From: Echinicola marina
Lineage (GTDB): Bacteria; Bacteroidota; Bacteroidia; Cytophagales; Cyclobacteriaceae
Direction: 5' to 3'
Assembly: GCF_020463795.1 (NCBI RefSeq)
Contig: NZ_CP080025.1
Span: forward strand, 5,535,001-5,599,000
DNA: 64,000 bases
The translations under genes were made by a program, and so were the position numbers. Below, in pieces: positions 1 through 64,000 of the stretch (position 1 is its first letter; every line of letters starts with the position of its first letter). The notes under the pieces are model-generated. The model did no database searches. It worked only from the letters and a program-made list of their open reading frames with translations, and was not told the origin of the DNA.

Positions 1-1167
1 TCCATGACAGCGCAACAAATATTCACTCATCCCCCAGTTTCCTCCTTTGAGAAACAGCTTTTGCCCATTAATATAGAAGGTCATCACAGGCCATCCTGCG
101 GCATTTTTCTCAAACCTATAGTCATAGTCCTTTATCCCAAAAGTAATTTCTTTCTGATCGGAAATAACACCATCGACACTACAGGTCAACTCGCAAGTAT
201 AAAGATTGGGCTCACCATATCCATTTGGCCACCACAGTTGGGGATCCTTAATAATTAATTCTGAAAAGTCCTTTTTATCAATATAGATTTTCGAAGTAGC
301 CCCAGGTTCCAAGGTGATGTTCTTAGAGAATTTAATATTCCCAGGTTGAATGACACCTGAAATTTTGGCTTCCATTTTAGAAGATGAGGCATTTTTCAGT
401 GCCGAGGAAATAAAAAGATAGGCTACTTCATTGGACTCCAGCTGTGACCTGATCCAAGGATCTTCCATGGTCACATCACCGGCTATATTAAGATAGACAT
501 CTCCGGTAATACCTGCCAATCTTCCTGGAACATATGGCATCCAATCCCATCCAGCAGCCGACAGATAGGTAGGACTGGCTGTTACGCCAAATCCTTCTTT
601 GGACTCCCGACTCTTTTTCTGATCAGCATCAGTAATCAATACAGCAATAGCATTTCTCCCGGTCCTATTCACCAAATCAGTCACATCATATTTGGTCCGT
701 AGCATTTGACCACTGACATCTTTGGTAGATACCTGGTTTCCTGACAGTTTCATGCCATTAAAATAAAAATCTGCATATCTATTGGTATTATCAAAATGCA
801 ACCAAACCCGTTTCCCTTCTTGATAATCCTCCGGAAGGTTGAATTCCGTCCGATACCAAAAAGGACGGTTGTAGAATGCTTCATCCACTTGGTAAATATT
901 ATCAGAAAAATTGGGATCTTTTTCCAAACCGGCATCAACATATGCGGTAAAAATAACTCCAGGAACCAAGCCCTTTACATAATCCGCCATGCTATGCCCC
1001 GGAAGAGACAATTCAAATCCAGAGGCTGCCACCTCATCTTGAGGTTTAATTTCCCACTCTATTTGTGGGTTGACACTATTTAAGGACATCCTTAAGGTTT
1101 GGGCATAGGTACCATAGTAGCACAACAAAGTACTACACAGCCACCACGTGAATTTCAGCTTATTCAT
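1..1167 (-). CDS. Glycoside hydrolase family 2 enzyme, N-terminal part (cut by window edge)
   Basis: The minus-strand frame is open from ATG at 1167 to the window edge, giving 389 residues without the C-terminal catalytic part. It begins with a signal peptide ending near TYAQ. A sugar-binding jelly-roll domain follows (RPFWYRTEFNLPEDYQEG, then DNTNRYADFYFNG), and then an immunoglobulin-like domain with LWWPNGYGEPNLY near residues 307-321. FLKGGNWG near the edge is where the TIM barrel of exo-beta-glucosaminidase or beta-mannosidase type GH2 enzymes normally begins. The catalytic glutamates lie outside the window, so the substrate cannot be set. The 503-bp upstream region carries two LacI-type operators, which suggests co-regulation with the mannosidase operons. 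The family call is firm; the specificity is a guess. Confidence 0.85.
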   Translation of the reverse strand, partial: MNKLKFTWWLCSTLLCYYGTYAQTLRMSLNSVNPQIEWEIKPQDEVAASGFELSLPGHSMADYVKGLVPGVIFTAYVDAGLEKDPNFSDNIYQVDEAFYNRPFWYRTEFNLPEDYQEGKRVWLHFDNTNRYADFYFNGMKLSGNQVSTKDVSGQMLRTKYDVTDLVNRTGRNAIAVLITDADQKKSRESKEGFGVTASPTYLSAAGWDWMPYVPGRLAGITGDVYLNIAGDVTMEDPWIRSQLESNEVAYLFISSALKNASSSKMEAKISGVIQPGNIKFSKNITLEPGATSKIYIDKKDFSELIIKDPQLWWPNGYGEPNLYTCELTCSVDGVISDQKEITFGIKDYDYRFEKNAAGWPVMTFYINGQKLFLKGGNWGMSEYLLRCHG

Positions 1168-1250
1168 TATTGTTAATTTGGTATTTATAGGTTTATTGGT
1201 TTTCTCTTATTCAATTATTTCAATCCCACTTACTCCTGCTTTGAACATAA

Positions 1251-1266
1251 GTTAAACGTTTTAGCT
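1251..1266 (-). promoter_or_regulatory. LacI-type operator candidate, GH2 upstream region
   Basis: On the minus strand it reads AGCTAAAACGTTTAAC, with a palindromic core AAACGTTT and the central CG typical of LacI-family operators. It is 84 bp upstream of the GH2 start codon. It matches the sites at 1521, 20855, 21275, 32742 and 32958. Confidence 0.6.
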
Positions 1267-1520
1267 ATTTGCTAAAAAATCATCAATCTTCACTGTTCTA
1301 CCTATCATAACTTGATCTCCATTCCTTAAATCACACTAAAACTAATCCCAACCTCTTCTAGTCTTTTACATAGCATCCACATTCAAAAAAGCATTGTAAA
1401 TACTTAAATCCCTGTAATTATTAAAAGATGGCATCATTTACTTATTCATCTATCACATCGTTCATTATTACCATCTTACATTAGTTTTCACTTTAAGATA
1501 CTTCAGTAACGAACGATTAG

Positions 1521-1536
1521 ATTAAACGTTTTAGCA
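1521..1536 (-). promoter_or_regulatory. LacI-type operator candidate, distal GH2 site
   Basis: On the minus strand it reads TGCTAAAACGTTTAAT. It directly follows TTACATTG, a degenerate -7-like box, as the sites before the SusD and GH38 operons follow theirs. If that box is used, the GH2 leader would be about 360 nt long. Confidence 0.55.
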
Positions 1537-1670
1537 ATGTAATAAAAAGATTTGAAAATTTAATTTTAGGAAAATAAATAATACTAATCATCTGACTTTT
1601 GGACTCTTGGGTATTTGACAATGAGCACAAATCCAAGCCTCAAATTAAGCCTGTCTTTATACCTAAATCA

Positions 1671-2996
1671 TCATTTCACCAGTTTTCGCTCCAAATCCTC
1701 CAATGATACTCCCTTGGTTTCAGGCATGATAAAATGAGTAAACAAAAGCTGCAAGACCATAAAGCCTGCGAATAAAACAAAGACTATCCAAGGAGCAAAA
1801 GAGTTGATCAGTACAGCTCCGAAAAGAGCAATAATGGCGGCAAACACATTTAATAAGCCTGATCCCCATGCCTGCCCAAACGATCGAATCTCATTTGGGA
1901 AAATTTCAGACAAGAATACCCAAATGACCGCTCCCTGACCAACAGCGTGTGAGGCAATAAATAGGAGCATGAATATCAATTTAAACATGGCCGGCATAGA
2001 AAAGTAGAAACCATATGCGATACAGAACAGACTAATGATATAGCCCACTGAACCAATGTACATCAGTAGCTTCCTTCCTGCCCTATCGATTAAATAAATC
2101 CCCACAAATGTAAAAATCAAATTGACCAGCCCTACCGAAACAGAACTGAGGAGTGAATCAGAAGTGGCCAGTCCTGCCTTTTCTAAGATTTCTGGAGCGT
2201 AGAACAAGACAAAACTGATACCCGAAAATTGATTAAAAAAAGCCATCAAAAAGGATATCATCAATATTTGTCGGTATTTTCCTGAAAACAAACGTACAGT
2301 GCTTGGTTTATTGCTTTCGGTACGCAAAAGCATTTGAGCAAAAGCCTGTTCGGCCTCGCTTTTGGACATAGACAAAGTCAAAACCCGTCTACCTTCCTCA
2401 TATCTATTCCGACTGACAATCAACCACCTAGGACTCTCAGGGACAAAAGGTATAAAAACAGTAAATAACAATGCAGGAACCAATTCGATTCCCAACATCC
2501 AGCGCCAATCATCTTCTCCTCCTGTTCCATCCAATAGGTAATTGGATAAGAAAGCCATCAAAATCCCAAAAACAATATTAAACTGAAAGAGCATCCCCAA
2601 CTTCCCTCTGTCCCGGGCTGTCGCAATCTCTGAAATATAGGCAGGCGCAGCGATAGATCCTACTCCGGCTCCCAGACCTCCTACAAACCGAAAAAAAGAA
2701 AATGAATACGGATCATTTACCAGAGCAGAACCAATGGCCGAAACCGTAAAAAAAACACCAACCCAAAGCACGGTGGACTTTCTCCCCAGCCTTTCGGTGG
2801 GATATCCACCTAACAAAGCTCCCACAACAGTTCCCCAAAGCGAAATGGAAATAATGAAAGTACCATGAAACCAATCCGAACTTTCCCAAAGGCTTTTCAA
2901 GGGAAGATTTACTCCAGAAATAACCACAGAATCAAAACCAAAGAGAAAGCCTACCGTCGACACAATAAATGCGTAACGCAACAACTTATTTTTCAT
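1671..2996 (-). CDS. MFS sugar porter (sugar:H+ symporter type)
   Basis: This 441-residue inner-membrane transporter has about 12 hydrophobic segments. Sugar-porter signatures are present: YPTERLGRKS after TM2, VPESPRWLI before the central loop, LIDRAGRKLL after TM8 and MPETKGVSLEDLE at the C-terminus. The family imports monosaccharides with protons. The gene lies 35 bp after the LacI regulator and presumably shares its transcript, so it probably imports the sugar released by the region A and B enzymes. Mannose is a guess based on the neighbouring GH92 and GH38 genes. Length and motifs are normal for the family. Confidence 0.9.
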   Translation of the reverse strand: MKNKLLRYAFIVSTVGFLFGFDSVVISGVNLPLKSLWESSDWFHGTFIISISLWGTVVGALLGGYPTERLGRKSTVLWVGVFFTVSAIGSALVNDPYSFSFFRFVGGLGAGVGSIAAPAYISEIATARDRGKLGMLFQFNIVFGILMAFLSNYLLDGTGGEDDWRWMLGIELVPALLFTVFIPFVPESPRWLIVSRNRYEEGRRVLTLSMSKSEAEQAFAQMLLRTESNKPSTVRLFSGKYRQILMISFLMAFFNQFSGISFVLFYAPEILEKAGLATSDSLLSSVSVGLVNLIFTFVGIYLIDRAGRKLLMYIGSVGYIISLFCIAYGFYFSMPAMFKLIFMLLFIASHAVGQGAVIWVFLSEIFPNEIRSFGQAWGSGLLNVFAAIIALFGAVLINSFAPWIVFVLFAGFMVLQLLFTHFIMPETKGVSLEDLERKLVK

Positions 2997-3031
2997 GGGG
3001 CAAAATAAAGGTTCGTGTCCCCAATTTTATA

Positions 3032-4069
3032 CTAAGATTTATCTTTTGCAACTTTTTCTGTCGAACCTCGCAAAATCAAGGTGGTAGCCAAGGAAACCAT
3101 GCGGTTCACCTTTTGCTTATCATCCTGTCTCAACCTATCCAATAAGGTGTCAATAGCTGTCTGGGAAATCTCTTCTATGGGCTGTGCAATAGCTGAAATT
3201 CCTGGCTTGTAGATCCTAAAAAGATCATGATCATCAAATGACACAATGGCTAAGTCTTCAGGAATTTTCAGTCCCAATTCCCCAATTGCCTCCAGGCCAC
3301 TTATTCCTAAATAATTGGTCCCAAATAACACTGCATCAAAACCCTGGTGGTTTTTAAGGATATCCGTGATTTCCTTCACATATTCGGAATGCTCTACACG
3401 AAACGGAAGAGGAAAAACATAGGCTTCCAGGCCATTATCTTCCATGGCTTCCTTATAACCAATTATTCGATCCTCTTTCTCAGGTTTGTCAAGTGCCAGT
3501 GCTATAAAGGCAATCTTTTTAAAGCCCTCTTTGACCAAATGGACTACGGCATTATAAACCCCTTCCTCATTATTTACCATAACCACATCGGCAGACATAT
3601 TGCGGAATTTCCGGTCCAAAAGCACCACATCCATCCCTTTTTCCACTAAATCTCGAATATCTTCCTCCATGCCCATGGTAGGCGCTATGATGCAGCCATC
3701 TACGCCCAAAGTCTGGAACATGGTCAAAAACTCTTTGGCCCGCTTAATATCATTCTCCGTACTACAATAAACTATCTTATAACCGTTTTGATGGGCTTTT
3801 TCCTCAATCTTTTTGGCAATACTGGCAAAAAACGGATTGGAAATATCCTCTACCATAAGGCCGATGATATTGGTCTTTCCTGTCCTTAAGCCCTTTGCTA
3901 CCATATTGGGTATATACCCCTCCTCCTTCACTTTTTTCAAAACCTTGGCAACAAGCTTATCACTGATCCGCTTTTCCTTGGCTTTGCCGTTAAGAATAAA
4001 TGAAATCGTGGTGGTGGATATATTGAGTTGTTTTGCTATGTCACTGATGGACACCTTGCTTCTGGCCAT
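3032..4069 (-). CDS. LacI family transcriptional regulator
   Basis: This 345-residue protein starts with the LacI helix-turn-helix (SISDIAKQLNISTTTISFIL, about residues 6-25) and the hinge helix region (NMVAKGLRTGKTNIIGLMV). A periplasmic-binding-protein-like effector domain follows (ISNPFFASIAKKIEE, then GVDGCIIAPT, then IVSFDDHDLFRI). It is probably a repressor released by a sugar ligand. Its likely targets are the CGTTTTAGC-type sites in this window, found upstream of the SusD-led operon, the GH38-led operon and GH2. It sits between a sulfatase and a sugar porter, as a local regulator would. The ligand is not determinable from the sequence. Confidence 0.92.
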   Translation of the reverse strand: MARSKVSISDIAKQLNISTTTISFILNGKAKEKRISDKLVAKVLKKVKEEGYIPNMVAKGLRTGKTNIIGLMVEDISNPFFASIAKKIEEKAHQNGYKIVYCSTENDIKRAKEFLTMFQTLGVDGCIIAPTMGMEEDIRDLVEKGMDVVLLDRKFRNMSADVVMVNNEEGVYNAVVHLVKEGFKKIAFIALALDKPEKEDRIIGYKEAMEDNGLEAYVFPLPFRVEHSEYVKEITDILKNHQGFDAVLFGTNYLGISGLEAIGELGLKIPEDLAIVSFDDHDLFRIYKPGISAIAQPIEEISQTAIDTLLDRLRQDDKQKVNRMVSLATTLILRGSTEKVAKDKS

Positions 4070-4201
4070 TGCATTTTGAATTAAACTTAAAATTATCTAA
4101 AAAACTTAAATTAACCTTCATAAATAAAATATAAACGTATACACAATCATCTTTATGACTTGCGATTAGCATGATATTAATTATCCTAACATTACCCACT
4201 C

Positions 4202-5728
4202 TTATTCACTCATATCATCAAAATTTCTATTGCTTACTTCCCGAAATTCTTCCAAGGATTTATCATCACCATATTTCTCCATCAATTTTTTAAGATCCTC
4301 CTTTAATTTAACCACTATATCAGCATATTCTTGATTATCGATAATATTATTGAGTTGTTCTGGATCTTTCTTATTATCATATAACTCCCATTCATCAATA
4401 TCATAATAGAAATGCGCCAGGGTATAACGATCTGTTCTTATACCATAATGAGGCTGTACATGGTGCCACATAGGAAACTCATAATAATGATAGTAGAGGG
4501 CATTTCTCCACTTCTCAGGTTGTTCGCCCTTCAATATGGATGCAAAACTTTCTCCATGGGTCCTATGATCTGTTTCTATACCAGCGATATCTAGTAGTGT
4601 AGGTGCTAAATCAATATTACCAATAATAGCATCACTTTCTGATCCAGCCCTTACTTTATTGGGATATCGAACTATAAAAGGCATTCGAAGTGATTCCTCA
4701 TAGATAAACCGCTTATCAAAAAATCCATGGTCTCCAAGATAGAATCCCTGATCTGAAGTCAAAACGATCATTGTATTGTCGGTTAATCCATTTTCATCAA
4801 GATAATCCAAAACCCTTCCCACATTGTCATCTACAGATTTTACTGTAGCTAGATAGTCTTTTATAAAACTTTGGTATCTCCACTTTTTGGTCTCTTCTCT
4901 ACTCATTCCTTCAGGCGTGTTAATAAAAAGATGTTCCATTTCCATTTCAGTATCACCTGCAGTTTTTTCCCTTCCTTTGTAATTATCGTTAAAGGTTGAT
5001 GGATAGGGCATATCACGATCTTTCCATAGATCTGAATAAATGCTATCTCTTACCCAAGAGCGGTGTGGAGCTTTAAATTGCAACAACATCAAAAATGGTT
5101 TTTTGGACTTTTCAGTATTCTTAAGCCAATTTAGAGCAAAATCTGTGGTTATATTGGTGGCATACCCCTCCCTTTTAACTTTTTTGCCATTTTCATTATA
5201 AACAGGATCCCAATAAACTCCCTGTTGCCCTCCAATCTGATGATCATGATATTTATAGGTATCAAAACCTTTTGGCTCACTATTTAGATGCCATTTTCCA
5301 AAAAGGCTGGTGGCATATCCAGCTTCTTGAAATTCCTGCGGAAAAGTCCATTGGCTAGCATCAAACTCACCTCCTTCCCAGTTTTTATAATAGCCGTTGC
5401 GATGGCTATAATCTCCTGTTAGAATTGCAGCCCTGCTTGGACCGCAAATAGCATTTGTACATAATACATCATGAAACAACATTCCTTCCGTGGCTAGTCT
5501 GTCCATATTTGGTGTATCGGCAATGTCTTTAAACCGATTATTATAAGCAGTAATCGCCTGTGTCGTTAAATCATCGGCCATTATATAAATGATATTGGGA
5601 CGATCATTTATCTGTCCTTCTTTATTACTTACTTTTTCCACATTCCCACAGGATTCAAAAAAAAGCCCCAAAAGGGAAAATAAAAAGAGTTTTAATAACA
5701 AAATCCTTCTTGTAAATGTATTTCTCAT
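4202..5728 (-). CDS. Type I sulfatase, exported lipoprotein
   Basis: This 508-residue arylsulfatase-family (S1) enzyme has a hydrophobic N-terminus ending in a possible lipobox Cys27 (LFFESC). The conserved metal Asp pair is D52-D53 (IIYIMADD). The CxPSR signature is CGPSR at residues 95-99, so Cys95 would be converted to formylglycine. GKWHL and SDQGFYLGDHGFFDKR are further active-site blocks. The enzyme would remove sulfate esters from a glycan in the periplasm or at the outer membrane. Its place between the ROK and LacI genes of the mannosidase operon suggests that the substrate glycan is sulfated. No formylglycine-generating enzyme is present in the window. Confidence 0.92.
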   Translation of the reverse strand: MRNTFTRRILLLKLFLFSLLGLFFESCGNVEKVSNKEGQINDRPNIIYIMADDLTTQAITAYNNRFKDIADTPNMDRLATEGMLFHDVLCTNAICGPSRAAILTGDYSHRNGYYKNWEGGEFDASQWTFPQEFQEAGYATSLFGKWHLNSEPKGFDTYKYHDHQIGGQQGVYWDPVYNENGKKVKREGYATNITTDFALNWLKNTEKSKKPFLMLLQFKAPHRSWVRDSIYSDLWKDRDMPYPSTFNDNYKGREKTAGDTEMEMEHLFINTPEGMSREETKKWRYQSFIKDYLATVKSVDDNVGRVLDYLDENGLTDNTMIVLTSDQGFYLGDHGFFDKRFIYEESLRMPFIVRYPNKVRAGSESDAIIGNIDLAPTLLDIAGIETDHRTHGESFASILKGEQPEKWRNALYYHYYEFPMWHHVQPHYGIRTDRYTLAHFYYDIDEWELYDNKKDPEQLNNIIDNQEYADIVVKLKEDLKKLMEKYGDDKSLEEFREVSNRNFDDMSE

Positions 5729-5862
5729 CTCATTTAGTTCTTAATCTAATGCTAGTATTTTGCACGTTATATTTCTTGAAAATTCAATCCTCTGACTAAA
5801 TTTCCCTCATGATCTATTTTATAGACTTCTTACAGCCCATTCGACACTTCGCCTATATTCAA

Positions 5863-6990
5863 CTAAAATTTGGCTTGAGAATGGCTGGAAACTATTTCCA
5901 ACTCACGAAGCGAAAAGGCATAGGCTCCTATAGCAACTGCCTCATTTGTACTTAACCTCGAAAGACCTATAGGAATCTTCTTCTCTGGACGGTAAAGCAC
6001 TTTTTCACCCTGGCTAAATGGCACCTCTATTTCATAAACTTTATCCGTAATAAATTCCTGCCAAGACGCTTTGTCATCCACATTATAAACAGTGGAAACA
6101 ATTCTGGGTACTTTTATACCTTGATCCATTTCTATCACCCCATTTAAATGTTCTATCACTTTAGGTAAAATCAAAGAAGATGCCCCAGCTATTCCTCCTC
6201 CTATCACCACTGGCGTATCAATCAAAGTCATCACATGCGCCAATGACTCCCCAATAACAGTAGCCATATTTTCAAATGCCTGATAAGCTATTTCCTGCTC
6301 ACCTGGTATTTTCCCTATCGCAATATCATAGATCTCCCTAGGACTTAACACCCGTTTATCTTTGGTCTTCGCTTTATAGTATTTTTCTATTGCCCTAATG
6401 CTCACAGACTCTTCCGCTATCAAGTTTTGGTTGAGCAGATTTCTGGTCAACCATATTTCTCCTGATGCAGAATTATCCCCTCTACAAAGCTGACCATTCA
6501 TCACCAACCCTCCACCAAACCCTGTCCCCAATGTGACCCCAAACAGGTTATTATATTTTCGGTCAATTCCTAAAGCACTTAGTTTCTGGTTGATTTCAGG
6601 TAGAAAACCACCCATAGCCTCTCCATAAGTAAATAGATCTCCATCATTATTGATAAAAACAGGAAGACCAAACACTCTTTTGAGCATACTCCCCAAGGCC
6701 ACCCCTCCCCTAAAGGCCTGGAAATTAGGTGGATCACCAATGATACCGTTTTTATAGTCCGCAGGACCAGGAAAGGCCATACTAATCGCCACAGGAGCAT
6801 CAGGCAACATTTCCCTAATTTCCTTAAACACCTCGCAAATAGTCCTAAGGCATTTATCCAATTCCCCGGCATGGGAAGGTCTCTTTATTGGGCTTATTAT
6901 TTCATTTCCTGCCTGATACGCTGAAAAAACAAAGGTGGTTCCTCCTGCGTCCAAGGTCATGACCACCCTTTCATCACTATAAATATTCAT
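5863..6990 (-). CDS. ROK family protein, probable sugar kinase
   Basis: This 375-residue cytoplasmic protein has the ASKHA/ROK phosphate-binding motif LDAGGTTF near the N-terminus, the block GVTLGTGFGGGLVMNGQ near the middle, and VVIGGGIAGAS in the adenosine region. The usual ROK zinc motif (CxCGxxGCxE) is absent; the matching stretch reads RGDNSASGEIWLTRN without cysteines. It could phosphorylate an imported hexose such as mannose or glucose. With no helix-turn-helix it is not a ROK repressor. It is longer than typical 300-residue kinases. Gaps of 190 bp and 134 bp on either side hold no clear terminator. Confidence 0.85.
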   Translation of the reverse strand: MNIYSDERVVMTLDAGGTTFVFSAYQAGNEIISPIKRPSHAGELDKCLRTICEVFKEIREMLPDAPVAISMAFPGPADYKNGIIGDPPNFQAFRGGVALGSMLKRVFGLPVFINNDGDLFTYGEAMGGFLPEINQKLSALGIDRKYNNLFGVTLGTGFGGGLVMNGQLCRGDNSASGEIWLTRNLLNQNLIAEESVSIRAIEKYYKAKTKDKRVLSPREIYDIAIGKIPGEQEIAYQAFENMATVIGESLAHVMTLIDTPVVIGGGIAGASSLILPKVIEHLNGVIEMDQGIKVPRIVSTVYNVDDKASWQEFITDKVYEIEVPFSQGEKVLYRPEKKIPIGLSRLSTNEAVAIGAYAFSLRELEIVSSHSQAKF

Positions 6991-7180
6991 TTTTGTTTTT
7001 AAATGGTATGGTTATATTTTCTGATAAAAAAGTCAAAGCCAAAACAAGCGATACCTTACTATATCTGGGCACACAAACAGATTGGTTTTCAAGGGAACGG
7101 GGATCGGCATGAACAGCTTCCCCCCATTACTTAACAATCCTCTTATTTACTTTTCTTCATTTGTCCTGTTACCTACAGAC

Positions 7181-9508
7181 TTATTGACGAACTTCAGTGG
7201 TAAATGAAGAAGGTTCTTCCAATTCAGAAAGTGAAAATGGCCTATCTTCTTCGGCTACAGCACGCGTTTTATTAGGAATATTATCCATCACAAAGGAAAG
7301 TTTTCCTCCATTGATAATCTGGGAATAGGTAATATAATTTTTAGTAAAATCCCGACCATTCAATGTCGCTGATTGGATATAAACATTGTCCGCATTATTG
7401 TTCTTGGCCTCCACCACGAATTCCTTTCCATCTTCCAAAGTAAGGGTAACTTTTTCAAACAAAGGACTTCCAATCACATACTGATCAGTCCCTGGACAAA
7501 CGCTATAAAAACCCATTGCACTCAGTACATACCAAGAAGACATGCCACCCTGATCCTCATCTCCAGGAAAACCTTGTGGAGTGGGATGATAAAGTTCACT
7601 CATAATCTTTCTTACCCTATGCTGGGTTTTCCATGGCTGTCCTATATAGTTGTATAAATAAGCTACATGCTGTACAGGCTGATTACCATGCGCATATTGC
7701 CCCATATTGGCCAATTCCATTTCCCGCATTTCGTGGATCACTTGCCCATAATGCCCCACATCATAGACTGATGGCATTGAAAAGAAAGTATCCAATTTTT
7801 TGGTAAACGGCTCCACTCCTCCCATCAAATTCACCAGTCCATTAATATCATGAAAAACCGACCAAGTATATTGCCAGGCATTGGCTTCTGTAAAAGGATC
7901 TCCCCATGAAATAGGGTTGAAGTCTTCTCCCAAAGCCCATTCCCCATTCCTTTTTTTGCCACGCATAAACCCGGATTCTGGGTCATAAATGTTCTTATAA
8001 TTGTACATCTGACGACCAAATATTCGCGCATAATATTCATTACCTATGGATTTGGCAATTTGATAACCACAGAAGTCATCATAGCTGTATTCTAGGGTTT
8101 TTGCGGCACTTTCCCCAACTACCTTATATGGAATATAGCCCAGCTCAAACCAGTCCTTATGAGCTTCCCTTCCATTGGAACCTCCCCAAGGTCCTTTATT
8201 GGTGATTTCATGGAAATAGGCTTCCAAGGCCTCTGTTGCATCAAATCCGCCCACTCCCTTTACATGTGCATCCGCCAAAAGAGAAATGGCATGATTACCG
8301 ATCATGATACCGGAAGTTCCGGGACAAGACCATGTCGGCAAGAACCCGCTTTGCTCCTGTGCGTCCAAAAGAGACTGCATATACCTTGCCTGCATAGTAG
8401 GGTGCAATATATTGCTCAAGGGAAACTGCGCCCTAAAAGTATCCCAAAACCCATTGTCTGTATACATATATCCTTCGTGGATTTTACCATCGTATGGACT
8501 GAAATAATAAGGGTCTCCCGCTTCGTTGATTTCAAAGAACCGGTGTGAAAACAAGTTGGCCCTAAAGAGGCAGGCATAAAATGTGGCTCGGTCTTTTTCA
8601 CTTCCTCCCTCCACTAGCACACGGCCCATTAATTCATTCCATTTATCCTTTGCTTCTTTTTTGGTTTGCTCCAGGTGCTTATGTCCTTCCAATTCCTGCT
8701 GCATCGTCAAATTCGCTTGTGCTGGACTTATATAAGAAGAAGCAATTTTCACCTGCACCACCGTACCTGGTTTGAACTGAATATAAGCTCCTTTACCATC
8801 ACCTTCGGCTTCCTTCTCCCCCTTTTGAACACTGTTTTCTTTGTTTTCCCAAGTACCATATGACACAAATGGCTGATCAAACTGCAATTCAAAATATGCC
8901 CTGAAATTATCCGGCACCAATAGTCCATTATTCACCCATCCAGTGATTTTTCTGGCCTTAGGGTCAATTTTAACCGAACTTTGTTCAGTATATCCATCAA
9001 ATACCAAGAATGCTTCTTCCCCTTTTGGAAAAGAAAAACGCATGTGCCCTCCTCGGGTGACAGGAGAGATTTCTGCCTGAATGCCATTGTCCAGTTCCAC
9101 ACTGTAATAATGGGGATGAGCCGTTTCATTTTCATGTTTAAAGGCCGTGGCACGTTCATTTTCATTTACAACCAATTCTCCGATAACGGGCATCAAAGAA
9201 AAAGTAGCATAATCATTTACCCAAGGACTACACTGATGAACTTGCTGGAAGCCTCGTATGGTTTCCGCTTTATATTGATATTTCCATCCATCTCCATTTT
9301 TACCTGTTTGTGCAGAAAAAGAATGAACCGGAAAAGGCATAGCAACTGTAGGATAAGTATTTCCATAACTCAAAGACCACTCTGAATCGGTCCCCTGCCT
9401 AGTATCAACCAAGCTCACCAAATCAGGTGTCTTTTTTGGAGCCGTGAAGGCACTGCTCAGGATTACAAAGCAGGCCATCAGGCTCAATTGAATAGGTTTG
9501 ATGTTCAC
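7181..9508 (-). CDS. GH92 alpha-mannosidase, secreted
   Basis: This 775-residue protein has a signal peptide (ILSSAFTAPKK). It follows the GH92 plan: an N-terminal beta-sandwich (VDTRQGTDSEWSLSYGNTYP) and an (alpha/alpha)6 barrel. Conserved barrel blocks are GFWDTFRAQFPL, LPTWSCPGTSGIMIGNHA and HVAYLYNYIGQPWKTQ. GDEDQGGMSSWYVLSAMG near residue 645 carries the conserved acidic active-site residues of the family. GH92 enzymes are calcium-dependent exo-alpha-mannosidases, most often alpha-1,2 or alpha-1,3. The gene starts 33 bp after a SusC gene, so it is probably the periplasmic enzyme for what that transporter brings in. A second GH92 is at 27583-29931. Confidence 0.95.
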   Translation of the reverse strand: MNIKPIQLSLMACFVILSSAFTAPKKTPDLVSLVDTRQGTDSEWSLSYGNTYPTVAMPFPVHSFSAQTGKNGDGWKYQYKAETIRGFQQVHQCSPWVNDYATFSLMPVIGELVVNENERATAFKHENETAHPHYYSVELDNGIQAEISPVTRGGHMRFSFPKGEEAFLVFDGYTEQSSVKIDPKARKITGWVNNGLLVPDNFRAYFELQFDQPFVSYGTWENKENSVQKGEKEAEGDGKGAYIQFKPGTVVQVKIASSYISPAQANLTMQQELEGHKHLEQTKKEAKDKWNELMGRVLVEGGSEKDRATFYACLFRANLFSHRFFEINEAGDPYYFSPYDGKIHEGYMYTDNGFWDTFRAQFPLSNILHPTMQARYMQSLLDAQEQSGFLPTWSCPGTSGIMIGNHAISLLADAHVKGVGGFDATEALEAYFHEITNKGPWGGSNGREAHKDWFELGYIPYKVVGESAAKTLEYSYDDFCGYQIAKSIGNEYYARIFGRQMYNYKNIYDPESGFMRGKKRNGEWALGEDFNPISWGDPFTEANAWQYTWSVFHDINGLVNLMGGVEPFTKKLDTFFSMPSVYDVGHYGQVIHEMREMELANMGQYAHGNQPVQHVAYLYNYIGQPWKTQHRVRKIMSELYHPTPQGFPGDEDQGGMSSWYVLSAMGFYSVCPGTDQYVIGSPLFEKVTLTLEDGKEFVVEAKNNNADNVYIQSATLNGRDFTKNYITYSQIINGGKLSFVMDNIPNKTRAVAEEDRPFSLSELEEPSSFTTEVRQ

Positions 9509-9541
9509 AGATTTATTGTTTTTTTGTGATGATGATAATAA

Positions 9542-12500
9542 TTAGAAAGTTATTTGTAAGCCAAGGTTCAACACCTTCTGGTTCAAGTAGGCATCCCCTG
9601 CGGTATTGGTACTAATCTCTGGATCTTGCTGGTATTTATCGTAGCTCGTCCAAGTAAACAAATTATAAGCGTTCAGGTAAACCCTGGTTTTATTGATACC
9701 CCATGGCAATTTGCTACTTGGAAGTTCATAGCCGATATCAATGGTTTTTAAGCGGACATACCAAGCATCAATCAACCAAAAATCAGATGGATAAGCAGCG
9801 CTACTGTTCACGGTAGTTGGATTGGTTGTTAACCTTGGAAAAGTGGCAGTATCAGCGGTCTCAGGTGTCCATCTTTCCAAATGAACTGGCTGGAATTGGC
9901 TTTTGAAAGACTCTATCCCTGTTCCCACTACACTGAAGCTATATCCGAATGAGCCCTGAAACAGGAAGCTTGCACTGAAGCCCTTATAGAAGAAATTTGT
10001 GGACCATCCCAAGGTGGTATTTGGGAGATTAGGCATACCAATAGGACTCTGGTCAATATTATCCAAAACACCATCTCCATTAAGGTCCTTGTATTTTAGA
10101 TCACCGGCTTGGACGGGCACATCGTTTTGGGGAACGGCCACATTATTCTCTGGATCAGTATCATTTAATGTCGCGATATCCTCATCTGTATAGAATCCTT
10201 CAAAGGTATATCCAAAAGGCTGTCCTATAGATTCCCCTGTTTCTGCTAACCAAGGATAAGACTGCTGGGCTTCTGCCTTATAAAGAATTTTGTTTTTCGC
10301 ATAGGAGAACACAAAATTGGTACTGATCTCCAACCCCTTCCGGTTATAAAAACGATAGCCCACCTGACCGTCAAAACCCTGATTTTGGGTCTCTGCCACA
10401 TTGGTTGGGGCTACGCCTACCCCTAACATTAATGGGATATCTTCCCTGGTCACCAATTGGTCAAAGCGGTAATCATAGAAATAATCAACGGTAAAGGTCA
10501 ACCGGCTATTGAACAAATCTCCGTCTACACCTATATCAAATTTCCTTGATTTTTCCCAAGTCACATTTGGATTACCCAAGTCCCCTTCAAAAATCGTAGG
10601 ATAACCAATGCCCGCTGTTTCTCCTAGGATATATCCGCCTCCATTATAATAAACCTGTCTATAAAGATACCGGTCTCCAGAGGTCCTATCGGACCCTACC
10701 AAACCGTAGGACATCCTCAATTTTAATAGATCTACTTTAGGGAATTTCTCCTTAAAAAAGGGTTCTTGGGAAATACTGTAGCCTAATCCCAACGCAGGAA
10801 AGAAACCATAGCGTTTTCCTGTCTCAAACCGGTCTGTACCATTATAGCCAAGGTTAAAATCGATCAAATATTTATCCTTATAGGTATAGGCAGTCTTGGC
10901 CGTAAACCCTTGGAAATTGTTTGGTACTGCCGCCCAGGACACTGCTGTACTACTCTGACGGTTAAACAACAAGGTACCGGCAACATGATGGTCTTCATCA
11001 AAGGTATTATTATAGTTCAGGAAGGCTTGCAGATTGACATTTTTAGAACTGTAATTCTGATTGCCCAATACGGCATAAGTTCCATAAGCATAGTTTCCTC
11101 TTGGATCAATAGAATAGCTATCCGATTCAGGATCATAATGATAAGTCGGATATGAACTTCTAAAAACCTGGCGGTTATTTTCCTCTATACTGGAATAAGC
11201 TATTCTACCCTCAGCACTTAAACCTTTGGTGATAAAGCCCAAGTCTTGATCAAAGCCAAACAAAAAGTTCATATCGGTTCTTCTAGTCCTTGAATACCCT
11301 CCATTAGCTATTCTGGCATTGATCGTAGGCAGTTTTTCATCAGTATCATAAGCATAGGTATAAGAACCATCCGGATTCAATGGAGGAGCCGAATAAGGTC
11401 TGATTTTTGCAAAGTTGTAAATTTCGGAAACCACATTCTGCCCCCGCGGTTCATTGATATTCATAAACCTGGTGGTCACATCAAGTCTTAAACTGGTGGT
11501 TTTGGAAATATCAAAATCCAAATTGGTCCTATAGTTGAACCTGCGGTAAAAATAATTATTGTTCACCTCATTGTTTGGATCAGAGAAGTCCCTCACCAAT
11601 CCATTTTGGGTAAATGCCCCTCCATTGACGAAGTATCTAAGTTTATCATCACCACCTGAAATATCCAAATTGGCATTCCTCTGGGAAGCAAACTGCTTAA
11701 ACACCACATCATACCAGTTGACATCCGGATGACCATAAGGGTCAGTTCCATTTTTGAAGGCTTCCAAGTCCTGCTCATTGAAAGGCTCATTGAGACCATC
11801 ATTTCTATAGGCTTCATTTACCAAAGTGGCTGTATTATAAGCATCCAGAAAAGATGGTTTTCTAACAGGGGTCTGGAAACCTTGTTCCACCCGAAGGTTG
11901 ATTTTGGGTGCACCTTTTTCTCCTCTTCTGGTTTTTACTACTAGCACGCCGTTGGCCCCCTTGATACCATAGATTGCAGTTGTAGAAGCATCCTTCAAAA
12001 TCGAAATACTCTCAATTTCATTGACATTGATCTGAGAAAGTTGATCATAGGAATACTGTACATCATCCACAATGATCAAAGGTTCATTTCCCGCAGGATT
12101 CAGAGAACTTACCCCACGGATAAAGAAATCGGAAGCATCCCTACCAGGCTGTCCTGAGCGCTGTTGACTAAAAAAACCGGGCATCCTACCTTGTAAGGTG
12201 TTTTGTACACTTGGAGTTGGAATGGTCCTAATATCAGCTCCTTTTACCGAACTTACCGCTCCGGTCAGGGTAATCCGCTTGGCCTCACCAAAACCTACCA
12301 CCACCACTTCATCTAAGGCTGTTTCATCCATCTTCATCACCACATCCAGTTTGCTCCTATTGCCTACCTCAAATTCCTGAGGTATAAACCCCACAAAGGA
12401 AAATACCACCACATCTCCAGGAGTTACATTTATCTGGTAAGTACCATCGATATCCGTAGTGGTGCCGTGTGGATTATCTCCTTTGACCACGACGGTAGCT

Positions 12501-12640
12501 CCCGGAAGGGTCTCCCCATCTGAAGAGCTAACGATTCCGCGCAATATGCTATTTTGGGCCATGGCAGTGGATATCAGTCCACATACCAAAAACAGGCTTA
12601 GTTGTATCATCTTTTTCATCATCACTTGATTTAAAGTCAT
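9542..12640 (-). CDS. SusC/RagA-type TonB-dependent outer-membrane transporter
   Basis: This protein of about 1030 residues has a signal peptide (LVCGLISTAMAQ). A carboxypeptidase-like regulatory domain follows (LRGIVSSSDGETLPGATVVV), then a TonB-box-like stretch (ALDEVVVVGFG). The plug carries the SusC signature ILKDASTTAIYGIKGANGVL. A 22-strand barrel follows and ends in aromatic/hydrophobic LNLGLQITF. It should import oligosaccharides with a SusD partner. The frame is open from 12670, overlapping the SusD stop at 12664. I prefer ATG 12640; 12622 (MMKKM) is also possible. It is the last SusC in the operon and directly precedes GH92, with no SusD after it, which is unusual. Confidence 0.93.
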   Translation of the reverse strand: MTLNQVMMKKMIQLSLFLVCGLISTAMAQNSILRGIVSSSDGETLPGATVVVKGDNPHGTTTDIDGTYQINVTPGDVVVFSFVGFIPQEFEVGNRSKLDVVMKMDETALDEVVVVGFGEAKRITLTGAVSSVKGADIRTIPTPSVQNTLQGRMPGFFSQQRSGQPGRDASDFFIRGVSSLNPAGNEPLIIVDDVQYSYDQLSQINVNEIESISILKDASTTAIYGIKGANGVLVVKTRRGEKGAPKINLRVEQGFQTPVRKPSFLDAYNTATLVNEAYRNDGLNEPFNEQDLEAFKNGTDPYGHPDVNWYDVVFKQFASQRNANLDISGGDDKLRYFVNGGAFTQNGLVRDFSDPNNEVNNNYFYRRFNYRTNLDFDISKTTSLRLDVTTRFMNINEPRGQNVVSEIYNFAKIRPYSAPPLNPDGSYTYAYDTDEKLPTINARIANGGYSRTRRTDMNFLFGFDQDLGFITKGLSAEGRIAYSSIEENNRQVFRSSYPTYHYDPESDSYSIDPRGNYAYGTYAVLGNQNYSSKNVNLQAFLNYNNTFDEDHHVAGTLLFNRQSSTAVSWAAVPNNFQGFTAKTAYTYKDKYLIDFNLGYNGTDRFETGKRYGFFPALGLGYSISQEPFFKEKFPKVDLLKLRMSYGLVGSDRTSGDRYLYRQVYYNGGGYILGETAGIGYPTIFEGDLGNPNVTWEKSRKFDIGVDGDLFNSRLTFTVDYFYDYRFDQLVTREDIPLMLGVGVAPTNVAETQNQGFDGQVGYRFYNRKGLEISTNFVFSYAKNKILYKAEAQQSYPWLAETGESIGQPFGYTFEGFYTDEDIATLNDTDPENNVAVPQNDVPVQAGDLKYKDLNGDGVLDNIDQSPIGMPNLPNTTLGWSTNFFYKGFSASFLFQGSFGYSFSVVGTGIESFKSQFQPVHLERWTPETADTATFPRLTTNPTTVNSSAAYPSDFWLIDAWYVRLKTIDIGYELPSSKLPWGINKTRVYLNAYNLFTWTSYDKYQQDPEISTNTAGDAYLNQKVLNLGLQITF

Positions 12641-12663
12641 GTTAAAATGTCCTACCTGGATTA

Positions 12664-14427
12664 TTACCACCCCGGATTTTGGACCATGTTTTTATTGTTC
12701 AAAATCTCCGAATAGGGAATAGGATAAAAATATCTTCTCTCCTCAAAATCCAGTTCCAACAAATCCACTTCATTCACATTAAAGCCTGTGGGCGTCTTTA
12801 CCAACACCAGCCCCCTTACAGGGTTTTCCGGACTATAGACTTCTGATGCTTTTTTCCATCTTCTTAGATCCCAATAGCGGTGTTCTTCAAAGGCAAATTC
12901 TATCCGCTTTTCATTTTGGATTACTTCCCGCATTGCTTCTTTGGTCAGTCCTTGTTGCAAGCCAAACCTTCCATCACTTCCCGGGTCTATTCCGGCCCTT
13001 TCCCTAATGGAAAAAATAACGTCTTCTACCTCTGAAGTAGGTCCTGAGACTTCATTTTGGGCCTCTGCAAAGCTCATCAAAACCTCTGCATACCTCAATT
13101 CGATCCAATTGTGCCGTACATTTGCATAAGCATCCTGGTTTTCGAAATTGCCCATAAACTTCCTCATATAGTAGCTCGTCTTGGTTTTTTGACTGGCGCC
13201 TTTAGGATTGTCTTTTCCTCCCTCAAAAGTTTCTATCTCCTTGTTTAGCCATGTGGCGGTATTATGAAGTACAGTAGCCTTGAGCCTCGGATCGCGGTTT
13301 TCATAAGGTCTAAAAGGCAGATAACTATAGGCAGAAGTTGGGTCATCTATGGTCTTTCCGTCTTTCATCAAGAAAGCATCCACTAGATTTTGGCTGGGAC
13401 TGGTCCTTCCTTGTCCAAGATTGTTTCCTGAATACCCTACTGGCCCATTTGTGGCTTCTATATTAGTATTGTTTCCTCCTTGTCTAAAAAAGATAATTTC
13501 TGGATTACCATCAGTTATAAAAACATCCTTAAAGCTTGAATTCAACGAGAAGTTATGCCCATAGTTATCCATAAAATACCTAGCGGCATCTGCTGCCCTC
13601 TGCCAGCGCTGTTCATCATATTGTGCATATCCCAGTAATGCTTTCTCTTCAGCTGATTGTCCTATATTCCCACCATTGAACAATGGGCTTGCCGCATATA
13701 ACAAAACCCTCACCCGCAACGCCATAGCTGCTTCTGCTGTCACTACATGGGCCTCACTGGTAAGATCGGCCAGTGGATAGGTTCTCAGACCATCTTCAAT
13801 ATCCTCCAACTCGCTTATGATGTACTCCAAACATTCCTCGAAGGAATTCCTAGGCAGTTCTAGATCATCATCCAGGCCCAAGATGGTATCTCCCATTAAA
13901 GGCATTCCTCCAAAGCGCTTAAGCAGTTCAAAATAATGATATGCCCTGATAAACCGTGCTTCATTTTTCCAGGCCAAATTGAGCGGCATTCCATCCCCAA
14001 AAGTATCTTTCAAAGGCACCTTATCGATGTTTGCAATAAATATATTGGCCATTCTTATCGCTTGATAATTGACAGCCAGGTTCATCACAGACCCAATCAT
14101 ATTGGTTTGGGTATACCTGCCCATCGCCAATCGATCCACATCGGATTCATTGATGGTGGAAGAAATCGCATCATCAGTAGCGGCATCCAGATAATCCCCA
14201 CCGATCCTATTGTGCCGGTTATACATCGTACTGTATATGGCCGCCAAATTTTGTCTCGCCTGTACTCCCAGGGAATCAGTGGTCGAGAAAACAAAGTCTT
14301 CTGTAAACTGCTCTACCGGAATGGCTTCAAAATCCTCCTCACAAGAAGCAAAGGCCAGTAACGCTGTACTTAGGCAAAACACCTTTAATCCATTAGATAA
14401 ACTATTTATATATGATCTTTTCATCAT
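12664..14427 (-). CDS. SusD/RagB-type glycan-binding lipoprotein (second of two)
   Basis: This 587-residue protein has a lipoprotein signal peptide ending at the lipobox FASC. It carries the SusD TPR-like core (NEARFIRAYHYFELLKRFGG, then ALRVRVLLYAASPLFNG) and the C-terminal signature EKRIEFAFEEHRYWDLRRWK ending in NKNMVQNPGW. It caps a SusC barrel and binds oligosaccharide at the cell surface. It starts 22 bp after the SusC at 14450-17599 and is followed at once by the SusC at 9542, so it lies between two SusC genes. The first pairing is the conventional order. Confidence 0.94.
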   Translation of the reverse strand: MMKRSYINSLSNGLKVFCLSTALLAFASCEEDFEAIPVEQFTEDFVFSTTDSLGVQARQNLAAIYSTMYNRHNRIGGDYLDAATDDAISSTINESDVDRLAMGRYTQTNMIGSVMNLAVNYQAIRMANIFIANIDKVPLKDTFGDGMPLNLAWKNEARFIRAYHYFELLKRFGGMPLMGDTILGLDDDLELPRNSFEECLEYIISELEDIEDGLRTYPLADLTSEAHVVTAEAAMALRVRVLLYAASPLFNGGNIGQSAEEKALLGYAQYDEQRWQRAADAARYFMDNYGHNFSLNSSFKDVFITDGNPEIIFFRQGGNNTNIEATNGPVGYSGNNLGQGRTSPSQNLVDAFLMKDGKTIDDPTSAYSYLPFRPYENRDPRLKATVLHNTATWLNKEIETFEGGKDNPKGASQKTKTSYYMRKFMGNFENQDAYANVRHNWIELRYAEVLMSFAEAQNEVSGPTSEVEDVIFSIRERAGIDPGSDGRFGLQQGLTKEAMREVIQNEKRIEFAFEEHRYWDLRRWKKASEVYSPENPVRGLVLVKTPTGFNVNEVDLLELDFEERRYFYPIPYSEILNNKNMVQNPGW

Positions 14428-14449
14428 TCGCTTGGTCTAGGGTTTAATG

Positions 14450-17400
14450 TTAAAGTTTGATATTGAGACCGCCGCTGATCACACGCGTGTTGGGGTAACT
14501 GGTAAAATTGGTTACCTCAGGATCTACCCAACTGTAATGACTGAAAGTAAACAGGTTGGTGGCATTGGCGAAGATTCTCACTTGGGCATTGGCTATTTTT
14601 CTTGAAAGTGTTGGAGGCAAAGTATAGCCTATACTTACATTCTTCACCCTGACATAATCTCCATCCTTGATCATATGGCTGCCTGTGGCAAAACCGGGGC
14701 TGATATTATAAAGATTACCTCCTGCAGTCAAGCGGGGATGGGTAGCGATGTCCTTATTTTCCGGTGTCCACCTTCCCAAAACAGGTTGATAAGCCTGCCC
14801 GTATTGCTGTCCATACACTTGGAATCCAGCTTGCATCACATCATTGTTGATATTTATATCACGGTTATATGCCCCCTGAAGCAACACACTAAAGTCCAAT
14901 CCTTTTACATTAAAACCGGCCGTTAATCCAAAAAATGAATAGGGTTTCAAACCTGCTATGGCCGTATGGTCAAACTCATTGATCAAACCATCTCCATTGA
15001 GGTCTTTGTATTTCATGTCTCCTGGTTTTACCTCATAGCCTTCAAACAGGGCATAATTTTCTATCTCTTCTACAGAGGTAAAATAGCCATCTGCAACATA
15101 TCCAAAGGTAGTACCTACTGGTTTCCCTGTCCTTCTGCGATATGCTTCCTCTATATCCTGCTCATCCATATAAAGCACCTCTGAGCGGTTTTGGGTCCAA
15201 TTGCCCGTTAGGAAATAATTGAAACTACCAATATTATTCTGATAAGTAAGTGCCAGTTCCACCCCTGTTCGTAGTTGTTCTCCTATATTTTCTACAGGAA
15301 ACTCAAAACCACCAAAAGCAATGGTTTTTCCTCTTACCTGAAGCATATCGAAATAAATATCACGGTAATAGTCACCACTAAAGCTTAAGCGATTATTCCA
15401 CATGGAGAGGTCAATTCCGATATTTAGCTTATTAGCCTTTTCCCAAGTTAAATTGGGGTTGGCCATAGGATTGTTTTGGATCGTTGCGATCTGATTAAAT
15501 TCAGAATAACCTTGCAAATAGGTATAGTCTGTCACACTGTTTCGGTAAGACTGGCGCCAATTATAATAACCCGCATTGTCAATACCGTTACCTGTCTTTC
15601 CATAGATCCCCCTGATTTTCAATTGTTCTAACCAGTCAGCATTGAGCAAGAAATCTTCCTTGGCAATATCCCAGCCCAATCCGAAGGCATAAAATCCACC
15701 TCCCTGCATTCCAGGACGATATCCATTGTACTTACTGTACACAATGGCCGCTTCTGCCATGTACTTCTTGGCAAAATCGTATTTGGCCTTGAAGGCGCCA
15801 TTGAAAGGCCTTCTTGGTAGATCATAGTTGATTGTTTCTACTTTTTTGTCCGCAAATAGGGTCCCTGTCACATGATGCTTTCCAAATGAACGGTCATAGG
15901 TCAAATCCAACTGACCATACCAGCTATTATAGGTGGAAACAGGGGTATAACTATTGGACTGGGCTTGGTTACTTCCATAGGTCGTATAGGTTCCTTCTTC
16001 TAAAGAAGCACCTTCCTCCAGCAAAAACTGGTATACTATGCTCCGCTTATTCCTAACAATAGCGGATTGAGCCTGGGTAGAAACATTGGAAGTCGCACTC
16101 ATGCTTAAACCCTCTATGAACTTATTAAAATCGTAATCCAGCTTGATGTTCACCATGGCATCCTTGCTATAGTTGGCGATATAACCGGAGTTCACCGTTT
16201 GTGCCATCAGGTTATTGGTGAACGAGGTATTCCCTCCATATGAGCCATTGGGATTATAAACAGGATAAGCATTGTTTGGCGTTCTGAAGATGTCGTTTAA
16301 GATATTAAAAGCACCAGCTCCAGGTTGATTCCCATCTTCAATTCTACCAAAAATGGTGGCATTTACGGTAAAATCTTCAGTAACATCCACATCTACGCTA
16401 GAAGTAATCAAATACCTATCATATCCCAAGTTGGTATTATAGGAATTGGCATCAGATGTAATGAAATGTCCTTGTTGGTTCATATAACTAAGTCCCACAT
16501 AATACCTAGCTGCTCCTCCGGCACCATTTACATTAAGGTTATAAGAGGAAATAGGCGCATCCCTTTTCAATACCTCATCATACCAGTTGACATCCGGATG
16601 AGTATAAGGAGAGCTGCCATTGAGGTATTTTTGAAAATCGGAAGAAGTATAGGCTGGTAATTTACCATCATACTGCAAGGCCTCATTAAGCATATAAGCA
16701 TATTGGTAAGCAGACAATGGCTTGGGAACATTCATTAAGCGCTGCATACCTCCCTGCCCTGTAAAAGAGAGTCTAAACTGATCATCTTTTGGCTTTTTGG
16801 TTTCTATCAGCAAAACCCCCCTACTGCTTCGCATCCCCATCAAAATGGAAGAAAGGGCATCCTTTTGGAGGGTAACGGATTCCACATTTTCTGGATCGAT
16901 CGAAAACAAATCCCTTTGGATACCATCGATTACTGTCACAGGGCCTTGCCCTCTGGCACTGAACCAAAATTGCTTGTTATCGCTTGGGGTACCTCTACCG
17001 TTAACAGGGATATTTCCGATAATATCCGCATTACTATTACCACTAGTGCTAGGATTAGCCATCCCAGAATGCTGTGACACATCCAAGCCTGCTATCCGTC
17101 CTGGCAATGCATGTAAAATCGTATTGCCCAAAGTAGTGCTGAGTTGATCGGTATAAACGGCCGAAGATGCCCCTAAATAAACTTCAGGATCAGCATCACC
17201 ATATAGGGTCTCCATCCTTTTGGGAGATTTGACAAAACGTTCCATTAGATAAACAGCACTCACATCTCCTTCCCGGGATTCAGGTCCGATTTTTTTGCGG
17301 ATCACATAAAAGCCCTCGTGATGGAAGCTAAATACGCCATCCAACTCTTTATCTAAATAGATGATGCCCTCTTCATTACTAGAGGCGATAAAATTTCCGG

Positions 17401-17599
17401 CACCATCTTTCATTTCCACCCCACTCACGGGATTACCATAATCATCCATAATGATCACACTAGGACCAAGCACCGTCGTACCTAGGTCTTTTTCTTCTTG
17501 CGCAAGCATGATGTGGGGCAAAAGCACACCAAGCACCATGATGATGATCGCCCGCCTTATATATCTTAAATGACAATCTGTATTCATTTTCAAAATCAT
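14450..17599 (-). CDS. SusC/RagA-type TonB-dependent transporter, divergent plug
   Basis: This 1049-residue transporter has a signal peptide ending at HIMLAQ. The regulatory domain is diverged (VIIMDDYGNPVSGVEMKDG). The plug reads VTVIDGIQRDLFSIDPENVE, then LQKDALSSILMGMRSSRG, so the usual IYG-x-RGANG motif is replaced by LMGMRSSRG. A TonB-dependent barrel follows and ends in VISGGLNIKL. It lies 19 bp after the DUF4961-like gene and 22 bp before SusD, so translation is probably linked. ATG 17587 (MNTD) is an alternative start. It belongs to a separate SusC branch from the 9542-12640 protein, so the two probably handle different oligosaccharides or linkages. Confidence 0.92.
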   Translation of the reverse strand: MILKMNTDCHLRYIRRAIIIMVLGVLLPHIMLAQEEKDLGTTVLGPSVIIMDDYGNPVSGVEMKDGAGNFIASSNEEGIIYLDKELDGVFSFHHEGFYVIRKKIGPESREGDVSAVYLMERFVKSPKRMETLYGDADPEVYLGASSAVYTDQLSTTLGNTILHALPGRIAGLDVSQHSGMANPSTSGNSNADIIGNIPVNGRGTPSDNKQFWFSARGQGPVTVIDGIQRDLFSIDPENVESVTLQKDALSSILMGMRSSRGVLLIETKKPKDDQFRLSFTGQGGMQRLMNVPKPLSAYQYAYMLNEALQYDGKLPAYTSSDFQKYLNGSSPYTHPDVNWYDEVLKRDAPISSYNLNVNGAGGAARYYVGLSYMNQQGHFITSDANSYNTNLGYDRYLITSSVDVDVTEDFTVNATIFGRIEDGNQPGAGAFNILNDIFRTPNNAYPVYNPNGSYGGNTSFTNNLMAQTVNSGYIANYSKDAMVNIKLDYDFNKFIEGLSMSATSNVSTQAQSAIVRNKRSIVYQFLLEEGASLEEGTYTTYGSNQAQSNSYTPVSTYNSWYGQLDLTYDRSFGKHHVTGTLFADKKVETINYDLPRRPFNGAFKAKYDFAKKYMAEAAIVYSKYNGYRPGMQGGGFYAFGLGWDIAKEDFLLNADWLEQLKIRGIYGKTGNGIDNAGYYNWRQSYRNSVTDYTYLQGYSEFNQIATIQNNPMANPNLTWEKANKLNIGIDLSMWNNRLSFSGDYYRDIYFDMLQVRGKTIAFGGFEFPVENIGEQLRTGVELALTYQNNIGSFNYFLTGNWTQNRSEVLYMDEQDIEEAYRRRTGKPVGTTFGYVADGYFTSVEEIENYALFEGYEVKPGDMKYKDLNGDGLINEFDHTAIAGLKPYSFFGLTAGFNVKGLDFSVLLQGAYNRDININNDVMQAGFQVYGQQYGQAYQPVLGRWTPENKDIATHPRLTAGGNLYNISPGFATGSHMIKDGDYVRVKNVSIGYTLPPTLSRKIANAQVRIFANATNLFTFSHYSWVDPEVTNFTSYPNTRVISGGLNIKL

Positions 17600-17618
17600 T
17601 TGGTCATTAGAGGTTTAT

Positions 17619-18620
17619 TTATTCGCACTTGAACGTGTATACAAATGGACTTGACGGAACGCCATCTTCCTCCTCCTGCAACTCAACAGATCCATCTGCA
17701 TTGGTAAAAGTGTACTCCATCCTAAGGATATTTTCATCCTCTGGCACTCCATAGAAGCCTGCTGGCCAAAAGGTCAGGCTATAGGTTCTTCCAAAGGTGG
17801 ATTCTTTCATCATCTTTGTTTTGGAAGTAGCATCGCACACTGTATAGACATTGCCTTTATCAGTAATAACTTTGGAACACAAATAGATATCTTCATAAGG
17901 ATCCAATGGATTATCACCAATGTCCCCTTGATACCTCAAGGTCACGATATCATCCTTGCTCGCGGTAAGCGGTTGGGCAGAATTAAAATGCAATTCACAA
18001 AAATCAGTCACATCACCTTCTCCATCAGTCACAGAAATACAATCCGTAAACTGCACTTTAAAATGATCCGTATTTTGTCCCAAACCGTCATTGGTGTGGT
18101 TGACAAAGAATCCCAATTTCACCTTCAGGTTATCAGGTCCAATTTTTGTTTTTATAGCAATATCTGCAGTGATATCTTCCCCATTGGCCACATTATAGAC
18201 CCTATCTGACCAGTAGGCAACCCACTCCATATCATCTAACACATTCGGTCCAAAACCATATTTGGCCTTAATGCCTTGTGACCAAGTCACCCCTCCACCA
18301 TTCTTGGGCAGACTTTCCGTGGGGATCAGTGACATGTTCATTTGCCCTTCATCGATGCTGCTGGTATAAGTAACTGTAGTATTTTCTGCAGCTCTCCAGC
18401 TTTTGGGCACCAAATATCCAATCACCAGCCTTACATTGTCACTGTTTTCGGCAGCATCCACCCTTACTTTCATATGGAAGGTGGCCTCTTCATTTGCCAC
18501 CACCGTGTCCGGATATTCAATACCATCCAAAAAAAGACACATGGTCAGCAAAAAAGCCACAACGGCTATCAGCACATTGGTATAAATCCACTTTTTATTG
18601 ATCATTCTTAAATACTTCAT
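17619..18620 (-). CDS. DUF4961-like exported protein of a SusC/D operon
   Basis: This 333-residue protein has one N-terminal hydrophobic segment (NVLIAVVAFLLTMC) that may be a signal anchor or lipoprotein signal. The rest looks beta-rich, with immunoglobulin-like stretches (PDTVVANEEATFHMKVRVDA, then SKDDIVTLRYQGD). I recognise the arrangement as DUF4961, a family of unknown function found in Bacteroidota SusC/D operons; that name is recalled, not searched. Its ATG overlaps the stop of the upstream DUF5004-like gene (ATGA), so the two are translationally coupled. It may be a surface glycan-binding protein; no catalytic motif is visible. Confidence 0.65.
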   Translation of the reverse strand: MKYLRMINKKWIYTNVLIAVVAFLLTMCLFLDGIEYPDTVVANEEATFHMKVRVDAAENSDNVRLVIGYLVPKSWRAAENTTVTYTSSIDEGQMNMSLIPTESLPKNGGGVTWSQGIKAKYGFGPNVLDDMEWVAYWSDRVYNVANGEDITADIAIKTKIGPDNLKVKLGFFVNHTNDGLGQNTDHFKVQFTDCISVTDGEGDVTDFCELHFNSAQPLTASKDDIVTLRYQGDIGDNPLDPYEDIYLCSKVITDKGNVYTVCDATSKTKMMKESTFGRTYSLTFWPAGFYGVPEDENILRMEYTFTNADGSVELQEEEDGVPSSPFVYTFKCE

Positions 18621-19075
18621 TCTTTCACACGTTCAAGTACATACTCATAAGCATTATTGGAACAGCCTGGGCTAAAAATCAATCGTATCTCACGATCCCC
18701 ATTGGCAATAGGAAAGTCAAATTCGGTATTGAGTGCTTCCCCACCAGTAGGAGTCATGCTGATATAAAATGGATATTGGGGATCATCCAAATGCCACTCG
18801 CCGGTGTTTCTCACCAAAAAAGGCAGGTAGTTACTGACTTGGTAAGTATGGTCCTCAGAAAAAGTAATCCTGAACTGGGTAAAATCCATCATCTCAGTAA
18901 TGTCAAGTTCATTCCGGAAGGCCTTTTTTATTTGCCATTCCCCACTGATATCCTTGACACTCTCCTGAATGGTCTCCTCTTGATTTTCACCGATCAGCTC
19001 CATACAGGAGCTAAAGATCAAGCTAAGTACGGCACATAACAGCCCGCACTTAAGTATTCTTAGTGTATCCTTCAT
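18617..19075 (-). CDS. DUF5004-like lipoprotein
   Basis: This 152-residue protein has a clear lipoprotein signal (LSLIFSSC). The mature part resembles a lipocalin-like beta-barrel (DISGEWQIKKAF, then RITFSEDHTYQVSNYLPFLV, then NTGEWHLDDPQYPFYISM), as in the DUF5004 family. It is 24 bp after a SusD gene and overlaps the next gene by 4 bp. The function is unknown; position suggests an accessory glycan-binding or assembly role in the SusC/D complex. Confidence 0.65.
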   Translation of the reverse strand: MKDTLRILKCGLLCAVLSLIFSSCMELIGENQEETIQESVKDISGEWQIKKAFRNELDITEMMDFTQFRITFSEDHTYQVSNYLPFLVRNTGEWHLDDPQYPFYISMTPTGGEALNTEFDFPIANGDREIRLIFSPGCSNNAYEYVLERVKE

Positions 19076-19099
19076 TTCGGGTAAATTGTTGATAAATGA

Positions 19100-20848
19100 T
19101 TAATAGTAGGGGTTCTGAACTAATTCAGGAGATTTTGCCACCTCATCATAGGGTAAAGGCCAAAAATAGGCTGCCTTTCTGAACACATGCTTCCTGACAT
19201 CAAAGCGATTATAGGTCACATTGCTACCATTGCGCTGAACTTCCATACCTGTTTTGGTTTGATTTCCCACTTCCTCAGCAATCATCCATCTCCTCACATC
19301 CCAGAAGCGATGTCCTTCAAGGGCCAGCTCAACCCTCCTTTCATTTCGGATCACTCCCCTCATTTCTTCTTTGGTCAATCCGGAGGGCAAAGCATACGGA
19401 TCCAGTCCAGCACGCATGCGAATAGCCTCCAAAGCACTATAGACCTCTTCATCTGGTCCCAAATCCTCATTTCTCGCTTCGGCAAAGTTTAAAAGTACTT
19501 CTGCATATCTTAATAATGGTCTCGATTGCGGAACCCCAATCCACCAATTTGCCGCAGTAGCTTTGTGCAAAAACTTCTTTCCGTAGTACCCGGTTGGTGT
19601 ACCGGTAAATACAGCATCCTGCCCCTGCAGCTCTCCGTTAAAGTTACCTGTATAAATATCCACAGGGACATCTGGTGTTCCTGCATTTCTTAATGGCGTC
19701 TGATCGTATACAATTGAATTGTAAAAACGTGGATCACGACCCTCATAAGGATTATCAGGGTCGTAGCCTGAAGATGGATCTGTAATGGGTTTTCCATTGC
19801 TCATACCAAAAGCATCCACCAATTCTTGATAAGGAAAGCCTCCTCCTCCTCCTCCTCGAGATGGTGGATTGAACAGCTGTTCTCTATAATTCCCATGACC
19901 TTGCTTAATTTCAAAAAGCGTCCCTTTATAAGCTCCTTCTGAGGCAAAATCACTGGCCAAAAACAGCTTATAAAAACCAAATCCTGGCGCTGTACCATTG
20001 TCTACAAACAGATCAAACTCTTGAACAGCGATCACTGCCCTGGCCGCTTCCCAAGCCAAGCGCCACCTTGCTGGATCCTGATCCGTATATCCAACCAATT
20101 CCACCTTGTCATCGCCAAAACCACTTCCATTAAACAATGGACTGGCCGCATATAAAAGCACCCTGGCCTTTAAAGCCATACAAGAACCTGCTCCTGCCCT
20201 ACCGTGATTTCGACCAAATGGACGGTTAGGCAAATCCAGTGCTGCAGCATCACATTCAGCAACGATATATTCCACACACTCCGCATAGGTATTTCTTTGG
20301 GCAACGATTTCCTCAGGAGACTGAAACACTACATCTCCAATTAATGGCACTCCTCCATAATGCTTTAGGAGAATAGAATAATACCAAGCCCGCAAAAATC
20401 GCGCTTCGGCTTTGAGACGGGTCTTTAGACTTTCGTCCAGCGGTGCCTCAGGCAAGTGCGCCAAGAACTGGTTCACCTTTCTAATATTAGAGTAGCCTAC
20501 CCGCCATGGAGTATCATCAATAATTAAGGGATTTACAGTTCCTGTAATAAACTGGATATCTGTCGTTATTGAAGACAAAATACGAGGCTCCGCCTCATCA
20601 GTAGCGGTCTGCAGCCCCCCACTCCGAGTCCCGCCTGCACCAAAACGCCCGGGATCCTCCGAAAATCCAACACCAGTATAAATATCCATGAGAAATGACA
20701 TGGTAAATGTACTGTCTGAAAAAACGGTTTGCTCATCCAGATTTGTTGTTTGTGTCTCATCCAAAAAGCTTTGTTGGCAGGACAAAATACCAAAACACAA
20801 ACAACAAACCCCAAGTAAGATTAGGTAATTGTTTTTCATAGGGTTCAT
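19100..20848 (-). CDS. SusD/RagB-type glycan-binding lipoprotein (first gene of operon)
   Basis: This 582-residue SusD family lipoprotein has lipobox GILSC. SusD blocks are LKAEARFLRAWYYSILLKHY, then MALKARVLLYAASPLFNG, then RRVELALEGHRFWDVRRWM, ending in KSPELVQNPYY. It is unusual in having no SusC gene before it and being the first gene of the unit. The next SusC (14450-17599) is two genes downstream and already has its own SusD. ATG 20839 is an alternative start. A -7 box (20869-20876) and an operator (20855-20870) lie immediately upstream. Confidence 0.94.
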   Translation of the reverse strand: MNPMKNNYLILLGVCCLCFGILSCQQSFLDETQTTNLDEQTVFSDSTFTMSFLMDIYTGVGFSEDPGRFGAGGTRSGGLQTATDEAEPRILSSITTDIQFITGTVNPLIIDDTPWRVGYSNIRKVNQFLAHLPEAPLDESLKTRLKAEARFLRAWYYSILLKHYGGVPLIGDVVFQSPEEIVAQRNTYAECVEYIVAECDAAALDLPNRPFGRNHGRAGAGSCMALKARVLLYAASPLFNGSGFGDDKVELVGYTDQDPARWRLAWEAARAVIAVQEFDLFVDNGTAPGFGFYKLFLASDFASEGAYKGTLFEIKQGHGNYREQLFNPPSRGGGGGGFPYQELVDAFGMSNGKPITDPSSGYDPDNPYEGRDPRFYNSIVYDQTPLRNAGTPDVPVDIYTGNFNGELQGQDAVFTGTPTGYYGKKFLHKATAANWWIGVPQSRPLLRYAEVLLNFAEARNEDLGPDEEVYSALEAIRMRAGLDPYALPSGLTKEEMRGVIRNERRVELALEGHRFWDVRRWMIAEEVGNQTKTGMEVQRNGSNVTYNRFDVRKHVFRKAAYFWPLPYDEVAKSPELVQNPYY

Positions 20849-20854
20849 TGTTAA

Positions 20855-20870
20855 CTAATTCGTTTTAGCA
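20855..20870 (-). promoter_or_regulatory. LacI-type operator candidate at the SusD-operon promoter
   Basis: On the minus strand it reads TGCTAAAACGAATTAG. It begins at the last two bases of the -7 box TAGATTTG and lies 6 bp upstream of the SusD start. A bound repressor would cover the transcription start. Confidence 0.65.
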
Positions 20871-20876
20871 AATCTA
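20869..20876 (-). promoter_or_regulatory. Bacteroidota -7 box for the SusD-led operon
   Basis: The minus-strand sequence TAGATTTG fits TAnnTTTG exactly and is 20 bp upstream of the SusD ATG. No exact TTG -33 element is seen at normal spacing. The leader would be very short. Confidence 0.55.
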
Positions 20877-21274
20877 AATATGTTTAATGAAAAATACCAT
20901 AGACTCCTATATTTATTTTGATTTTTACATTAATGACAGTTATTAAACTGTTTTATTACCACATTAAAAAAATTTAATTTCATATTTTTTATTTATTATA
21001 AAAAACGATGATCTTTTTAAACAATAACCATTCACCCCTGCAAATATTATTTCACGAACCAAATTCATAGAATATGACAGCAAAATCATCATTTTTATAA
21101 AAATGGTCCAACAAACTAAAAGTGATTCATTAAAAAACAAAGCTATTATCAGTTAATAAAACGGATGACATTAATAAAATATCAAAATATTAATCATAAA
21201 ATTACAATATTATCAATAGAATAAACTGATTACATCAATAAAACTCATCAATACATTTACCAGCATATTAATAA

Positions 21275-21290
21275 GTTATTCGTTTTAGCT
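21275..21290 (-). promoter_or_regulatory. LacI-type operator candidate, lgt side
   Basis: On the minus strand it reads AGCTAAAACGAATAAC. It is 112 bp before the lgt start and about 405 bp from the promoter-proximal operator. It may be an auxiliary operator for the SusD operon, or may place lgt in the same regulon. Confidence 0.55.
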
Positions 21291-21402
21291 ATTCACAGAA
21301 ACATTGACCAGAACAACATGACAAAAAATTAAAATTATACCTTATATTACATCCTTAAATTCGTCCAAACACTGGAAATTCATCAAACAATTTACCCTCC
21401 AA

Positions 21403-22254
21403 ATGCCCTATCCTATCATTTCTCATATATTTTGGAATCCCAAAACAGAATTGTTCCATTTTCCCAATATAGGATTATCTCTGTACTGGTATGGGCTGCT
21501 TTGGGCCATTGGGCTGATATTAAGTAGACAGGTGGGACTGTATATTTTTCTCAGGGACAAACGGTACACAGAGGATTTGCCACGTCTATTTTTCTATATA
21601 GTCGTACCAGCTGTCCTAGGAGCACGACTGGGACATTTTTTATTTTATGATATCGATATCTTTCTCACCGATCCTTTAGAAATTATCACCCCTCCCTTTT
21701 CAGGCATGGCCAGCCATGGTGGTGTCGCAGGGATCATTATAGGCGTTCTTGCATTCTGCAGGATTCATCACTGGAACTATCTTTGGGTAATTGACAGACT
21801 GGCCATTGTGGCTTTAATTCCAGGTGTTACGATCAGACTTGGTAACTTGATCAATTCCGAAATCATTGGTAAACCGGCTGATTTGCCTTGGTCTTTTATC
21901 TTTGCCCGAGTTGACTTGGTTCCCAGACATCCTGCGCAACTCTACGAAGCCATTTGCTATTTGATACTCTTTTTTGTCTTTTTCTGGTTATGGAAAAACC
22001 ATTCCCAAAAATTTGGAAATGGTTTTTTTCTGGGAGGAATCCTGACTTCCCTCTGGATAGCTAGATTGGCAATTGAATTTGTAAAAGAAAACCAAGTCCC
22101 TTTCGAAAAACAACTCCCTTTGAACATGGGCCAGCTCTTGAGCGTCCCTTTCATTTTATTGGGACTCGCACTGATTTATTATTCTTTTCGAAAAGGTCCA
22201 GATCCTTATCACTCCATTATTTCCAATCAGGTTCCTGCCAATTATCTGTCCTAA
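21403..22254 (+). CDS. lgt: Prolipoprotein diacylglyceryl transferase
   Basis: Lgt is an inner-membrane enzyme that transfers diacylglycerol from phosphatidylglycerol to the lipobox cysteine of prolipoproteins. The 283-residue protein has about seven membrane segments. It keeps the essential residues as I recall them from E. coli: Y30 (YWYG), H105 in the SHGG motif, R145 and N148 in the signature IRLGNLINSE, and the late arginine in IARLAIEFVKE. All key residues being present argues for an active enzyme. It sits between two PUL operons full of lipoproteins and opposite to both, an unusual place for a housekeeping gene, so it may be a second copy. Its 3' end overlaps the convergent esterase gene by 38 bp. 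Confidence 0.95.
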   Translation: MPYPIISHIFWNPKTELFHFPNIGLSLYWYGLLWAIGLILSRQVGLYIFLRDKRYTEDLPRLFFYIVVPAVLGARLGHFLFYDIDIFLTDPLEIITPPFSGMASHGGVAGIIIGVLAFCRIHHWNYLWVIDRLAIVALIPGVTIRLGNLINSEIIGKPADLPWSFIFARVDLVPRHPAQLYEAICYLILFFVFFWLWKNHSQKFGNGFFLGGILTSLWIARLAIEFVKENQVPFEKQLPLNMGQLLSVPFILLGLALIYYSFRKGPDPYHSIISNQVPANYLS

Positions 22255-23704
22255 ATGGCACTGCAGGAATGCCTGCTTTATTTTCTAAATTAGTCACGGG
22301 GTAATTGGTGAATGCATAGCGCACTGCAACTGGTTTTTTCACCTCTTTGGAACTCAGGACAACTTGATTTCCTTCTATTACCGCTTGAGCAGGATAAAAA
22401 ACCTGGTCAGCACCTGCCACTTGGAAAAATTTGGGAGGCATCCCATCATTGGTCTGCAAGCCACTCTTTATTGATTCCGTTTTGAAGCTCACCACTGCTT
22501 TCCCTTTATCATATTCCACATCCATAAGTTGAGGACCTTGATAATCTACCTGCAATTCCCCATAATACCTGTTCAATGCCGTTCTAGCCAGTCTTTCCCC
22601 TATGGGCTTCTTGTTTTTCGGATGCAGGTCCTTTGCTTCCCCCACATCCATAGTCACCACCATTTCTGTATTGCCCAATGCTGTAACCTCTTCTTGAGCT
22701 TCCCTAAAAAATGCATAATCTGCCATTTTCGGATCTTCTATATCATAAAAGAACGGAGCCACCTGCACCATATAAAAAGGCAACTCTCCCTGAGAAAAAG
22801 CAGCTCTCCAACTCTTGATCATAGATTGGGTCAGCAGCCTGTAGCTTTCCCGCTCGTGCCTGTTGGATTCTCCTTGATACCAACAAAAACCGGAAATGGA
22901 CAAATTCTTGAAAGGATGGATAATAGCATTATAAAGCAAATAAGGTCTTGTAACCTTTTCAAAACTGAATCCCCCATCAATTTTCTCCTTAGACTTATCT
23001 GACTGTAAATAAGGCTGTAAATACACTCCGTTCAAGACAGAATCGGCCTGCAACACCTCTCGAGGAACATAAGCTTGGGCCGCTGAAGCTCCAATCCCCG
23101 TAAAAATCACTCCCACAGGAATATCCAAGTCTTCATGCAATTTACTCCCAAAATAATAAGCCACCGCAGAAAACTTACGAACAGCGGAGGAGTCACAGCT
23201 TTTCCACTCCCCATTTATGTCATCTATGGGAACATTGCTAAAATTTAATCCAGCATAAAACAACCTCAAATTGGGATGATTGGCCTTTTTGATTTCTTCC
23301 TCGGCGTTGACCGCCTCATCCATGCCAAATTGCATATTGGACTGCCCGCTGCAAATCCACACATCCCCGATCAATATATCGTCCAATTGAACGGATGTTT
23401 TATTACTGCTGATCCGTAACCAGTGCGAACTAAAATCACCTCTTTTTACCCTCGGTACGGGCAAAATCCCCAAAAACTTACCGAATGAATCAGCGACAAC
23501 TTCAACGGGGCTGCTTGCCCAGTCTGCTGTAATCCGTACTATGGCTCCTGGTTCAGCATTTCCCCACACCTTCAACAGCTTATTTTGCTGCACGACCATA
23601 TGGTCTCCCAATGGATCAGCAAAAGACAGCTCCTGGCCTTTAGCCTGCAAAGAGACCAAAAGAAGAAAACAAATAATGATGTATAAATTAAATTGTTTAT
23701 TCAT
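22217..23704 (-). CDS. Sialate O-acetylesterase-like carbohydrate esterase (SGNH)
   Basis: This secreted protein of about 495 residues has a signal peptide (ICFLLLVSLQAKGQ). It shows the sialate O-acetylesterase (DUF303/SASA) pattern: N-terminal LSFADPLGDHMVVQQ, the serine block GDVWICSGQSNMQFGM with the likely nucleophile in GQSNM, the block FCWYQGESNRHER, and DLHPKNKKPIGERLAR with the likely catalytic Asp/His. It would remove acetyl groups from sugars; in a mannosidase/rhamnosidase operon the target may be an acetylated glycan rather than sialic acid. It is the last gene of the GH38-led operon, 68 bp after GH78. The frame is open to 23728; MNKQF at 23704 gives the better signal peptide. Confidence 0.85.
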   Translation of the reverse strand: MNKQFNLYIIICFLLLVSLQAKGQELSFADPLGDHMVVQQNKLLKVWGNAEPGAIVRITADWASSPVEVVADSFGKFLGILPVPRVKRGDFSSHWLRISSNKTSVQLDDILIGDVWICSGQSNMQFGMDEAVNAEEEIKKANHPNLRLFYAGLNFSNVPIDDINGEWKSCDSSAVRKFSAVAYYFGSKLHEDLDIPVGVIFTGIGASAAQAYVPREVLQADSVLNGVYLQPYLQSDKSKEKIDGGFSFEKVTRPYLLYNAIIHPFKNLSISGFCWYQGESNRHERESYRLLTQSMIKSWRAAFSQGELPFYMVQVAPFFYDIEDPKMADYAFFREAQEEVTALGNTEMVVTMDVGEAKDLHPKNKKPIGERLARTALNRYYGELQVDYQGPQLMDVEYDKGKAVVSFKTESIKSGLQTNDGMPPKFFQVAGADQVFYPAQAVIEGNQVVLSSKEVKKPVAVRYAFTNYPVTNLENKAGIPAVPFRTDNWQEPDWK

Positions 23705-23772
23705 AGTTCCTGTTATTATGTTGCCCAATATTCCGATCTTTTCCGTTCATCCATCATTCTTCCGCAAACCAT

Positions 23773-26187
23773 TTAAAGCCGAAAGGAATTCCTGCCTTCA
23801 TTCAGCTGATATGTTTTTCCCTCCCAAATAAACATGCCGGATGTTTTGGTTGGAATTGATATATCAATTATCCACTCAGCCCCGGATTTTTGGTAGTTGA
23901 CAGCGATCTTGCCATTTGGATGAGGAATCTCTCCTCCTACATCTGAGAGATCTCCCAAATGTGGTTCAACTTTAATAGAAGAAAATCCAGGGGCATTACT
24001 GTCAATACCAAGTACCATCCTGTAAAATTCAATGTTTGGACTACTTGACCAAGCATGACATTCCGAACGGGTGTATTCTAAATTCGAATATTCTGGCCAT
24101 GTGGTCATTCCTTCATCCATACTTTTCCGCCATACATCCAACCACTGCATATAATCATTTCCAAAGCCTCCTTTTTCCAAAGCCTGAAACAGATAATACT
24201 TGAAATACAAGGTGCATTCCGTAAGTGAACTATCTGTGAGCAGGCTGTTACAAACCGCCTGCTCCTTTTCTTTATCAACCAAGCCTGTTAAAATGGCCAA
24301 TGAATTGGCGTGTTGGGAAAAGTGTTTCTTATCCTGGGTATCAGCAAATAAATTCCTCGATGAATCCCAATATTTCCTCACTATGGTCTCTTTAAGTTGT
24401 TTTGCCTTTTGCTCATATTGCTTGGCAAAAGAAGCCAAGCCCAAATGTTCTTCTAATTTGGCTGCCCACTGGAAAGCCCATAGCAGTTGCATATCGATAA
24501 TTGCCGAGCTTCCATCTGCTCCTTTAGGCGGAACACCCACTGACCAACCTTCTCCATTCGCCCAATCCACAAAATTCCAGTAAGGTGTGTTCTTCAAAGA
24601 ACCGTCGCTTTGTTGGTATTTGCTGAAAAATTCCAAGATTGCCCTGGCTCCAGAAAGCTTATCCTTGATAAAAGCTTCATCAGGCCTATACATCCAATAA
24701 TCATACAGCAAACCAATATACCATAAAGAGAAAGTAGAAATTACCTGGGTTCCTTTGGTCGGGTAACGACTCAAGGTCACTCCTTCCGGCAATCGCGAAT
24801 GGTCCATTAGTGTTAAGGCATTCCGTGCAAGACGATCATCTGTAGAATTGTAATAAGTAATCATGGCCTGAATACGGGTATCCCCAATATATTGCAGCTG
24901 CTCATAATAAGGACAATCCCAATAAGTGTCCATGGCGCAGAGCCGGGCCGTTCTCCAGCCAATCCCAAGAATTTTATCTATTTCAACATTATCAGTTTTA
25001 AACTGGGACGCTTGCTGAAATGGATAGCCCGTAAAAGTCCCATAAATATCAGAAATGGTCAATGGCTCGTCTTTAGTTTCAACTGATAATTCTATATATC
25101 GAAAGGTCCGCCAATAAAGTGTCGTAAATGATTGCCCCATTGTTCCGTTTGAAATCAAACTATCCCTACGACCATAGAAAACCTTACCCTCCACTTCATT
25201 ACGATTACTTTTTTGAGCACCATAATCGGTAAATCCATCCATTAATGTTTCTGCATATTTTATCCCGATCTTTGCGTCTTTTCCTTCCTTAAATTTCAGC
25301 GTTAAATAAGCATTTGTTAGGTAAGTTTGATCCAATAAAAGACTCACCTTAGAATGTCCTGGTATGGTGATGGCATCTTTTTCCAAAGGAAAGTCATTTG
25401 ATATTTGCATACCCTCCACTTTTCTCAAACTCGGAATCCTATCGTATTTCATTTCCATCTGCGGCAAAGTACTTGGTACCAGCATCCAACCAAATCCGTC
25501 TGAATCACCTTTAAGCTTTCCTTGCAATAAAACCGCTGCTTTGGGCCATGAACTATCATCCAAATCCGGGTCACTCCAATTCATCACTGACTTATTCATA
25601 TCGACCATTTCACCTGTACTTGCCGCAAAAATGCTTGGTGCAGGCTGATAACCTTTATCTCTGACACCTTTCCAACTCCCATCGGTATTGAGTATTTGTT
25701 CCCTTTCTGAATCACCCTGCAAAATAAAGCCCGTCCGGAAGCTGACCTGCGCTTCCGGCCTCAACTCCGACTCATTCCATACCAAGGCGGTCACATTGTT
25801 TCTACCTTGCTGAAGGTGAGGAGCTAAATCAACCGTTTCATAATTCCAAAAATATGTATCGCCACGAGCTGGCCCCAATGAGACCAATTTGCCATTCACA
25901 TAAAGTTTATATCGATTATCTGCAGAAACATGGACAATAAAATCTTCTGGGACTTGATCAAGCGCCAAGTCTTTTCTAAAATAATAAACACCATAGGCAT
26001 AGCCATCTGAACCTTGAACAGAAATCCAGTTGGCATTCCATGGCTTTTGATCATTCCCCTTATCTGAAACTTGACCAAAAGCACTGATCAAAAAAAGGTG
26101 AACAAAAACCATCCATAAGGCGATGCGCTTGCCCCCTTCCTTTCTTTTAATCACAGGGATTATCATCTGCTTACAACTCATACACAT
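23773..26187 (-). CDS. GH78-type alpha-L-rhamnosidase-like enzyme
   Basis: This 804-residue exported protein has an N-terminal sugar-binding jelly roll typical of bacterial rhamnosidases (WNANWISVQGSDGYAYGVYY, then YKLYVNGKLVSLGPARGD). An (alpha/alpha)6 barrel follows. The motif WDCPYYEQLQYIGDTR near residues 420-437 holds the acidic residues expected in the GH78 active site. A C-terminal beta-sandwich (FSSIKVEPHLGDLSDVGGEI) completes it. GH78 enzymes release terminal alpha-L-rhamnose by inversion. It is rather short for the family. The frame opens at 26187; ATG 26166 (MIIPV) is an alternative. It follows the SGNH gene by 6 bp. Confidence 0.85.
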   Translation of the reverse strand: MCMSCKQMIIPVIKRKEGGKRIALWMVFVHLFLISAFGQVSDKGNDQKPWNANWISVQGSDGYAYGVYYFRKDLALDQVPEDFIVHVSADNRYKLYVNGKLVSLGPARGDTYFWNYETVDLAPHLQQGRNNVTALVWNESELRPEAQVSFRTGFILQGDSEREQILNTDGSWKGVRDKGYQPAPSIFAASTGEMVDMNKSVMNWSDPDLDDSSWPKAAVLLQGKLKGDSDGFGWMLVPSTLPQMEMKYDRIPSLRKVEGMQISNDFPLEKDAITIPGHSKVSLLLDQTYLTNAYLTLKFKEGKDAKIGIKYAETLMDGFTDYGAQKSNRNEVEGKVFYGRRDSLISNGTMGQSFTTLYWRTFRYIELSVETKDEPLTISDIYGTFTGYPFQQASQFKTDNVEIDKILGIGWRTARLCAMDTYWDCPYYEQLQYIGDTRIQAMITYYNSTDDRLARNALTLMDHSRLPEGVTLSRYPTKGTQVISTFSLWYIGLLYDYWMYRPDEAFIKDKLSGARAILEFFSKYQQSDGSLKNTPYWNFVDWANGEGWSVGVPPKGADGSSAIIDMQLLWAFQWAAKLEEHLGLASFAKQYEQKAKQLKETIVRKYWDSSRNLFADTQDKKHFSQHANSLAILTGLVDKEKEQAVCNSLLTDSSLTECTLYFKYYLFQALEKGGFGNDYMQWLDVWRKSMDEGMTTWPEYSNLEYTRSECHAWSSSPNIEFYRMVLGIDSNAPGFSSIKVEPHLGDLSDVGGEIPHPNGKIAVNYQKSGAEWIIDISIPTKTSGMFIWEGKTYQLNEGRNSFRL

Positions 26188-26193
26188 AAAAAA

Positions 26194-27579
26194 TTATTGA
26201 ACAGGACGGATCTCAACCTTCCTTTTGAGCGGTTGATTCACCTTATAGATCACATCAGCTACGGTTTCCAACTGATCTTCATAGGTTTTGCGAATGGCTT
26301 CAAAGCGCATGGCCTCATAGGTTTCCATTTTGCTGCGGGCAAAACCATTGTCCTTAGATATCTTTCTGGCTACTTCAATCGCATGTTGGTCATCCTCGAA
26401 CATCATATCCAGGTCTTTGAACACATCATATTGCATCCAATAATATTCGCGGATTTTATTATCAATATTCCGGATGGTGTTCGCCAAATTCATCACGGTC
26501 CATGCCTGTTTGTATTGCGGTGTAGTTTTGATTGCTGCCAAGTTGATTCCTTTGGCTAGATCATTTCCAGTCCATTTGCCTATCAACTCTCCATCTATCA
26601 TCAGTTCGTAATTTTGATCACCAGATAAATTTTGAACTTGAAAAATTTCGCGGTTAAACTCTTCCATAAAAGGCACCACCTCTAATGCCAATGATTGCTT
26701 CTGCTCATTTCCCCACATTTTGGAAACTGTATCTACCGGAAATGGCAGAGACTTGGCCAAGTATTCAAAACTGAGCTTTTCCCCTTCTACTTTAAGATTG
26801 GAAATCGTCGCATTTTCTTCTTTAATGATTGAACTGCTCTCAGGATCAAGATTAATTTCAGCCACTGGAGCTTCCAAGCCTTGGGCCTTCAAAAAAAGAT
26901 AAGCCATGACCAAATGTCCTCCGTTGCCCGGATGGATCCTATCTGGGCCGGTTATGGTAAATGCAGGGTCTTCTTTTTGCCCCTTCAGATTAATCGCTTC
27001 CATTGGATAATACAAATCCACAAAATCCCAATCCTGCTTCTCTGCTTCTTCTTTCTGAAAAGCCACAATCCTTTCCATGGCTTTACTTTTTCCTGGAAAA
27101 TGATTGTTTTCATTCTCCATAGTCTCATCATAAGGAGATGAACTCATGATAATTTTTCTCAGTTTAGGTGCTGCTTTTAACTGGTCAATGATACCCTGGA
27201 AATCCTTATAGGATTTCTCCACTCGCTCATCTGCGAATTTATCGGGGTTATCCCAGTTGTATTCAAAATAACCTGTATCATTCATCCCAAAGGTGATCAC
27301 AACAGCATCAGGATCCAATGCCAAGGCATCCGACTCCAAGCGATCATTGATCTGACCAGACACATCTCCGCCAATTCCCACATTCCTGATCTCAATCCGC
27401 CGATCTGGAAAATGTGTCATATAATACAGCCAGATATAAGTTTCATAATATCCCGCTTCTGTAATGCTGTTTCCCACAAAGGCCACTTTATCTCCTTTAG
27501 AAAAAGGTTTGATGGACTGGGACATGGCTATGCTCGCGACAAGAAATGTCGCTATCGTTAAGGAAAATATTTTTTTCAT
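26194..27579 (-). CDS. Secreted SGNH/GDSL hydrolase
   Basis: This 461-residue protein has a signal peptide (FLVASIAMSQ). SGNH blocks are present: block I VAFVGNSITEAG with Ser38 as nucleophile, block II NVGIGGDVSGQ with the oxyanion glycine, block III TFGMNDTGYF with the oxyanion Asn, and block V GPDRIHPGNGGH with the catalytic Asp/His. The C-terminal 200 residues form an extra domain often seen in Bacteroidota GDSL proteins of this length. It is probably a carbohydrate deacylase. It lies 3 bp after GH92 and 6 bp before GH78, so it belongs to the operon. Confidence 0.87.
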   Translation of the reverse strand: MKKIFSLTIATFLVASIAMSQSIKPFSKGDKVAFVGNSITEAGYYETYIWLYYMTHFPDRRIEIRNVGIGGDVSGQINDRLESDALALDPDAVVITFGMNDTGYFEYNWDNPDKFADERVEKSYKDFQGIIDQLKAAPKLRKIIMSSSPYDETMENENNHFPGKSKAMERIVAFQKEEAEKQDWDFVDLYYPMEAINLKGQKEDPAFTITGPDRIHPGNGGHLVMAYLFLKAQGLEAPVAEINLDPESSSIIKEENATISNLKVEGEKLSFEYLAKSLPFPVDTVSKMWGNEQKQSLALEVVPFMEEFNREIFQVQNLSGDQNYELMIDGELIGKWTGNDLAKGINLAAIKTTPQYKQAWTVMNLANTIRNIDNKIREYYWMQYDVFKDLDMMFEDDQHAIEVARKISKDNGFARSKMETYEAMRFEAIRKTYEDQLETVADVIYKVNQPLKRKVEIRPVQ

Positions 27580-27582
27580 GGT

Positions 27583-29931
27583 TTATTTTAGGTTATAATT
27601 TGGTGTTGCTCCCATGACCAATTCCAGTTCTCCTCCTGCTTGAATATCACTAAAATCAATAAATGGGTGCTTCAATTGTTTTCCGTTAAGTTGAATTTTC
27701 TGGATGTATTTGTTTTCGGGACTATTATTAGTGGCGGTCACCGTAAAAGTCTTGGCCTTCGCATAAGTAGGATCAAGCTGAAAGCTTATCTGATCAAACA
27801 CTGGACTGGTGATATCCACCCTGGTGTCTCCCGGACATACCTGATACAGTCCTGCAGAAGCCAAGACATACCAAGCAGACATTTGCCCGACGTCTTCATT
27901 CCCTACCAAGCCCTCCACACTGTTTTTATAACCACGCTCGCAAATCAATCTGGTCCATTTTTGGGTCAACCAAGGTGCCTCCACATAATTAAATAAAAAT
28001 GGCACATGGTGAACAGGTTCATTGGCATGGTTATAATATTCATTCCACATTAGGTTTTTAGGAGCTTTTTCGAAAAAATCAGTCAGGTCCTCCCTTACGG
28101 CTTCTTTTCCTCCCATTAACTTAATCATTCCTTTGATATCATGAGGTACAAACCAACCTTGCTGATAAGCATTACTTTCAATACTTCCGTACCATTCCAC
28201 CAATCGCCCTTCCTCAGGCCAAGCATCAAAACTACCGTCTTCCCTTCTTGGCCGGAACCAAGCAACCGAATCATCAAAAATGTTCTGATAACTTTTTGAC
28301 CTATCGAAGAAGGTTTTTGCTATACTTTTCTCTCCCATATCTGCTGCCATCATTGCCGTACACCACTCCGTGTAGGCATATTCTAAGGTATGGGAAATAC
28401 TTAAGCCTCCTGGCGTATAACCCTTTGCTCCATTTCCAAATTTCTCACCAGAATTGACCATGTACTGGAGGGCTTTTTCCGTATCAAAATCTCGAATTCC
28501 TTTACTGTAGGCATCTGCAATAACGGACACAGCTGGATTACCAATCATGCAGCCACTGTAAGCATTCAGCAGCTCCCAACGCTCCAAATATTTCTTGCCA
28601 CTTTGGTCAGCCATGGTCACCAATGAATTGATCATATCATTGACCAATACTGGGTTAATGATAGTCTGTAAAGGAAACTGACTGCGAAAAACATCCCATC
28701 CACTGAAAATGGTTCTCTTGGTAAAGTCACTGGAATGATGTGCCTGACCATCGGCCCCCATATACTTCCCATCAACATCTTCATACATCCGCGGGTCAAT
28801 CATGCTATGATACAGGGCTGTATAAAAAACCGTTTTCTGCTCATCAGTTCCTCCATGTATGGCCACCTTAGAAAGTGCTGAATTCCATAGTGCTTGGGCC
28901 TTCTCCTTTACCTTTTCAAAATCCCAGCCTTTGATCTCAGTTTCAAGGTTGTTTTTTGCCCCTTCCATACTCACAAAGGAGATCCCTGTTTTCACCAAGA
29001 TAGCTTCATCTTCCGTTGTTTCATATTCGGCAAAGAACCCCATATGTTTCCCTTGGGCTTCTTTCACCTTTCTTTTTACTACAGCTTCAGCTATTCGCTG
29101 CTGATAGCGCTCACTTTCTACCGCTTCTCTTTTCCTACTCCAGTCCGATGGGATATCCGCTTTCCAAACCCCATACTCCTTAAATGGCTTGCTGAATTGG
29201 GCATAGAAATACACGGTATAATCCGAACTCCCATCACCATTTCCCCAGCCACCTCCTTCTGGAGGACACTTCATCCATCCACGAATGGTTTGATCATTCA
29301 CTACCTCCAACTGCTGCAATGTAGAAGTGCCGCCCACTCTTCTGGCCAAATCAATCTGGATACGGGACTGCTTGTTTTCCGGGAAAATAAATTTCAACAT
29401 TCCACTATGCGGGGCCGCGGTCATTTCAGCCTTTATATTACTTTCAGTCAAATCAACCTTATAATATCCCGCCTCCGCATATTCACTAGACTTGTCATAG
29501 GTTGAACGATATCCATCTTGCGGCTGATCCATCGGACCTGCTACGGTCTGTAATTCACCGGTTGTGGGCATCACCAGGAAATTCCCCAGGTCACCATACC
29601 AGCCTACCCCGCTCATCTGGGTAAAGGCAAATCCCTCAATCGAGGTATGCTCATAACTGTAGCCTGAGCCATTATCCCCGCCAGTAATGGTGTTGGGACT
29701 TACTTGCACCAATCCATAAGGAGTAGCCGCACCGGGAAAAGTTTTTCCAAGTCCATGATAGACTCCAGCAGCATCAGTACTGGTACTGGCCCCAATAAAG
29801 GGATTCACATATTGTACTGGATTAAGTGCTTCAGTTTTTTGCGAACTCATTTGCGCAAATGTTGGTATGCTAAGCGCCAGCATGGCCAAGGCCAACAAAT
29901 TAATTCTCAAGGTCATTATAGGTTTATTCAA
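27583..29931 (-). CDS. GH92 alpha-mannosidase, secreted (second copy)
   Basis: This 782-residue protein has a signal peptide (ALSIPTFAQMSSQ). GH92 features are VNPFIGASTSTDAAGVYHGL in the N-terminal sandwich, IFSGWDVFRSQFPLQ, YSGCMIGNPAVSVIADAY and HHVPFLFNYVEAPWLTQKW. GNEDVGQMSAWYVLASAGLY near residue 680 carries the conserved acidic residues. It differs markedly from the GH92 at 7181-9508, so the two are old paralogs that probably cut different alpha-mannosidic linkages. It is 6 bp after GH38 and 3 bp before the SGNH gene. Confidence 0.95.
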   Translation of the reverse strand: MNKPIMTLRINLLALAMLALSIPTFAQMSSQKTEALNPVQYVNPFIGASTSTDAAGVYHGLGKTFPGAATPYGLVQVSPNTITGGDNGSGYSYEHTSIEGFAFTQMSGVGWYGDLGNFLVMPTTGELQTVAGPMDQPQDGYRSTYDKSSEYAEAGYYKVDLTESNIKAEMTAAPHSGMLKFIFPENKQSRIQIDLARRVGGTSTLQQLEVVNDQTIRGWMKCPPEGGGWGNGDGSSDYTVYFYAQFSKPFKEYGVWKADIPSDWSRKREAVESERYQQRIAEAVVKRKVKEAQGKHMGFFAEYETTEDEAILVKTGISFVSMEGAKNNLETEIKGWDFEKVKEKAQALWNSALSKVAIHGGTDEQKTVFYTALYHSMIDPRMYEDVDGKYMGADGQAHHSSDFTKRTIFSGWDVFRSQFPLQTIINPVLVNDMINSLVTMADQSGKKYLERWELLNAYSGCMIGNPAVSVIADAYSKGIRDFDTEKALQYMVNSGEKFGNGAKGYTPGGLSISHTLEYAYTEWCTAMMAADMGEKSIAKTFFDRSKSYQNIFDDSVAWFRPRREDGSFDAWPEEGRLVEWYGSIESNAYQQGWFVPHDIKGMIKLMGGKEAVREDLTDFFEKAPKNLMWNEYYNHANEPVHHVPFLFNYVEAPWLTQKWTRLICERGYKNSVEGLVGNEDVGQMSAWYVLASAGLYQVCPGDTRVDITSPVFDQISFQLDPTYAKAKTFTVTATNNSPENKYIQKIQLNGKQLKHPFIDFSDIQAGGELELVMGATPNYNLK

Positions 29932-29937
29932 AGTAAA

Positions 29938-32514
29938 TTATTGATGGTATTCCTTTATTCTTAGCGTCCTCACCCCAAAACGAGGAATAGACAAATGAAT
30001 TTTATTTTGTGATTTTCCAGAGACCTCAAGTTCCTGGATAGCGTCGCCATTAAGTTCAATAAGTTCGGCACCGGCAAAGTCCCCATCCACCAAGATGGTT
30101 GATGCTTTCTCAGTTCCTTCGGCATTAAACAATCGCACCAGCAAATCCCTTCCTGCAAAATGTGCAGTGGTAATTTGCCAACCCTTATCTTCCAACTCCA
30201 ACAGGGATTGATGGGCCAAATCCCCAACTGATGAAGTTGATAATTGGGCTTTCAGAGGCTCATCCCATTGAACACTTTCCATCCAGATCCCTGCTTCATC
30301 CCATTTTTCTTGATGAGGTACCAAAGCGTATTTGACATGACTTGGCCCCTCGATTTTATAATTCATCCCCCACAATGCCCTTCCTGAGTATTGAATATTA
30401 AGTGCAAGAGGATGATCTTTGGCATGAGCATAACTGGTGGTATGATCAGAAAACAAGGCTACACCAAGGTTTTCATCTTCATCCATTACATCCACCCAGT
30501 TCAGGATAATATTATTTTTGATACTATCCCAACGGTTAAAAAAGGTAGATTCCAGGTCACTCATGGTCACATCAAATGGCGCATTTTTATATACCTGCTG
30601 CTGATCAAATCCCAATGGAAAGTGTACCAAAAGTTTATAGGCATCATTATAAAATGCCTTTTCTGGGTCTTCTGCTTTATAAACTTCCATTTGCGAATAA
30701 TGACCTATTCCTGGACTACCCTGCCAGTCTATGGTCAGCTCAAAATCAATTTTTCTTTCTCCCTGATAAAAACTCAACAATTGCTCAAATGGATGTTCAC
30801 CTATTTGCCCCTTGACAGAAACAGTGGTCATCAAAGGTCCATTTTCCAATATTTCCACTTTGGCAGGACTATCTGTACTGGATAGAAACTTACCCAAATC
30901 ATAAAAATGGCCTCTAATTTCATTGAAACCTCTATCTGCATGCTGATCAACCAACTCCTTGCCTTTTAGTTTCTTCGCCTTTAGGCTTTCTATTACTCCT
31001 CCTTTAGATGGATCAATGAGCACCTCGTAATAATCTGTATTGACCTGAACTTTACCATTTGGCATTATAAGGGCTTCGGATCCATTCCCCTTGGACATTT
31101 TGGCTTGTCCCAAGCGAAAACTGCTCAAGCCCAATGATCCAACCTTTGCCCTAAACAACAATTTTTTCTCTCCGTTTACAGAAGCCAATTGACTGGGGAT
31201 TTGCTTTCCTTCATTATCAATTACCACCCAGTTTCTATCCTGCAGTTTATCCGCATCCACTTTGATCAATTCTTCTCTTGCAGTCCCTTGGCCATTGAAG
31301 ACATTGATGAATAAGGAGGTTTCTATGTTTGCATCTTCCCTACCCAGTACATCATCTATAACTTCCTCACTGATATCATTGGTAATGCTGGTCCAATCCA
31401 CCACTTTATCAGCCCAGGTTTTGCTTCCTTCCACCCTGTTATATGGCACTATCCAACAATCATGGTGTTGGGCAAGCGTGAGGTTTCTCCATCCTTCGTC
31501 AAATTTTTCCACTGACCATGTCCCAGCAGAATAGGCTTTGGCATAAGCCGCCATTTTTTCTGCCAAGGTGATATTGTTCTCTGCAACACGGACATTTTGT
31601 GCCAATTGCTGCATCACTTGAGCCCCCCAAACCAAGCTAACCAAAACATCTTCTTGACTAAAGTCCCAAACCTCTTCAGCTTCGGATATCACAATGTTTT
31701 CAAAGTAATCGGTCCAAGTCACATAATGTGATGGCCTGTATAAGGGCTGATCTGCCCCCAGCCAAGGCCCACCCTTCCAAGCAGCGTCCTGCAAGCACAT
31801 CCCTACTGGATGCTTTATTCCCTGCTCAAAAGCTGCTTCAATATAGGATTGTCCATTTCCCCATGCCTTTGTCTGCCAAGTAGAATTTGAAGCCAAGGCC
31901 TCGCTCTCATATCTAGGCACGGTTTTGATCAGCGTACCATCAGGTCCTTTCCAATTGACCAGTTCTCCTCCATATGCACGGGTATACCCACCCCAGCAGG
32001 TATTAGGGTTTTTCAATACCGCATATTTAAAGCCGAAAGACTTTAGAATCTGCGGTAAGGCACTTGTAAAACAAGGTTCTTCGGACGAATAAGTGGTATA
32101 GGAAAACTGAGGAAAATGTTCCCTCATATGACGGATACCAAGATCGAATTGTCTGATAATGGATTCCCCAGAAATGTTAAAAAGATAAGCCTGCCCATAA
32201 GACGGGTTGACAATATCTATTCTCTCGGCAAATCCTGGCTGAATCATGGCTTTTTGGAAGTTCTGATAAGCTATAGGATCGTAAACTTTTACGGAATCCC
32301 AAGTTTCTGGTTCAATTTCAAGGTTGATCTTCCATTCAGGGTGCATGGAAAGTTGATCTAGCATAAATTGGGTTTGCCAACGAGGATAATGACCATAGAT
32401 ACCTCCATGGTAACCGTCTACAAAATAGGCATCTTGAGCCAGAGCACTCAACAAACTCAAAATAAATACAGCAAAAAAACTAAATACCGCATTACGGATT
32501 CTACTTGGTCTCAT
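29938..32514 (-). CDS. GH38-like alpha-mannosidase with non-canonical metal site
   Basis: This 858-residue exported protein has a signal peptide (ILSLLSALAQ). The GH38 catalytic barrel reads YFVDGYHGGIYGHYPRWQ, then LEIEPETWDSV, then SALPQILKSFGFKYAVLKN. The three-helix region has LTLAQHHDCWIVPYNRVEG, and beta-sandwich domains with KGGVIESLKAKKLKG follow. GH38 enzymes are zinc-dependent retaining alpha-mannosidases. Two usual zinc ligands differ: the HxD motif reads HGG (His36 kept, Asp replaced by Gly), and the nucleophile Asp of the DxFGHS block aligns with Glu145 or Glu146 in SSEEPCFTS. It may be a distinct subfamily, a different specificity or a weak enzyme. First gene of the operon. Confidence 0.83.
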   Translation of the reverse strand: MRPSRIRNAVFSFFAVFILSLLSALAQDAYFVDGYHGGIYGHYPRWQTQFMLDQLSMHPEWKINLEIEPETWDSVKVYDPIAYQNFQKAMIQPGFAERIDIVNPSYGQAYLFNISGESIIRQFDLGIRHMREHFPQFSYTTYSSEEPCFTSALPQILKSFGFKYAVLKNPNTCWGGYTRAYGGELVNWKGPDGTLIKTVPRYESEALASNSTWQTKAWGNGQSYIEAAFEQGIKHPVGMCLQDAAWKGGPWLGADQPLYRPSHYVTWTDYFENIVISEAEEVWDFSQEDVLVSLVWGAQVMQQLAQNVRVAENNITLAEKMAAYAKAYSAGTWSVEKFDEGWRNLTLAQHHDCWIVPYNRVEGSKTWADKVVDWTSITNDISEEVIDDVLGREDANIETSLFINVFNGQGTAREELIKVDADKLQDRNWVVIDNEGKQIPSQLASVNGEKKLLFRAKVGSLGLSSFRLGQAKMSKGNGSEALIMPNGKVQVNTDYYEVLIDPSKGGVIESLKAKKLKGKELVDQHADRGFNEIRGHFYDLGKFLSSTDSPAKVEILENGPLMTTVSVKGQIGEHPFEQLLSFYQGERKIDFELTIDWQGSPGIGHYSQMEVYKAEDPEKAFYNDAYKLLVHFPLGFDQQQVYKNAPFDVTMSDLESTFFNRWDSIKNNIILNWVDVMDEDENLGVALFSDHTTSYAHAKDHPLALNIQYSGRALWGMNYKIEGPSHVKYALVPHQEKWDEAGIWMESVQWDEPLKAQLSTSSVGDLAHQSLLELEDKGWQITTAHFAGRDLLVRLFNAEGTEKASTILVDGDFAGAELIELNGDAIQELEVSGKSQNKIHLSIPRFGVRTLRIKEYHQ

Positions 32515-32741
32515 TGGGTTAATTATTAATTTTATTGATCCTGTACATTTGGCTTTATATCCAATGCCAAGGAATAATATTTACAATAATCAGTTTATAA
32601 AAAAGGCCTGAAAAGTACTAAGCCGGTCTTTTAGAATGTAAACCCATCGTTTTAAAGCTATTTCTGAACACCAACCGACTACCAGTATTTCACACCTTTT
32701 TTCCTGATATTATTGGCAAAGTAATAAAATAAAACACAAGT

Positions 32742-32757
32742 TGCTAAATCGATTAAC
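32742..32757 (+). promoter_or_regulatory. LacI-type operator candidate, GH38 promoter-proximal
   Basis: On the plus strand it reads TGCTAAATCGATTAAC, one base away from the other sites at the conserved core and palindromic around AATCGATT. On the minus strand it lies 17 bp upstream of TTACTTTG, a near-consensus -7 box for GH38. Confidence 0.5.
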
Positions 32758-32957
32758 TATTTTTTACCAAAACACTCAGCCCCTGTAAACACTTAAAAAC
32801 CAAGTCTGAGCTACCAGTTTGGATTTCAGTAAAATCAAAAACCATCTCTGTCGCTCAGAAACCTAACTTTAACAAAGTTTATAAAAAACTTTCCTTTAAT
32901 CCATGCCTCAACAATACTCTATAATCACATAATTATAGTTTTCTAGGTGAAAAATTA

Positions 32958-32973
32958 TTTAATCGTTTTAGCA
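32958..32973 (-). promoter_or_regulatory. LacI-type operator candidate, GH38 distal site
   Basis: On the minus strand it reads TGCTAAAACGATTAAA, directly after AATTTTTG, a one-mismatch -7 box. The layout copies the one before the SusD operon. Confidence 0.6.
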
Positions 32974-32979
32974 AAAATT

Positions 32980-32995
32980 AGTTAAAACGATCAAT
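32980..32995 (+). promoter_or_regulatory. LacI-type operator candidate, paired with the 32958 site
   Basis: On the plus strand it reads AGTTAAAACGATCAAT, a weaker match. It faces the neighbouring site with centres about 22 bp apart, roughly two helical turns, which would place two repressor dimers on the same face. Confidence 0.4.
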
Positions 32996-33079
32996 CCATT
33001 TCACTTTCATACTTCAGATCAACACCACCATCTCCACTTCCCCCTCTCAGTAGCCCCAAAAGGCAAATAAAATGCAAAA

Positions 33080-33099
33080 GGGCCAGAAAAACCTGGCCC
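33080..33099 (-). terminator. Intrinsic terminator after GH127
   Basis: A 7-bp GC-rich stem (GGGCCAG with CTGGCCC) closes a 6-nt loop 51 bp beyond the GH127 stop. A short CTTTTGCATTTT tract follows on the minus strand. The U-tract is weak. Confidence 0.6.
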
Positions 33100-33150
33100 C
33101 AATCTTTATAAATAATCCTAAACTTAGATACTTTTTAATTTCAATTCTTC

Positions 33151-35289
33151 TTATTCCATACTATTCGCCTCATCTATGGGCATCCAAATTTTGTATGCTT
33201 CACCAGGATTTGAATTCCCCATGGCATAGTAGGGCACTGCTTTATATACTCCACTTTCTCCTTTGGACAGTCCCTCTCCTGTAATTACATTCACCCCTCC
33301 TAGCTCTTCTCTTTCAAAAGAAATATTCAAAGGTTTATCCAAAGAAATTTCAAGGTCATCCAAATCTTTATTATCACTTTCCTCAAAACCGAAAATGACA
33401 GGCCCGGAAGCCAAGGCTGCCATTCCCCTCAATTCTTTAATATTACTATTGGGCAATACCCACCTTGGCTCCAAAGGCAGTTTTAAAGATATCTCATCAC
33501 CTTTATTCCATTTCCTGTCCAAAGCAATATAACCTTTTTCTGGTACCGCATTGATTGTCTCCCCATTTACTGACAATTCATATTCTCCTTCGAATGCAGA
33601 ATGGTAAAGGCCATAAGGATTTTCTATCCCTTGTGCCCAACCTGGAATTCTCACCAATATGGAGAACTTATCCTTTTTATCAGTATTCACACTTATACTT
33701 ATATCCCCATCCCAAGGATATCCGGTCCTATGATTCAAAGAAACCTTTTCCCCGTCATTTAGCTGAATATCAGAACTACTCTGCACAAACAAGTTGACAA
33801 ATATCCTGTCCTTTTCTACTGAATAAATAAAGTCCGGCAAAGCGGAAACCATCTTTAAAAACATAGGTGGGCAACATGGGCAATCATGCCAGTCCCAGCG
33901 GTGATGGTGATCAGAGACCAACGGATTCTCATAAGTATACCTTGTTCCCTTTAATGAAATCCCTGAGAGAATATTATTATACAATACCCTTTCAAGTTCA
34001 TCCATGTACTTCCCATCCCTTTCCAGTTCACTCATCTTTTCACTGAAAAAACCAGCTCCTACGGCTGCACATGTTTCCAGATAGGCATCGTTGGGCAAAT
34101 AATAATCCGGCCCAAACTTCTCGTCAAAGGCAATGGTACCTACCCCGCCATTGACAGACATTCTTTTTCCCACCATATTATCCCACAAATTATTGGCCGT
34201 GGTGATATAATTATCTTCATTATTTTCCACTGCCATGGCAGCAATTCCCGTCGAAAGGAGTGTAGCCCTTACAGCATGTCCTTCAATGGTTTTTTGGTCA
34301 AATACGGAAATGGAATCCTGAGCATAATCTCCGAAAGATGGTCTGCTATGCTTGCCATACTTTTCAGGGTCTTCATATTTGTTTTCTCTGATCCAGCTAT
34401 CAGATCTCGGGCCTCCCCATTCATCCCATTTGGGCAAGCCTACATGCTGCCCCCTGCCTTCTATCCAAAACTCCAACAAGTCATAATATTCCTTCTCATC
34501 TACAAGAGCACCAATCTTTTCCTTCAACCCTGGATGATTTTTAAACAACAGGTACATGTCCAATAACGCTTCTTCTGGACCGGCATGCGCAGGAATGATA
34601 TTCAACTTGGGTTTAGGCCCCATTGTCTCATACATATGGTTGGTCATTTTCACGGCCACTTCCAGCAATTTGGTCTTACCGGTGCCCTTATAATAATGTA
34701 CTCCAGCCTCTATCAACATCCCTGCATTATACACATCGTGCTGCCATCTTAAAAAACCTCCATTCCTTCCCCATTTGCGATCTGGCTCCACCAACTGTGT
34801 ATAAGTATTGATAAATCCTGTTGTATCTGATGCTTGGGCAGCCGCAATCCTATCAATATAGGCATCTACCCTACTTTCCAAGTCAGGATCAGGTGAATGG
34901 TATAAAAAATCTCCTGCAGCCCGAATGGTCTCATACACCAAACCATCATACCAAGGCGGGCCGTGGTGTTCACCTGTACCACGCTTTCCCTCAGCCACCA
35001 TGTCAAAATTTTTGAAGGCATCCCTTCTTTGTTGGGTTCTGTCATATTCATCCCCCAATCGCCATTCAAGTTGATAATCGCCCTCAAACTTGTCGAAAAC
35101 ATCATTAATAGTCACCGATCGCCAAGTCTCCAGTTTTGGTCCCCAAAAACCTTGGTCGACCTTGACCTCCACAATATTGGAGTTCGCAGCAGATACTGAC
35201 AGATCCTCCTTTTGCGCATTTGTACTACAGGCCATCAATGCCGCCATGGCAATAATAAGAGGGCTGTTTTTCATTAAAATCTGATTCAT
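33151..35289 (-). CDS. GH127-type beta-L-arabinofuranosidase-like lipoprotein
   Basis: This 712-residue lipoprotein has lipobox LMACS (Cys21). The DUF1680/GH127 fold is shown by VKVDQGFWGPKLETWRSVTI at the start and DAYLETCAAVGAGFF near residue 405, whose Glu matches the zinc-site glutamate. WHDCPCCPPMFLKM near residue 468 supplies the zinc-binding and nucleophilic cysteines. A C-terminal beta-sandwich follows (LVRIPGWAQG). Characterised GH127 enzymes release beta-L-arabinofuranose, but the family is broad. It has its own promoter with a GntR-type operator (35356-35375) and a terminator, so it is a single-gene unit controlled with the adjacent GntR gene. Confidence 0.9.
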   Translation of the reverse strand: MNQILMKNSPLIIAMAALMACSTNAQKEDLSVSAANSNIVEVKVDQGFWGPKLETWRSVTINDVFDKFEGDYQLEWRLGDEYDRTQQRRDAFKNFDMVAEGKRGTGEHHGPPWYDGLVYETIRAAGDFLYHSPDPDLESRVDAYIDRIAAAQASDTTGFINTYTQLVEPDRKWGRNGGFLRWQHDVYNAGMLIEAGVHYYKGTGKTKLLEVAVKMTNHMYETMGPKPKLNIIPAHAGPEEALLDMYLLFKNHPGLKEKIGALVDEKEYYDLLEFWIEGRGQHVGLPKWDEWGGPRSDSWIRENKYEDPEKYGKHSRPSFGDYAQDSISVFDQKTIEGHAVRATLLSTGIAAMAVENNEDNYITTANNLWDNMVGKRMSVNGGVGTIAFDEKFGPDYYLPNDAYLETCAAVGAGFFSEKMSELERDGKYMDELERVLYNNILSGISLKGTRYTYENPLVSDHHHRWDWHDCPCCPPMFLKMVSALPDFIYSVEKDRIFVNLFVQSSSDIQLNDGEKVSLNHRTGYPWDGDISISVNTDKKDKFSILVRIPGWAQGIENPYGLYHSAFEGEYELSVNGETINAVPEKGYIALDRKWNKGDEISLKLPLEPRWVLPNSNIKELRGMAALASGPVIFGFEESDNKDLDDLEISLDKPLNISFEREELGGVNVITGEGLSKGESGVYKAVPYYAMGNSNPGEAYKIWMPIDEANSME

Positions 35290-35335
35290 ATTTTGAGTTA
35301 TTGTATTGAAAGCTACATTTCCAATATTGTATGGT

Positions 35336-35343
35336 CAAATATA
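35336..35343 (-). promoter_or_regulatory. -7 box of the GH127 promoter
   Basis: The minus-strand TATATTTG matches TAnnTTTG and is 46 bp upstream of the GH127 ATG. The GntR-type operator lies 12 bp further upstream, overlapping the expected -33 region. The same TATATTTG with flanking A/T bases occurs before the GntR gene. Confidence 0.65.
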
Positions 35344-35355
35344 ATAAAAATTTAT

Positions 35356-35375
35356 ACTGGTACGAACTGGTATGA
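35356..35375 (+). promoter_or_regulatory. GntR-type operator at the GH127 promoter
   Basis: The plus strand reads ACTGGTACGAACTGGTATGA, two tandem 10-bp copies of ACTGGTAYGA. A 17-bp identical core (GGTACGAACTGGTATGA) recurs inverted at 36571-36587 before the GntR gene. This points to direct control of GH127 by that regulator. Confidence 0.7.
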
Positions 35376-35539
35376 AACTTATATTTAATTATTGAATTAA
35401 ACATAACTTACACTGACCTAAATAGATCAAAAAACTAAACAGATGACTGTTACACAAACTGTAGACCATCAACATTTCAGCTCATCAAAATCGGCAATAA
35501 TAAGCCTAAAAGCACCAATTCCATCTACACTTGCAAAAT

Positions 35540-36514
35540 TCAGATCGACTTTCGGAGAGTCAGTTTCCAGGGATTTTCAATCGTTTCGATACCATTCTGG
35601 TATATTAGACGAGCCATGGTATCGCCCATTTTTCTAAAATCAGTGGATAAAGTAGTAATCCCCCCCCTTAGTATTTCCTTAAGCGGTGTATCATTATATG
35701 AGATTATACCAAACTCACTCCCTAATTTAATTTTTTGCAGTTCTGACTGCTTTATGAGTTTCACCATATCACGGTCATCCACTAAAACATAAAGGTCCCC
35801 CACTTTAATTTTTTCATCCGCTATCCGGTTCAAATACTGATGCTCCAGTCCAAACTGCAAACAGAACCTTTGCAGTCCATCATATCTTTCCAGAGGCTCT
35901 TTTTCATGACTTTGGACCATGAGGATGCGCTTATACTTTAGAATATGCTCCAAACCAGAACTCAAAGCTTCATAAGTATCCTTTTCAAAGTTTTGGGCAA
36001 CAGAAGGGTACTTACCTTGAAGTTTGGATTCAAAATGATCCAATAAATAGACTTTATCGGCTATTGGCGAAAGGAGCTGTTCAATCCCCTTAAACTTTCC
36101 TGTCATGATCACATAGGTAGTATATTTACCTATCGCATCAGTTAGTAGTGTTTCAAAGACCTTTCTATTATAATTATGAAAATAAAGATCCACCGTATCT
36201 CCTTTTTTTATGGATCCCATAAATGCATTGTACAAGTCCTCTTTGAACTCATTGAATTCATTGAACAATAAAAAGATATGTTTCCTGGTTTCGACCTTTG
36301 TACTGGCCACAAAATACCCTGTTCCCGGTTTCGAATCAATGATTCCCCTAGCTTTCAGGTCACTCAAACCTGCAAAAACTGTATCTCTGGATGAAGCATA
36401 TTTTTTCCGGAATTCGTTGATAGAAGGGATCCAATCCCCTAACTTAAACTCCCCCCTATTGATCCCATCAATGACATGATTCACTATTTTTTTGTATTTA
36501 GCTTCTTTCTTCAT
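35540..36514 (-). CDS. GntR-family regulator with sugar-binding-type effector domain
   Basis: This 324-residue protein has an N-terminal GntR winged helix (IVNHVIDGINRGEFKLGDWI, then KYASSRDTVFAGLSDLKARG, then IIDSKPGTGYFVAS, about residues 10-70). A LacI/periplasmic-binding-like domain follows (GSEFGIISYNDTPLKEILRG, then TTLSTDFRKMGDTMARLIYQ), as in AraR-type regulators and, as I recall, in the Bacteroides fucose regulator FucR. It is flanked by GH127 and a GH29 fucosidase, so fucose or arabinose is a plausible effector, but this is inference. Its own promoter carries the same operator as GH127, so it is probably autoregulated. Confidence 0.88.
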   Translation of the reverse strand: MKKEAKYKKIVNHVIDGINRGEFKLGDWIPSINEFRKKYASSRDTVFAGLSDLKARGIIDSKPGTGYFVASTKVETRKHIFLLFNEFNEFKEDLYNAFMGSIKKGDTVDLYFHNYNRKVFETLLTDAIGKYTTYVIMTGKFKGIEQLLSPIADKVYLLDHFESKLQGKYPSVAQNFEKDTYEALSSGLEHILKYKRILMVQSHEKEPLERYDGLQRFCLQFGLEHQYLNRIADEKIKVGDLYVLVDDRDMVKLIKQSELQKIKLGSEFGIISYNDTPLKEILRGGITTLSTDFRKMGDTMARLIYQNGIETIENPWKLTLRKSI

Positions 36515-36555
36515 TCTTCTTCCTAAAATTGACCTATAACGTTCTCCTCAGCTAA

Positions 36556-36563
36556 CAAATATA
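36556..36563 (-). promoter_or_regulatory. -7 box of the GntR gene promoter
   Basis: The minus-strand TATATTTG matches TAnnTTTG and is 41 bp upstream of the GntR ATG. The operator at 36571-36590 begins 7 bp upstream of it, between -7 and the expected -33. Confidence 0.65.
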
Positions 36564-36570
36564 ATAAAAG

Positions 36571-36590
36571 TCATACCAGTTCGTACCTAT
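36571..36590 (-). promoter_or_regulatory. GntR-type operator at its own promoter
   Basis: The minus strand reads ATAGGTACGAACTGGTATGA: the same tandem 10-bp repeat as at 35356-35375, with 17 bases identical and opposite orientation in the window. This suggests autoregulation. Confidence 0.7.
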
Positions 36591-36674
36591 TCAGTTTCTA
36601 ATTCAATTAATGATAGAGGCTTATTTCCTCAGCAGAAGAATGCATATACCCCGTGGTCTAAAAACCAAACAAAA

Positions 36675-36706
36675 AAATCCGAGAAACCATCATTCCCCGG
36701 ATTTTA
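36675..36706 (-). terminator. Intrinsic terminator between GH29 and the GntR gene
   Basis: On the minus strand AAAATCCG and CGGATTTT form an 8-bp stem around a loop of about 16 nt, followed by TTTTTTG. It ends the GH29 transcript about 135 bp after its stop. Confidence 0.65.
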
Positions 36707-36838
36707 TAACTAACTAAATTTAAGCATCTATTTTTAGGAGAGACACTTTCAATCAAATAACCAAGTGCCCCTAATAACAACCAAAGTAAAACAGAGGCTA
36801 GACAAGCATTAAGCGCCATTTTTATTTCTTTGCCAACA

Positions 36839-38359
36839 TTACCCCTTTTTACTAGCCGACATATCAATTATATTAATTTCATTTATAGATGGTAATCCTT
36901 GAGCCTTGGTAATATTCAATTTTAGCTTGGTTCCCTGATAATAAACCGGAAATCTGATTACCTTACAATCCCCCATGGATTCGCTGCCTACATAAATCGT
37001 TTTACATTTCCCATCAGTCAAAACCTGAATATTATATTCCTTAATCCTATTGGTTCGTATGTTTGAAAAGCCATCATCCAGTTGCTCGCTATCCTGATAT
37101 TCAAAAATGCTTATTTTGTTAAATTTATTTTCCGGGTCCAATTGAATTTCCAGGAAACTTAACGTGTCCGCAGCAGACCACCTGCTATCCAGACTTCCGT
37201 CTGTCACTGCACTGGCCGTGTATTCCTTTCCTTTTTCTCTTAAGGTTGAACTGGCAGATACAGGCATTTTCGCAGAAATAAACTCACCATTTTTTGGTAG
37301 TGGTTTATCTTTTTCTATTCCTAATCGTTCACCCAGCTTCATTACCGCATTCGCCTCATATTCGCGTATTTTGCCGGTCTGATCTGGTGGAACATTGATT
37401 ACCAAGCAGTTGTCATTATCCGTAGACCAATAAAATAGCTCCTCTAATTCATCCAAAGAACGAACTGGTAAATGCTTAGATTTCTGGAACCAGTTCCATC
37501 GACTACTGATACAAATAGTATGTTCAAATGGCAAATAATAAGATTTCCCCTCATGTAAATATTGCTTTTTGTCGTAGCGGGTAATCAATTTTGGATCCCA
37601 CAATCTAAAATCTGATGGAAAATATTGGAAGTAATATTTATTATCCTCCGTCATAGTAGAAGGCAAAGTAAACTTACGCTTGCCTGCTTCATTCAAAATG
37701 GTGTGATTCACACTAAAGGCACAATTGGGATTAAAACCTTTGACCAAGGCATAAAGTTGATCCAAGCCGCAATCCTTAGGATCCCTTCTCCAGCCTCCAT
37801 CCAGCCAAAGTTCTGCAATGGTCCCGTAATTGGTAAACAGCTCTGTCAATTGATTCTTCATGTAATCAATGTACTTCTGAGGATTTTCATCCTTGAAAGT
37901 AGGTTCTTTTCTATCCCATAAAGAATAGTAAACTGCAAATTCCAACCCATACTTTTCACAAGCCTCTGAAACGGCCTTTACCACATCCATTTTCACAGGA
38001 GAGCTAGCTACATCATAGTCTGTATACTTACTATCCCACAGACAAAACCCGTCATGATGTTTCGTTATCAACGAAACATATCGAAAGCCCGCATCCCTTG
38101 CGACCCTAACCCATTGATCAGGATCCAAATCAGTAGGCTGATACTGTTCCACCGGGATACTTCCATCTGACCATTCGATATCAGCAAAAGTGTTAATGCC
38201 AAAATGAATAAACATACCATAGCCCCTTTTGATCATTTCCTTCTGAGCCTGATTAGGCTCATTTGCAGGTTTTAAAATCTGAGCATTCATGTCAAATGGG
38301 GCTACCAATAATAAAATCACCCCGAATATAATTTGCCAGACAAAATTCATTTTATTCAT
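36839..38359 (-). CDS. GH29 alpha-L-fucosidase, secreted
   Basis: This 506-residue protein has a signal peptide (LLLVAPFDMNAQ). The GH29 barrel shows GYGMFIHFGINTFADIEW, then LITKHHDGFCLWDS (His101-His102), then TIAELWLDGGWRRD, with Asp187 as the likely nucleophile. From about residue 370 there is a discoidin-like domain (PVSASSTLREKGKEYTASAV, then TDGSLDSRWSAADTLSFLEI) that may bind sugar. The layout resembles GH29 subfamily B, which often cuts alpha-1,3/1,4 fucose, but the linkage is inferred. It has its own promoter (38385-38413) and terminator, so it is a single-gene unit. Confidence 0.93.
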   Translation of the reverse strand: MNKMNFVWQIIFGVILLLVAPFDMNAQILKPANEPNQAQKEMIKRGYGMFIHFGINTFADIEWSDGSIPVEQYQPTDLDPDQWVRVARDAGFRYVSLITKHHDGFCLWDSKYTDYDVASSPVKMDVVKAVSEACEKYGLEFAVYYSLWDRKEPTFKDENPQKYIDYMKNQLTELFTNYGTIAELWLDGGWRRDPKDCGLDQLYALVKGFNPNCAFSVNHTILNEAGKRKFTLPSTMTEDNKYYFQYFPSDFRLWDPKLITRYDKKQYLHEGKSYYLPFEHTICISSRWNWFQKSKHLPVRSLDELEELFYWSTDNDNCLVINVPPDQTGKIREYEANAVMKLGERLGIEKDKPLPKNGEFISAKMPVSASSTLREKGKEYTASAVTDGSLDSRWSAADTLSFLEIQLDPENKFNKISIFEYQDSEQLDDGFSNIRTNRIKEYNIQVLTDGKCKTIYVGSESMGDCKVIRFPVYYQGTKLKLNITKAQGLPSINEINIIDMSASKKG

Positions 38360-38384
38360 TTCCGAATCTTAAATATTAACAAAA

Positions 38385-38413
38385 CAAAGCTATAAAAACT
38401 AAATAAGGAACAA
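38385..38413 (-). promoter_or_regulatory. Bacteroidota-type promoter of the GH29 gene
   Basis: The minus strand has TTG (38411-38413), an 18-bp spacer, then TAGCTTTG (38385-38392). This matches the TTG / TAnnTTTG pattern. It is 25 bp upstream of the GH29 ATG. Confidence 0.7.
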
Positions 38414-38447
38414 TATCGTAACTAAACGAAAACAATCAAAAACAAAA

Positions 38448-38479
38448 ACCATCTATACAAAGAATTTTATATAGATGGT
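38448..38479 (-). terminator. Intrinsic terminator after GH27
   Basis: A perfect 10-bp stem ACCATCTATA / TATAGATGGT with a 12-nt loop is followed on the minus strand by TTTTGTTTTTG. It lies 117 bp after the GH27 stop. Confidence 0.65.
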
Positions 38480-38596
38480 CTTATCATTGATAAAAAAGGA
38501 AAGAAAATGGAAAATCTCTAAAGTGATCAGCCGATGTTTAAGAGTGAAAATTATTATCTACAGTCTACTTCTCTTAGCTAGAGATTAAGTGTCCCC

Positions 38597-39829
38597 TCAG
38601 TTATCTTTATTTTTTGGCTTATACTGAAACAAGTTGAAAGGCAAACTTTCTCCCTCTATCTTTAACACTACCACTCCGTGGGATGGCACCTCAAAAGTCA
38701 CTTTTTCTGTCTTGGATTTTTCAAAATATTTTCCTGACCATAATTCTGTCATGGAATAACCATTTTCTCCAGATAGCCCTACATCCTTTAAATTAAAGGA
38801 AATGTTCTCCTTACTCGATGTACGATTCAACAAGGTCACCGCCACTTGGCCGCTGATGGTAGAAATTAGCGGCTTGGCCCAAACCTCTAAATCCCCATGA
38901 TCAATCACCCTCCTTGCCTGATAAACCATTGGATCCTGATTGATCGCTATCAACTCCTTGTTGGTCAATATACTCAAGGTCTCTTCCGAAATAGTAGTCA
39001 GATCATTACTGGCTATAAGTGGGGAATTAAGCATGCACCACATGGTAAAGTGTGTCTTATCCTCTTCAAAAGTCATTCCCCTTCCCACTTGTAGGATATC
39101 CATATCGTTAACATGGCCTGGCCCAGAATACATCCATAAATCTGCATTCTGGTCTATAATCCGCATGATGGATTTAAAATTATTTCCAATATCTGGAGAC
39201 ACCCTCCAAGAATCTGCGATATTGACCACCCACTCTCCTGGGAATTCCCACCGACATACATTGAAGACCACTGACGGGTCCATTTCTCTAATGATTTTGC
39301 TGATTTCGGTATACCTCACCTCTTCGGTCAAGCCCATCCAGTCTCCTCCACACCAGTCCACTTTCACAAAATCATAGCCCCAATCTTCAATCATTAGGGA
39401 AAGATCCCTGCTTTCATGCCCATATAGACCAACGCCCACTCCCAAAGTATCTTTATCCCAATAAGATGCGCAAGTATTGATTCCCGCATCGGTATAAATC
39501 CCTGCTTTCAGTCCTTTACTATGGATATAATCTGCCAAGTCCTTCATACCTGAAGGAAATTTTTCTGGATGAGAATAAAGGTTTCCTTTACCATCCCGAC
39601 CACCAAAATACCCATCATCCATATTCAAATAGGTATAACCAGCCTCAAGCAGCCCTTGATCCACCATCGCATCAGCCTGTTTTTTTATAATATCCTCGCT
39701 GATATTTACCCTGTAATTGTTCCAGCTAGACCAGCCCATCAATGGAGTCTGTGGACGTTGCGCATGCGCATAAAAACCAATGAGCATTAAGAGCAGCACT
39801 ATATTAATTTTCAAACTATTTGGGTTCAT
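38597..39829 (-). CDS. GH27 alpha-galactosidase, secreted
   Basis: This 410-residue protein has a signal peptide (LIGFYAHAQ). GH27 motifs appear in order: TPLMGWSSWNNYR, YLNMDDGYFGG, GLKAGIYTDAGINTC, YDFVKVDWCGG with Asp158 as the likely nucleophile, ADSWRVSPDIGNN with the acid/base Asp, and MWCMLNSPLIASNDL. A C-terminal beta domain follows. It removes terminal alpha-D-galactose, although some relatives act on beta-L-arabinopyranose. It lies 61 bp downstream of a GH20 remnant, which suggests an operon that lost its first gene. Confidence 0.94.
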   Translation of the reverse strand: MNPNSLKINIVLLLMLIGFYAHAQRPQTPLMGWSSWNNYRVNISEDIIKKQADAMVDQGLLEAGYTYLNMDDGYFGGRDGKGNLYSHPEKFPSGMKDLADYIHSKGLKAGIYTDAGINTCASYWDKDTLGVGVGLYGHESRDLSLMIEDWGYDFVKVDWCGGDWMGLTEEVRYTEISKIIREMDPSVVFNVCRWEFPGEWVVNIADSWRVSPDIGNNFKSIMRIIDQNADLWMYSGPGHVNDMDILQVGRGMTFEEDKTHFTMWCMLNSPLIASNDLTTISEETLSILTNKELIAINQDPMVYQARRVIDHGDLEVWAKPLISTISGQVAVTLLNRTSSKENISFNLKDVGLSGENGYSMTELWSGKYFEKSKTEKVTFEVPSHGVVVLKIEGESLPFNLFQYKPKNKDN

Positions 39830-39890
39830 AATTTAGAATGGGTTTGGTTCAATTATTTTAGTTTGGTCAAAAATTTATTTTATACTTTTT

Positions 39891-40301
39891 TCAATATTGA
39901 CTGCCCGAATAATATGCTGGATGAAAGCGTTTTCCTTTTTGCTTCCATGCCTGATAATGCCAAGCATTCAAACGACGCACAAAGTCATCAAAGTTCTTGT
40001 CTTCCTTTCCAGTCCATGAAAGCTCTGCGAAGGCAGGCATTCTAGGCAGTAAGATATATTCGAGATGATCTACAGAAGAAATAAATTCCGTCCATACAGC
40101 TATCTGTACCCCTTTGATGTGCTTGCGCTCCTCTTGGCTCAACTGTTTAGGAAAAGGATGGTATTCATACACCCTTTCCAAAGTATTTATGGAAAAAGAA
40201 GGCCCATGAGGCTCTTTTTCTGGATCTTCTTGTACACGATTTAGATACAGCGGATCACTCGGCGTCATGATCACATCATTGCCCATCTTGGCTGCTTCTC
40301 C
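39891..40301 (-). pseudogene. GH20 beta-N-acetylhexosaminidase remnant (C-terminal fragment)
   Basis: About 136 codons match only the C-terminal end of GH20 enzymes: AKMGNDVIMTPSDPLYL, then VQIAVWTEFI, then YILLPRMPAFAELSWTG. Upstream of ATG 40286 the same frame continues to read GEAAK, the conserved residues expected before this point, and is then broken by TAG. The N-terminal domain and the catalytic Asp-Glu pair are missing, so this is a truncated gene. A short product could start at 40286 but would lack the active site. The deletion joint lies at about 40302-40320. Confidence 0.85.
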
Positions 40302-40381
40302 CTAATTACTATTCTGTATTTATAGAACAAGAGTATCTAGGCCTAAAGACCAAAAATATCAGAAGTAACTTAAATTAAAAA

Positions 40382-40442
40382 AGAAACCGTCCTATAACTT
40401 TCCATCTAAATAATTAGATAGAATTATTATAAGACGGTTTCT
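40382..40442 (-). terminator. Long nested-hairpin terminator after GH2
   Basis: AGAAACCGTCctATAA-type arms of 16 bp (one mismatch) enclose a second hairpin ATCTAA/TTAGAT. On the minus strand the structure is followed by TTTTTTAA. It starts 42 bp after the GH2 stop. Confidence 0.7.
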
Positions 40443-40483
40443 ACCATCTCCCTGCTTTCAGTAATTGAAAATCTAGACTATTA

Positions 40484-42754
40484 TCACTTTAAACTCTCCA
40501 AAGTTTTCTCAGCAATCGCTTTATTTCCAGTAGCTATAGAAAGGCCTGCGTCGATATACTGTCCCCCTATATTTTGCTTACAGTGAATAGCAATAGTATT
40601 GGTTCCATTTGATACCAAAGCTTTTTTGGCTTCATCAGAAATAGGATTATTGACATAATTGGAAGTAAACCCATCCAATTCTGCTGCCTTAACCCCATTA
40701 ATATATACCACACATTCATCATCATGATGGATACTTAGACGAATATCATCCAAGTCAATCTTCGAAAGATCTCCCAGCTCGAAAGTTCTTCTAAGCCAAA
40801 TCCCATCACTTTCCCAAGTAGTGCCATTAATAGCTCCTGGAGTGCCTTTAGACCCAAAACCTGCTCTTCCAGTTTTCCAGCTTGAGGCTAAAAAGTCAGT
40901 TTCCGTCCAATTGTTCGCTGGTTTTTCAAAAGTATACTGCCAGTCTATATTTTGCTCCTTTGCGGTTGGAACCAACGAATACACATGGTCCGTTTTTTCT
41001 ATTATCTTTTTGTTGATACGGGCAATCTTCTCTGGCTCGACCTTCAACACGCGATCATAGGTCATGATCCCATTAAGTTCTATTTCCACATCGGTAATTT
41101 CGGTATATACTGCCGCACTCAAGCCTTGATTGGTCTTAAACTGCACCAACATATCCGCAAAGTCATCATACATGGACAAATATTCAGCTTCTGTATTGAT
41201 TGTAATATATTCTTTCAAATCATCAGGATTCCAAATATGTTCATCCATCTGATAACCAATACCGCCATATTCCCCACAAACAGTGACTTGATAAGGGCTC
41301 TGAGCATAGGCTGGTTGTGGGTAACTGTGAACATCGGCCACATCTGCTGCGCCATGATTGGTTCCTCCACTGGCTTCATTAACGACCCTGGAAGGATCCA
41401 ATCCTTTTACCAAAGCGGAATAATGTTCCGTATCATGCTGTCCTTGGGACTCATTGAAAATCACCCACATCACTATACTTGGCACATTTTTAAGATTGTC
41501 CACCATGCGCATCAGCTCTCTAGTAAAGGCCTCCTTGTTAGGTTCTGGTGCAGCATGAGTATAACTACTGGAAGAAGGCATATCTTGCCATACCAACAAT
41601 CCCAATTTATCCGCCCAATAATACCATCTCTTTGGTTCTACCTTAATATGTTTTCTGGTCATATTAAAGCCAAGCTCTTTGGTCACTTCCAAATCATAGC
41701 GCAATGCCTCGTCTGTAGGCGCAGTATACAATCCATCAGGCCAATAGCCTTGATCCAATGGTCCCATTTGAAAAACAAATTCATTGTTCAGGTAAAGTTT
41801 TTGGAATTCTCCTTCCTGTTCCACTGAAATCTTCCTCATCCCAAAATAGGTATCTACCACATCGACTACTTTATCCCCATCTTTAAGGGTAATGGTCATA
41901 TCATACAGAAAAGGGGAATCAGGGGACCAAAGCTTTTGATTCTTGATCGAAATGGCTGTGGGCTTCATAGGCTTGGAATCAACGGTCGCAATCACCTTAT
42001 CTCCATCTCTAACTTCTGCCGTATACGTCAAGAACCTTCCACCTGAAGTTTCCACGGACAAATTAAGTTGGGAATTGTCTATATCCGGTACCATTTCAAA
42101 GTCCACAATTCTATCCTTAGCTACAGGCTCTAGCCATACTGTTTGCCATATCCCCGTTACAGGAGTATACATGATATCTATTTGATTGAGGGCCTGCTTT
42201 CCCCTAGGAAAACCTTCTCTAGTTGTTGGATCCCAAACTTTGACCGTAACCGTCTGGGTTCCCTCTTTGAGGTGATCTGTGATATCAAAGGAAAACGGAT
42301 CATAACCTCCCTCATGTTTCCCTACTGGTCGGTCATTAATAAACACCACCGCTTCATAGTCCACTGCTCCAAAGTGCATGAGAATACGCTGTCCATCCCA
42401 ATCCTTTGGAACGGTAAACTCCCTACGATACCATAATCGTTCATGGGTGGTTTCTTGTACTCCAGAAAGCGCTGACTCTACAGCAAAAGGTACAAGTATA
42501 TTTCTTGACAATTTCCCTTTTGGATAAGGTTCCCTCTCCCATGTTCCTGGCTGGAATTGCCAAAGACCATTAAGGTTTTTCCATTCTTTTCTTACCATCT
42601 GTGGACGAGGATATTCTGGAAGGACATTTTCTGGATCCACATCCTTGGCAAATTTAGTCATTAAAGGTGCTTGCTTAGGAGTCCACTGCTGGGCATTGGC
42701 AGTCATCGCCAACCAAAATAATACAGCAACTCCTAAAAATCTGTTTGTACGCAT
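40484..42754 (-). CDS. GH2 glycosidase (beta-galactosidase/beta-glucuronidase type), secreted
   Basis: This 756-residue protein has a signal peptide (LFWLAMTANAQ). The sugar-binding domain reads WKNLNGLWQFQPGTW, then HERLWYRREFTVPKDW, then FGAVDYEAVVFINDRPVGKH. An immunoglobulin-like domain and the TIM barrel follow (FNMTRKHIKVEPKRWYYWAD). The acid/base Glu is in VIFNESQGQHD near residue 432. The nucleophile is in TVCGEYGGIGY near residue 494. The C-terminal 140 residues form an extra jelly-roll domain (RLSIHHDDECVVYINGVKAA). Exact specificity is not clear. It is a single-gene unit with its own terminator. Confidence 0.9.
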   Translation of the reverse strand: MRTNRFLGVAVLFWLAMTANAQQWTPKQAPLMTKFAKDVDPENVLPEYPRPQMVRKEWKNLNGLWQFQPGTWEREPYPKGKLSRNILVPFAVESALSGVQETTHERLWYRREFTVPKDWDGQRILMHFGAVDYEAVVFINDRPVGKHEGGYDPFSFDITDHLKEGTQTVTVKVWDPTTREGFPRGKQALNQIDIMYTPVTGIWQTVWLEPVAKDRIVDFEMVPDIDNSQLNLSVETSGGRFLTYTAEVRDGDKVIATVDSKPMKPTAISIKNQKLWSPDSPFLYDMTITLKDGDKVVDVVDTYFGMRKISVEQEGEFQKLYLNNEFVFQMGPLDQGYWPDGLYTAPTDEALRYDLEVTKELGFNMTRKHIKVEPKRWYYWADKLGLLVWQDMPSSSSYTHAAPEPNKEAFTRELMRMVDNLKNVPSIVMWVIFNESQGQHDTEHYSALVKGLDPSRVVNEASGGTNHGAADVADVHSYPQPAYAQSPYQVTVCGEYGGIGYQMDEHIWNPDDLKEYITINTEAEYLSMYDDFADMLVQFKTNQGLSAAVYTEITDVEIELNGIMTYDRVLKVEPEKIARINKKIIEKTDHVYSLVPTAKEQNIDWQYTFEKPANNWTETDFLASSWKTGRAGFGSKGTPGAINGTTWESDGIWLRRTFELGDLSKIDLDDIRLSIHHDDECVVYINGVKAAELDGFTSNYVNNPISDEAKKALVSNGTNTIAIHCKQNIGGQYIDAGLSIATGNKAIAEKTLESLK

Positions 42755-43266
42755 TAGTAGTTTTGAGTTTAATGTTATTGCTTTAATTTATTTGCTAAAA
42801 GGGTTTTGCATTTATAAACAAATCCCAAACCCAAAGTTAAAAAGCACCCAAGCCTTCCAATACTACATATCCTTCAAAAAAGTAAAATAAATCCTTCGCT
42901 TACCGCAAATCCGTCGTCACTATAGTATATTTCCATTAATAACCCACGTTTTTTCTTCAAAATACCAAAGGATTATTTTCTGGTGGATTTCAGAGATCAA
43001 TACAAAACAATAAAAGTCTTATTCTTTCTGTATTGAAATCATCATCTTAATTATTGACATTTACCTCTGGGCAAACAGCTCCAATAATACCCTAAGATAA
43101 ATCTGAAAATAACTGGATAGTAAAAGCTATACAATGATCCGTCGAACCTATGTTTTTCAACAAATCAAGGTCGATCTTCGTTTTAGATTACTCGATTAAG
43201 TTTAAAAAAGAACAACAATTACCCAACCCCTTAAAGCAAACTAATAATATTCATAAGTCCCTATTG
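42755..43266. other. Intergenic region between GH2 and the metallo-hydrolase
   Basis: This 512-bp AT-rich gap lies between divergent genes and must hold both promoters. No exact TAnnTTTG box with a TTG partner was recognised. GCTAAAAGGG at about 42794 resembles the LacI half-site but lacks the central CG. The 43150-43266 part is open in frame with the next gene. Confidence 0.4.
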
Positions 43267-44409
43267 ATGGCTAAGAAGACAATTAATACAATCATTCGAT
43301 ACACATTATTTCTGACTCTAATTATTCTAGTCTTTGGAACAATTGCTTACTCCTATACCAAAGTAGCTCCCCAGTTTGGAGAGAGCCCCGAAGGTGATTA
43401 TTTATCAAGGATCAACAATTCACCCAATTACGACGGAAATCAGTTCATCAACCTAATTGAAACGAGCACAGGATCATTATGGGATGTATTGCCATTATTG
43501 CCTGAACTTCTATTCTCTGAACAAAGTGCTCCCAGCAGGCCATTAGAGGTTAATTTCGAATCTGTCCTTGACAAAAAAACAGATAGCTTGTGTCATATCA
43601 CCTGGTATGGTCATTCTGCATTTTTAATTGAGCTGGAAGGAAAGAGAATTTTGATCGACCCGATGTTAACCGGGAATCCTTCTCCCCTTCCCATTGGCAC
43701 AAAAAGATTCCTGTATGAATCCTCCATTCCAATAGAAAAACTGAATGATATTGATGCGATCATCCTATCCCACGATCACTATGATCATTTGGACTATCCA
43801 TCCATTCTCCAGTTAAAGGAAGTTACCAAGCATTTCTATACACCACTAGGAGTGGGCGCCCACCTTAGCGCGTGGGGAATTCCAGCCTCAAAAATCACTG
43901 AATTAGATTGGTGGGAAGAGGCAAAATTAAACTCCATAGAAATCATTGCCAGCCCATCCCGTCATTTTTCTGGCAGGGGATTAACAGACCGAAATAAAAC
44001 CCAATGGGCCAGTTGGATTATCAAATCTGAAAATACTTCCATTTACTTCAGTGGTGACGGTGGCTACGGTCCCCACTTTAAAGAAATCGGCAAAAGACAT
44101 GGCCCCTTTGATTTGGCTCTAATGGAATGCGGACAATACAATGACGCCTGGCCAGATATCCACATGCTTCCTGAACAAAGTGTAACTGCTGGGAAGGGAG
44201 TTAAAGGAAAAATATTAATGCCAATCCACTGGGGAGCCTTTAGCTTATCTACCCATTCTTGGACCGAACCGGTAAAGCGATTTAAAAAGGAAAGTGAGCA
44301 ACAGAATATGACCATGATCCACCCTGTTATCGGCCAACGGGTACAACTTGGAAAAGATTACCCACAAGAAGAGTGGTGGTTGAAATATATGAGTGAATCC
44401 AGTCATTAA
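43267..44409 (+). CDS. UlaG/NAPE-PLD-like metallo-beta-lactamase-fold hydrolase
   Basis: This protein of about 380 residues starts at ATG 43267 (MAKKTINTIIRYTLFLTL), which gives one N-terminal membrane helix; the open frame extends back to 43150. The metallo-beta-lactamase fold is shown by ITWYGHSAFLIELEGKRILI, then DPMLTG, then ILSHDHYDHLDYPS (HxHxDH), SPSRHFSGRG, YFSGDGGYGPHF and MPIHWGAFSL, which together supply a two-metal site. Relatives include N-acyl-phosphatidylethanolamine phospholipase D and UlaG-type lactonases. The membrane anchor favours a lipid or envelope substrate, but the carbohydrate neighbours allow a sugar lactone. It ends at a shared bidirectional terminator. Confidence 0.85.
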   Translation: MAKKTINTIIRYTLFLTLIILVFGTIAYSYTKVAPQFGESPEGDYLSRINNSPNYDGNQFINLIETSTGSLWDVLPLLPELLFSEQSAPSRPLEVNFESVLDKKTDSLCHITWYGHSAFLIELEGKRILIDPMLTGNPSPLPIGTKRFLYESSIPIEKLNDIDAIILSHDHYDHLDYPSILQLKEVTKHFYTPLGVGAHLSAWGIPASKITELDWWEEAKLNSIEIIASPSRHFSGRGLTDRNKTQWASWIIKSENTSIYFSGDGGYGPHFKEIGKRHGPFDLALMECGQYNDAWPDIHMLPEQSVTAGKGVKGKILMPIHWGAFSLSTHSWTEPVKRFKKESEQQNMTMIHPVIGQRVQLGKDYPQEEWWLKYMSESSH

Positions 44410-44430
44410 TTCTTCTAGATGATAATAATG

Positions 44431-44480
44431 AAAGTAAAAAGCACCCCTTAAAAAATTCAAAGGGGTGCTTTTTACTTTTC
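44431..44480. terminator. Bidirectional intrinsic terminator
   Basis: A stem of about 17 bp (GTAAAAAGCACCCCTT with AGGGGTGCTTTTTAC) around an A-rich loop has T-tracts on both strands. It serves the plus-strand metallo-hydrolase and the minus-strand DUF5107 gene. Confidence 0.85.
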
Positions 44481-44485
44481 CAACA

Positions 44486-47400
44486 CTAAACAGGCTCATT
44501 GCTATCTACTAAAATCTTATGAACATGTACTCCTAAATGATAAAGATCTTGCTCTGAAGCCATTTCCATGGCCTTTTGAGCTGCAGGCATCTCCCCTCTT
44601 CCAAACTTCCCTAATCCTATCAGGTAATTACAATGGATATGATTGCGCACATTTAGGTCCTCATCCCAAATCAACAAATCAGGCAAGGAAACTGCGAAAT
44701 AATCAATTTTGATATCATCAAAAATATGGGTTTCTCCATAATCCACCAGTTTATTGAAGCGCTTCAATGCAGCTGTTTTGTCACCTAATTTCAATAAGGC
44801 CAACCCTTGATAGAATATTTTATCTGGTTGCTGATCATTATAATACAATGCGGGGCTTGGATCACTCAATCCTTCAGAGGCTTTATTCCAGGCATCCTTT
44901 GCTTTTTGCTGATCGCCTAAGCCCATATAAGCACATCCCAACCAATAAAACACATCATTTTCCTGAGCGCCAAAAAGCTTGCCTTCCCCTAGATTATGAG
45001 GATATTTTTGCGCTGCTTCTAGGTATTTAACCGCCAACTCAAATTCCTTTTTGGAAATAGCAGCTTTGGCAAGCTCCACATTGCAAAGGATGTACTGAGC
45101 AGGCACTTTCCCTTCACCTCCTTCCCATGGATGGAACTGTCTGCTCATTAAAAGATCTAATGCTTTCTGGTGTTCACCCAGCATATTCAGCAGGGTAATA
45201 TACTCGAGATATACATCGTCCCTGTAATTAACTAGCTCTATATGTTTCTCCAAAAACAACCTACGTACTGCAGGCACCATATTTACCTTTTTGTAAAGCT
45301 GGTCCAGCTCCATCAATAGCCTTGGGCTCTTATCCAAAGCGAATGCCTTTTCCAACAGCTTTTGTGCTTCATCCTTTCTATCAAATTTATTATAGTAGAT
45401 CAAAGAAAGGTTTCTCAATACCAATGGTGAATCTCCATTCAGTGCCAGGGATTTTTCCCAACAACTTCTGGCATCCTCATAATGCCTCTTGGCCAACCAG
45501 AAATTCCCTAAATAATATAAGGCTTTATCATCTTCACTATTAGCTTCAATGGCCGCCTGAAGCATCACCACTTCCTCCAGTCTATTAGGGAAACAATAAT
45601 CTGTAGGCATCTGAGTAGCTAGTTTATAATAATTTAAAGCTTGCTCCATATGTCCCAATTCAGAATGGAAATAGCCCATCGCATAACAAACCATTGGGTA
45701 AACTGAGTCCTTGCCTTCAGTATGGACTTTCAATAAGGCGATTGCCTCTTCATAAAGCCCTGCCTGCGCATAATCCAAAGCATATTCCAAATAGTTATGA
45801 CTATAATCCCGGATCAGTTCCTTTAAATAAACTTCGTCCGCTTCCTTTCGACTGATCAAATACTTTTCAAAAAGTACTCCAAAATTGAATTTATCGATTT
45901 CCAAGGAGGAGCTAATCAAAGCATTTACCTGTTCTGCCCTACCCAACTTACGTAAAATAGCCACCTTTAAATGCCTTGCTTTGTGGTTATGCCAGTTTCT
46001 GATTAGTGACTTATCTACCAATTCAAGGGCTTTATCCAAGTCTCCACGGATCAACGCTATTTGCGCTAAATTGAAATAACCAGCGTCCTGCCACGCCGCA
46101 TTCCAGCAAGACTTAAAAAAGGCATCATAAGCCTCATCCAATTTCCCCTGTAACCTCAAGGCTACTCCCTTATTGAAATAAGGTTCACCGTCATATGGGT
46201 TTGGATTGAATTTGGTAAGCGTATCTATAGCTACCTGAAAATGCACTGTTGCTTCCTCAAACTTGCCAGTCCTCATTAGGTACAAGCCCAGGGCATTATT
46301 GGACCTTACATCCCCAGCATCTCGGCTAATGGCCTCTTTGTAATAATCCAAAGGACTATAAGTCGCATGCCTATACTGCTCAATATGAAGCCCTGTCAGA
46401 TACAGCTCCTCATTGGTTTTTATGTCTTTAGGATCTTTGGCTGCTTTGGCTGCTTCAGGAACTGGTTTAAGTTCTTCAGCCCTTTGTTTCCAATCTACCA
46501 ATACGCGTCCACTATCATCCTTCACTTCAACCGACAATTCCCCTACATGCCCTGATAAATCTATCGATTGGCGGAACACACTTTCCGGATTTAAATCAAA
46601 GACTGATTCCCATAATACCTTATTATTATGTAAAAGGATTATCCGGCTGTTTGGAAACACACCTGTAGCATACACTACGCAATTTGCTTTTCCATCTTCG
46701 ATCGTGAGATTTAGCATTGCATCTTTTGTAGCATTTTTCACCACTCCTACCTCTTGGTAAGGCATAAAATACTGGGTAAAATCACGTTCTTCATAAGGTT
46801 GTATCCAAGAAAAATCAGGCTGATTATCCGTATAAACCCCACACATCAATTCAATATAGGGACCATTACGATCGGTCAAATTCCGGTCCCAAGCATGTCC
46901 GAAATCACCATTCCCCCAAGTCCACTGCTTCTTGCCAGGTGAAACGTGGTGATCTGCAATATGCAGTAACCCTCCTCGGGTATCATTCTCATAGCCCCCT
47001 ACAAAATCAAAATCCGAATTGACCGCCATATAGGAAGTGGGCACTGGAATATTCTTATATCGGGAAATATCCACTCCAGCAGAATAATCTACTTTATAAT
47101 ATGTTCCTGTGGCAATTGGAAAACGGGACACATCTCTTTTCCCATGGTCAAAGACAGCATTGACATCTTCCGGGAATACTGATTGGTAATGGTCATTTAC
47201 TGCAACCGCTGGGTTGGCCCACCAAAGAAAAGTCTGCGGATGCGGAGTCCTGTTATAGAGTTTGCCTTTAATCTCCAAATAAGCTTTATCTGGGTGTAGG
47301 GTGAATCCCGCCATCCCTTTGGTGCGGAACATACGTTCCACTTCACTCACCCAAACCGTCACGCTTCCATCTGCATTCTCCTCAATGGTAGAGTCAACGG

Positions 47401-47797
47401 GATCATAGGTGCTTGGCCTATGGTGCTGTGGCCAGTTAAACTCAATACCACCAGAAATCCAAGGTCCTGTCAACCCTACCAATGCAGGCTTGATCACTTC
47501 ATTATAGTAGACAAAATGTCTTTGCTTCACCTTATCATAGGCCATCTGAATACGACCTCCAAGGGCTGGCAGCACCATTATTTTTATATAACGGTTCTCT
47601 AGATAAATTACATCCCATTCTTTATCGATTTTCTCATCACTGATCTTCTCAATGACAGGGTTAGGATAAACAGATCCACTACTCCCCTGATAAACCCTCT
47701 TTTCCAAGAAAATGGGGTATGTCTCTGCCTTACTTACTTCATAAGTAGGAATGATCACTCTTTCCTTCCAAGCTTTTACCTTTTCAAAGCTGCTCAT
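44486..47797 (-). CDS. DUF5107 and TPR-repeat protein
   Basis: This large protein of 1103 residues has no signal peptide, so it is probably cytoplasmic. The first 320 residues resemble DUF5107, an aldose-epimerase/galactose-mutarotase-like beta-sandwich (VLPALGGRIQMAYDKVKQRH, then GISGGIEFNWPQHHRPSTYD, then HAWDRNLTDRNGPYIELMCG). After a linker near residues 430-450, about a dozen TPR repeats follow (NALGLYLMRTGKFEEATVHF, then MVCYAMGYFHSELGHMEQAL). It lies 5 bp after an MFS sugar porter and is transcribed with it. The function is unknown; a cytoplasmic sugar-binding or epimerase-like role tied to the imported sugar is a reasonable guess. Confidence 0.82.
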   Translation of the reverse strand: MSSFEKVKAWKERVIIPTYEVSKAETYPIFLEKRVYQGSSGSVYPNPVIEKISDEKIDKEWDVIYLENRYIKIMVLPALGGRIQMAYDKVKQRHFVYYNEVIKPALVGLTGPWISGGIEFNWPQHHRPSTYDPVDSTIEENADGSVTVWVSEVERMFRTKGMAGFTLHPDKAYLEIKGKLYNRTPHPQTFLWWANPAVAVNDHYQSVFPEDVNAVFDHGKRDVSRFPIATGTYYKVDYSAGVDISRYKNIPVPTSYMAVNSDFDFVGGYENDTRGGLLHIADHHVSPGKKQWTWGNGDFGHAWDRNLTDRNGPYIELMCGVYTDNQPDFSWIQPYEERDFTQYFMPYQEVGVVKNATKDAMLNLTIEDGKANCVVYATGVFPNSRIILLHNNKVLWESVFDLNPESVFRQSIDLSGHVGELSVEVKDDSGRVLVDWKQRAEELKPVPEAAKAAKDPKDIKTNEELYLTGLHIEQYRHATYSPLDYYKEAISRDAGDVRSNNALGLYLMRTGKFEEATVHFQVAIDTLTKFNPNPYDGEPYFNKGVALRLQGKLDEAYDAFFKSCWNAAWQDAGYFNLAQIALIRGDLDKALELVDKSLIRNWHNHKARHLKVAILRKLGRAEQVNALISSSLEIDKFNFGVLFEKYLISRKEADEVYLKELIRDYSHNYLEYALDYAQAGLYEEAIALLKVHTEGKDSVYPMVCYAMGYFHSELGHMEQALNYYKLATQMPTDYCFPNRLEEVVMLQAAIEANSEDDKALYYLGNFWLAKRHYEDARSCWEKSLALNGDSPLVLRNLSLIYYNKFDRKDEAQKLLEKAFALDKSPRLLMELDQLYKKVNMVPAVRRLFLEKHIELVNYRDDVYLEYITLLNMLGEHQKALDLLMSRQFHPWEGGEGKVPAQYILCNVELAKAAISKKEFELAVKYLEAAQKYPHNLGEGKLFGAQENDVFYWLGCAYMGLGDQQKAKDAWNKASEGLSDPSPALYYNDQQPDKIFYQGLALLKLGDKTAALKRFNKLVDYGETHIFDDIKIDYFAVSLPDLLIWDEDLNVRNHIHCNYLIGLGKFGRGEMPAAQKAMEMASEQDLYHLGVHVHKILVDSNEPV

Positions 47798-47802
47798 ATA
47801 TT

Positions 47803-49194
47803 TTATCTTAAGAATTCTGTTTCTATTTCTTCCAAACTTTTGCCTTTGGTCTCTGGTAATTTTTCCCTTATAAATAAAAAGCCCAACACACTGATACCAC
47901 TATAGACCCAAAAAGTACCATATGCTCCTAGTTCGCTGTTTAATAAGGGGAAGGTAAAGGTCAGCACAAATGATGCTACCCAAAGGCTGAAAGTGGCAAT
48001 TGACATGGCCAGTCCACGCACCCTATTGGGGAATATTTCGGATAGTACCACCCAGGTGATCGGAGCCAGAGACATCGCATATACTGCTATTGCAGAAATT
48101 ACCAAAACTAAAATAGGAAGGCCTGTCCAACCAAGGAAATAGCTTAGCCCAAGGACAAAATAGATGATGGCCAACGCTCCGGAACCAAATAACATCAGCT
48201 TTTTACGCCCCCAATTATCCACCGTTCTCATGGCCATCAAAGTAAACACCAAATTCACACTACCTGTGATTACAATATTGAAAAGCATGTCTCCTACACT
48301 GTAACCTGCGCTACTGAAAATTTCTTCCGCATAATTAAATATGACATTGATACCGCACCACTGTTGGAAGATGGCCAGTACTATTCCCAAAATTAAAATG
48401 GGCTTAATTTTGGGTGCATTTAAATCCTTAAAATGGACTTTGTCATCCTTCTCAACTAAGGTTTCTTTGATCTTTCTGACTTCCTTTTTGGCATAATTCA
48501 AACCTCCTATTTTGCTCAAAATATGGGTAGACCTGGCCTCTTCCCCTATTTTCAAAAGAAACCTTGGGCTTTTTGGCACTGCAAACATCAGCAAGAAAAA
48601 GGCAGCAGCAGGCAGGATCTCAGCCCAGAACATCCATCTCCAGCCCATAGTACCATTCCAAGAAGCCTGCATAGCAGATGAAGAAATACCTTCCGGAACA
48701 GGTTCGGCAATAAGATAATTGGCAATCTGTGCGGCCAAGATCCCTACGACAATCGTCAATTGATTGATAGCCACAAATCTCCCTCTCAATTCCGCAGGAG
48801 CCACCTCTGCTATATACATAGGTGACAATGTCGAGGCCAAGCCTATTCCCACACCACCTATCAATCTGTATATGATAAACCAATAAAAATCGTCTGCATA
48901 TCCGCTACCAAATGCTGAAATCAGAAATAAAGCTGCTGACCAAATCAAAGGGTATTTTCTCCCATATTTGTCAGACACAGTACCCGAAAGCATGGCCCCA
49001 AAAATACAGCCTACCAAGGCACTGCTCATGGCCCAGCCCTGTAGCTGTGGAGACTGGTTAATTTCAAAAAACAGCTCATAAAAGGGCTTCGCCCCTCCAA
49101 TAACCACCCAGTCATAGCCAAACAGCAGCCCTCCCATGGCAGAGGTAAAGGCCAAAGCCAACAGGTAGGGTGAATTATAATTCTTATTGCTCAT
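47803..49194 (-). CDS. MFS sugar porter (sugar:H+ symporter type)
   Basis: This 463-residue inner-membrane protein has 12 predicted membrane segments. Sugar-porter signatures are GGLLFGYDWVVIGGAKPFYE in TM1, SGTVSDKYGRKYPL, APAELRGRFVAINQLTIVVG, VPKSPRFLLKIGEE and LPETKGKSLEEIE. It is distinct from the porter at 1671-2996. It forms a two-gene unit with the DUF5107 gene and is divergent from an AraC-type regulator, which probably controls it. Confidence 0.93.
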   Translation of the reverse strand: MSNKNYNSPYLLALAFTSAMGGLLFGYDWVVIGGAKPFYELFFEINQSPQLQGWAMSSALVGCIFGAMLSGTVSDKYGRKYPLIWSAALFLISAFGSGYADDFYWFIIYRLIGGVGIGLASTLSPMYIAEVAPAELRGRFVAINQLTIVVGILAAQIANYLIAEPVPEGISSSAMQASWNGTMGWRWMFWAEILPAAAFFLLMFAVPKSPRFLLKIGEEARSTHILSKIGGLNYAKKEVRKIKETLVEKDDKVHFKDLNAPKIKPILILGIVLAIFQQWCGINVIFNYAEEIFSSAGYSVGDMLFNIVITGSVNLVFTLMAMRTVDNWGRKKLMLFGSGALAIIYFVLGLSYFLGWTGLPILVLVISAIAVYAMSLAPITWVVLSEIFPNRVRGLAMSIATFSLWVASFVLTFTFPLLNSELGAYGTFWVYSGISVLGFLFIREKLPETKGKSLEEIETEFLR

Positions 49195-49280
49195 AGTTGT
49201 TTTAGGTTATTCAAATTCATTATTAATCAAAAAGAGCTTGGTGTAAATTCCCCGCTTTGATCTTGAGGAATTATGCATTA

Positions 49281-49288
49281 AACAAACT
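49281..49288 (-). promoter_or_regulatory. -7 box candidate for the MFS-DUF5107 operon
   Basis: The minus-strand TAAGTTTG matches TAnnTTTG, 86 bp upstream of the MFS ATG. No exact TTG was found at -33, which would fit an activator-dependent promoter controlled by the divergent AraC protein. Confidence 0.5.
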
Positions 49289-49411
49289 TAGCCTAATATA
49301 ACTTAGTAAAAATGGATAAAAACATTCTTAACATGGACAAAAACACAAAATTGAAATTATATCAATTAATATTTATGATATATTCGTTGTATCAACAAAT
49401 TCATAGATGCC

Positions 49412-50299
49412 GTGAAAAATAAGGCCCTGATAAAAGCAGGTTTTATTGGTGAAAAAATGACCGTCATCCCAAGAGGCCTGCTTAAAGACTATTCCAATTC
49501 AGCAATTAATCGTGACCTTTTCCTCACCGATATTGGCTACTTCCCAAAAGCCCTGCACCATTTCCGAAAGAGGCCCAAGGGGTGCTCTGAACACATATTA
49601 ATTTATTGTATTGAAGGATATGGTTCGGTTGGGATAGAAAAGGATGAATTTCAATTAACGCCCAATTCATTTTTAATTATAGAAGCTAATAAAGCCCATT
49701 ACTATTATTCTGAAAAGGAAAATCCTTGGTCCATATTCTGGATACATTTTTCCGGCAATCATTCACAGGAAATATATAGGCGTTTTGCTGGACAAAACTA
49801 TGGAAAACCGATTATTATCCCCTTTGAAAAAAATCGAATAGCAGAGTTTGAATACCTGATTGACATCTTTAAAAATGGCTTATCCAAAGAGGTTTTCGAA
49901 TATTCCAGTATGCTACTCTACAAAACTTTAGGTTCATTTATTCATTATTCACTAAAATCCACTAAAAAGACCGAATCAAACCATGATCAATTGATCAATA
50001 ATATCATTAATTACCTCAATGAGCATATTTATGAAACTGTAAAAATCGAAGACATCTCAAAAGCGTTTAACAAATCGCCTTCATCAATTTTTACCTTATT
50101 CAAACAAAAAACAGGACACTCGCTTATTCATCATTTTAACTTATTAAAAATCCAGAAAGCCTGTGAACTTATCAATCTAACTTCATTGTCCATCAAAGAG
50201 ATCAGTTTTCAACTGGATTTCCAAGATCCGCTTTACTTCTCCAGACTATTTAAAAAGTACATGGGAGTTCCTCCTTCTAAGTATAAAAAGAATTTGTAA
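49412..50299 (+). CDS. AraC family transcriptional regulator
   Basis: This protein of about 295 residues has an N-terminal cupin-like effector domain (CSEHILIYCIEGYGSVGIEK, then LTPNSFLIIEANKAHYYYSE) and a C-terminal double helix-turn-helix (VKIEDISKAFNKSPSSIFTL, then KEISFQLDFQDPLYFSRLFK, then KYMGVPPSKYKKN). It uses GTG at 49412 or ATG at 49457. The ATG at 49407 encodes only two codons (ATGCCGTGA) and overlaps the GTG. It is divergent from the MFS/DUF5107 operon by about 217 bp and is its likely activator. The ligand is unknown. Confidence 0.9.
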   Translation: MKNKALIKAGFIGEKMTVIPRGLLKDYSNSAINRDLFLTDIGYFPKALHHFRKRPKGCSEHILIYCIEGYGSVGIEKDEFQLTPNSFLIIEANKAHYYYSEKENPWSIFWIHFSGNHSQEIYRRFAGQNYGKPIIIPFEKNRIAEFEYLIDIFKNGLSKEVFEYSSMLLYKTLGSFIHYSLKSTKKTESNHDQLINNIINYLNEHIYETVKIEDISKAFNKSPSSIFTLFKQKTGHSLIHHFNLLKIQKACELINLTSLSIKEISFQLDFQDPLYFSRLFKKYMGVPPSKYKKNL

Positions 50300-50336
50300 A
50301 CTTTCTCTTGGGAAGAAAAGACCTGTTTCTTTCCTT

Positions 50337-50675
50337 TCATTTGAGCTCAGCCCAAAGTTTATAGGCCTTTTCTATTTCATCAATAATAGAATGGCATATG
50401 GCCTCTAATGATCCGCCCTTGATTTTATGTTCAATTGAAAGTGTCGCTTTTTCCCCTTTTTCATGCTGATAATCCCCTTCACAATACCACTTTTTCACCT
50501 TATTCGTCGACATTTCAAACTCTATGACCAGCTTAAAATTTTCATCGGATTTTTCTTCATTCTCTATAAAAATCAAGGAAATCAAATCTTGATGTAGATT
50601 GTCCGATTCTGCCTTTATCGCCATCTTCAAATTGTTCAAGCCTGAAAAGGAAATAGTTTTTCTTAATGGTACCAT
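50337..50675 (-). CDS. Hypothetical protein, 112 residues
   Basis: I do not recognise this protein. It has no signal peptide or membrane segment. The sequence is charged, with beta-strand-like stretches (FKLVIEFEMSTNKVKKWYCE, then KATLSIEHKIKGGSLEAICH) and a C-terminal helix (IIDEIEKAYKLWAELK), like small single-domain Bacteroidota proteins. It is convergent with the AraC gene (37 bp apart) and lies downstream of the GH43 terminator, so it is a separate unit. Confidence 0.6.
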   Translation of the reverse strand: MVPLRKTISFSGLNNLKMAIKAESDNLHQDLISLIFIENEEKSDENFKLVIEFEMSTNKVKKWYCEGDYQHEKGEKATLSIEHKIKGGSLEAICHSIIDEIEKAYKLWAELK

Positions 50676-50757
50676 ATCAATTGTTTTGCCTTGCTCCTTT
50701 CTTCAAGTTACAAAATTTAATCCCCAATTAAACCTCATTTTACCCAAAAAGAAACTA

Positions 50758-50788
50758 AAAAAGCATCCCGATTTCTCGGGATGCTTTT
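50758..50788 (-). terminator. Intrinsic terminator after GH43
   Basis: AAAAGCATCCCGA / TCGGGATGCTTTT forms a 13-bp stem with a tight loop (minus strand), followed by TTAGTTTC. It starts about 28 bp after the GH43 stop. Confidence 0.8.
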
Positions 50789-50816
50789 CTCTTGAATGAT
50801 CAATTATTCTCCAACG

Positions 50817-52373
50817 CTAATAAGTCAATTTAAATGCTTCAAATTCTCCTTGACTATTACCTTTAACAAAAACCCCAGGCTTTACCCCCCACTGCCAAAA
50901 AGACAAGAAATCACCGACCAAAGGAGCGTCTCCTTTGCCTTCCAAAGCAACCTTAATCCATTCACCTGATTCAGATTGATAAGAAAAGCTCACTTTATGG
51001 CCTTCTAATACTTTAGCCTTTAAAGAAATCTCCTCTTCTATTCCTATCTCCACAGCCTCCAACTTTTGGTAAGCTCCACCACGGATTTCAAACAGTTCCA
51101 ATCCCTCGCTCTGAAGCACCAAACCAATCATATTCTCATGAGTACCATATAAAACTAAGCCTTTCGAAACGTCTTGCTGCAAATTTAATTTGACCTCTGC
51201 TTCATAATTTGCCTTTTCAGGCACCAAGTTGATGACTGCTCCGAGACCTTTATCAGACATATCCCCTTTTCCTGATAATTTTAAACGACCATTCTCTAAC
51301 TTAACATCTGGAGAATAACTTGACAAATCCCATCTCCAGTGGGCAGACAATTCATTTCCATTAAAATCATCTTCAATATCAATTGGTTCCACTTGCCCTG
51401 AAGACTTACTAATCAATTCATTGGTCTTAAAATAAGGCCATCCCGTCTGTTCATCCCAATAAAACTGGTTGATCAATCCGGACCTCCCCAAATATGGAAA
51501 GCCATCCTTCGCATAAGCATGATAGATATAATACCAGTTTCCGGACTCATTCTCTATAGGGGTACCATGTCCGGGACATTTCCAATCACCAAAATCACTC
51601 AATATAGGATTGCCTTCATATTTTTCCCACGGACCAGTGACTGATTTAGCACGGGCTACTCCCACCTTATAATCACAACCTCCACCACAACATGCTGCTC
51701 CCGAATACAATAAATAATAGTAACCATCCTTTTTCACCATGGACTGCCCCTCTATGCCCCCTCTTTCCCAAGTATCTGCCTCTGCAGTGACTACCTCAAA
51801 CACTTCTCCTTTTAATTCCAGCCCATCTTTGGTCATACCTGAACCCAAAATCTGGATAGGCTTATCAGGATTCAGACCATAAGCTTTCCAAGTGACATAA
51901 AGCTCTCCTCCATCATCAAATACAAAAGCATCTATGCTTTCTGAGCCCCATTCGATCAACACACCATGGTCCTCAAATCCCTTACTGATATCCTTGGTAG
52001 TGGCTACTCCTATGCAGGAAACCCCGTTTTTTCTTTTGGCAGTATAATAACAATAAAAGGTACCATTATGATAAAAAAGCTCAGGCGCCCAAAAACCGGA
52101 CTTGGCCCACTCTGGCGTTTCTGCAAAGACATAGCTTTCAAAAACCCAGTTCTCCAAATCCTTGGAACTATAAATAGGATAAATTGGAGCCCAATCATTT
52201 GAAGTACCGCATGCATAATAAGTTCCGTCAACTTCAATTACAGAAGGATCCGGAAACTCACCTCGAATAATGGGATTTGAGATGGAAACTGACTGCTCAG
52301 AAACTTGCTTTTGTTTTTTTCCTCCACAGGCAAAAAAACAAAAGACAATAAAGATGAAAGCATACTTGCTCAT
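50817..52373 (-). CDS. GH43 family glycosidase, lipoprotein
   Basis: This 518-residue lipoprotein has lipobox FFACG (Cys16). The five-bladed propeller shows the GH43 triad: base Asp42 in RGEFPDPSVIEVDG, pKa-modulating Asp148 in SESIDAFVFDDGG and acid Glu208 in GGIEGQSMVKK. A cysteine-rich loop AACCGGGCDYKVG (about residues 227-237) is distinctive. A C-terminal concanavalin-like beta-sandwich follows from about residue 330 (HWRWDLSSYSPDVKLENGRL). The family includes alpha-L-arabinofuranosidases and beta-xylosidases; arabinofuranose fits the nearby GH127, but this is inferred. It is a single-gene unit. Confidence 0.9.
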   Translation of the reverse strand: MSKYAFIFIVFCFFACGGKKQKQVSEQSVSISNPIIRGEFPDPSVIEVDGTYYACGTSNDWAPIYPIYSSKDLENWVFESYVFAETPEWAKSGFWAPELFYHNGTFYCYYTAKRKNGVSCIGVATTKDISKGFEDHGVLIEWGSESIDAFVFDDGGELYVTWKAYGLNPDKPIQILGSGMTKDGLELKGEVFEVVTAEADTWERGGIEGQSMVKKDGYYYLLYSGAACCGGGCDYKVGVARAKSVTGPWEKYEGNPILSDFGDWKCPGHGTPIENESGNWYYIYHAYAKDGFPYLGRSGLINQFYWDEQTGWPYFKTNELISKSSGQVEPIDIEDDFNGNELSAHWRWDLSSYSPDVKLENGRLKLSGKGDMSDKGLGAVINLVPEKANYEAEVKLNLQQDVSKGLVLYGTHENMIGLVLQSEGLELFEIRGGAYQKLEAVEIGIEEEISLKAKVLEGHKVSFSYQSESGEWIKVALEGKGDAPLVGDFLSFWQWGVKPGVFVKGNSQGEFEAFKLTY

Positions 52374-52620
52374 AGTTTATATAGGTTTATTAGTATAATT
52401 AGGGTTAATTTTTTCTTTAGCTTTCAAGCCAAAATATTTTGGGACTACCAAAAATAGGGAGAGGAAAACTTCTAATTTATTTGGCTCAATTTGCCCTAGC
52501 TTTCAATCAGTTCTCCTACTGCTATTTTTTTAGCCTTCCTGCAAGGCTGGTGCAAAGCAATACTGCATATAAAACCAGGACATCCTTTTTGGTAAACACC
52601 CTGATCACTTATGTTTTGAT

Positions 52621-53733
52621 CTATTTATTGTACAATTTATATACTTCAGAACCAGCGCTCAAAAATGCACCGGTACCATAAACTTCTGTTTTATCCGACC
52701 ATGCTTTACCCGGAGCTGCACCTATTGGCTGCACATAACCTAGCATACCATCATCAGTGATATGGGAAACCATCGCATTCCAAGCCTTCCTCACAGCAGG
52801 TTCGTATTCCTCAGCATCCAACAAGCCTTGGTTGATCCCCCAAGCCAGTCCAAACGTAAAGAAAGAGGACCCACTGGTTTCAGGGGTTGGATAGAATTCC
52901 TGTCCCAATAGACTCATTGCCCAGTGTCCTTCTGGTGTCTGGATCTCCAAAAGCTTTTTGGCCATTTTCTTATAGATTTTGGCGAAGTATTTATACTCCT
53001 TTGAGTTTGTCTCCAGTTCAGTTAAAATATTGGCCAATCCAGCAAACACCCAACCATTCCCTCTGGCCCAAAAGACCTTGGTTCCATTGTCTCTTTGGCT
53101 TATATAACGTTCATCTCTGTAGTACAAATGCTCCTTTTTATCGAAAAGAAAATCTGTGGTCGCTTTATATTCCTTTACCATAAAGTCGAGGTACTTTTGC
53201 TCCCCTGTGATTTTATAAAGCTTGGCCCATACTGGCGGTGACATAAACAAGGCATCACACCAATTCCACCTATCTTGGTGATATGGTGTACCCCAATTCA
53301 ACAAGCTATTGGAAGGATGATAAAGGATAAAATCAAACTGCTTGATAGTTGGTGCCAACATGGCATCATTACCATACTTCCTGTAGAGTTCTGCATATAA
53401 TTGACCAACCGTATGATCATCTGCATGATATTTCCTTCTATGCAGGTCCCAGTCATGTTCATCTGCTATTCCTTTCAACCATTCATAATATTTATCATCA
53501 CCAGAAAGCTCAGCCCACTTAACCATTCCCACATATAAAGCCCCATTGGTCCAGTCTAGAGGATGATGGGGCTTACTATAACCGCTATAACTATAACGAA
53601 AATGTTCAATTTGCCAGTCCGCAACTCTTTTCATTTCATCTTTGACTGCTTGTGGATCAATCGTTTGGGCCGAGGCATTCAATTGTGTCGCTAGTAAAAA
53701 AATAAGGAATAACTGTAGTCTAAGGAATTTCAT
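52621..53733 (-). CDS. GH105 unsaturated rhamnogalacturonyl hydrolase-like enzyme
   Basis: This 370-residue protein has a signal peptide (LATQLNASAQ). The GH88/GH105 (alpha/alpha)6 barrel shows LDWTNGALYVGMVKWAE, KYHADDHTVGQLYAELYRKY (Asp105/106), DRWNWCDALFMSPPVWAKL with Asp160 as the likely catalytic residue, and ARGNGWVFAGLANIL. The family hydrates and releases the unsaturated uronic acid left by a polysaccharide lyase, typically on rhamnogalacturonan or ulvan-like oligosaccharides. No lyase is present in the window. It is upstream of GH43 by 247 bp and may be transcribed with it. Confidence 0.9.
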   Translation of the reverse strand: MKFLRLQLFLIFLLATQLNASAQTIDPQAVKDEMKRVADWQIEHFRYSYSGYSKPHHPLDWTNGALYVGMVKWAELSGDDKYYEWLKGIADEHDWDLHRRKYHADDHTVGQLYAELYRKYGNDAMLAPTIKQFDFILYHPSNSLLNWGTPYHQDRWNWCDALFMSPPVWAKLYKITGEQKYLDFMVKEYKATTDFLFDKKEHLYYRDERYISQRDNGTKVFWARGNGWVFAGLANILTELETNSKEYKYFAKIYKKMAKKLLEIQTPEGHWAMSLLGQEFYPTPETSGSSFFTFGLAWGINQGLLDAEEYEPAVRKAWNAMVSHITDDGMLGYVQPIGAAPGKAWSDKTEVYGTGAFLSAGSEVYKLYNK

Positions 53734-54088
53734 AAGTTTAGGTTAATTGGTGAATAAATCACAGATTCAGTAACTGCAAACCACTAAGATAGAACCAAAA
53801 AACATTTTTTAATTCCCCATTTATATATTTTACACTATATAGTTTTTAAAAAATAGCATTCACATTCTTTGCCTTAAGTTTATCTCTACCATCTTTCTCA
53901 TCACTTCTTGAAGCACCAATTTAACAGACCACCTCCACCAAACAACATTATTCACCTAAAAATCAATAGATTATGATCACTTTTATAAAATTTCTCAATT
54001 AGATCAATTTAGTACTCCCTACTGATTTGGATAATTTATACATTAAACAAACACAAAGGATGTTTTATAAAGTCAAAAAGTTCAAACG
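53734..54088. other. Intergenic region between GH105 and the DUF4136 gene
   Basis: This 355-bp AT-rich region lies between divergent genes and must hold both promoters. No exact -7/-33 pair, hairpin or repeat was recognised. Confidence 0.35.
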
Positions 54089-54757
54089 ATGATTTATACA
54101 AAATATATTTGGAGACTTTTTTGGTTACTGATAATAGGATCTCAAGCCTGCACGCCCAAAGGACCAGAATTTGTCGACGAACTGGACTTGGTCATTACAT
54201 CTAGGGACAACAATATCAATTTTGATGACTTTTTGACTTATACACTAGCCGACAGTGTGGTCTTTATAAGCAACGAAGATGAGTCACTTGCTGAAGAAAC
54301 GGAAGATTTTCTCCTTACTGAAGTCAATGAAAAATTCAGTACATATGGCTGGCAAGAAGCACAAGATCCCGCATCTGAGGGATCTGATGTGATCCTTCTT
54401 ATCACGGTTATTAATACCGTCAATTTCAATTTAGTGGGTTGGTGGGACTATTGGGGCTGGTGGCCAGGCTGGGGCTGGTATTCACCCGGATACCCTCCAG
54501 GGGGATGGTATCCGGGATATCCAGGTGGATGCTGCTATTTTGGGGGAGTTTACTCGTACCGGGAAGGAACTGTATTGATAGAAATGATCACACCAAACGG
54601 AGTTACAGTCAACAATAACAATGCTCCAAACCCCATACCTGTTATATGGACAGGGGCATTGAATGGTCTACTTAGTGGTAGCCAAAGCAATATAGAAAAC
54701 AGGATCAGCTCAGGCCTTGAGAGAATGTTTATAGACTCTCCCTATTTAAATAAATAA
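54089..54757 (+). CDS. DUF4136-like lipoprotein with aromatic/glycine-rich insert
   Basis: This 222-residue lipoprotein has a signal ending at SQAC. It follows the DUF4136 plan: FVDELDLVITSRDNNINFDD, then LADSVVFISNEDESLAEETE, a mid-domain strand SDVILLITVINTVNFNL, and the C-terminal NPIPVIWTGALNGLLSGSQ. Between residues 120 and 155 there is a striking low-complexity insert of Trp, Tyr, Gly and Pro (WWDYWGWWPGWGWYSPGYPP). The function is unknown; such inserts may be an extended surface-exposed segment. It is followed 17 bp later by a small outer-membrane barrel, so the two form an operon. Confidence 0.75.
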   Translation: MIYTKYIWRLFWLLIIGSQACTPKGPEFVDELDLVITSRDNNINFDDFLTYTLADSVVFISNEDESLAEETEDFLLTEVNEKFSTYGWQEAQDPASEGSDVILLITVINTVNFNLVGWWDYWGWWPGWGWYSPGYPPGGWYPGYPGGCCYFGGVYSYREGTVLIEMITPNGVTVNNNNAPNPIPVIWTGALNGLLSGSQSNIENRISSGLERMFIDSPYLNK

Positions 54758-54774
54758 ATTAAAGTCACTTAAAG

Positions 54775-55395
54775 ATGCTTAAAAAACACCTTATACCTAT
54801 CTGTCTTGTTTTGGTCATCGGCCTTATCAAATCATACCCGGCCTTTTCCCAACAAGAAGGAAGCAATAAGTTTACCTTACATTATAGCCCGTCTACTACA
54901 ATAGGCGACGCGAAAGAATTTGTTGATGACTTCAGTTTTAGAGGGTTTGGTGTAGCCTATGAATATTTTATCAAATACAACTTATCCATTGGTATCAGCT
55001 CCGGATTATCCACTTACTATTCCTCTAGTGATGGACCGGTCTCTAATATTATTGAGCGGAACAATAAAACCATTGTCTTAACTGCCAAAGAATTTAATTA
55101 TATCAACTCCATCCCCGTTTTGCTAACCTCCAGCTATTATTATGGTGATTCTGGAAAAGCAAAACCATACCTGTCTTTAGGAATTGGAGGCTATAACGTG
55201 CTAAGATGGAAAGAAATAGGGCTTTACCGTTTTGAAGACAATAAGTTTCTGTTTGGAATAGCTCCAGCAGTAGGGGTTTCTGTCCCAATCGCCTATTCCA
55301 GCAGCTTGGATTTAGGCATTCGGTACAATCAGGCTTTTGGTGAGGACAGTTTCAGCAGCATGGATTTCCGTTTAGGATTTTCTTGGTTTTATTAA
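54775..55395 (+). CDS. Small outer-membrane beta-barrel protein
   Basis: This 206-residue protein has a signal peptide (GLIKSYPAFSQQ). The mature part has alternating amphipathic strands (NKFTLHYSPSTTIGDA, then GFGVAYEYFIKYNLSIGISS, then KPYLSLGIGGYNVLRWK). It ends in MDFRLGFSWFY, a typical barrel-terminal aromatic. It resembles the eight-stranded OmpA/OmpW-like barrels of Bacteroidota. It is paired with the DUF4136 lipoprotein upstream. No specific function is evident. Confidence 0.78.
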   Translation: MLKKHLIPICLVLVIGLIKSYPAFSQQEGSNKFTLHYSPSTTIGDAKEFVDDFSFRGFGVAYEYFIKYNLSIGISSGLSTYYSSSDGPVSNIIERNNKTIVLTAKEFNYINSIPVLLTSSYYYGDSGKAKPYLSLGIGGYNVLRWKEIGLYRFEDNKFLFGIAPAVGVSVPIAYSSSLDLGIRYNQAFGEDSFSSMDFRLGFSWFY

Positions 55396-55479
55396 TTGGC
55401 ATTTTAGCTCCATAATCGTCTCACATATTATAATGCCTGTTTAATATCCACAACATTCCTTTCATTAAACGGCTATTTT

Positions 55480-55998
55480 TTAGATCAACTCTACTCCCAA
55501 TTTGCCCAAATGAGAACCAAAGGCAATAATCAAACAAGAAATTACTGCTCCTACGCTAATGGCAAAAAAAGATTGTCTACGCGGTAATTTGAAAATATAA
55601 GCCGCAATAGTTCCCATATAAACCCCGGTAAAAGGCAAAGGAATCATAACAAAAACCATAAGGCCCCAAAAACCATATTTTTCTATTTTATCCCCAACCC
55701 CATTCTTTGCTCTCCTCATCAGTTTAACTGACTGGTTCTTATAGACCTTATGTTTCCAAAGCTTTGCATTGAAGGTATCTATAAGGAACAATAAAATCGG
55801 AAAAACCAATAAATTAGCCCCCAAGCCCACCAAAAGGGCTAAAATAGGATCCAAACCATTGATTACGGCATATGGAATCCCCACTCTGGACTCTCCAAAA
55901 GGAGAAATACTCAATAGAAAGGTATGAAGAATAATATGTATCATTTTGGCAATTATAATAGCATGGAATACCCAATGGAAGAGCGTCAAAATCGCCAC
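55480..55998 (-). CDS. Small multidrug export family membrane protein
   Basis: This 172-residue inner-membrane protein shows the Sm_multidrug_ex (COG2426) pattern: SPFGESRVGIPYAVINGLDP with the conserved ESR/P(Y) block, ALLVGLGANLLVFPILLFLI, YGFWGLMVFVMIPLPFTGVY and SVGAVISCLIIAFG. Despite the family name, transport of drugs is not well established. ATG 55944 (MIHII) is an alternative start. It stands alone, convergent with the barrel gene. Confidence 0.85.
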   Translation of the reverse strand: MAILTLFHWVFHAIIIAKMIHIILHTFLLSISPFGESRVGIPYAVINGLDPILALLVGLGANLLVFPILLFLIDTFNAKLWKHKVYKNQSVKLMRRAKNGVGDKIEKYGFWGLMVFVMIPLPFTGVYMGTIAAYIFKLPRRQSFFAISVGAVISCLIIAFGSHLGKLGVELI

Positions 55999-56051
55999 CT
56001 TCTCATCAATGGTCTCCCACTAAAAGAAATAGAATTATTGAACTTTAGGAA

Positions 56052-56420
56052 TTAGCTTATCGCCCTGTAAGGAGGTGCCCTTCCTATAAAAACATGGGCC
56101 AGGTCAAATATTGGGTTGTCAACCGATATAAATAAAAAATTAGCATCAAAGGTATTTTTGCCCAGTGATAGGGAACAAACCCTTATAAAGAAATTCTTTA
56201 CCCTTTGATGGTCATCTTCATTAGAATGCTTTTTGATTTTTTGAGCAAATGGACGGTATTGGGCTTTCCCTTTTAACGCCACCATTTCTACCTTACTCAG
56301 GATTTCACCATGAGGCAATGTATCATATACCGGCTTTAGCTCCTCTTCAGAACAGAAGAGGATAACTGCAGTTAACAGCACTAAGTTGATCGATATTTTT
56401 ATGATTTGATACACTTTCAA
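56052..56420 (-). CDS. Hypothetical exported protein, 122 residues
   Basis: I do not recognise this protein. It has a hydrophobic N-terminus (ISINLVLLTAVILFC) that could be a signal peptide or, less likely, a lipoprotein signal. The mature part is charged and contains VYDTLPHGEILSKVEM and ISVDNPIFDLAHVFIGRAPP. No catalytic motif is visible. It lies between the multidrug-family gene and pepP on the same strand, with gaps of about 54 and 156 bp. Confidence 0.55.
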   Translation of the reverse strand: MKVYQIIKISINLVLLTAVILFCSEEELKPVYDTLPHGEILSKVEMVALKGKAQYRPFAQKIKKHSNEDDHQRVKNFFIRVCSLSLGKNTFDANFLFISVDNPIFDLAHVFIGRAPPYRAIS

Positions 56421-56530
56421 TTATTTCATCTTCTGACTTAAGGACAAATTAATCACACAATAACAATCAATTCTCCTTTCATCAGGTTCTTTCACGCTGC
56501 AAATTAAATGCAATTCTAACAAAAAAATAA

Positions 56531-56566
56531 ATTCATCTCTCGGGTTTTCTACCCAAGAGATGAGTT
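56531..56566 (-). terminator. Intrinsic terminator after pepP
   Basis: CTCATCTCT / AGAGATGAG-type arms with an inner GGG/CCC form a hairpin. It is followed on the minus strand by TTTATTTTTTTG and begins 10 bp after the pepP stop. Confidence 0.75.
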
Positions 56567-56575
56567 ATTTTCATA

Positions 56576-57958
56576 TTAGCCTTTCAAAGCCTCCATTCTG
56601 ACACCTTCCACATCATCTGGAGCAATGGGCAATGGCGTCCCTAATAAGTCTGCCCCATCCGATGTAATAACGAAATCTTCCTCTATCCTGATTCCTCCAA
56701 AATCCCTGTAGGTTTCCAGCAGGTCATAATTGATATAAGCATCAATCTGTCCAGTAGCCTTATACATATCAATCAGTTCAGGAATTATATATATACCAGG
56801 TTCAACGGTGATCACATTGCCAGTAGCTAATTCCTTGCCAAGTCTCAGTGATTTCAGGCCAAACTCTGTTGATTTTTTCAACTCAGGAGTATACCCCACA
56901 TATTGCTCGCCGAGGTTTTCCATATCATGAACGTCCAATCCCATCATATGTCCTAAACCGCATTGGAAAAACATGGTGTGTGCACCTGCTGCTACGGCTT
57001 CTTTTGCATCCCCCTTCATCAAACCCACACCTTTTAATCCTTCTACCAAAGTCTCAGCAGCCAACAAATGGACATCCTTAAACTTCACCCCTGGCTTCAA
57101 AGCCTCCACAGCAGCCCTGTGGGACCTATATACGATTTCATACAGCTCTCTCTGACGCGTATCAAATCGAGCACTTACAGGGAAAGTTCTGGTCATATCT
57201 CCTGCATAAAATTCCGGTGACTCTGCTCCGCTATCAAAAAGAAGTAAATCTCCGTCCTTGATAGTATTACCGTAATAATGATTGTGAAGGGTTTGCCCAT
57301 TGATGGTCGATATCGGTGGAAACGACAAAGCGGCATTTTTGTCCCTAGCTACTTTTGTAGCAATAGCCACCAACTCATACTCTTTCATGCCCGCCTTTGC
57401 CGCTTTCATTACGGCCAGATGTAATTCAGAAGTTGTTGTAACGGCCTTTTCCAATTCTACCAATTCTTCCTTAGACTTGATATTTCTTTGCTCGGCCACT
57501 GCTTGAATAAATGGCACCGAAGCCATGGCCTCCACCTCTTCCACTGACTTTTTGAAAATCTCCCTCAGCTTCAACACATGTTCTCCTCTATATGGAGGCA
57601 ATACCTGACAGTCTTTTTTTATCGTATTCGCTATTTTGGACAAAGGAGCTGTATAGCTCACGCCAACTTTTTCTGCCAGCTCGGCAATGGTTGGCTGGGG
57701 ACCGGTCCAAACAATATCGTCTATCTCGTAATCATTTCCGAAAATATAATCCTTGTCCTCGTCACAATCTATCACCCCCACCAAACCTGGAAGGGATAAT
57801 CCAAAATAATATAAAAAGGTACTGTCCTGACGGAAGGGATACCAGTTGTGTTTAAAATTGATACTTGCCTCTTCATTGCCTAAAAACAATAACTGGCCGC
57901 TACCCATCTTTGCTCTTAAATGGGCTCTTCTTTCTTTGTAAATCTCTCTATTAAACAT
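56576..57958 (-). CDS. pepP: Aminopeptidase P family protein (Xaa-Pro aminopeptidase)
   Basis: This protein of about 460 residues cleaves N-terminal Xaa-Pro bonds. The N-terminal AMP_N domain reads REIYKERRAHLRAKMGSG. The M24B pita-bread domain has the two-metal ligands in LLFDSGAESPEFYAGDMTRT, GLGHMMGLDVHDMENLG, ITVEPGIYIIPELID and GGIRIEEDFVIT. I place the start at MFNRE (57958). The frame is open to 58099, but that extension lies in the terminator of the porin gene, so it cannot be coding for this protein. It is a single-gene unit with its own terminator. Confidence 0.92.
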   Translation of the reverse strand: MFNREIYKERRAHLRAKMGSGQLLFLGNEEASINFKHNWYPFRQDSTFLYYFGLSLPGLVGVIDCDEDKDYIFGNDYEIDDIVWTGPQPTIAELAEKVGVSYTAPLSKIANTIKKDCQVLPPYRGEHVLKLREIFKKSVEEVEAMASVPFIQAVAEQRNIKSKEELVELEKAVTTTSELHLAVMKAAKAGMKEYELVAIATKVARDKNAALSFPPISTINGQTLHNHYYGNTIKDGDLLLFDSGAESPEFYAGDMTRTFPVSARFDTRQRELYEIVYRSHRAAVEALKPGVKFKDVHLLAAETLVEGLKGVGLMKGDAKEAVAAGAHTMFFQCGLGHMMGLDVHDMENLGEQYVGYTPELKKSTEFGLKSLRLGKELATGNVITVEPGIYIIPELIDMYKATGQIDAYINYDLLETYRDFGGIRIEEDFVITSDGADLLGTPLPIAPDDVEGVRMEALKG

Positions 57959-58065
57959 TATATATGGGAAGGTTATATATCCTGCAAAGGTCTTAAAGTA
58001 TTTTTGCTCAACAAAAAAAGAACTGCAATAATTCCAGTCCTTCCTCTTTAGCACTGGCTTTAAAC

Positions 58066-58099
58066 CAAAAATGCCAGCGCAATCAAACTCCGCTGGCAT
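58066..58099 (-). terminator. Intrinsic terminator after the porin gene
   Basis: AATGCCAGCG / CGCTGGCATT is a perfect 10-bp stem followed by TTTTTGG on the minus strand. It starts 61 bp after the porin stop. It overlaps the open frame upstream of pepP. Confidence 0.8.
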
Positions 58100-58159
58100 T
58101 CGTAACCTTTGTCTATCAAATAGCCTTTCAAGGAACTGTTTGAATCATATTTGAACGAA

Positions 58160-59374
58160 TTAGAAAGAAAAATCATACTGCACTCTGAACCTCCAACTGG
58201 AAGCCCTTCTATTAACCGATGCCCTGTCAAAATCAAAATAAGTCACATCAGTAGTCAACTTGCTCCTATGCTCCGCAAAGAAAACATTAAGCGCAAGGGC
58301 ATACTCTTCGGTAGTATTTCTAGGTATCGCCCTGTCAGGCTGATAGAAAGCATATCTTCCGGCTACTTCAAACAAAGGGTTTTCTTGCGCTCCTCTTTGG
58401 TGGTTCACCACATAACCTGCCTGGCCATAATACCCCTCTAGATGGTGGTCGGCTGCCCAACCACGTGTATCTAGAATCCTTTTACGATGATACTCACTCT
58501 GCCAACTGAAGCCTTTATATTCAAAAGCTGATTCCAGCACATATTGATCAACCTGATACTGGCCTGGCTGGCCAATATCTTCATATCCTTCCAAATCTCC
58601 ACCTCCTCCAGATGAGAACCTGGTATACATACTTGTATTGGTGGCTCCAGCAGCGGCTATGGAAGCCTGAGGACTCGTGAAGTAGGTCAAATCAGACCCA
58701 TTGAAATCGACTCCGTCTCCTAAAAAATTCCAATATACTTTGCCCACATACATCAAATGGTGGTCATCATTGTCCCTTGCTCCTCTACCATTACCAGTCA
58801 AAATGGACAAACTATAATTAAAGTCCAACAAATTCCCATTATCTATTCGTCCATATGCAGATACTCCTTGCTGCCTATCCAAGGTAAATGGACGATTGAT
58901 TATAGAACGTTCCAACATTTGCTGCTTACCGCTGGAAATGGACCTTTCTCTGGAGTAATCAATTTTCCATTGCCCCACCTTAAAACTAAGCCACTTAAAC
59001 TTTTCCAACTTCACTTCAAAATTCAACAACCTATTCGCTCCTAATTCATATTCAAAATAGTACTTTAACCATGGCTGATGAGCAAATCCTCCTACCTTAA
59101 GCCTAGCCCTATTAATTTTGAAAATATTTCTGGTTTGTACTTCAAAATCATCAAAAGTGACCGGATCTTGATCCCCTGGATAGGCGTATCTAAACTGAAG
59201 CCTTCCTCCAATCTGAAGTCTATATTTATTATCCGGACTTGTAAATTGAAAACCTCTGGTGGTATATTGAACATCGACTCTAGTTGAGTCATTTTCTTTA
59301 ACTTGCACAGCATTTGCTTTTACCGTAATCACAGTGATTAGGACAAATAAGGCAATGGCCTTCCTTAATTCCAT
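58160..59374 (-). CDS. Phosphate-selective porin O/P-like outer-membrane protein
   Basis: This 404-residue protein has a signal peptide (ITVITVKANAVQ). The porin O/P pattern is visible in YRLQIGGRLQFRYAYPGD, KINRARLKVGGFAHQPWLKY and LKEKFKWLSFKVGQWKIDYS-like strands, ending in SWRFRVQYDFSF. Porins of this type are trimers with 16 to 18 strands. Phosphate selectivity in Bacteroidota is not assured. A promoter with TTG, a 21-bp spacer and TATCTTTA is at 59392-59423. The gene stands alone with its own terminator. Confidence 0.88.
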   Translation of the reverse strand: MELRKAIALFVLITVITVKANAVQVKENDSTRVDVQYTTRGFQFTSPDNKYRLQIGGRLQFRYAYPGDQDPVTFDDFEVQTRNIFKINRARLKVGGFAHQPWLKYYFEYELGANRLLNFEVKLEKFKWLSFKVGQWKIDYSRERSISSGKQQMLERSIINRPFTLDRQQGVSAYGRIDNGNLLDFNYSLSILTGNGRGARDNDDHHLMYVGKVYWNFLGDGVDFNGSDLTYFTSPQASIAAAGATNTSMYTRFSSGGGGDLEGYEDIGQPGQYQVDQYVLESAFEYKGFSWQSEYHRKRILDTRGWAADHHLEGYYGQAGYVVNHQRGAQENPLFEVAGRYAFYQPDRAIPRNTTEEYALALNVFFAEHRSKLTTDVTYFDFDRASVNRRASSWRFRVQYDFSF

Positions 59375-59391
59375 AAGAATTGCTTTTTTTA

Positions 59392-59423
59392 TAAAGATAT
59401 AATTTTACTTTTTCTATTGTCAA
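59392..59423 (-). promoter_or_regulatory. Promoter of the porin gene
   Basis: The minus strand has TTG (59421-59423), a 21-bp spacer and TATCTTTA (59392-59399), seven of eight matches to TAnnTTTG. The box is 17 bp upstream of the porin ATG. Confidence 0.6.
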
Positions 59424-59647
59424 AGATTCCTTGCATATATCTGACAATAACTCAGCGGATGATAAATCAGTCTCTGATATTTAGGCTGCAAAATTATATT
59501 TAATATTTCTCTCCAAAACCTTATCAATATTATCCTTATGTTAATATTTATATCAACATATTAATACAATCGTAACAACGTGATTAATATCTTGGGAGAT
59601 TAAATCTTTAACCTAAATCCTTTTATTAGCAGTTCCACCTTTTTTTC

Positions 59648-59655
59648 TATCTTTG
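59648..59655 (+). promoter_or_regulatory. -7 box of the prs-rplY operon
   Basis: TATCTTTG is an exact match to TAnnTTTG, 42 bp upstream of ATG 59698. It would place transcription start near 59662, inside the open frame that precedes the likely prs start. Confidence 0.65.
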
Positions 59656-59697
59656 TGGAGAAATATTGTCTTAACTATTCCTACAACAAATACACAC

Positions 59698-60630
59698 ATG
59701 ATGCCTGAGGTTAAACTCTTTGCTGGGACCAATACCAAAAAACTTGCAGAATCAATCGCCACCAACTACGGCCAGGAATTAGGAAAATTAACACTATCCA
59801 AGTTCAGTGATGGAGAAATGTCACCAAGTTTCGACGAGTCTGTACGTGGATGCCATGTTTTCCTTATCCAATCGACCAACCCCAATGCTGACAATCTATT
59901 AGAGTTGTGCCTGATGATCGACGCTGCAAAGAGAGCCAGTGCCTATAAAGTTTGTGCAGTAGTCCCTTATTTCGGATATGCCCGGCAAGACAGGAAAGAC
60001 AGACCAAGAGTTTCTATTGCCGCTAAGCTGATCGCCAATATGATCACCTCTGCCGGTGCTGATAGGATCATGACCTGTGATTTGCACGCCGGCCAAATAC
60101 AAGGATTTTTCGACATTCCTTTGGATCATTTAAATGGATCAGCTATTTTTGTGCCCTATTTGAAAAGCCTGGATTTAGGGGACAATCTTATCTTTGCATC
60201 ACCAGATGTAGGAGGTGTAGGAAGAACCAGAGCTTATGCCAAGCATTTTGAAGTAGAAATGGTTGTTTGTGACAAACACCGAAAGAGAGCTAATGAAGTG
60301 GCTTCCATGCAAGTAATTGGTGAGGTAGAAGGAAGGGATGTTGTTTTGGTAGATGATATGATAGATACTGCCGGAACCATCTGCAAGGCCGCCCAAATCC
60401 TTTTGGATAAGGGAGCCAATTCAGTTAGGGCGATCGCGACACATGGTGTTTTGTCAGGAAAAGCCTATGAAAATATTGAAAACTCTGTTTTGGAGGAACT
60501 AGTCGTCACAGATACCATTCCTTTAAAAAGAGAGTCTTCAAAAATCAAGGTATTGACAGTGGCTGATTTATTTGCCAAAGCCATTCATGCCGTGACAGGC
60601 AATGATTCTATCAGTGCCCTGTTTATTTAA
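59698..60630 (+). CDS. prs: Ribose-phosphate pyrophosphokinase
   Basis: This protein of about 310 residues makes phosphoribosyl pyrophosphate from ribose-5-phosphate and ATP for nucleotide, His and Trp synthesis. It shows VKLFAGTNTKKLAESIA, the catalytic flexible loop YFGYARQDRKDRPRVSIAAK, the binding signature CDLHAGQIQGFFDIPLDHL, and the PRPP loop VVLVDDMIDTAGT. The start is ATG 59698 or 59701 (MMPEV); the open frame to 59653 crosses the promoter. It is followed by rplY after 43 bp, and the two are probably one operon. Confidence 0.96.
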   Translation: MMPEVKLFAGTNTKKLAESIATNYGQELGKLTLSKFSDGEMSPSFDESVRGCHVFLIQSTNPNADNLLELCLMIDAAKRASAYKVCAVVPYFGYARQDRKDRPRVSIAAKLIANMITSAGADRIMTCDLHAGQIQGFFDIPLDHLNGSAIFVPYLKSLDLGDNLIFASPDVGGVGRTRAYAKHFEVEMVVCDKHRKRANEVASMQVIGEVEGRDVVLVDDMIDTAGTICKAAQILLDKGANSVRAIATHGVLSGKAYENIENSVLEELVVTDTIPLKRESSKIKVLTVADLFAKAIHAVTGNDSISALFI

Positions 60631-60673
60631 AAAGAGAATTTTAATTTATTCATACACTTATATATTCTAGATT

Positions 60674-61261
60674 ATGAAATCGTTAGAGATTATAGGGTTT
60701 AAAAGAGCAAATCTCGACAAGTCGGAATTGACTCAAATCCGTGAAGAAGGAAGCGTACCATGTGTGGTTTACGGACCAGGTATCAAAGAGCAAATTCACT
60801 TCCATTCCCCTGCCATTCTTTTCAAGGAGTTGATCTATACTCCTGAAGTACACATGGTAGACCTAAACATCGAAGGAACCAAAGTAAAAGCGATCCTTCG
60901 TGAAGCACAATACCACCCAGTAAGTGAGACTTTATTGCACGCTGACTTCTTGGCGTTCAGTGAAGATAAAGCCATCAAAATGGACATTCCTGTGGATATC
61001 CATGGTTCTTCTCCAGGTATCCTTAAAGGGGGGAAATTAGAATTGAAAGCAAGAACTCTTACTGTTAAAGGTTTGGCTAAAGATCTTCCTGACAGCATTC
61101 CAGTATCTATCAGCCACTTGGAACTTGGTAAATCTGTAAAAGTTGCTGAGGTGAAAGCCGAAGGTTTTGAAATCCTTACAAGCCCTAATGTTTCTATTGC
61201 TACCATCGGTATTCCAAGAGCACTTAGAGGTAAAAAGACTACTGAAGAATCTGAAGATTAA
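60674..61261 (+). CDS. rplY: 50S ribosomal protein L25/general stress protein Ctc
   Basis: This 195-residue protein binds 5S rRNA. It has the N-terminal L25 domain (LEIIGFKRANLDKSELTQIR, then VPCVVYGPGIKEQIHFH, then LREAQYHPVSETLLHADFLA) and the C-terminal TL5/Ctc beta domain (VDIHGSSPGILKGGKLELKA). It is the long CTC type, not the short E. coli type. It ends in an acidic tail and is followed by a clear terminator. Confidence 0.95.
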   Translation: MKSLEIIGFKRANLDKSELTQIREEGSVPCVVYGPGIKEQIHFHSPAILFKELIYTPEVHMVDLNIEGTKVKAILREAQYHPVSETLLHADFLAFSEDKAIKMDIPVDIHGSSPGILKGGKLELKARTLTVKGLAKDLPDSIPVSISHLELGKSVKVAEVKAEGFEILTSPNVSIATIGIPRALRGKKTTEESED

Positions 61262-61287
61262 TTCAGCCTTCATACATGAACTTAACA

Positions 61288-61317
61288 AATCCTGCCGTCA
61301 AGCTTGTCGGTGGGATT
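61288..61317 (+). terminator. Intrinsic terminator after rplY
   Basis: AATCCTGCCG and CGGTGGGATT pair with two wobbles around a CAAGCTTG loop, followed by TTTTTTATTTT. It is 27 bp after the rplY stop. Confidence 0.75.
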
Positions 61318-61352
61318 TTTTATTTTAATTTATTTATCTTCAAAGGCATCTC

Positions 61353-61913
61353 ATGAAGTATTTAATTGTAGGACTGGGTAATATTGGCCCAGAATATGAA
61401 CTTACGAGACATAATATCGGATTCCTCACACTTGATCGATTGGCAGACCAAGAGAGTCTTTCTTGGAGCAGCAATCGACTGGCTTTCACTACAGAATACA
61501 AATTCAAGGGGAGAAATATCTATATGATCAAACCAACCACTTATATGAACCTGAGTGGTAAGGCCATGAATTTCTGGATGAAGGAATTAAAAATCCCCAA
61601 GGAAAACGTATTGGTCATTGTCGATGATGTAGCAATCCCCTTTGGAAAGCTGCGCTTAAGAGCCAAAGGATCTTCAGCAGGCCATAATGGACTGAAAAAT
61701 ATTGAAGAACTAACCGGCGGACAGAATTATCCCCGATTGCGCTTTGGCATTGGAGATGATTACCCCAAAGGAAGACAAATAGACTACGTACTGGGCAGAT
61801 GGTCACAGTCCGAAATTAATGAATTACCGATCATCATGGACAAGGCTATCGACATGATAAAGGGCTTTTGTACTATTGGTATCAATATGACCATGAGCCA
61901 ATTCAATGATTAA
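61353..61913 (+). CDS. pth: Peptidyl-tRNA hydrolase
   Basis: This 186-residue enzyme releases tRNA from prematurely dropped peptidyl-tRNA. It has the Pth signature: Asn10 and catalytic His20 in [17 protein letters not shown], Asn66 in [12 protein letters not shown], and Asp91/Asp92 with the following [20 protein letters not shown] and [11 protein letters not shown]. Length is normal. The next gene follows after 18 bp, so they are probably co-transcribed. Confidence 0.96.
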
Positions 61914-61931
61914 CCCTTACCTCTAAATAAA

Positions 61932-62228
61932 ATGAAATCAATCAACCTAGGCATACAAATCGTCCCTAAAAGCAACCAACTCGACACCTATAGCCTTGTG
62001 GACAAAGCTATAGAAGTCATAAAAGCTGCAGGAGTGAAATATGAAGTCAATCCTTTTGAAACTGTCATGGAAGGCCCTGAAGACGAATTGATGGCAATTG
62101 CAAAAAAAGCCCAAGAGGCAGTCCTAGAGGCTGGAGCTGATGAAGTACTGGTTTATTACCGCATGCAAATCCGCAAAAATGGAGATGTCACTATGGATGA
62201 AAAAACAGCCAAACATAAGCAAGCTTAA
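61932..62228 (+). CDS. MTH1187/YkoF-type thiamine-binding family protein
   Basis: This 98-residue protein resembles the DUF77 family (MTH1187), ferredoxin-like domains that bind thiamine or form oligomers. It shows INLGIQIVPKSNQLDTYSLV, AAGVKYEVNPFETVMEGPED and AGADEVLVYYRMQIRK. It is a single domain of the usual length. It sits downstream of pth and ends 30 bp before a shared terminator. Confidence 0.85.
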   Translation: MKSINLGIQIVPKSNQLDTYSLVDKAIEVIKAAGVKYEVNPFETVMEGPEDELMAIAKKAQEAVLEAGADEVLVYYRMQIRKNGDVTMDEKTAKHKQA

Positions 62229-62258
62229 ACCTTCTAAAATCCATCCTTGAAAATAAAA

Positions 62259-62282
62259 ATGGGTACTAGTTTCAGTACCCAT
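62259..62282. terminator. Bidirectional terminator overlapping the rarA stop
   Basis: ATGGGTACT / AGTACCCAT forms a perfect 9-bp stem with a 6-nt loop and has A- and T-rich flanks on both sides. The right arm overlaps the last codons and stop of rarA (62272). It serves both convergent units. Confidence 0.75.
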
Positions 62283-63534
62283 ATTTTTTACCCCACATTC
62301 TTTGAAGATTTTTCCGAAGATCATTTTCTCGAGCATTCTTACCCGGATCATACAACTTTTGCCCCTTCAACTTATCCGGCATAAATTCTTCCTCCACAAA
62401 ATTCCCTTCGTAGTCATGGGCATATTTATACCCTTTACCATAATTCAGATCCTTCATCAATTTTGTCGGAGCATTCCTAAGATGTATAGGGACAGGCAAA
62501 TCTCCGTCCTGACGAACAATAGCCTGGGCCCTATTGATCGCCATATAGCTGGCATTGCTCTTAGCAGAACTGGCCAAATAAGTCACACACTGGGAAAGAA
62601 TAATTCTTGCTTCTGGATAACCTATTATTTTCACCGCATCAAAGCAATTTGTAGCCAAAAGTAGCGCATTGGGATTGGCATTCCCAATATCCTCAGAAGC
62701 CAATATCACTAACCTCCTGGCGATAAACTTCACATCCTCACCTCCCTCAATCATCCTTGCCAGCCAATAAACTGCAGCATTGGGATCCGATCCCCTGATC
62801 GACTTGATAAACGCTGAAATAATATCATAATGCTGTTCTCCCGATTTATCATATATCGCTACCTTTTGTTGTGCAATTTCAGTCACCTTCTCATTGGTCA
62901 CCACTATAGGATCTTCAGGAATGGCATTGATGACTATTTCCAAAAGATTCAGCAGCTTTCTTCCATCTCCACCAGATAACCTCAACAAGGCCTCTGTTTC
63001 CTTTAGCTGGACATTTTTATTCTTCAAAAGCACATCTTCCTTCAATGCCTGTACTATCATGGCTTCCAAATCCTCCCTCTCAAGAGAATTAAGCGTAAAC
63101 ACCTGACACCTTGACAACAAGGCCGCATTGACTTCAAATGAAGGATTTTCTGTGGTAGCACCAATTAACCTGATCTGCCCTTTCTCCACGGCTCCCAATA
63201 GCGCATCTTGCTGAGATTTATTGAAACGGTGAATCTCATCGATAAACAATACCACTCCCTGTTGAAAACGTGCTTTTTCTATCACTCCCCTAATATCCTT
63301 GACGCCAGCACTAATTGCACTCAAAGTATAAAAAGGTGCTTTCACCTCATTGGCAATGATATTGGCGATTGTGGTCTTACCTACCCCTGGCGGGCCCCAA
63401 AGAATCAGTGAAGGTACCGTTCCCGATTTTATGGCCCTATATAAAAAAGTATTGGGAGCGCTAAGATGGGACTGCCCAATCAGGTCCTCCAACCTCACTG
63501 GCCTCATTCTTTCTGCTAATGGCTCTTGACTCAT
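62272..63534 (-). CDS. rarA: Replication-associated recombination protein A (AAA+ ATPase)
   Basis: This 420-residue clamp-loader-like ATPase acts at stalled replication forks. It has EPLAERMRPVRLEDLIGQSH, Walker A GPPGVGKTTIANIIANE, Walker B VVLFIDEIHRFNKSQQDALL, the sensor block IGATTENPSFEVNAALLSRC and the arginine-finger region. The C-terminal MgsA domain reads AAVYWLARMIEGGEDVKFIA, then RRLVILASEDIGNANPNALL. Length is normal. It ends in a terminator shared with the pth operon. Confidence 0.96.
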   Translation of the reverse strand: MSQEPLAERMRPVRLEDLIGQSHLSAPNTFLYRAIKSGTVPSLILWGPPGVGKTTIANIIANEVKAPFYTLSAISAGVKDIRGVIEKARFQQGVVLFIDEIHRFNKSQQDALLGAVEKGQIRLIGATTENPSFEVNAALLSRCQVFTLNSLEREDLEAMIVQALKEDVLLKNKNVQLKETEALLRLSGGDGRKLLNLLEIVINAIPEDPIVVTNEKVTEIAQQKVAIYDKSGEQHYDIISAFIKSIRGSDPNAAVYWLARMIEGGEDVKFIARRLVILASEDIGNANPNALLLATNCFDAVKIIGYPEARIILSQCVTYLASSAKSNASYMAINRAQAIVRQDGDLPVPIHLRNAPTKLMKDLNYGKGYKYAHDYEGNFVEEEFMPDKLKGQKLYDPGKNARENDLRKNLQRMWGKKYGY

Positions 63535-63550
63535 GCTCTTAATAATATGT

Positions 63551-64000
63551 TTATGAAGGCAAAAACTTCCTTTTAAATTCTTCTAAATGCACATCGGTAA
63601 AATCCATATGTGTCACAAATCGGACCTGATCTTTTCCAAACTGTACAGCTCTAATCCCCTTCAAAGCAAAGTCACTTAATAGCTGCTTTGGGCTAAGCCC
63701 TTCCAACTTCGCTATTACAATATTAGTATGGACTGGAAGGATTTCAGAAATGTTTGGGTGCTGTTGCAATAAGCTGCCCAGAACCTTTGCCCGACGATGA
63801 TCTTCTGCAAGTCTCTCCACATGATGGTCCAAAGCATAAATACCTGCAGCTGCCAGATATCCGGCCTGACGCATCCCTCCCCCCATTGATTTCCTTATTC
63901 TTCTTGCTCTTTTAACGGTCTCCTTATCGCCTAATAAAACAGAACCAACAGGACAGCCTAAACCTTTGCTAAGACAGACTGAAATGGTATCAAACATGGT
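63551..64000 (-). CDS. Low-specificity L-threonine aldolase-like enzyme (C-terminal part, cut by window edge)
   Basis: This pyridoxal-phosphate enzyme splits threonine/allo-threonine into glycine and acetaldehyde. About 150 C-terminal residues are in the window. FDTISVCLSKGLGCPVGSVL carries the PLP lysine (SKGLG). It continues with RIRKSMGGGMRQAGYLAAAG, YALDHHVERLAEDHRRA and VHTNIVIAKLEGL. The start of the protein lies beyond 64000; the ATG at 63997 is internal. It lies 16 bp after the rarA start on the same strand, so it is transcribed ahead of rarA. Confidence 0.9.
   Translation of the reverse strand, partial: TMFDTISVCLSKGLGCPVGSVLLGDKETVKRARRIRKSMGGGMRQAGYLAAAGIYALDHHVERLAEDHRRAKVLGSLLQQHPNISEILPVHTNIVIAKLEGLSPKQLLSDFALKGIRAVQFGKDQVRFVTHMDFTDVHLEEFKRKFLPS

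Follow-up and report, generated by a model that had tools for sequence, protein, structure and literature searches.

According to textbooks, SusC/D clusters are regulated by hybrid two-component systems, SusR-like proteins, and ECF/anti-sigma pairs. In Bacteroides thetaiotaomicron, the regulators HTCS_Man-1, HTCS_Man-2, and HTCS_Man-3 likewise control alpha-mannose glycan clusters (PMC3878776). These are HTCS regulators that recognize direct repeats in which a 5-bp spacer separates two 16-bp sites, whereas the locus described here offers a LacI protein and near-palindromes. The same paper describes ManR (BT2103) of Bacteroides, which likewise serves a mannoside pathway regulon but belongs to the GntR family. 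A domain scan of 19 proteins encoded in the first 35 kb of the window, by which we mean the whole 64-kb stretch of DNA that was analyzed, showed no HTCS domain.

With regard to the type of regulator, the locus resembles the LacI/GalR local sugar regulons (RegPrecise; PMC4052901). In that survey, where one taxonomic group stands for the whole Bacteroides phylum, CG-centered even palindromes are typical of LacI sites and 72% of LacI factors are autoregulated. The shared features are a helix-turn-helix (HTH) joined to a periplasmic-binding-like domain, an even operator centered on CG, a regulator encoded among its own sugar genes, and more than one site per operon. Unlike those regulons, the locus has asymmetric operators in this genus, a far second site for each unit, SusC/D glycan units as targets, and no site before the regulator gene. 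No description of a LacI regulon for such a glycan cluster was found in titles and abstract openings, mainly outside subscription journals.

Operators and gene units in the window

The three gene groups of the cluster probably break down a mannose-rich glycan (Table 1). The earlier note had placed seven near-palindromes in the gaps before the GH2, SusD-led, and GH38-led units, and the sequences are indeed present at all seven positions. Exact copies of WGCTAAAACGWWTAA begin at 1252, 1522, 21276, and 32959, and there is one mismatch at 20856, one at 32742, and two at 32980. When these seven are aligned with six sites from a sister species, the central CG is found in all 13. The operator can be described as a CG-centered near-palindrome with a strong half, TGCTAAAAC, and a weaker half, GWWTAA. 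Its halves are only partly symmetric in the window, and the operators of G036, Mariniphaga, and Mucilaginibacter are more symmetric. Paired sites are 270, 420, and 216 bp apart in the window and 258, 437, and 316 bp apart in the sister species, with no common value, and in both species the second site of each unit lies 354-444 bp from the start codon.

Table 1. Candidate operators and gene units of the window (L073 and L074 are loci of the sister species)
Feature	Position	Strand	Remark
GH2 glycosidase, N-terminal part	1..1167	-	gene extends beyond window
Operator, GH2 unit, proximal	1251..1266	-	84 bp from GH2 start; counterpart L073 8751
Operator, GH2 unit, distal	1521..1536	-	within longer block kept in sister species; counterpart L073 9009
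MFS sugar porter adjoining LacI	1671..2996	-	
LacI/GalR-family regulator, predicted binding protein	3032..4069	-	PF00356 and Peripla_BP domains; tree clade
GH92, ROK, sulfatase genes after SusC/D block	4202..9508	-	
DUF5004, DUF4961, SusC, SusD, SusC (rest of outer-membrane block)	9542..19075	-	order found in distant Bacteroidota
SusD-like protein (SusD1), first gene of SusD-led unit	19100..20848	-	
Operator, SusD-led unit, proximal	20855..20870	-	5' TG is end of perfect TAnnTTTG box; counterpart L074 8296
TAGATTTG, candidate -7 box	20869..20876	-	overlaps operator by 2 bases; identical in sister species
Operator, SusD-led unit, distal	21275..21290	-	113 bp before divergent lgt ORF; counterpart L074 8733
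Second lgt (prolipoprotein diacylglyceryl transferase); may belong to the regulon	21403..22254	+	operators directly upstream in two relatives
GH38-led unit: GH38, GH92, GDSL esterase, rhamnosidase, SASA esterase	22217..32514	-	
Operator, GH38 unit, proximal	32742..32757	+	reverse orientation; same sequence at L074 17626, unaligned with it
Operator, GH38 unit, distal	32958..32973	-	further site at L074 17942, unaligned with it
Weak seventh site, doubtful operator	32980..32995	+	scores 10.2 with other-genera matrix, rank 12

A response of about 18 genes, as previously suggested, is plausible. Strand and order yield 17 if LacI and the MFS gene belong to the SusD-led unit, and 18 with lgt, taking predicted operon ends and internal gaps of 132-190 bp. 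Among the window gaps scored with a matrix built from other genera (see below), neither the MFS gene nor the LacI gene has a site of its own. Autoregulation of the window LacI was considered and rejected, the best score in gap 4070-4201 being -0.7.

Several sites had also been said to abut -7-like boxes. This holds for TAGATTTG, the only perfect TAnnTTTG, but the box before 32958 has five of six letters and that before 1521 only four. Of 27 sites, 10 have a TTG 28-30 bases ahead of the operator and 4 have a perfect TAnnTTTG adjoining the operator edge. A general promoter rule is only suggestive, because the set contains many homologous copies and the TT before TG may be the operator's own.

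Strength and conservation of the motif

Counts of the consensus at two or three mismatches are weak evidence, being too loose to decide the matter. At up to three mismatches there are 23 matches against 15.8 expected, a number reached in 4 of 100 shuffles, and TGCTAAAACGWWTAA at up to two mismatches has 70 matches in the genome versus 91 for the reversed pattern. Exact GCTAAAACGWWTAA is found five times in the 5.69-Mb genome, four of them within the window, and its reverse is absent. A profile of the 13 aligned sites returned 15 genome matches at E<=10, seven of which are the window sites on which it had itself been trained, with 150 of 5105 first-look candidates scored. The concern that a genome scan would find the motif equally often at random AT-rich sites is not borne out at high stringency, but there is no genome-wide enrichment at two mismatches.

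The other-genera matrix comprises 22 sites, 12 of them distinct. Excluded from it were L079 19280, L094 6513, L094 6557, L095 10238, L289 9839, and L290 4162; the in-gene sites L077 885, L177 6788 (identical to L291 14666), L182 15034, and L184 13478; and sites beside ROK-linked LacI homologues or those with 46-48% identity. With this matrix, the top six scores in the window (16.3-21.2) belong to six of the seven sites, and the next is 15.6 at 42793. Sites scoring at least 16 occur as two per named gap, and thus in 3 of the 26 intergenic gaps longer than 40 bp. The other 23 have none, so the statement that other gaps lack a full match stands. Six of the seven proposed sites are real, but the scores do not support 32980 as an equal member. 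In 400 simulations of equal intergenic length, the number of sites scoring at least 16 averaged 0.0025 and never exceeded one. When the full 64 kb was simulated 60 times, one site reached 19.5, and a lone high score therefore proves little.

The sister species encodes a LacI 94% identical to that of the window and retains two sites in each of the three gaps. Site bases are identical at 31 of 32 positions in the GH2 gap, versus 266 of 454 around them, and at 31 of 32 in the SusD gap, versus 298 of 513; the surroundings in these two gaps are thus 58-59% identical. For the GH38 gap, the alignment fails at the sites (17 of 48 identical), and no third site scoring at least 13 is present in this gap of the sister species. 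Position 32980 is accordingly doubtful as an operator.

Co-occurrence of LacI, SusD, and operators in other genera

The window LacI carries an N-terminal HTH (PF00356; 34.1 bits, cut-off 27; residues 7-55) and a C-terminal periplasmic-binding-like effector domain (PF13377, PF00532, and PF13407 above cut-off), both of them features of the LacI/GalR family. In several genomes the regulator is encoded in linkage with its putative target sugar genes. In our tree, the proteins of G000, G245, G036, G177, G156, and Mariniphaga group into a single clade with support of 100/100. The recognition helix varies within it (TTTISF in the window, KTAVSF in G036, KTAVSI in G177), and this variation exceeds that of the G177 operator.

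Five of 295 genomes contain a LacI of at least 61% identity, and the same five contain the leading SusD at this level. In G177 and G156 (61% LacI), TGCTAAAACGATTAAC lies upstream of the SusD unit as well as upstream of a GH2 gene on a different contig, and in G036 (70% LacI) TACTAAAACGATTTAG is found before the SusD unit and before a GH2 relative. Mariniphaga has a 66% LacI gene divergent from the cluster, with two sites between. Mariniphaga and two other genera of the family thus show the same association with the SusD-led cluster as the window does.

It is similar in Mucilaginibacter, where all four records with a SusD orthologue have an upstream site (15.5-16.2 with the window matrix; 67 controls reach at most 12.9). 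These four genomes encode LacI proteins of 48-50% identity, in three of them on a contig equal in length to that of the cluster. In the tree, the window clade and the ROK-linked copies form a group from which the Mucilaginibacter proteins are excluded; these are therefore not the closest orthologues of the window LacI. Six of 10 distant SusD orthologues, including two from Niastella with 43-46% LacI, have no site directly upstream. G177 and G156 also carry a second LacI of the same subfamily (53%) beside the cluster, and ROK-linked LacI copies in other genera have a more symmetric site, TGCTAAATCGATTT. A contig search with the single LacI protein recovered no relative; that with SusD yielded 101 relatives, of which 80 were retained.

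The linked LacI as a probable local repressor, and competing readings

The six sites are most likely bound by the LacI encoded in the same cluster, which sequence comparison suggests is probably a local repressor of an alpha-mannose-glycan cluster with paired operators at three units. LacI-family members are mostly repressors. From the computed sites, their conservation, and their association with the window-LacI clade and the cluster genes, we infer the following course. In the absence of inducer, LacI would occupy the CG-centered operators paired before each unit. The proximal operator of the SusD-led unit starts within the -7 box and would cover the likely transcription start, so that a bound repressor would prevent initiation. 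If the glycan then yielded a mannose-containing sugar, that sugar might free the DNA and turn on all three units. The distal sites may act through looping or serve a second promoter. Such LacI control is well supported but ordinary gene control.

The earlier proposal of a regulon shared through the linked LacI is well supported by sister conservation, association in other genera, and LacI/SusD co-occurrence. Its exclusivity was overstated, because LacI proteins of the same subfamily with similar helices, and near-identical sites elsewhere, allow sharing. Indeed, the motif is not exclusive to the window LacI units. The genome has 11 LacI genes besides that of the window, and among them only the paralogue L041 (40% identity) has a TTxSFxLNGKA helix, nearly that of the window LacI; a similar site, TGATAAAACGATTTTG, lies in front of its SusC (score 18.1). 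Furthermore, GCTAAATCGATTAA precedes the GH125 gene in all nine genus members that have it, seven of which carry no LacI above 42% identity. GCTAAAACGATTAA lies before an isomerase gene at five of six loci fetched around its matches (G000, G245, G220, G047, and G207; the sixth, in G111, is a different place), and such isomerase sites occur also in genus members with no LacI above 42% identity.

There is some chance that a single operator code serves both paralogues, a cluster-linked repressor having been acquired and superimposed on a genus-wide mannan network. If so, one overlapping signal would govern the window units, the second lgt gene for cluster lipoproteins, and a distant GH76/GH125/GH92 alpha-mannan locus. 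That the sites are LacI operators bound by L041 or by both proteins, with the window LacI sharing its specificity or having split from it, is unlikely. The three units and their sites accompany the window-LacI clade, even where a genus has ROK-linked LacI copies with TGCTAAATCGATTT, and the SusD-led unit is absent from every genus member lacking the window LacI.

We consider it quite improbable that LacI activates transcription from some sites, such as the distal ones, instead of being purely a repressor; these distal sites lie farther out than a simple repressor needs, but the proximal SusD operator overlaps the -7 box. Chance AT-rich matches or promoter parts would fit the slight enrichment at two to three mismatches and a TT before the operator's TG that also suits a -7 box, but they are very unlikely given the other-genera matrix with its simulations, the sister conservation, and the recurrence of the same site before GH2 on another contig.

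The proposed repression by the linked LacI provides a testable operator for a SusC/D glycan cluster that is also present in distant Bacteroidota (Mariniphaga, Mucilaginibacter). The operator enables prediction of regulon membership in relatives and raises a clear specificity question between LacI paralogues. As a separate observation, the words GH92 and LacI both occur in PMC5306329, which concerns Gramella flava.

Candidate operators in three gaps

Three glycan units in the Echinicola marina window are predicted to form a real LacI-type regulon with six firm operators. The earlier note had named seven near-palindromes as operators, and all seven were found where it had placed them. We scored the window with a matrix that contains no letter from the window's genus. 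Its 22 sites (12 distinct) lie before homologous genes or beside a LacI homologue in other genera, and because they were first found with a matrix of window-type sites and then hand-selected, their choice is not wholly independent. The top six matches in the window are six of the seven sites (scores 16.3-21.2), whereas site 32980 ranks twelfth at 10.2. The proposed confinement of the motif to the three gaps is borne out: among the 26 gaps longer than 40 bp in the window, three carry two sites of at least 16 each and 23 carry none, and 400 simulated sets gave a mean of 0.0025 such sites (maximum 1). The genome stretches scanned outside the window were two fetched loci: L076 (15 kb) holds no site of at least 16 by the same matrix, and L127 (20 kb, around the LacI paralogue L041) holds one, at 18.1.

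In the sister species (LacI at 94%), each of these three gaps again contains a pair of sites, making six. The two species differ at a single one of the 32 site bases in the GH2 gap and likewise in the SusD gap (31/32 identical each); outside the sites, aligned bases agree at 266/454 and 298/513 positions, respectively. Sites in the GH38 gap are unaligned (17/48); each species has two sites of at least 16 there, at shifted positions. No third site of at least 13 was found in the sister-species GH38 gap as a counterpart of 32980, which is the one member of the original set that we do not count as firm.

Counts of the motif, including a genome-wide scan of the kind that the earlier note had suggested as a check, gave a result that depends on stringency. 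A loose count within the window found 23 matches at up to three mismatches versus 15.8 expected, and at up to two mismatches the genome (one contig, 5.69 Mb) shows no excess, with 70 matches versus 91 for the reversed pattern. However, exact GCTAAAACGWWTAA occurs five times, four of them inside the window, and its reverse not at all. A profile of 13 sites returned 15 genome matches at E<=10, seven of them the window sites, a partly circular result because those sites were in the training set. Among 290 genomes searched for the exact pattern, 63 have a match, led by the window genome and G156, a member of another genus of the family (five each), then G177, also of another genus (four), and G047 and G161 (three each); the sister species and G036, from a further genus, have two each.

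Coordinates of the candidate operators, associated genes and further motif matches
Feature	Stretch	Position	Strand	Remark
Site, GH2 gap	window	1251		
Site, GH2 gap	window	1521		
Site, SusD gap	window	20855		
Site, SusD gap	window	21275		
Site, GH38 gap	window	32742		
Site, GH38 gap	window	32958		
Site, GH38 gap	window	32980		
LacI gene	window	3032-4069	-	
Leading SusD gene	window	19100-20848	-	
Second lgt	window	21403-22254	+	within cluster
Match TGCTAAAAGGGTTTTG	window	42793		score 15.6; best intergenic match outside cluster; central CG absent
Strong site TGCTAAATCGATTTAC	L177	6788		within GH92 gene of Mariniphaga
GH125 site	L103	9712 (genome 3374711)		near-identical; locus with GH76, GH92 relative, SusC/D
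Exact motif	L091	10240 (genome 2224240)		before IolE-like TIM-barrel gene adjoining Gfo/Idh oxidoreductase
Motif match	L104	9842 (genome 3897842)		upstream of LacI paralogue L032, of different helix type
CG pair	L082	15921		second CG exactly 13 bp downstream, TAAAACG context
CG pair	L093	17269		as L082
CG pair	L097	1598		as L082
CG pair	L079	19280		as L082

The gene cluster and its relatives in other genera

The cluster spans 1 to 32.5 kb and lies on the minus strand throughout except for lgt. Its order is GH2, MFS sugar porter, LacI, sulfatase, ROK protein, GH92, SusC, SusD, SusC, DUF4961, DUF5004 and SusD, followed by the divergent lgt and then SASA esterase, rhamnosidase, GDSL esterase, GH92 and GH38. 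Because it includes GH38 and two GH92 genes, the family names suggest an alpha-mannose glycan as substrate, with rhamnose and ester groups and perhaps sulfate. Searches of eight genomes for lgt gave two matches each in E. marina and its sister species, one each in three genus members (G047, G111 and G234) and four each in G036, G177 and G156.

Across genera, the association of site, LacI and cluster is strong. It is not universal, because some distant records with a SusD orthologue have no site. In G177 and G156 (LacI at 61%), TGCTAAAACGATTAAC stands upstream of both the SusD unit and an lgt gene of the same cluster. On a separate contig it precedes a GH2 gene with 69-71% identity to the GH2 part of the window. 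The distance from the start of that GH2 site to the ORF is 65 and 45 bp, respectively, and in G156 the SusD site falls inside the ORF when the latter is called from the first start codon. In both genomes one lgt copy shares the strand of SusD in the cluster and has operators directly upstream. The G036 genome (LacI at 70%) carries the form TACTAAAACGATTTAG upstream of both the SusD unit and a 44% GH2 relative.

SusD orthologues of 48-60% occur in ten further records, from Mariniphaga, Paludibacter, Mucilaginibacter (four), Niastella (two), Dysgonomonas and Niabella. Upstream of SusD, the matrix of window-type sites finds TGCTAAAACGATTT in all four Mucilaginibacter records (15.5-16.2) and reaches at best 10.1 in the remaining six; its maximum was 12.9 in 67 more distant control loci, three of 70 having been dropped for a match starting less than 400 bases from an end. 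The Mucilaginibacter genomes carry a LacI of 48-50%, in three of four on a contig of the same size as that of the cluster and in the fourth on a different contig with a SusC piece and GH92. In Mariniphaga a LacI of 66% is oriented divergently to the cluster, and two sites lie in the interval separating them. No SusD-upstream site was found in Paludibacter or Dysgonomonas, whose best LacI matches are distant (32% and 27%), or in Niabella, whose LacI matches (32%, and 45% over residues 20-210) hold stops. The two Niastella records have LacI homologues of 43-46% and no SusD-upstream site. All ten distant records (L177-L186) keep the order SusD, DUF5004, DUF4961, SusC, SusD, SusC, while flanking genes and upstream sites vary.

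Which LacI protein may read the sites

The likeliest binder of the six predicted operators is the linked LacI of the window, and we hold with good confidence that it would act as a local repressor of the cluster. Homologues of this LacI and of the leading SusD, each of at least 61%, occur in the same five of 295 genomes of the family, a cutoff set after the lists had been viewed (next values 57% and 44%). In a tree of 32 proteins, the LacI proteins of E. marina, the sister species, G036, G177, G156 and Mariniphaga form one clade (100/100), which adjoins copies beside ROK genes. The Mucilaginibacter copies fall outside both groups, and beside their clusters G177 and G156 encode another LacI from the same subfamily (53%). 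These two facts weaken the case for the window LacI and strengthen that for the paralogue L041.

That L041, or both proteins, binds the operators seems to us unlikely, but several observations point that way. The unusual helix TTxSFxLNGKA is shared with only L041 among the 11 other LacI genes of the genome, and the SusC gene beside L041 is preceded by a similar site. The recognition helix also varies within the window clade (TTTISF, KTAVSF, KTAVSI), though the G177 operator is almost that of the window. Moreover, GCTAAATCGATTAA precedes GH125 in all nine genus members having that gene (11 searched), and seven of these nine have no LacI match above 42%. Likewise, among six examined genus loci with an exact match beyond the cluster, five have GCTAAAACGATTAA upstream of an IolE-like isomerase gene; these five belong to E. 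marina, the sister species, G220, G047 and G207. L041 or a protein like it probably binds the GH125 and isomerase sites, so two regulators might recognise one and the same set of operators.

Promoter overlap and site spacing

TAnnTTTG is a promoter box consensus. The proximal SusD operator starts in a perfect copy of this box, and 6 bp separate its end from the ORF start, an arrangement shared with the sister species; a repressor, such as the window LacI, would block RNA polymerase when bound at this position. In both species the distal sites lie 354-444 bp from start codons. A LacI regulon survey finds a CG at the centre of most even palindromes; the distance upstream is 30-140 bp for more than 75% of sites and exceeds 200 bp for about 7% (PMC4052901).

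The CG pairs at four fetched loci (L082, L093, L097 and L079) look as if two sites overlapped. Window site 1521 likewise has a CG at 13, absent in the sister species. The same survey calls the 13-bp spacing a puzzling peak for LacI sites (PMC4052901).
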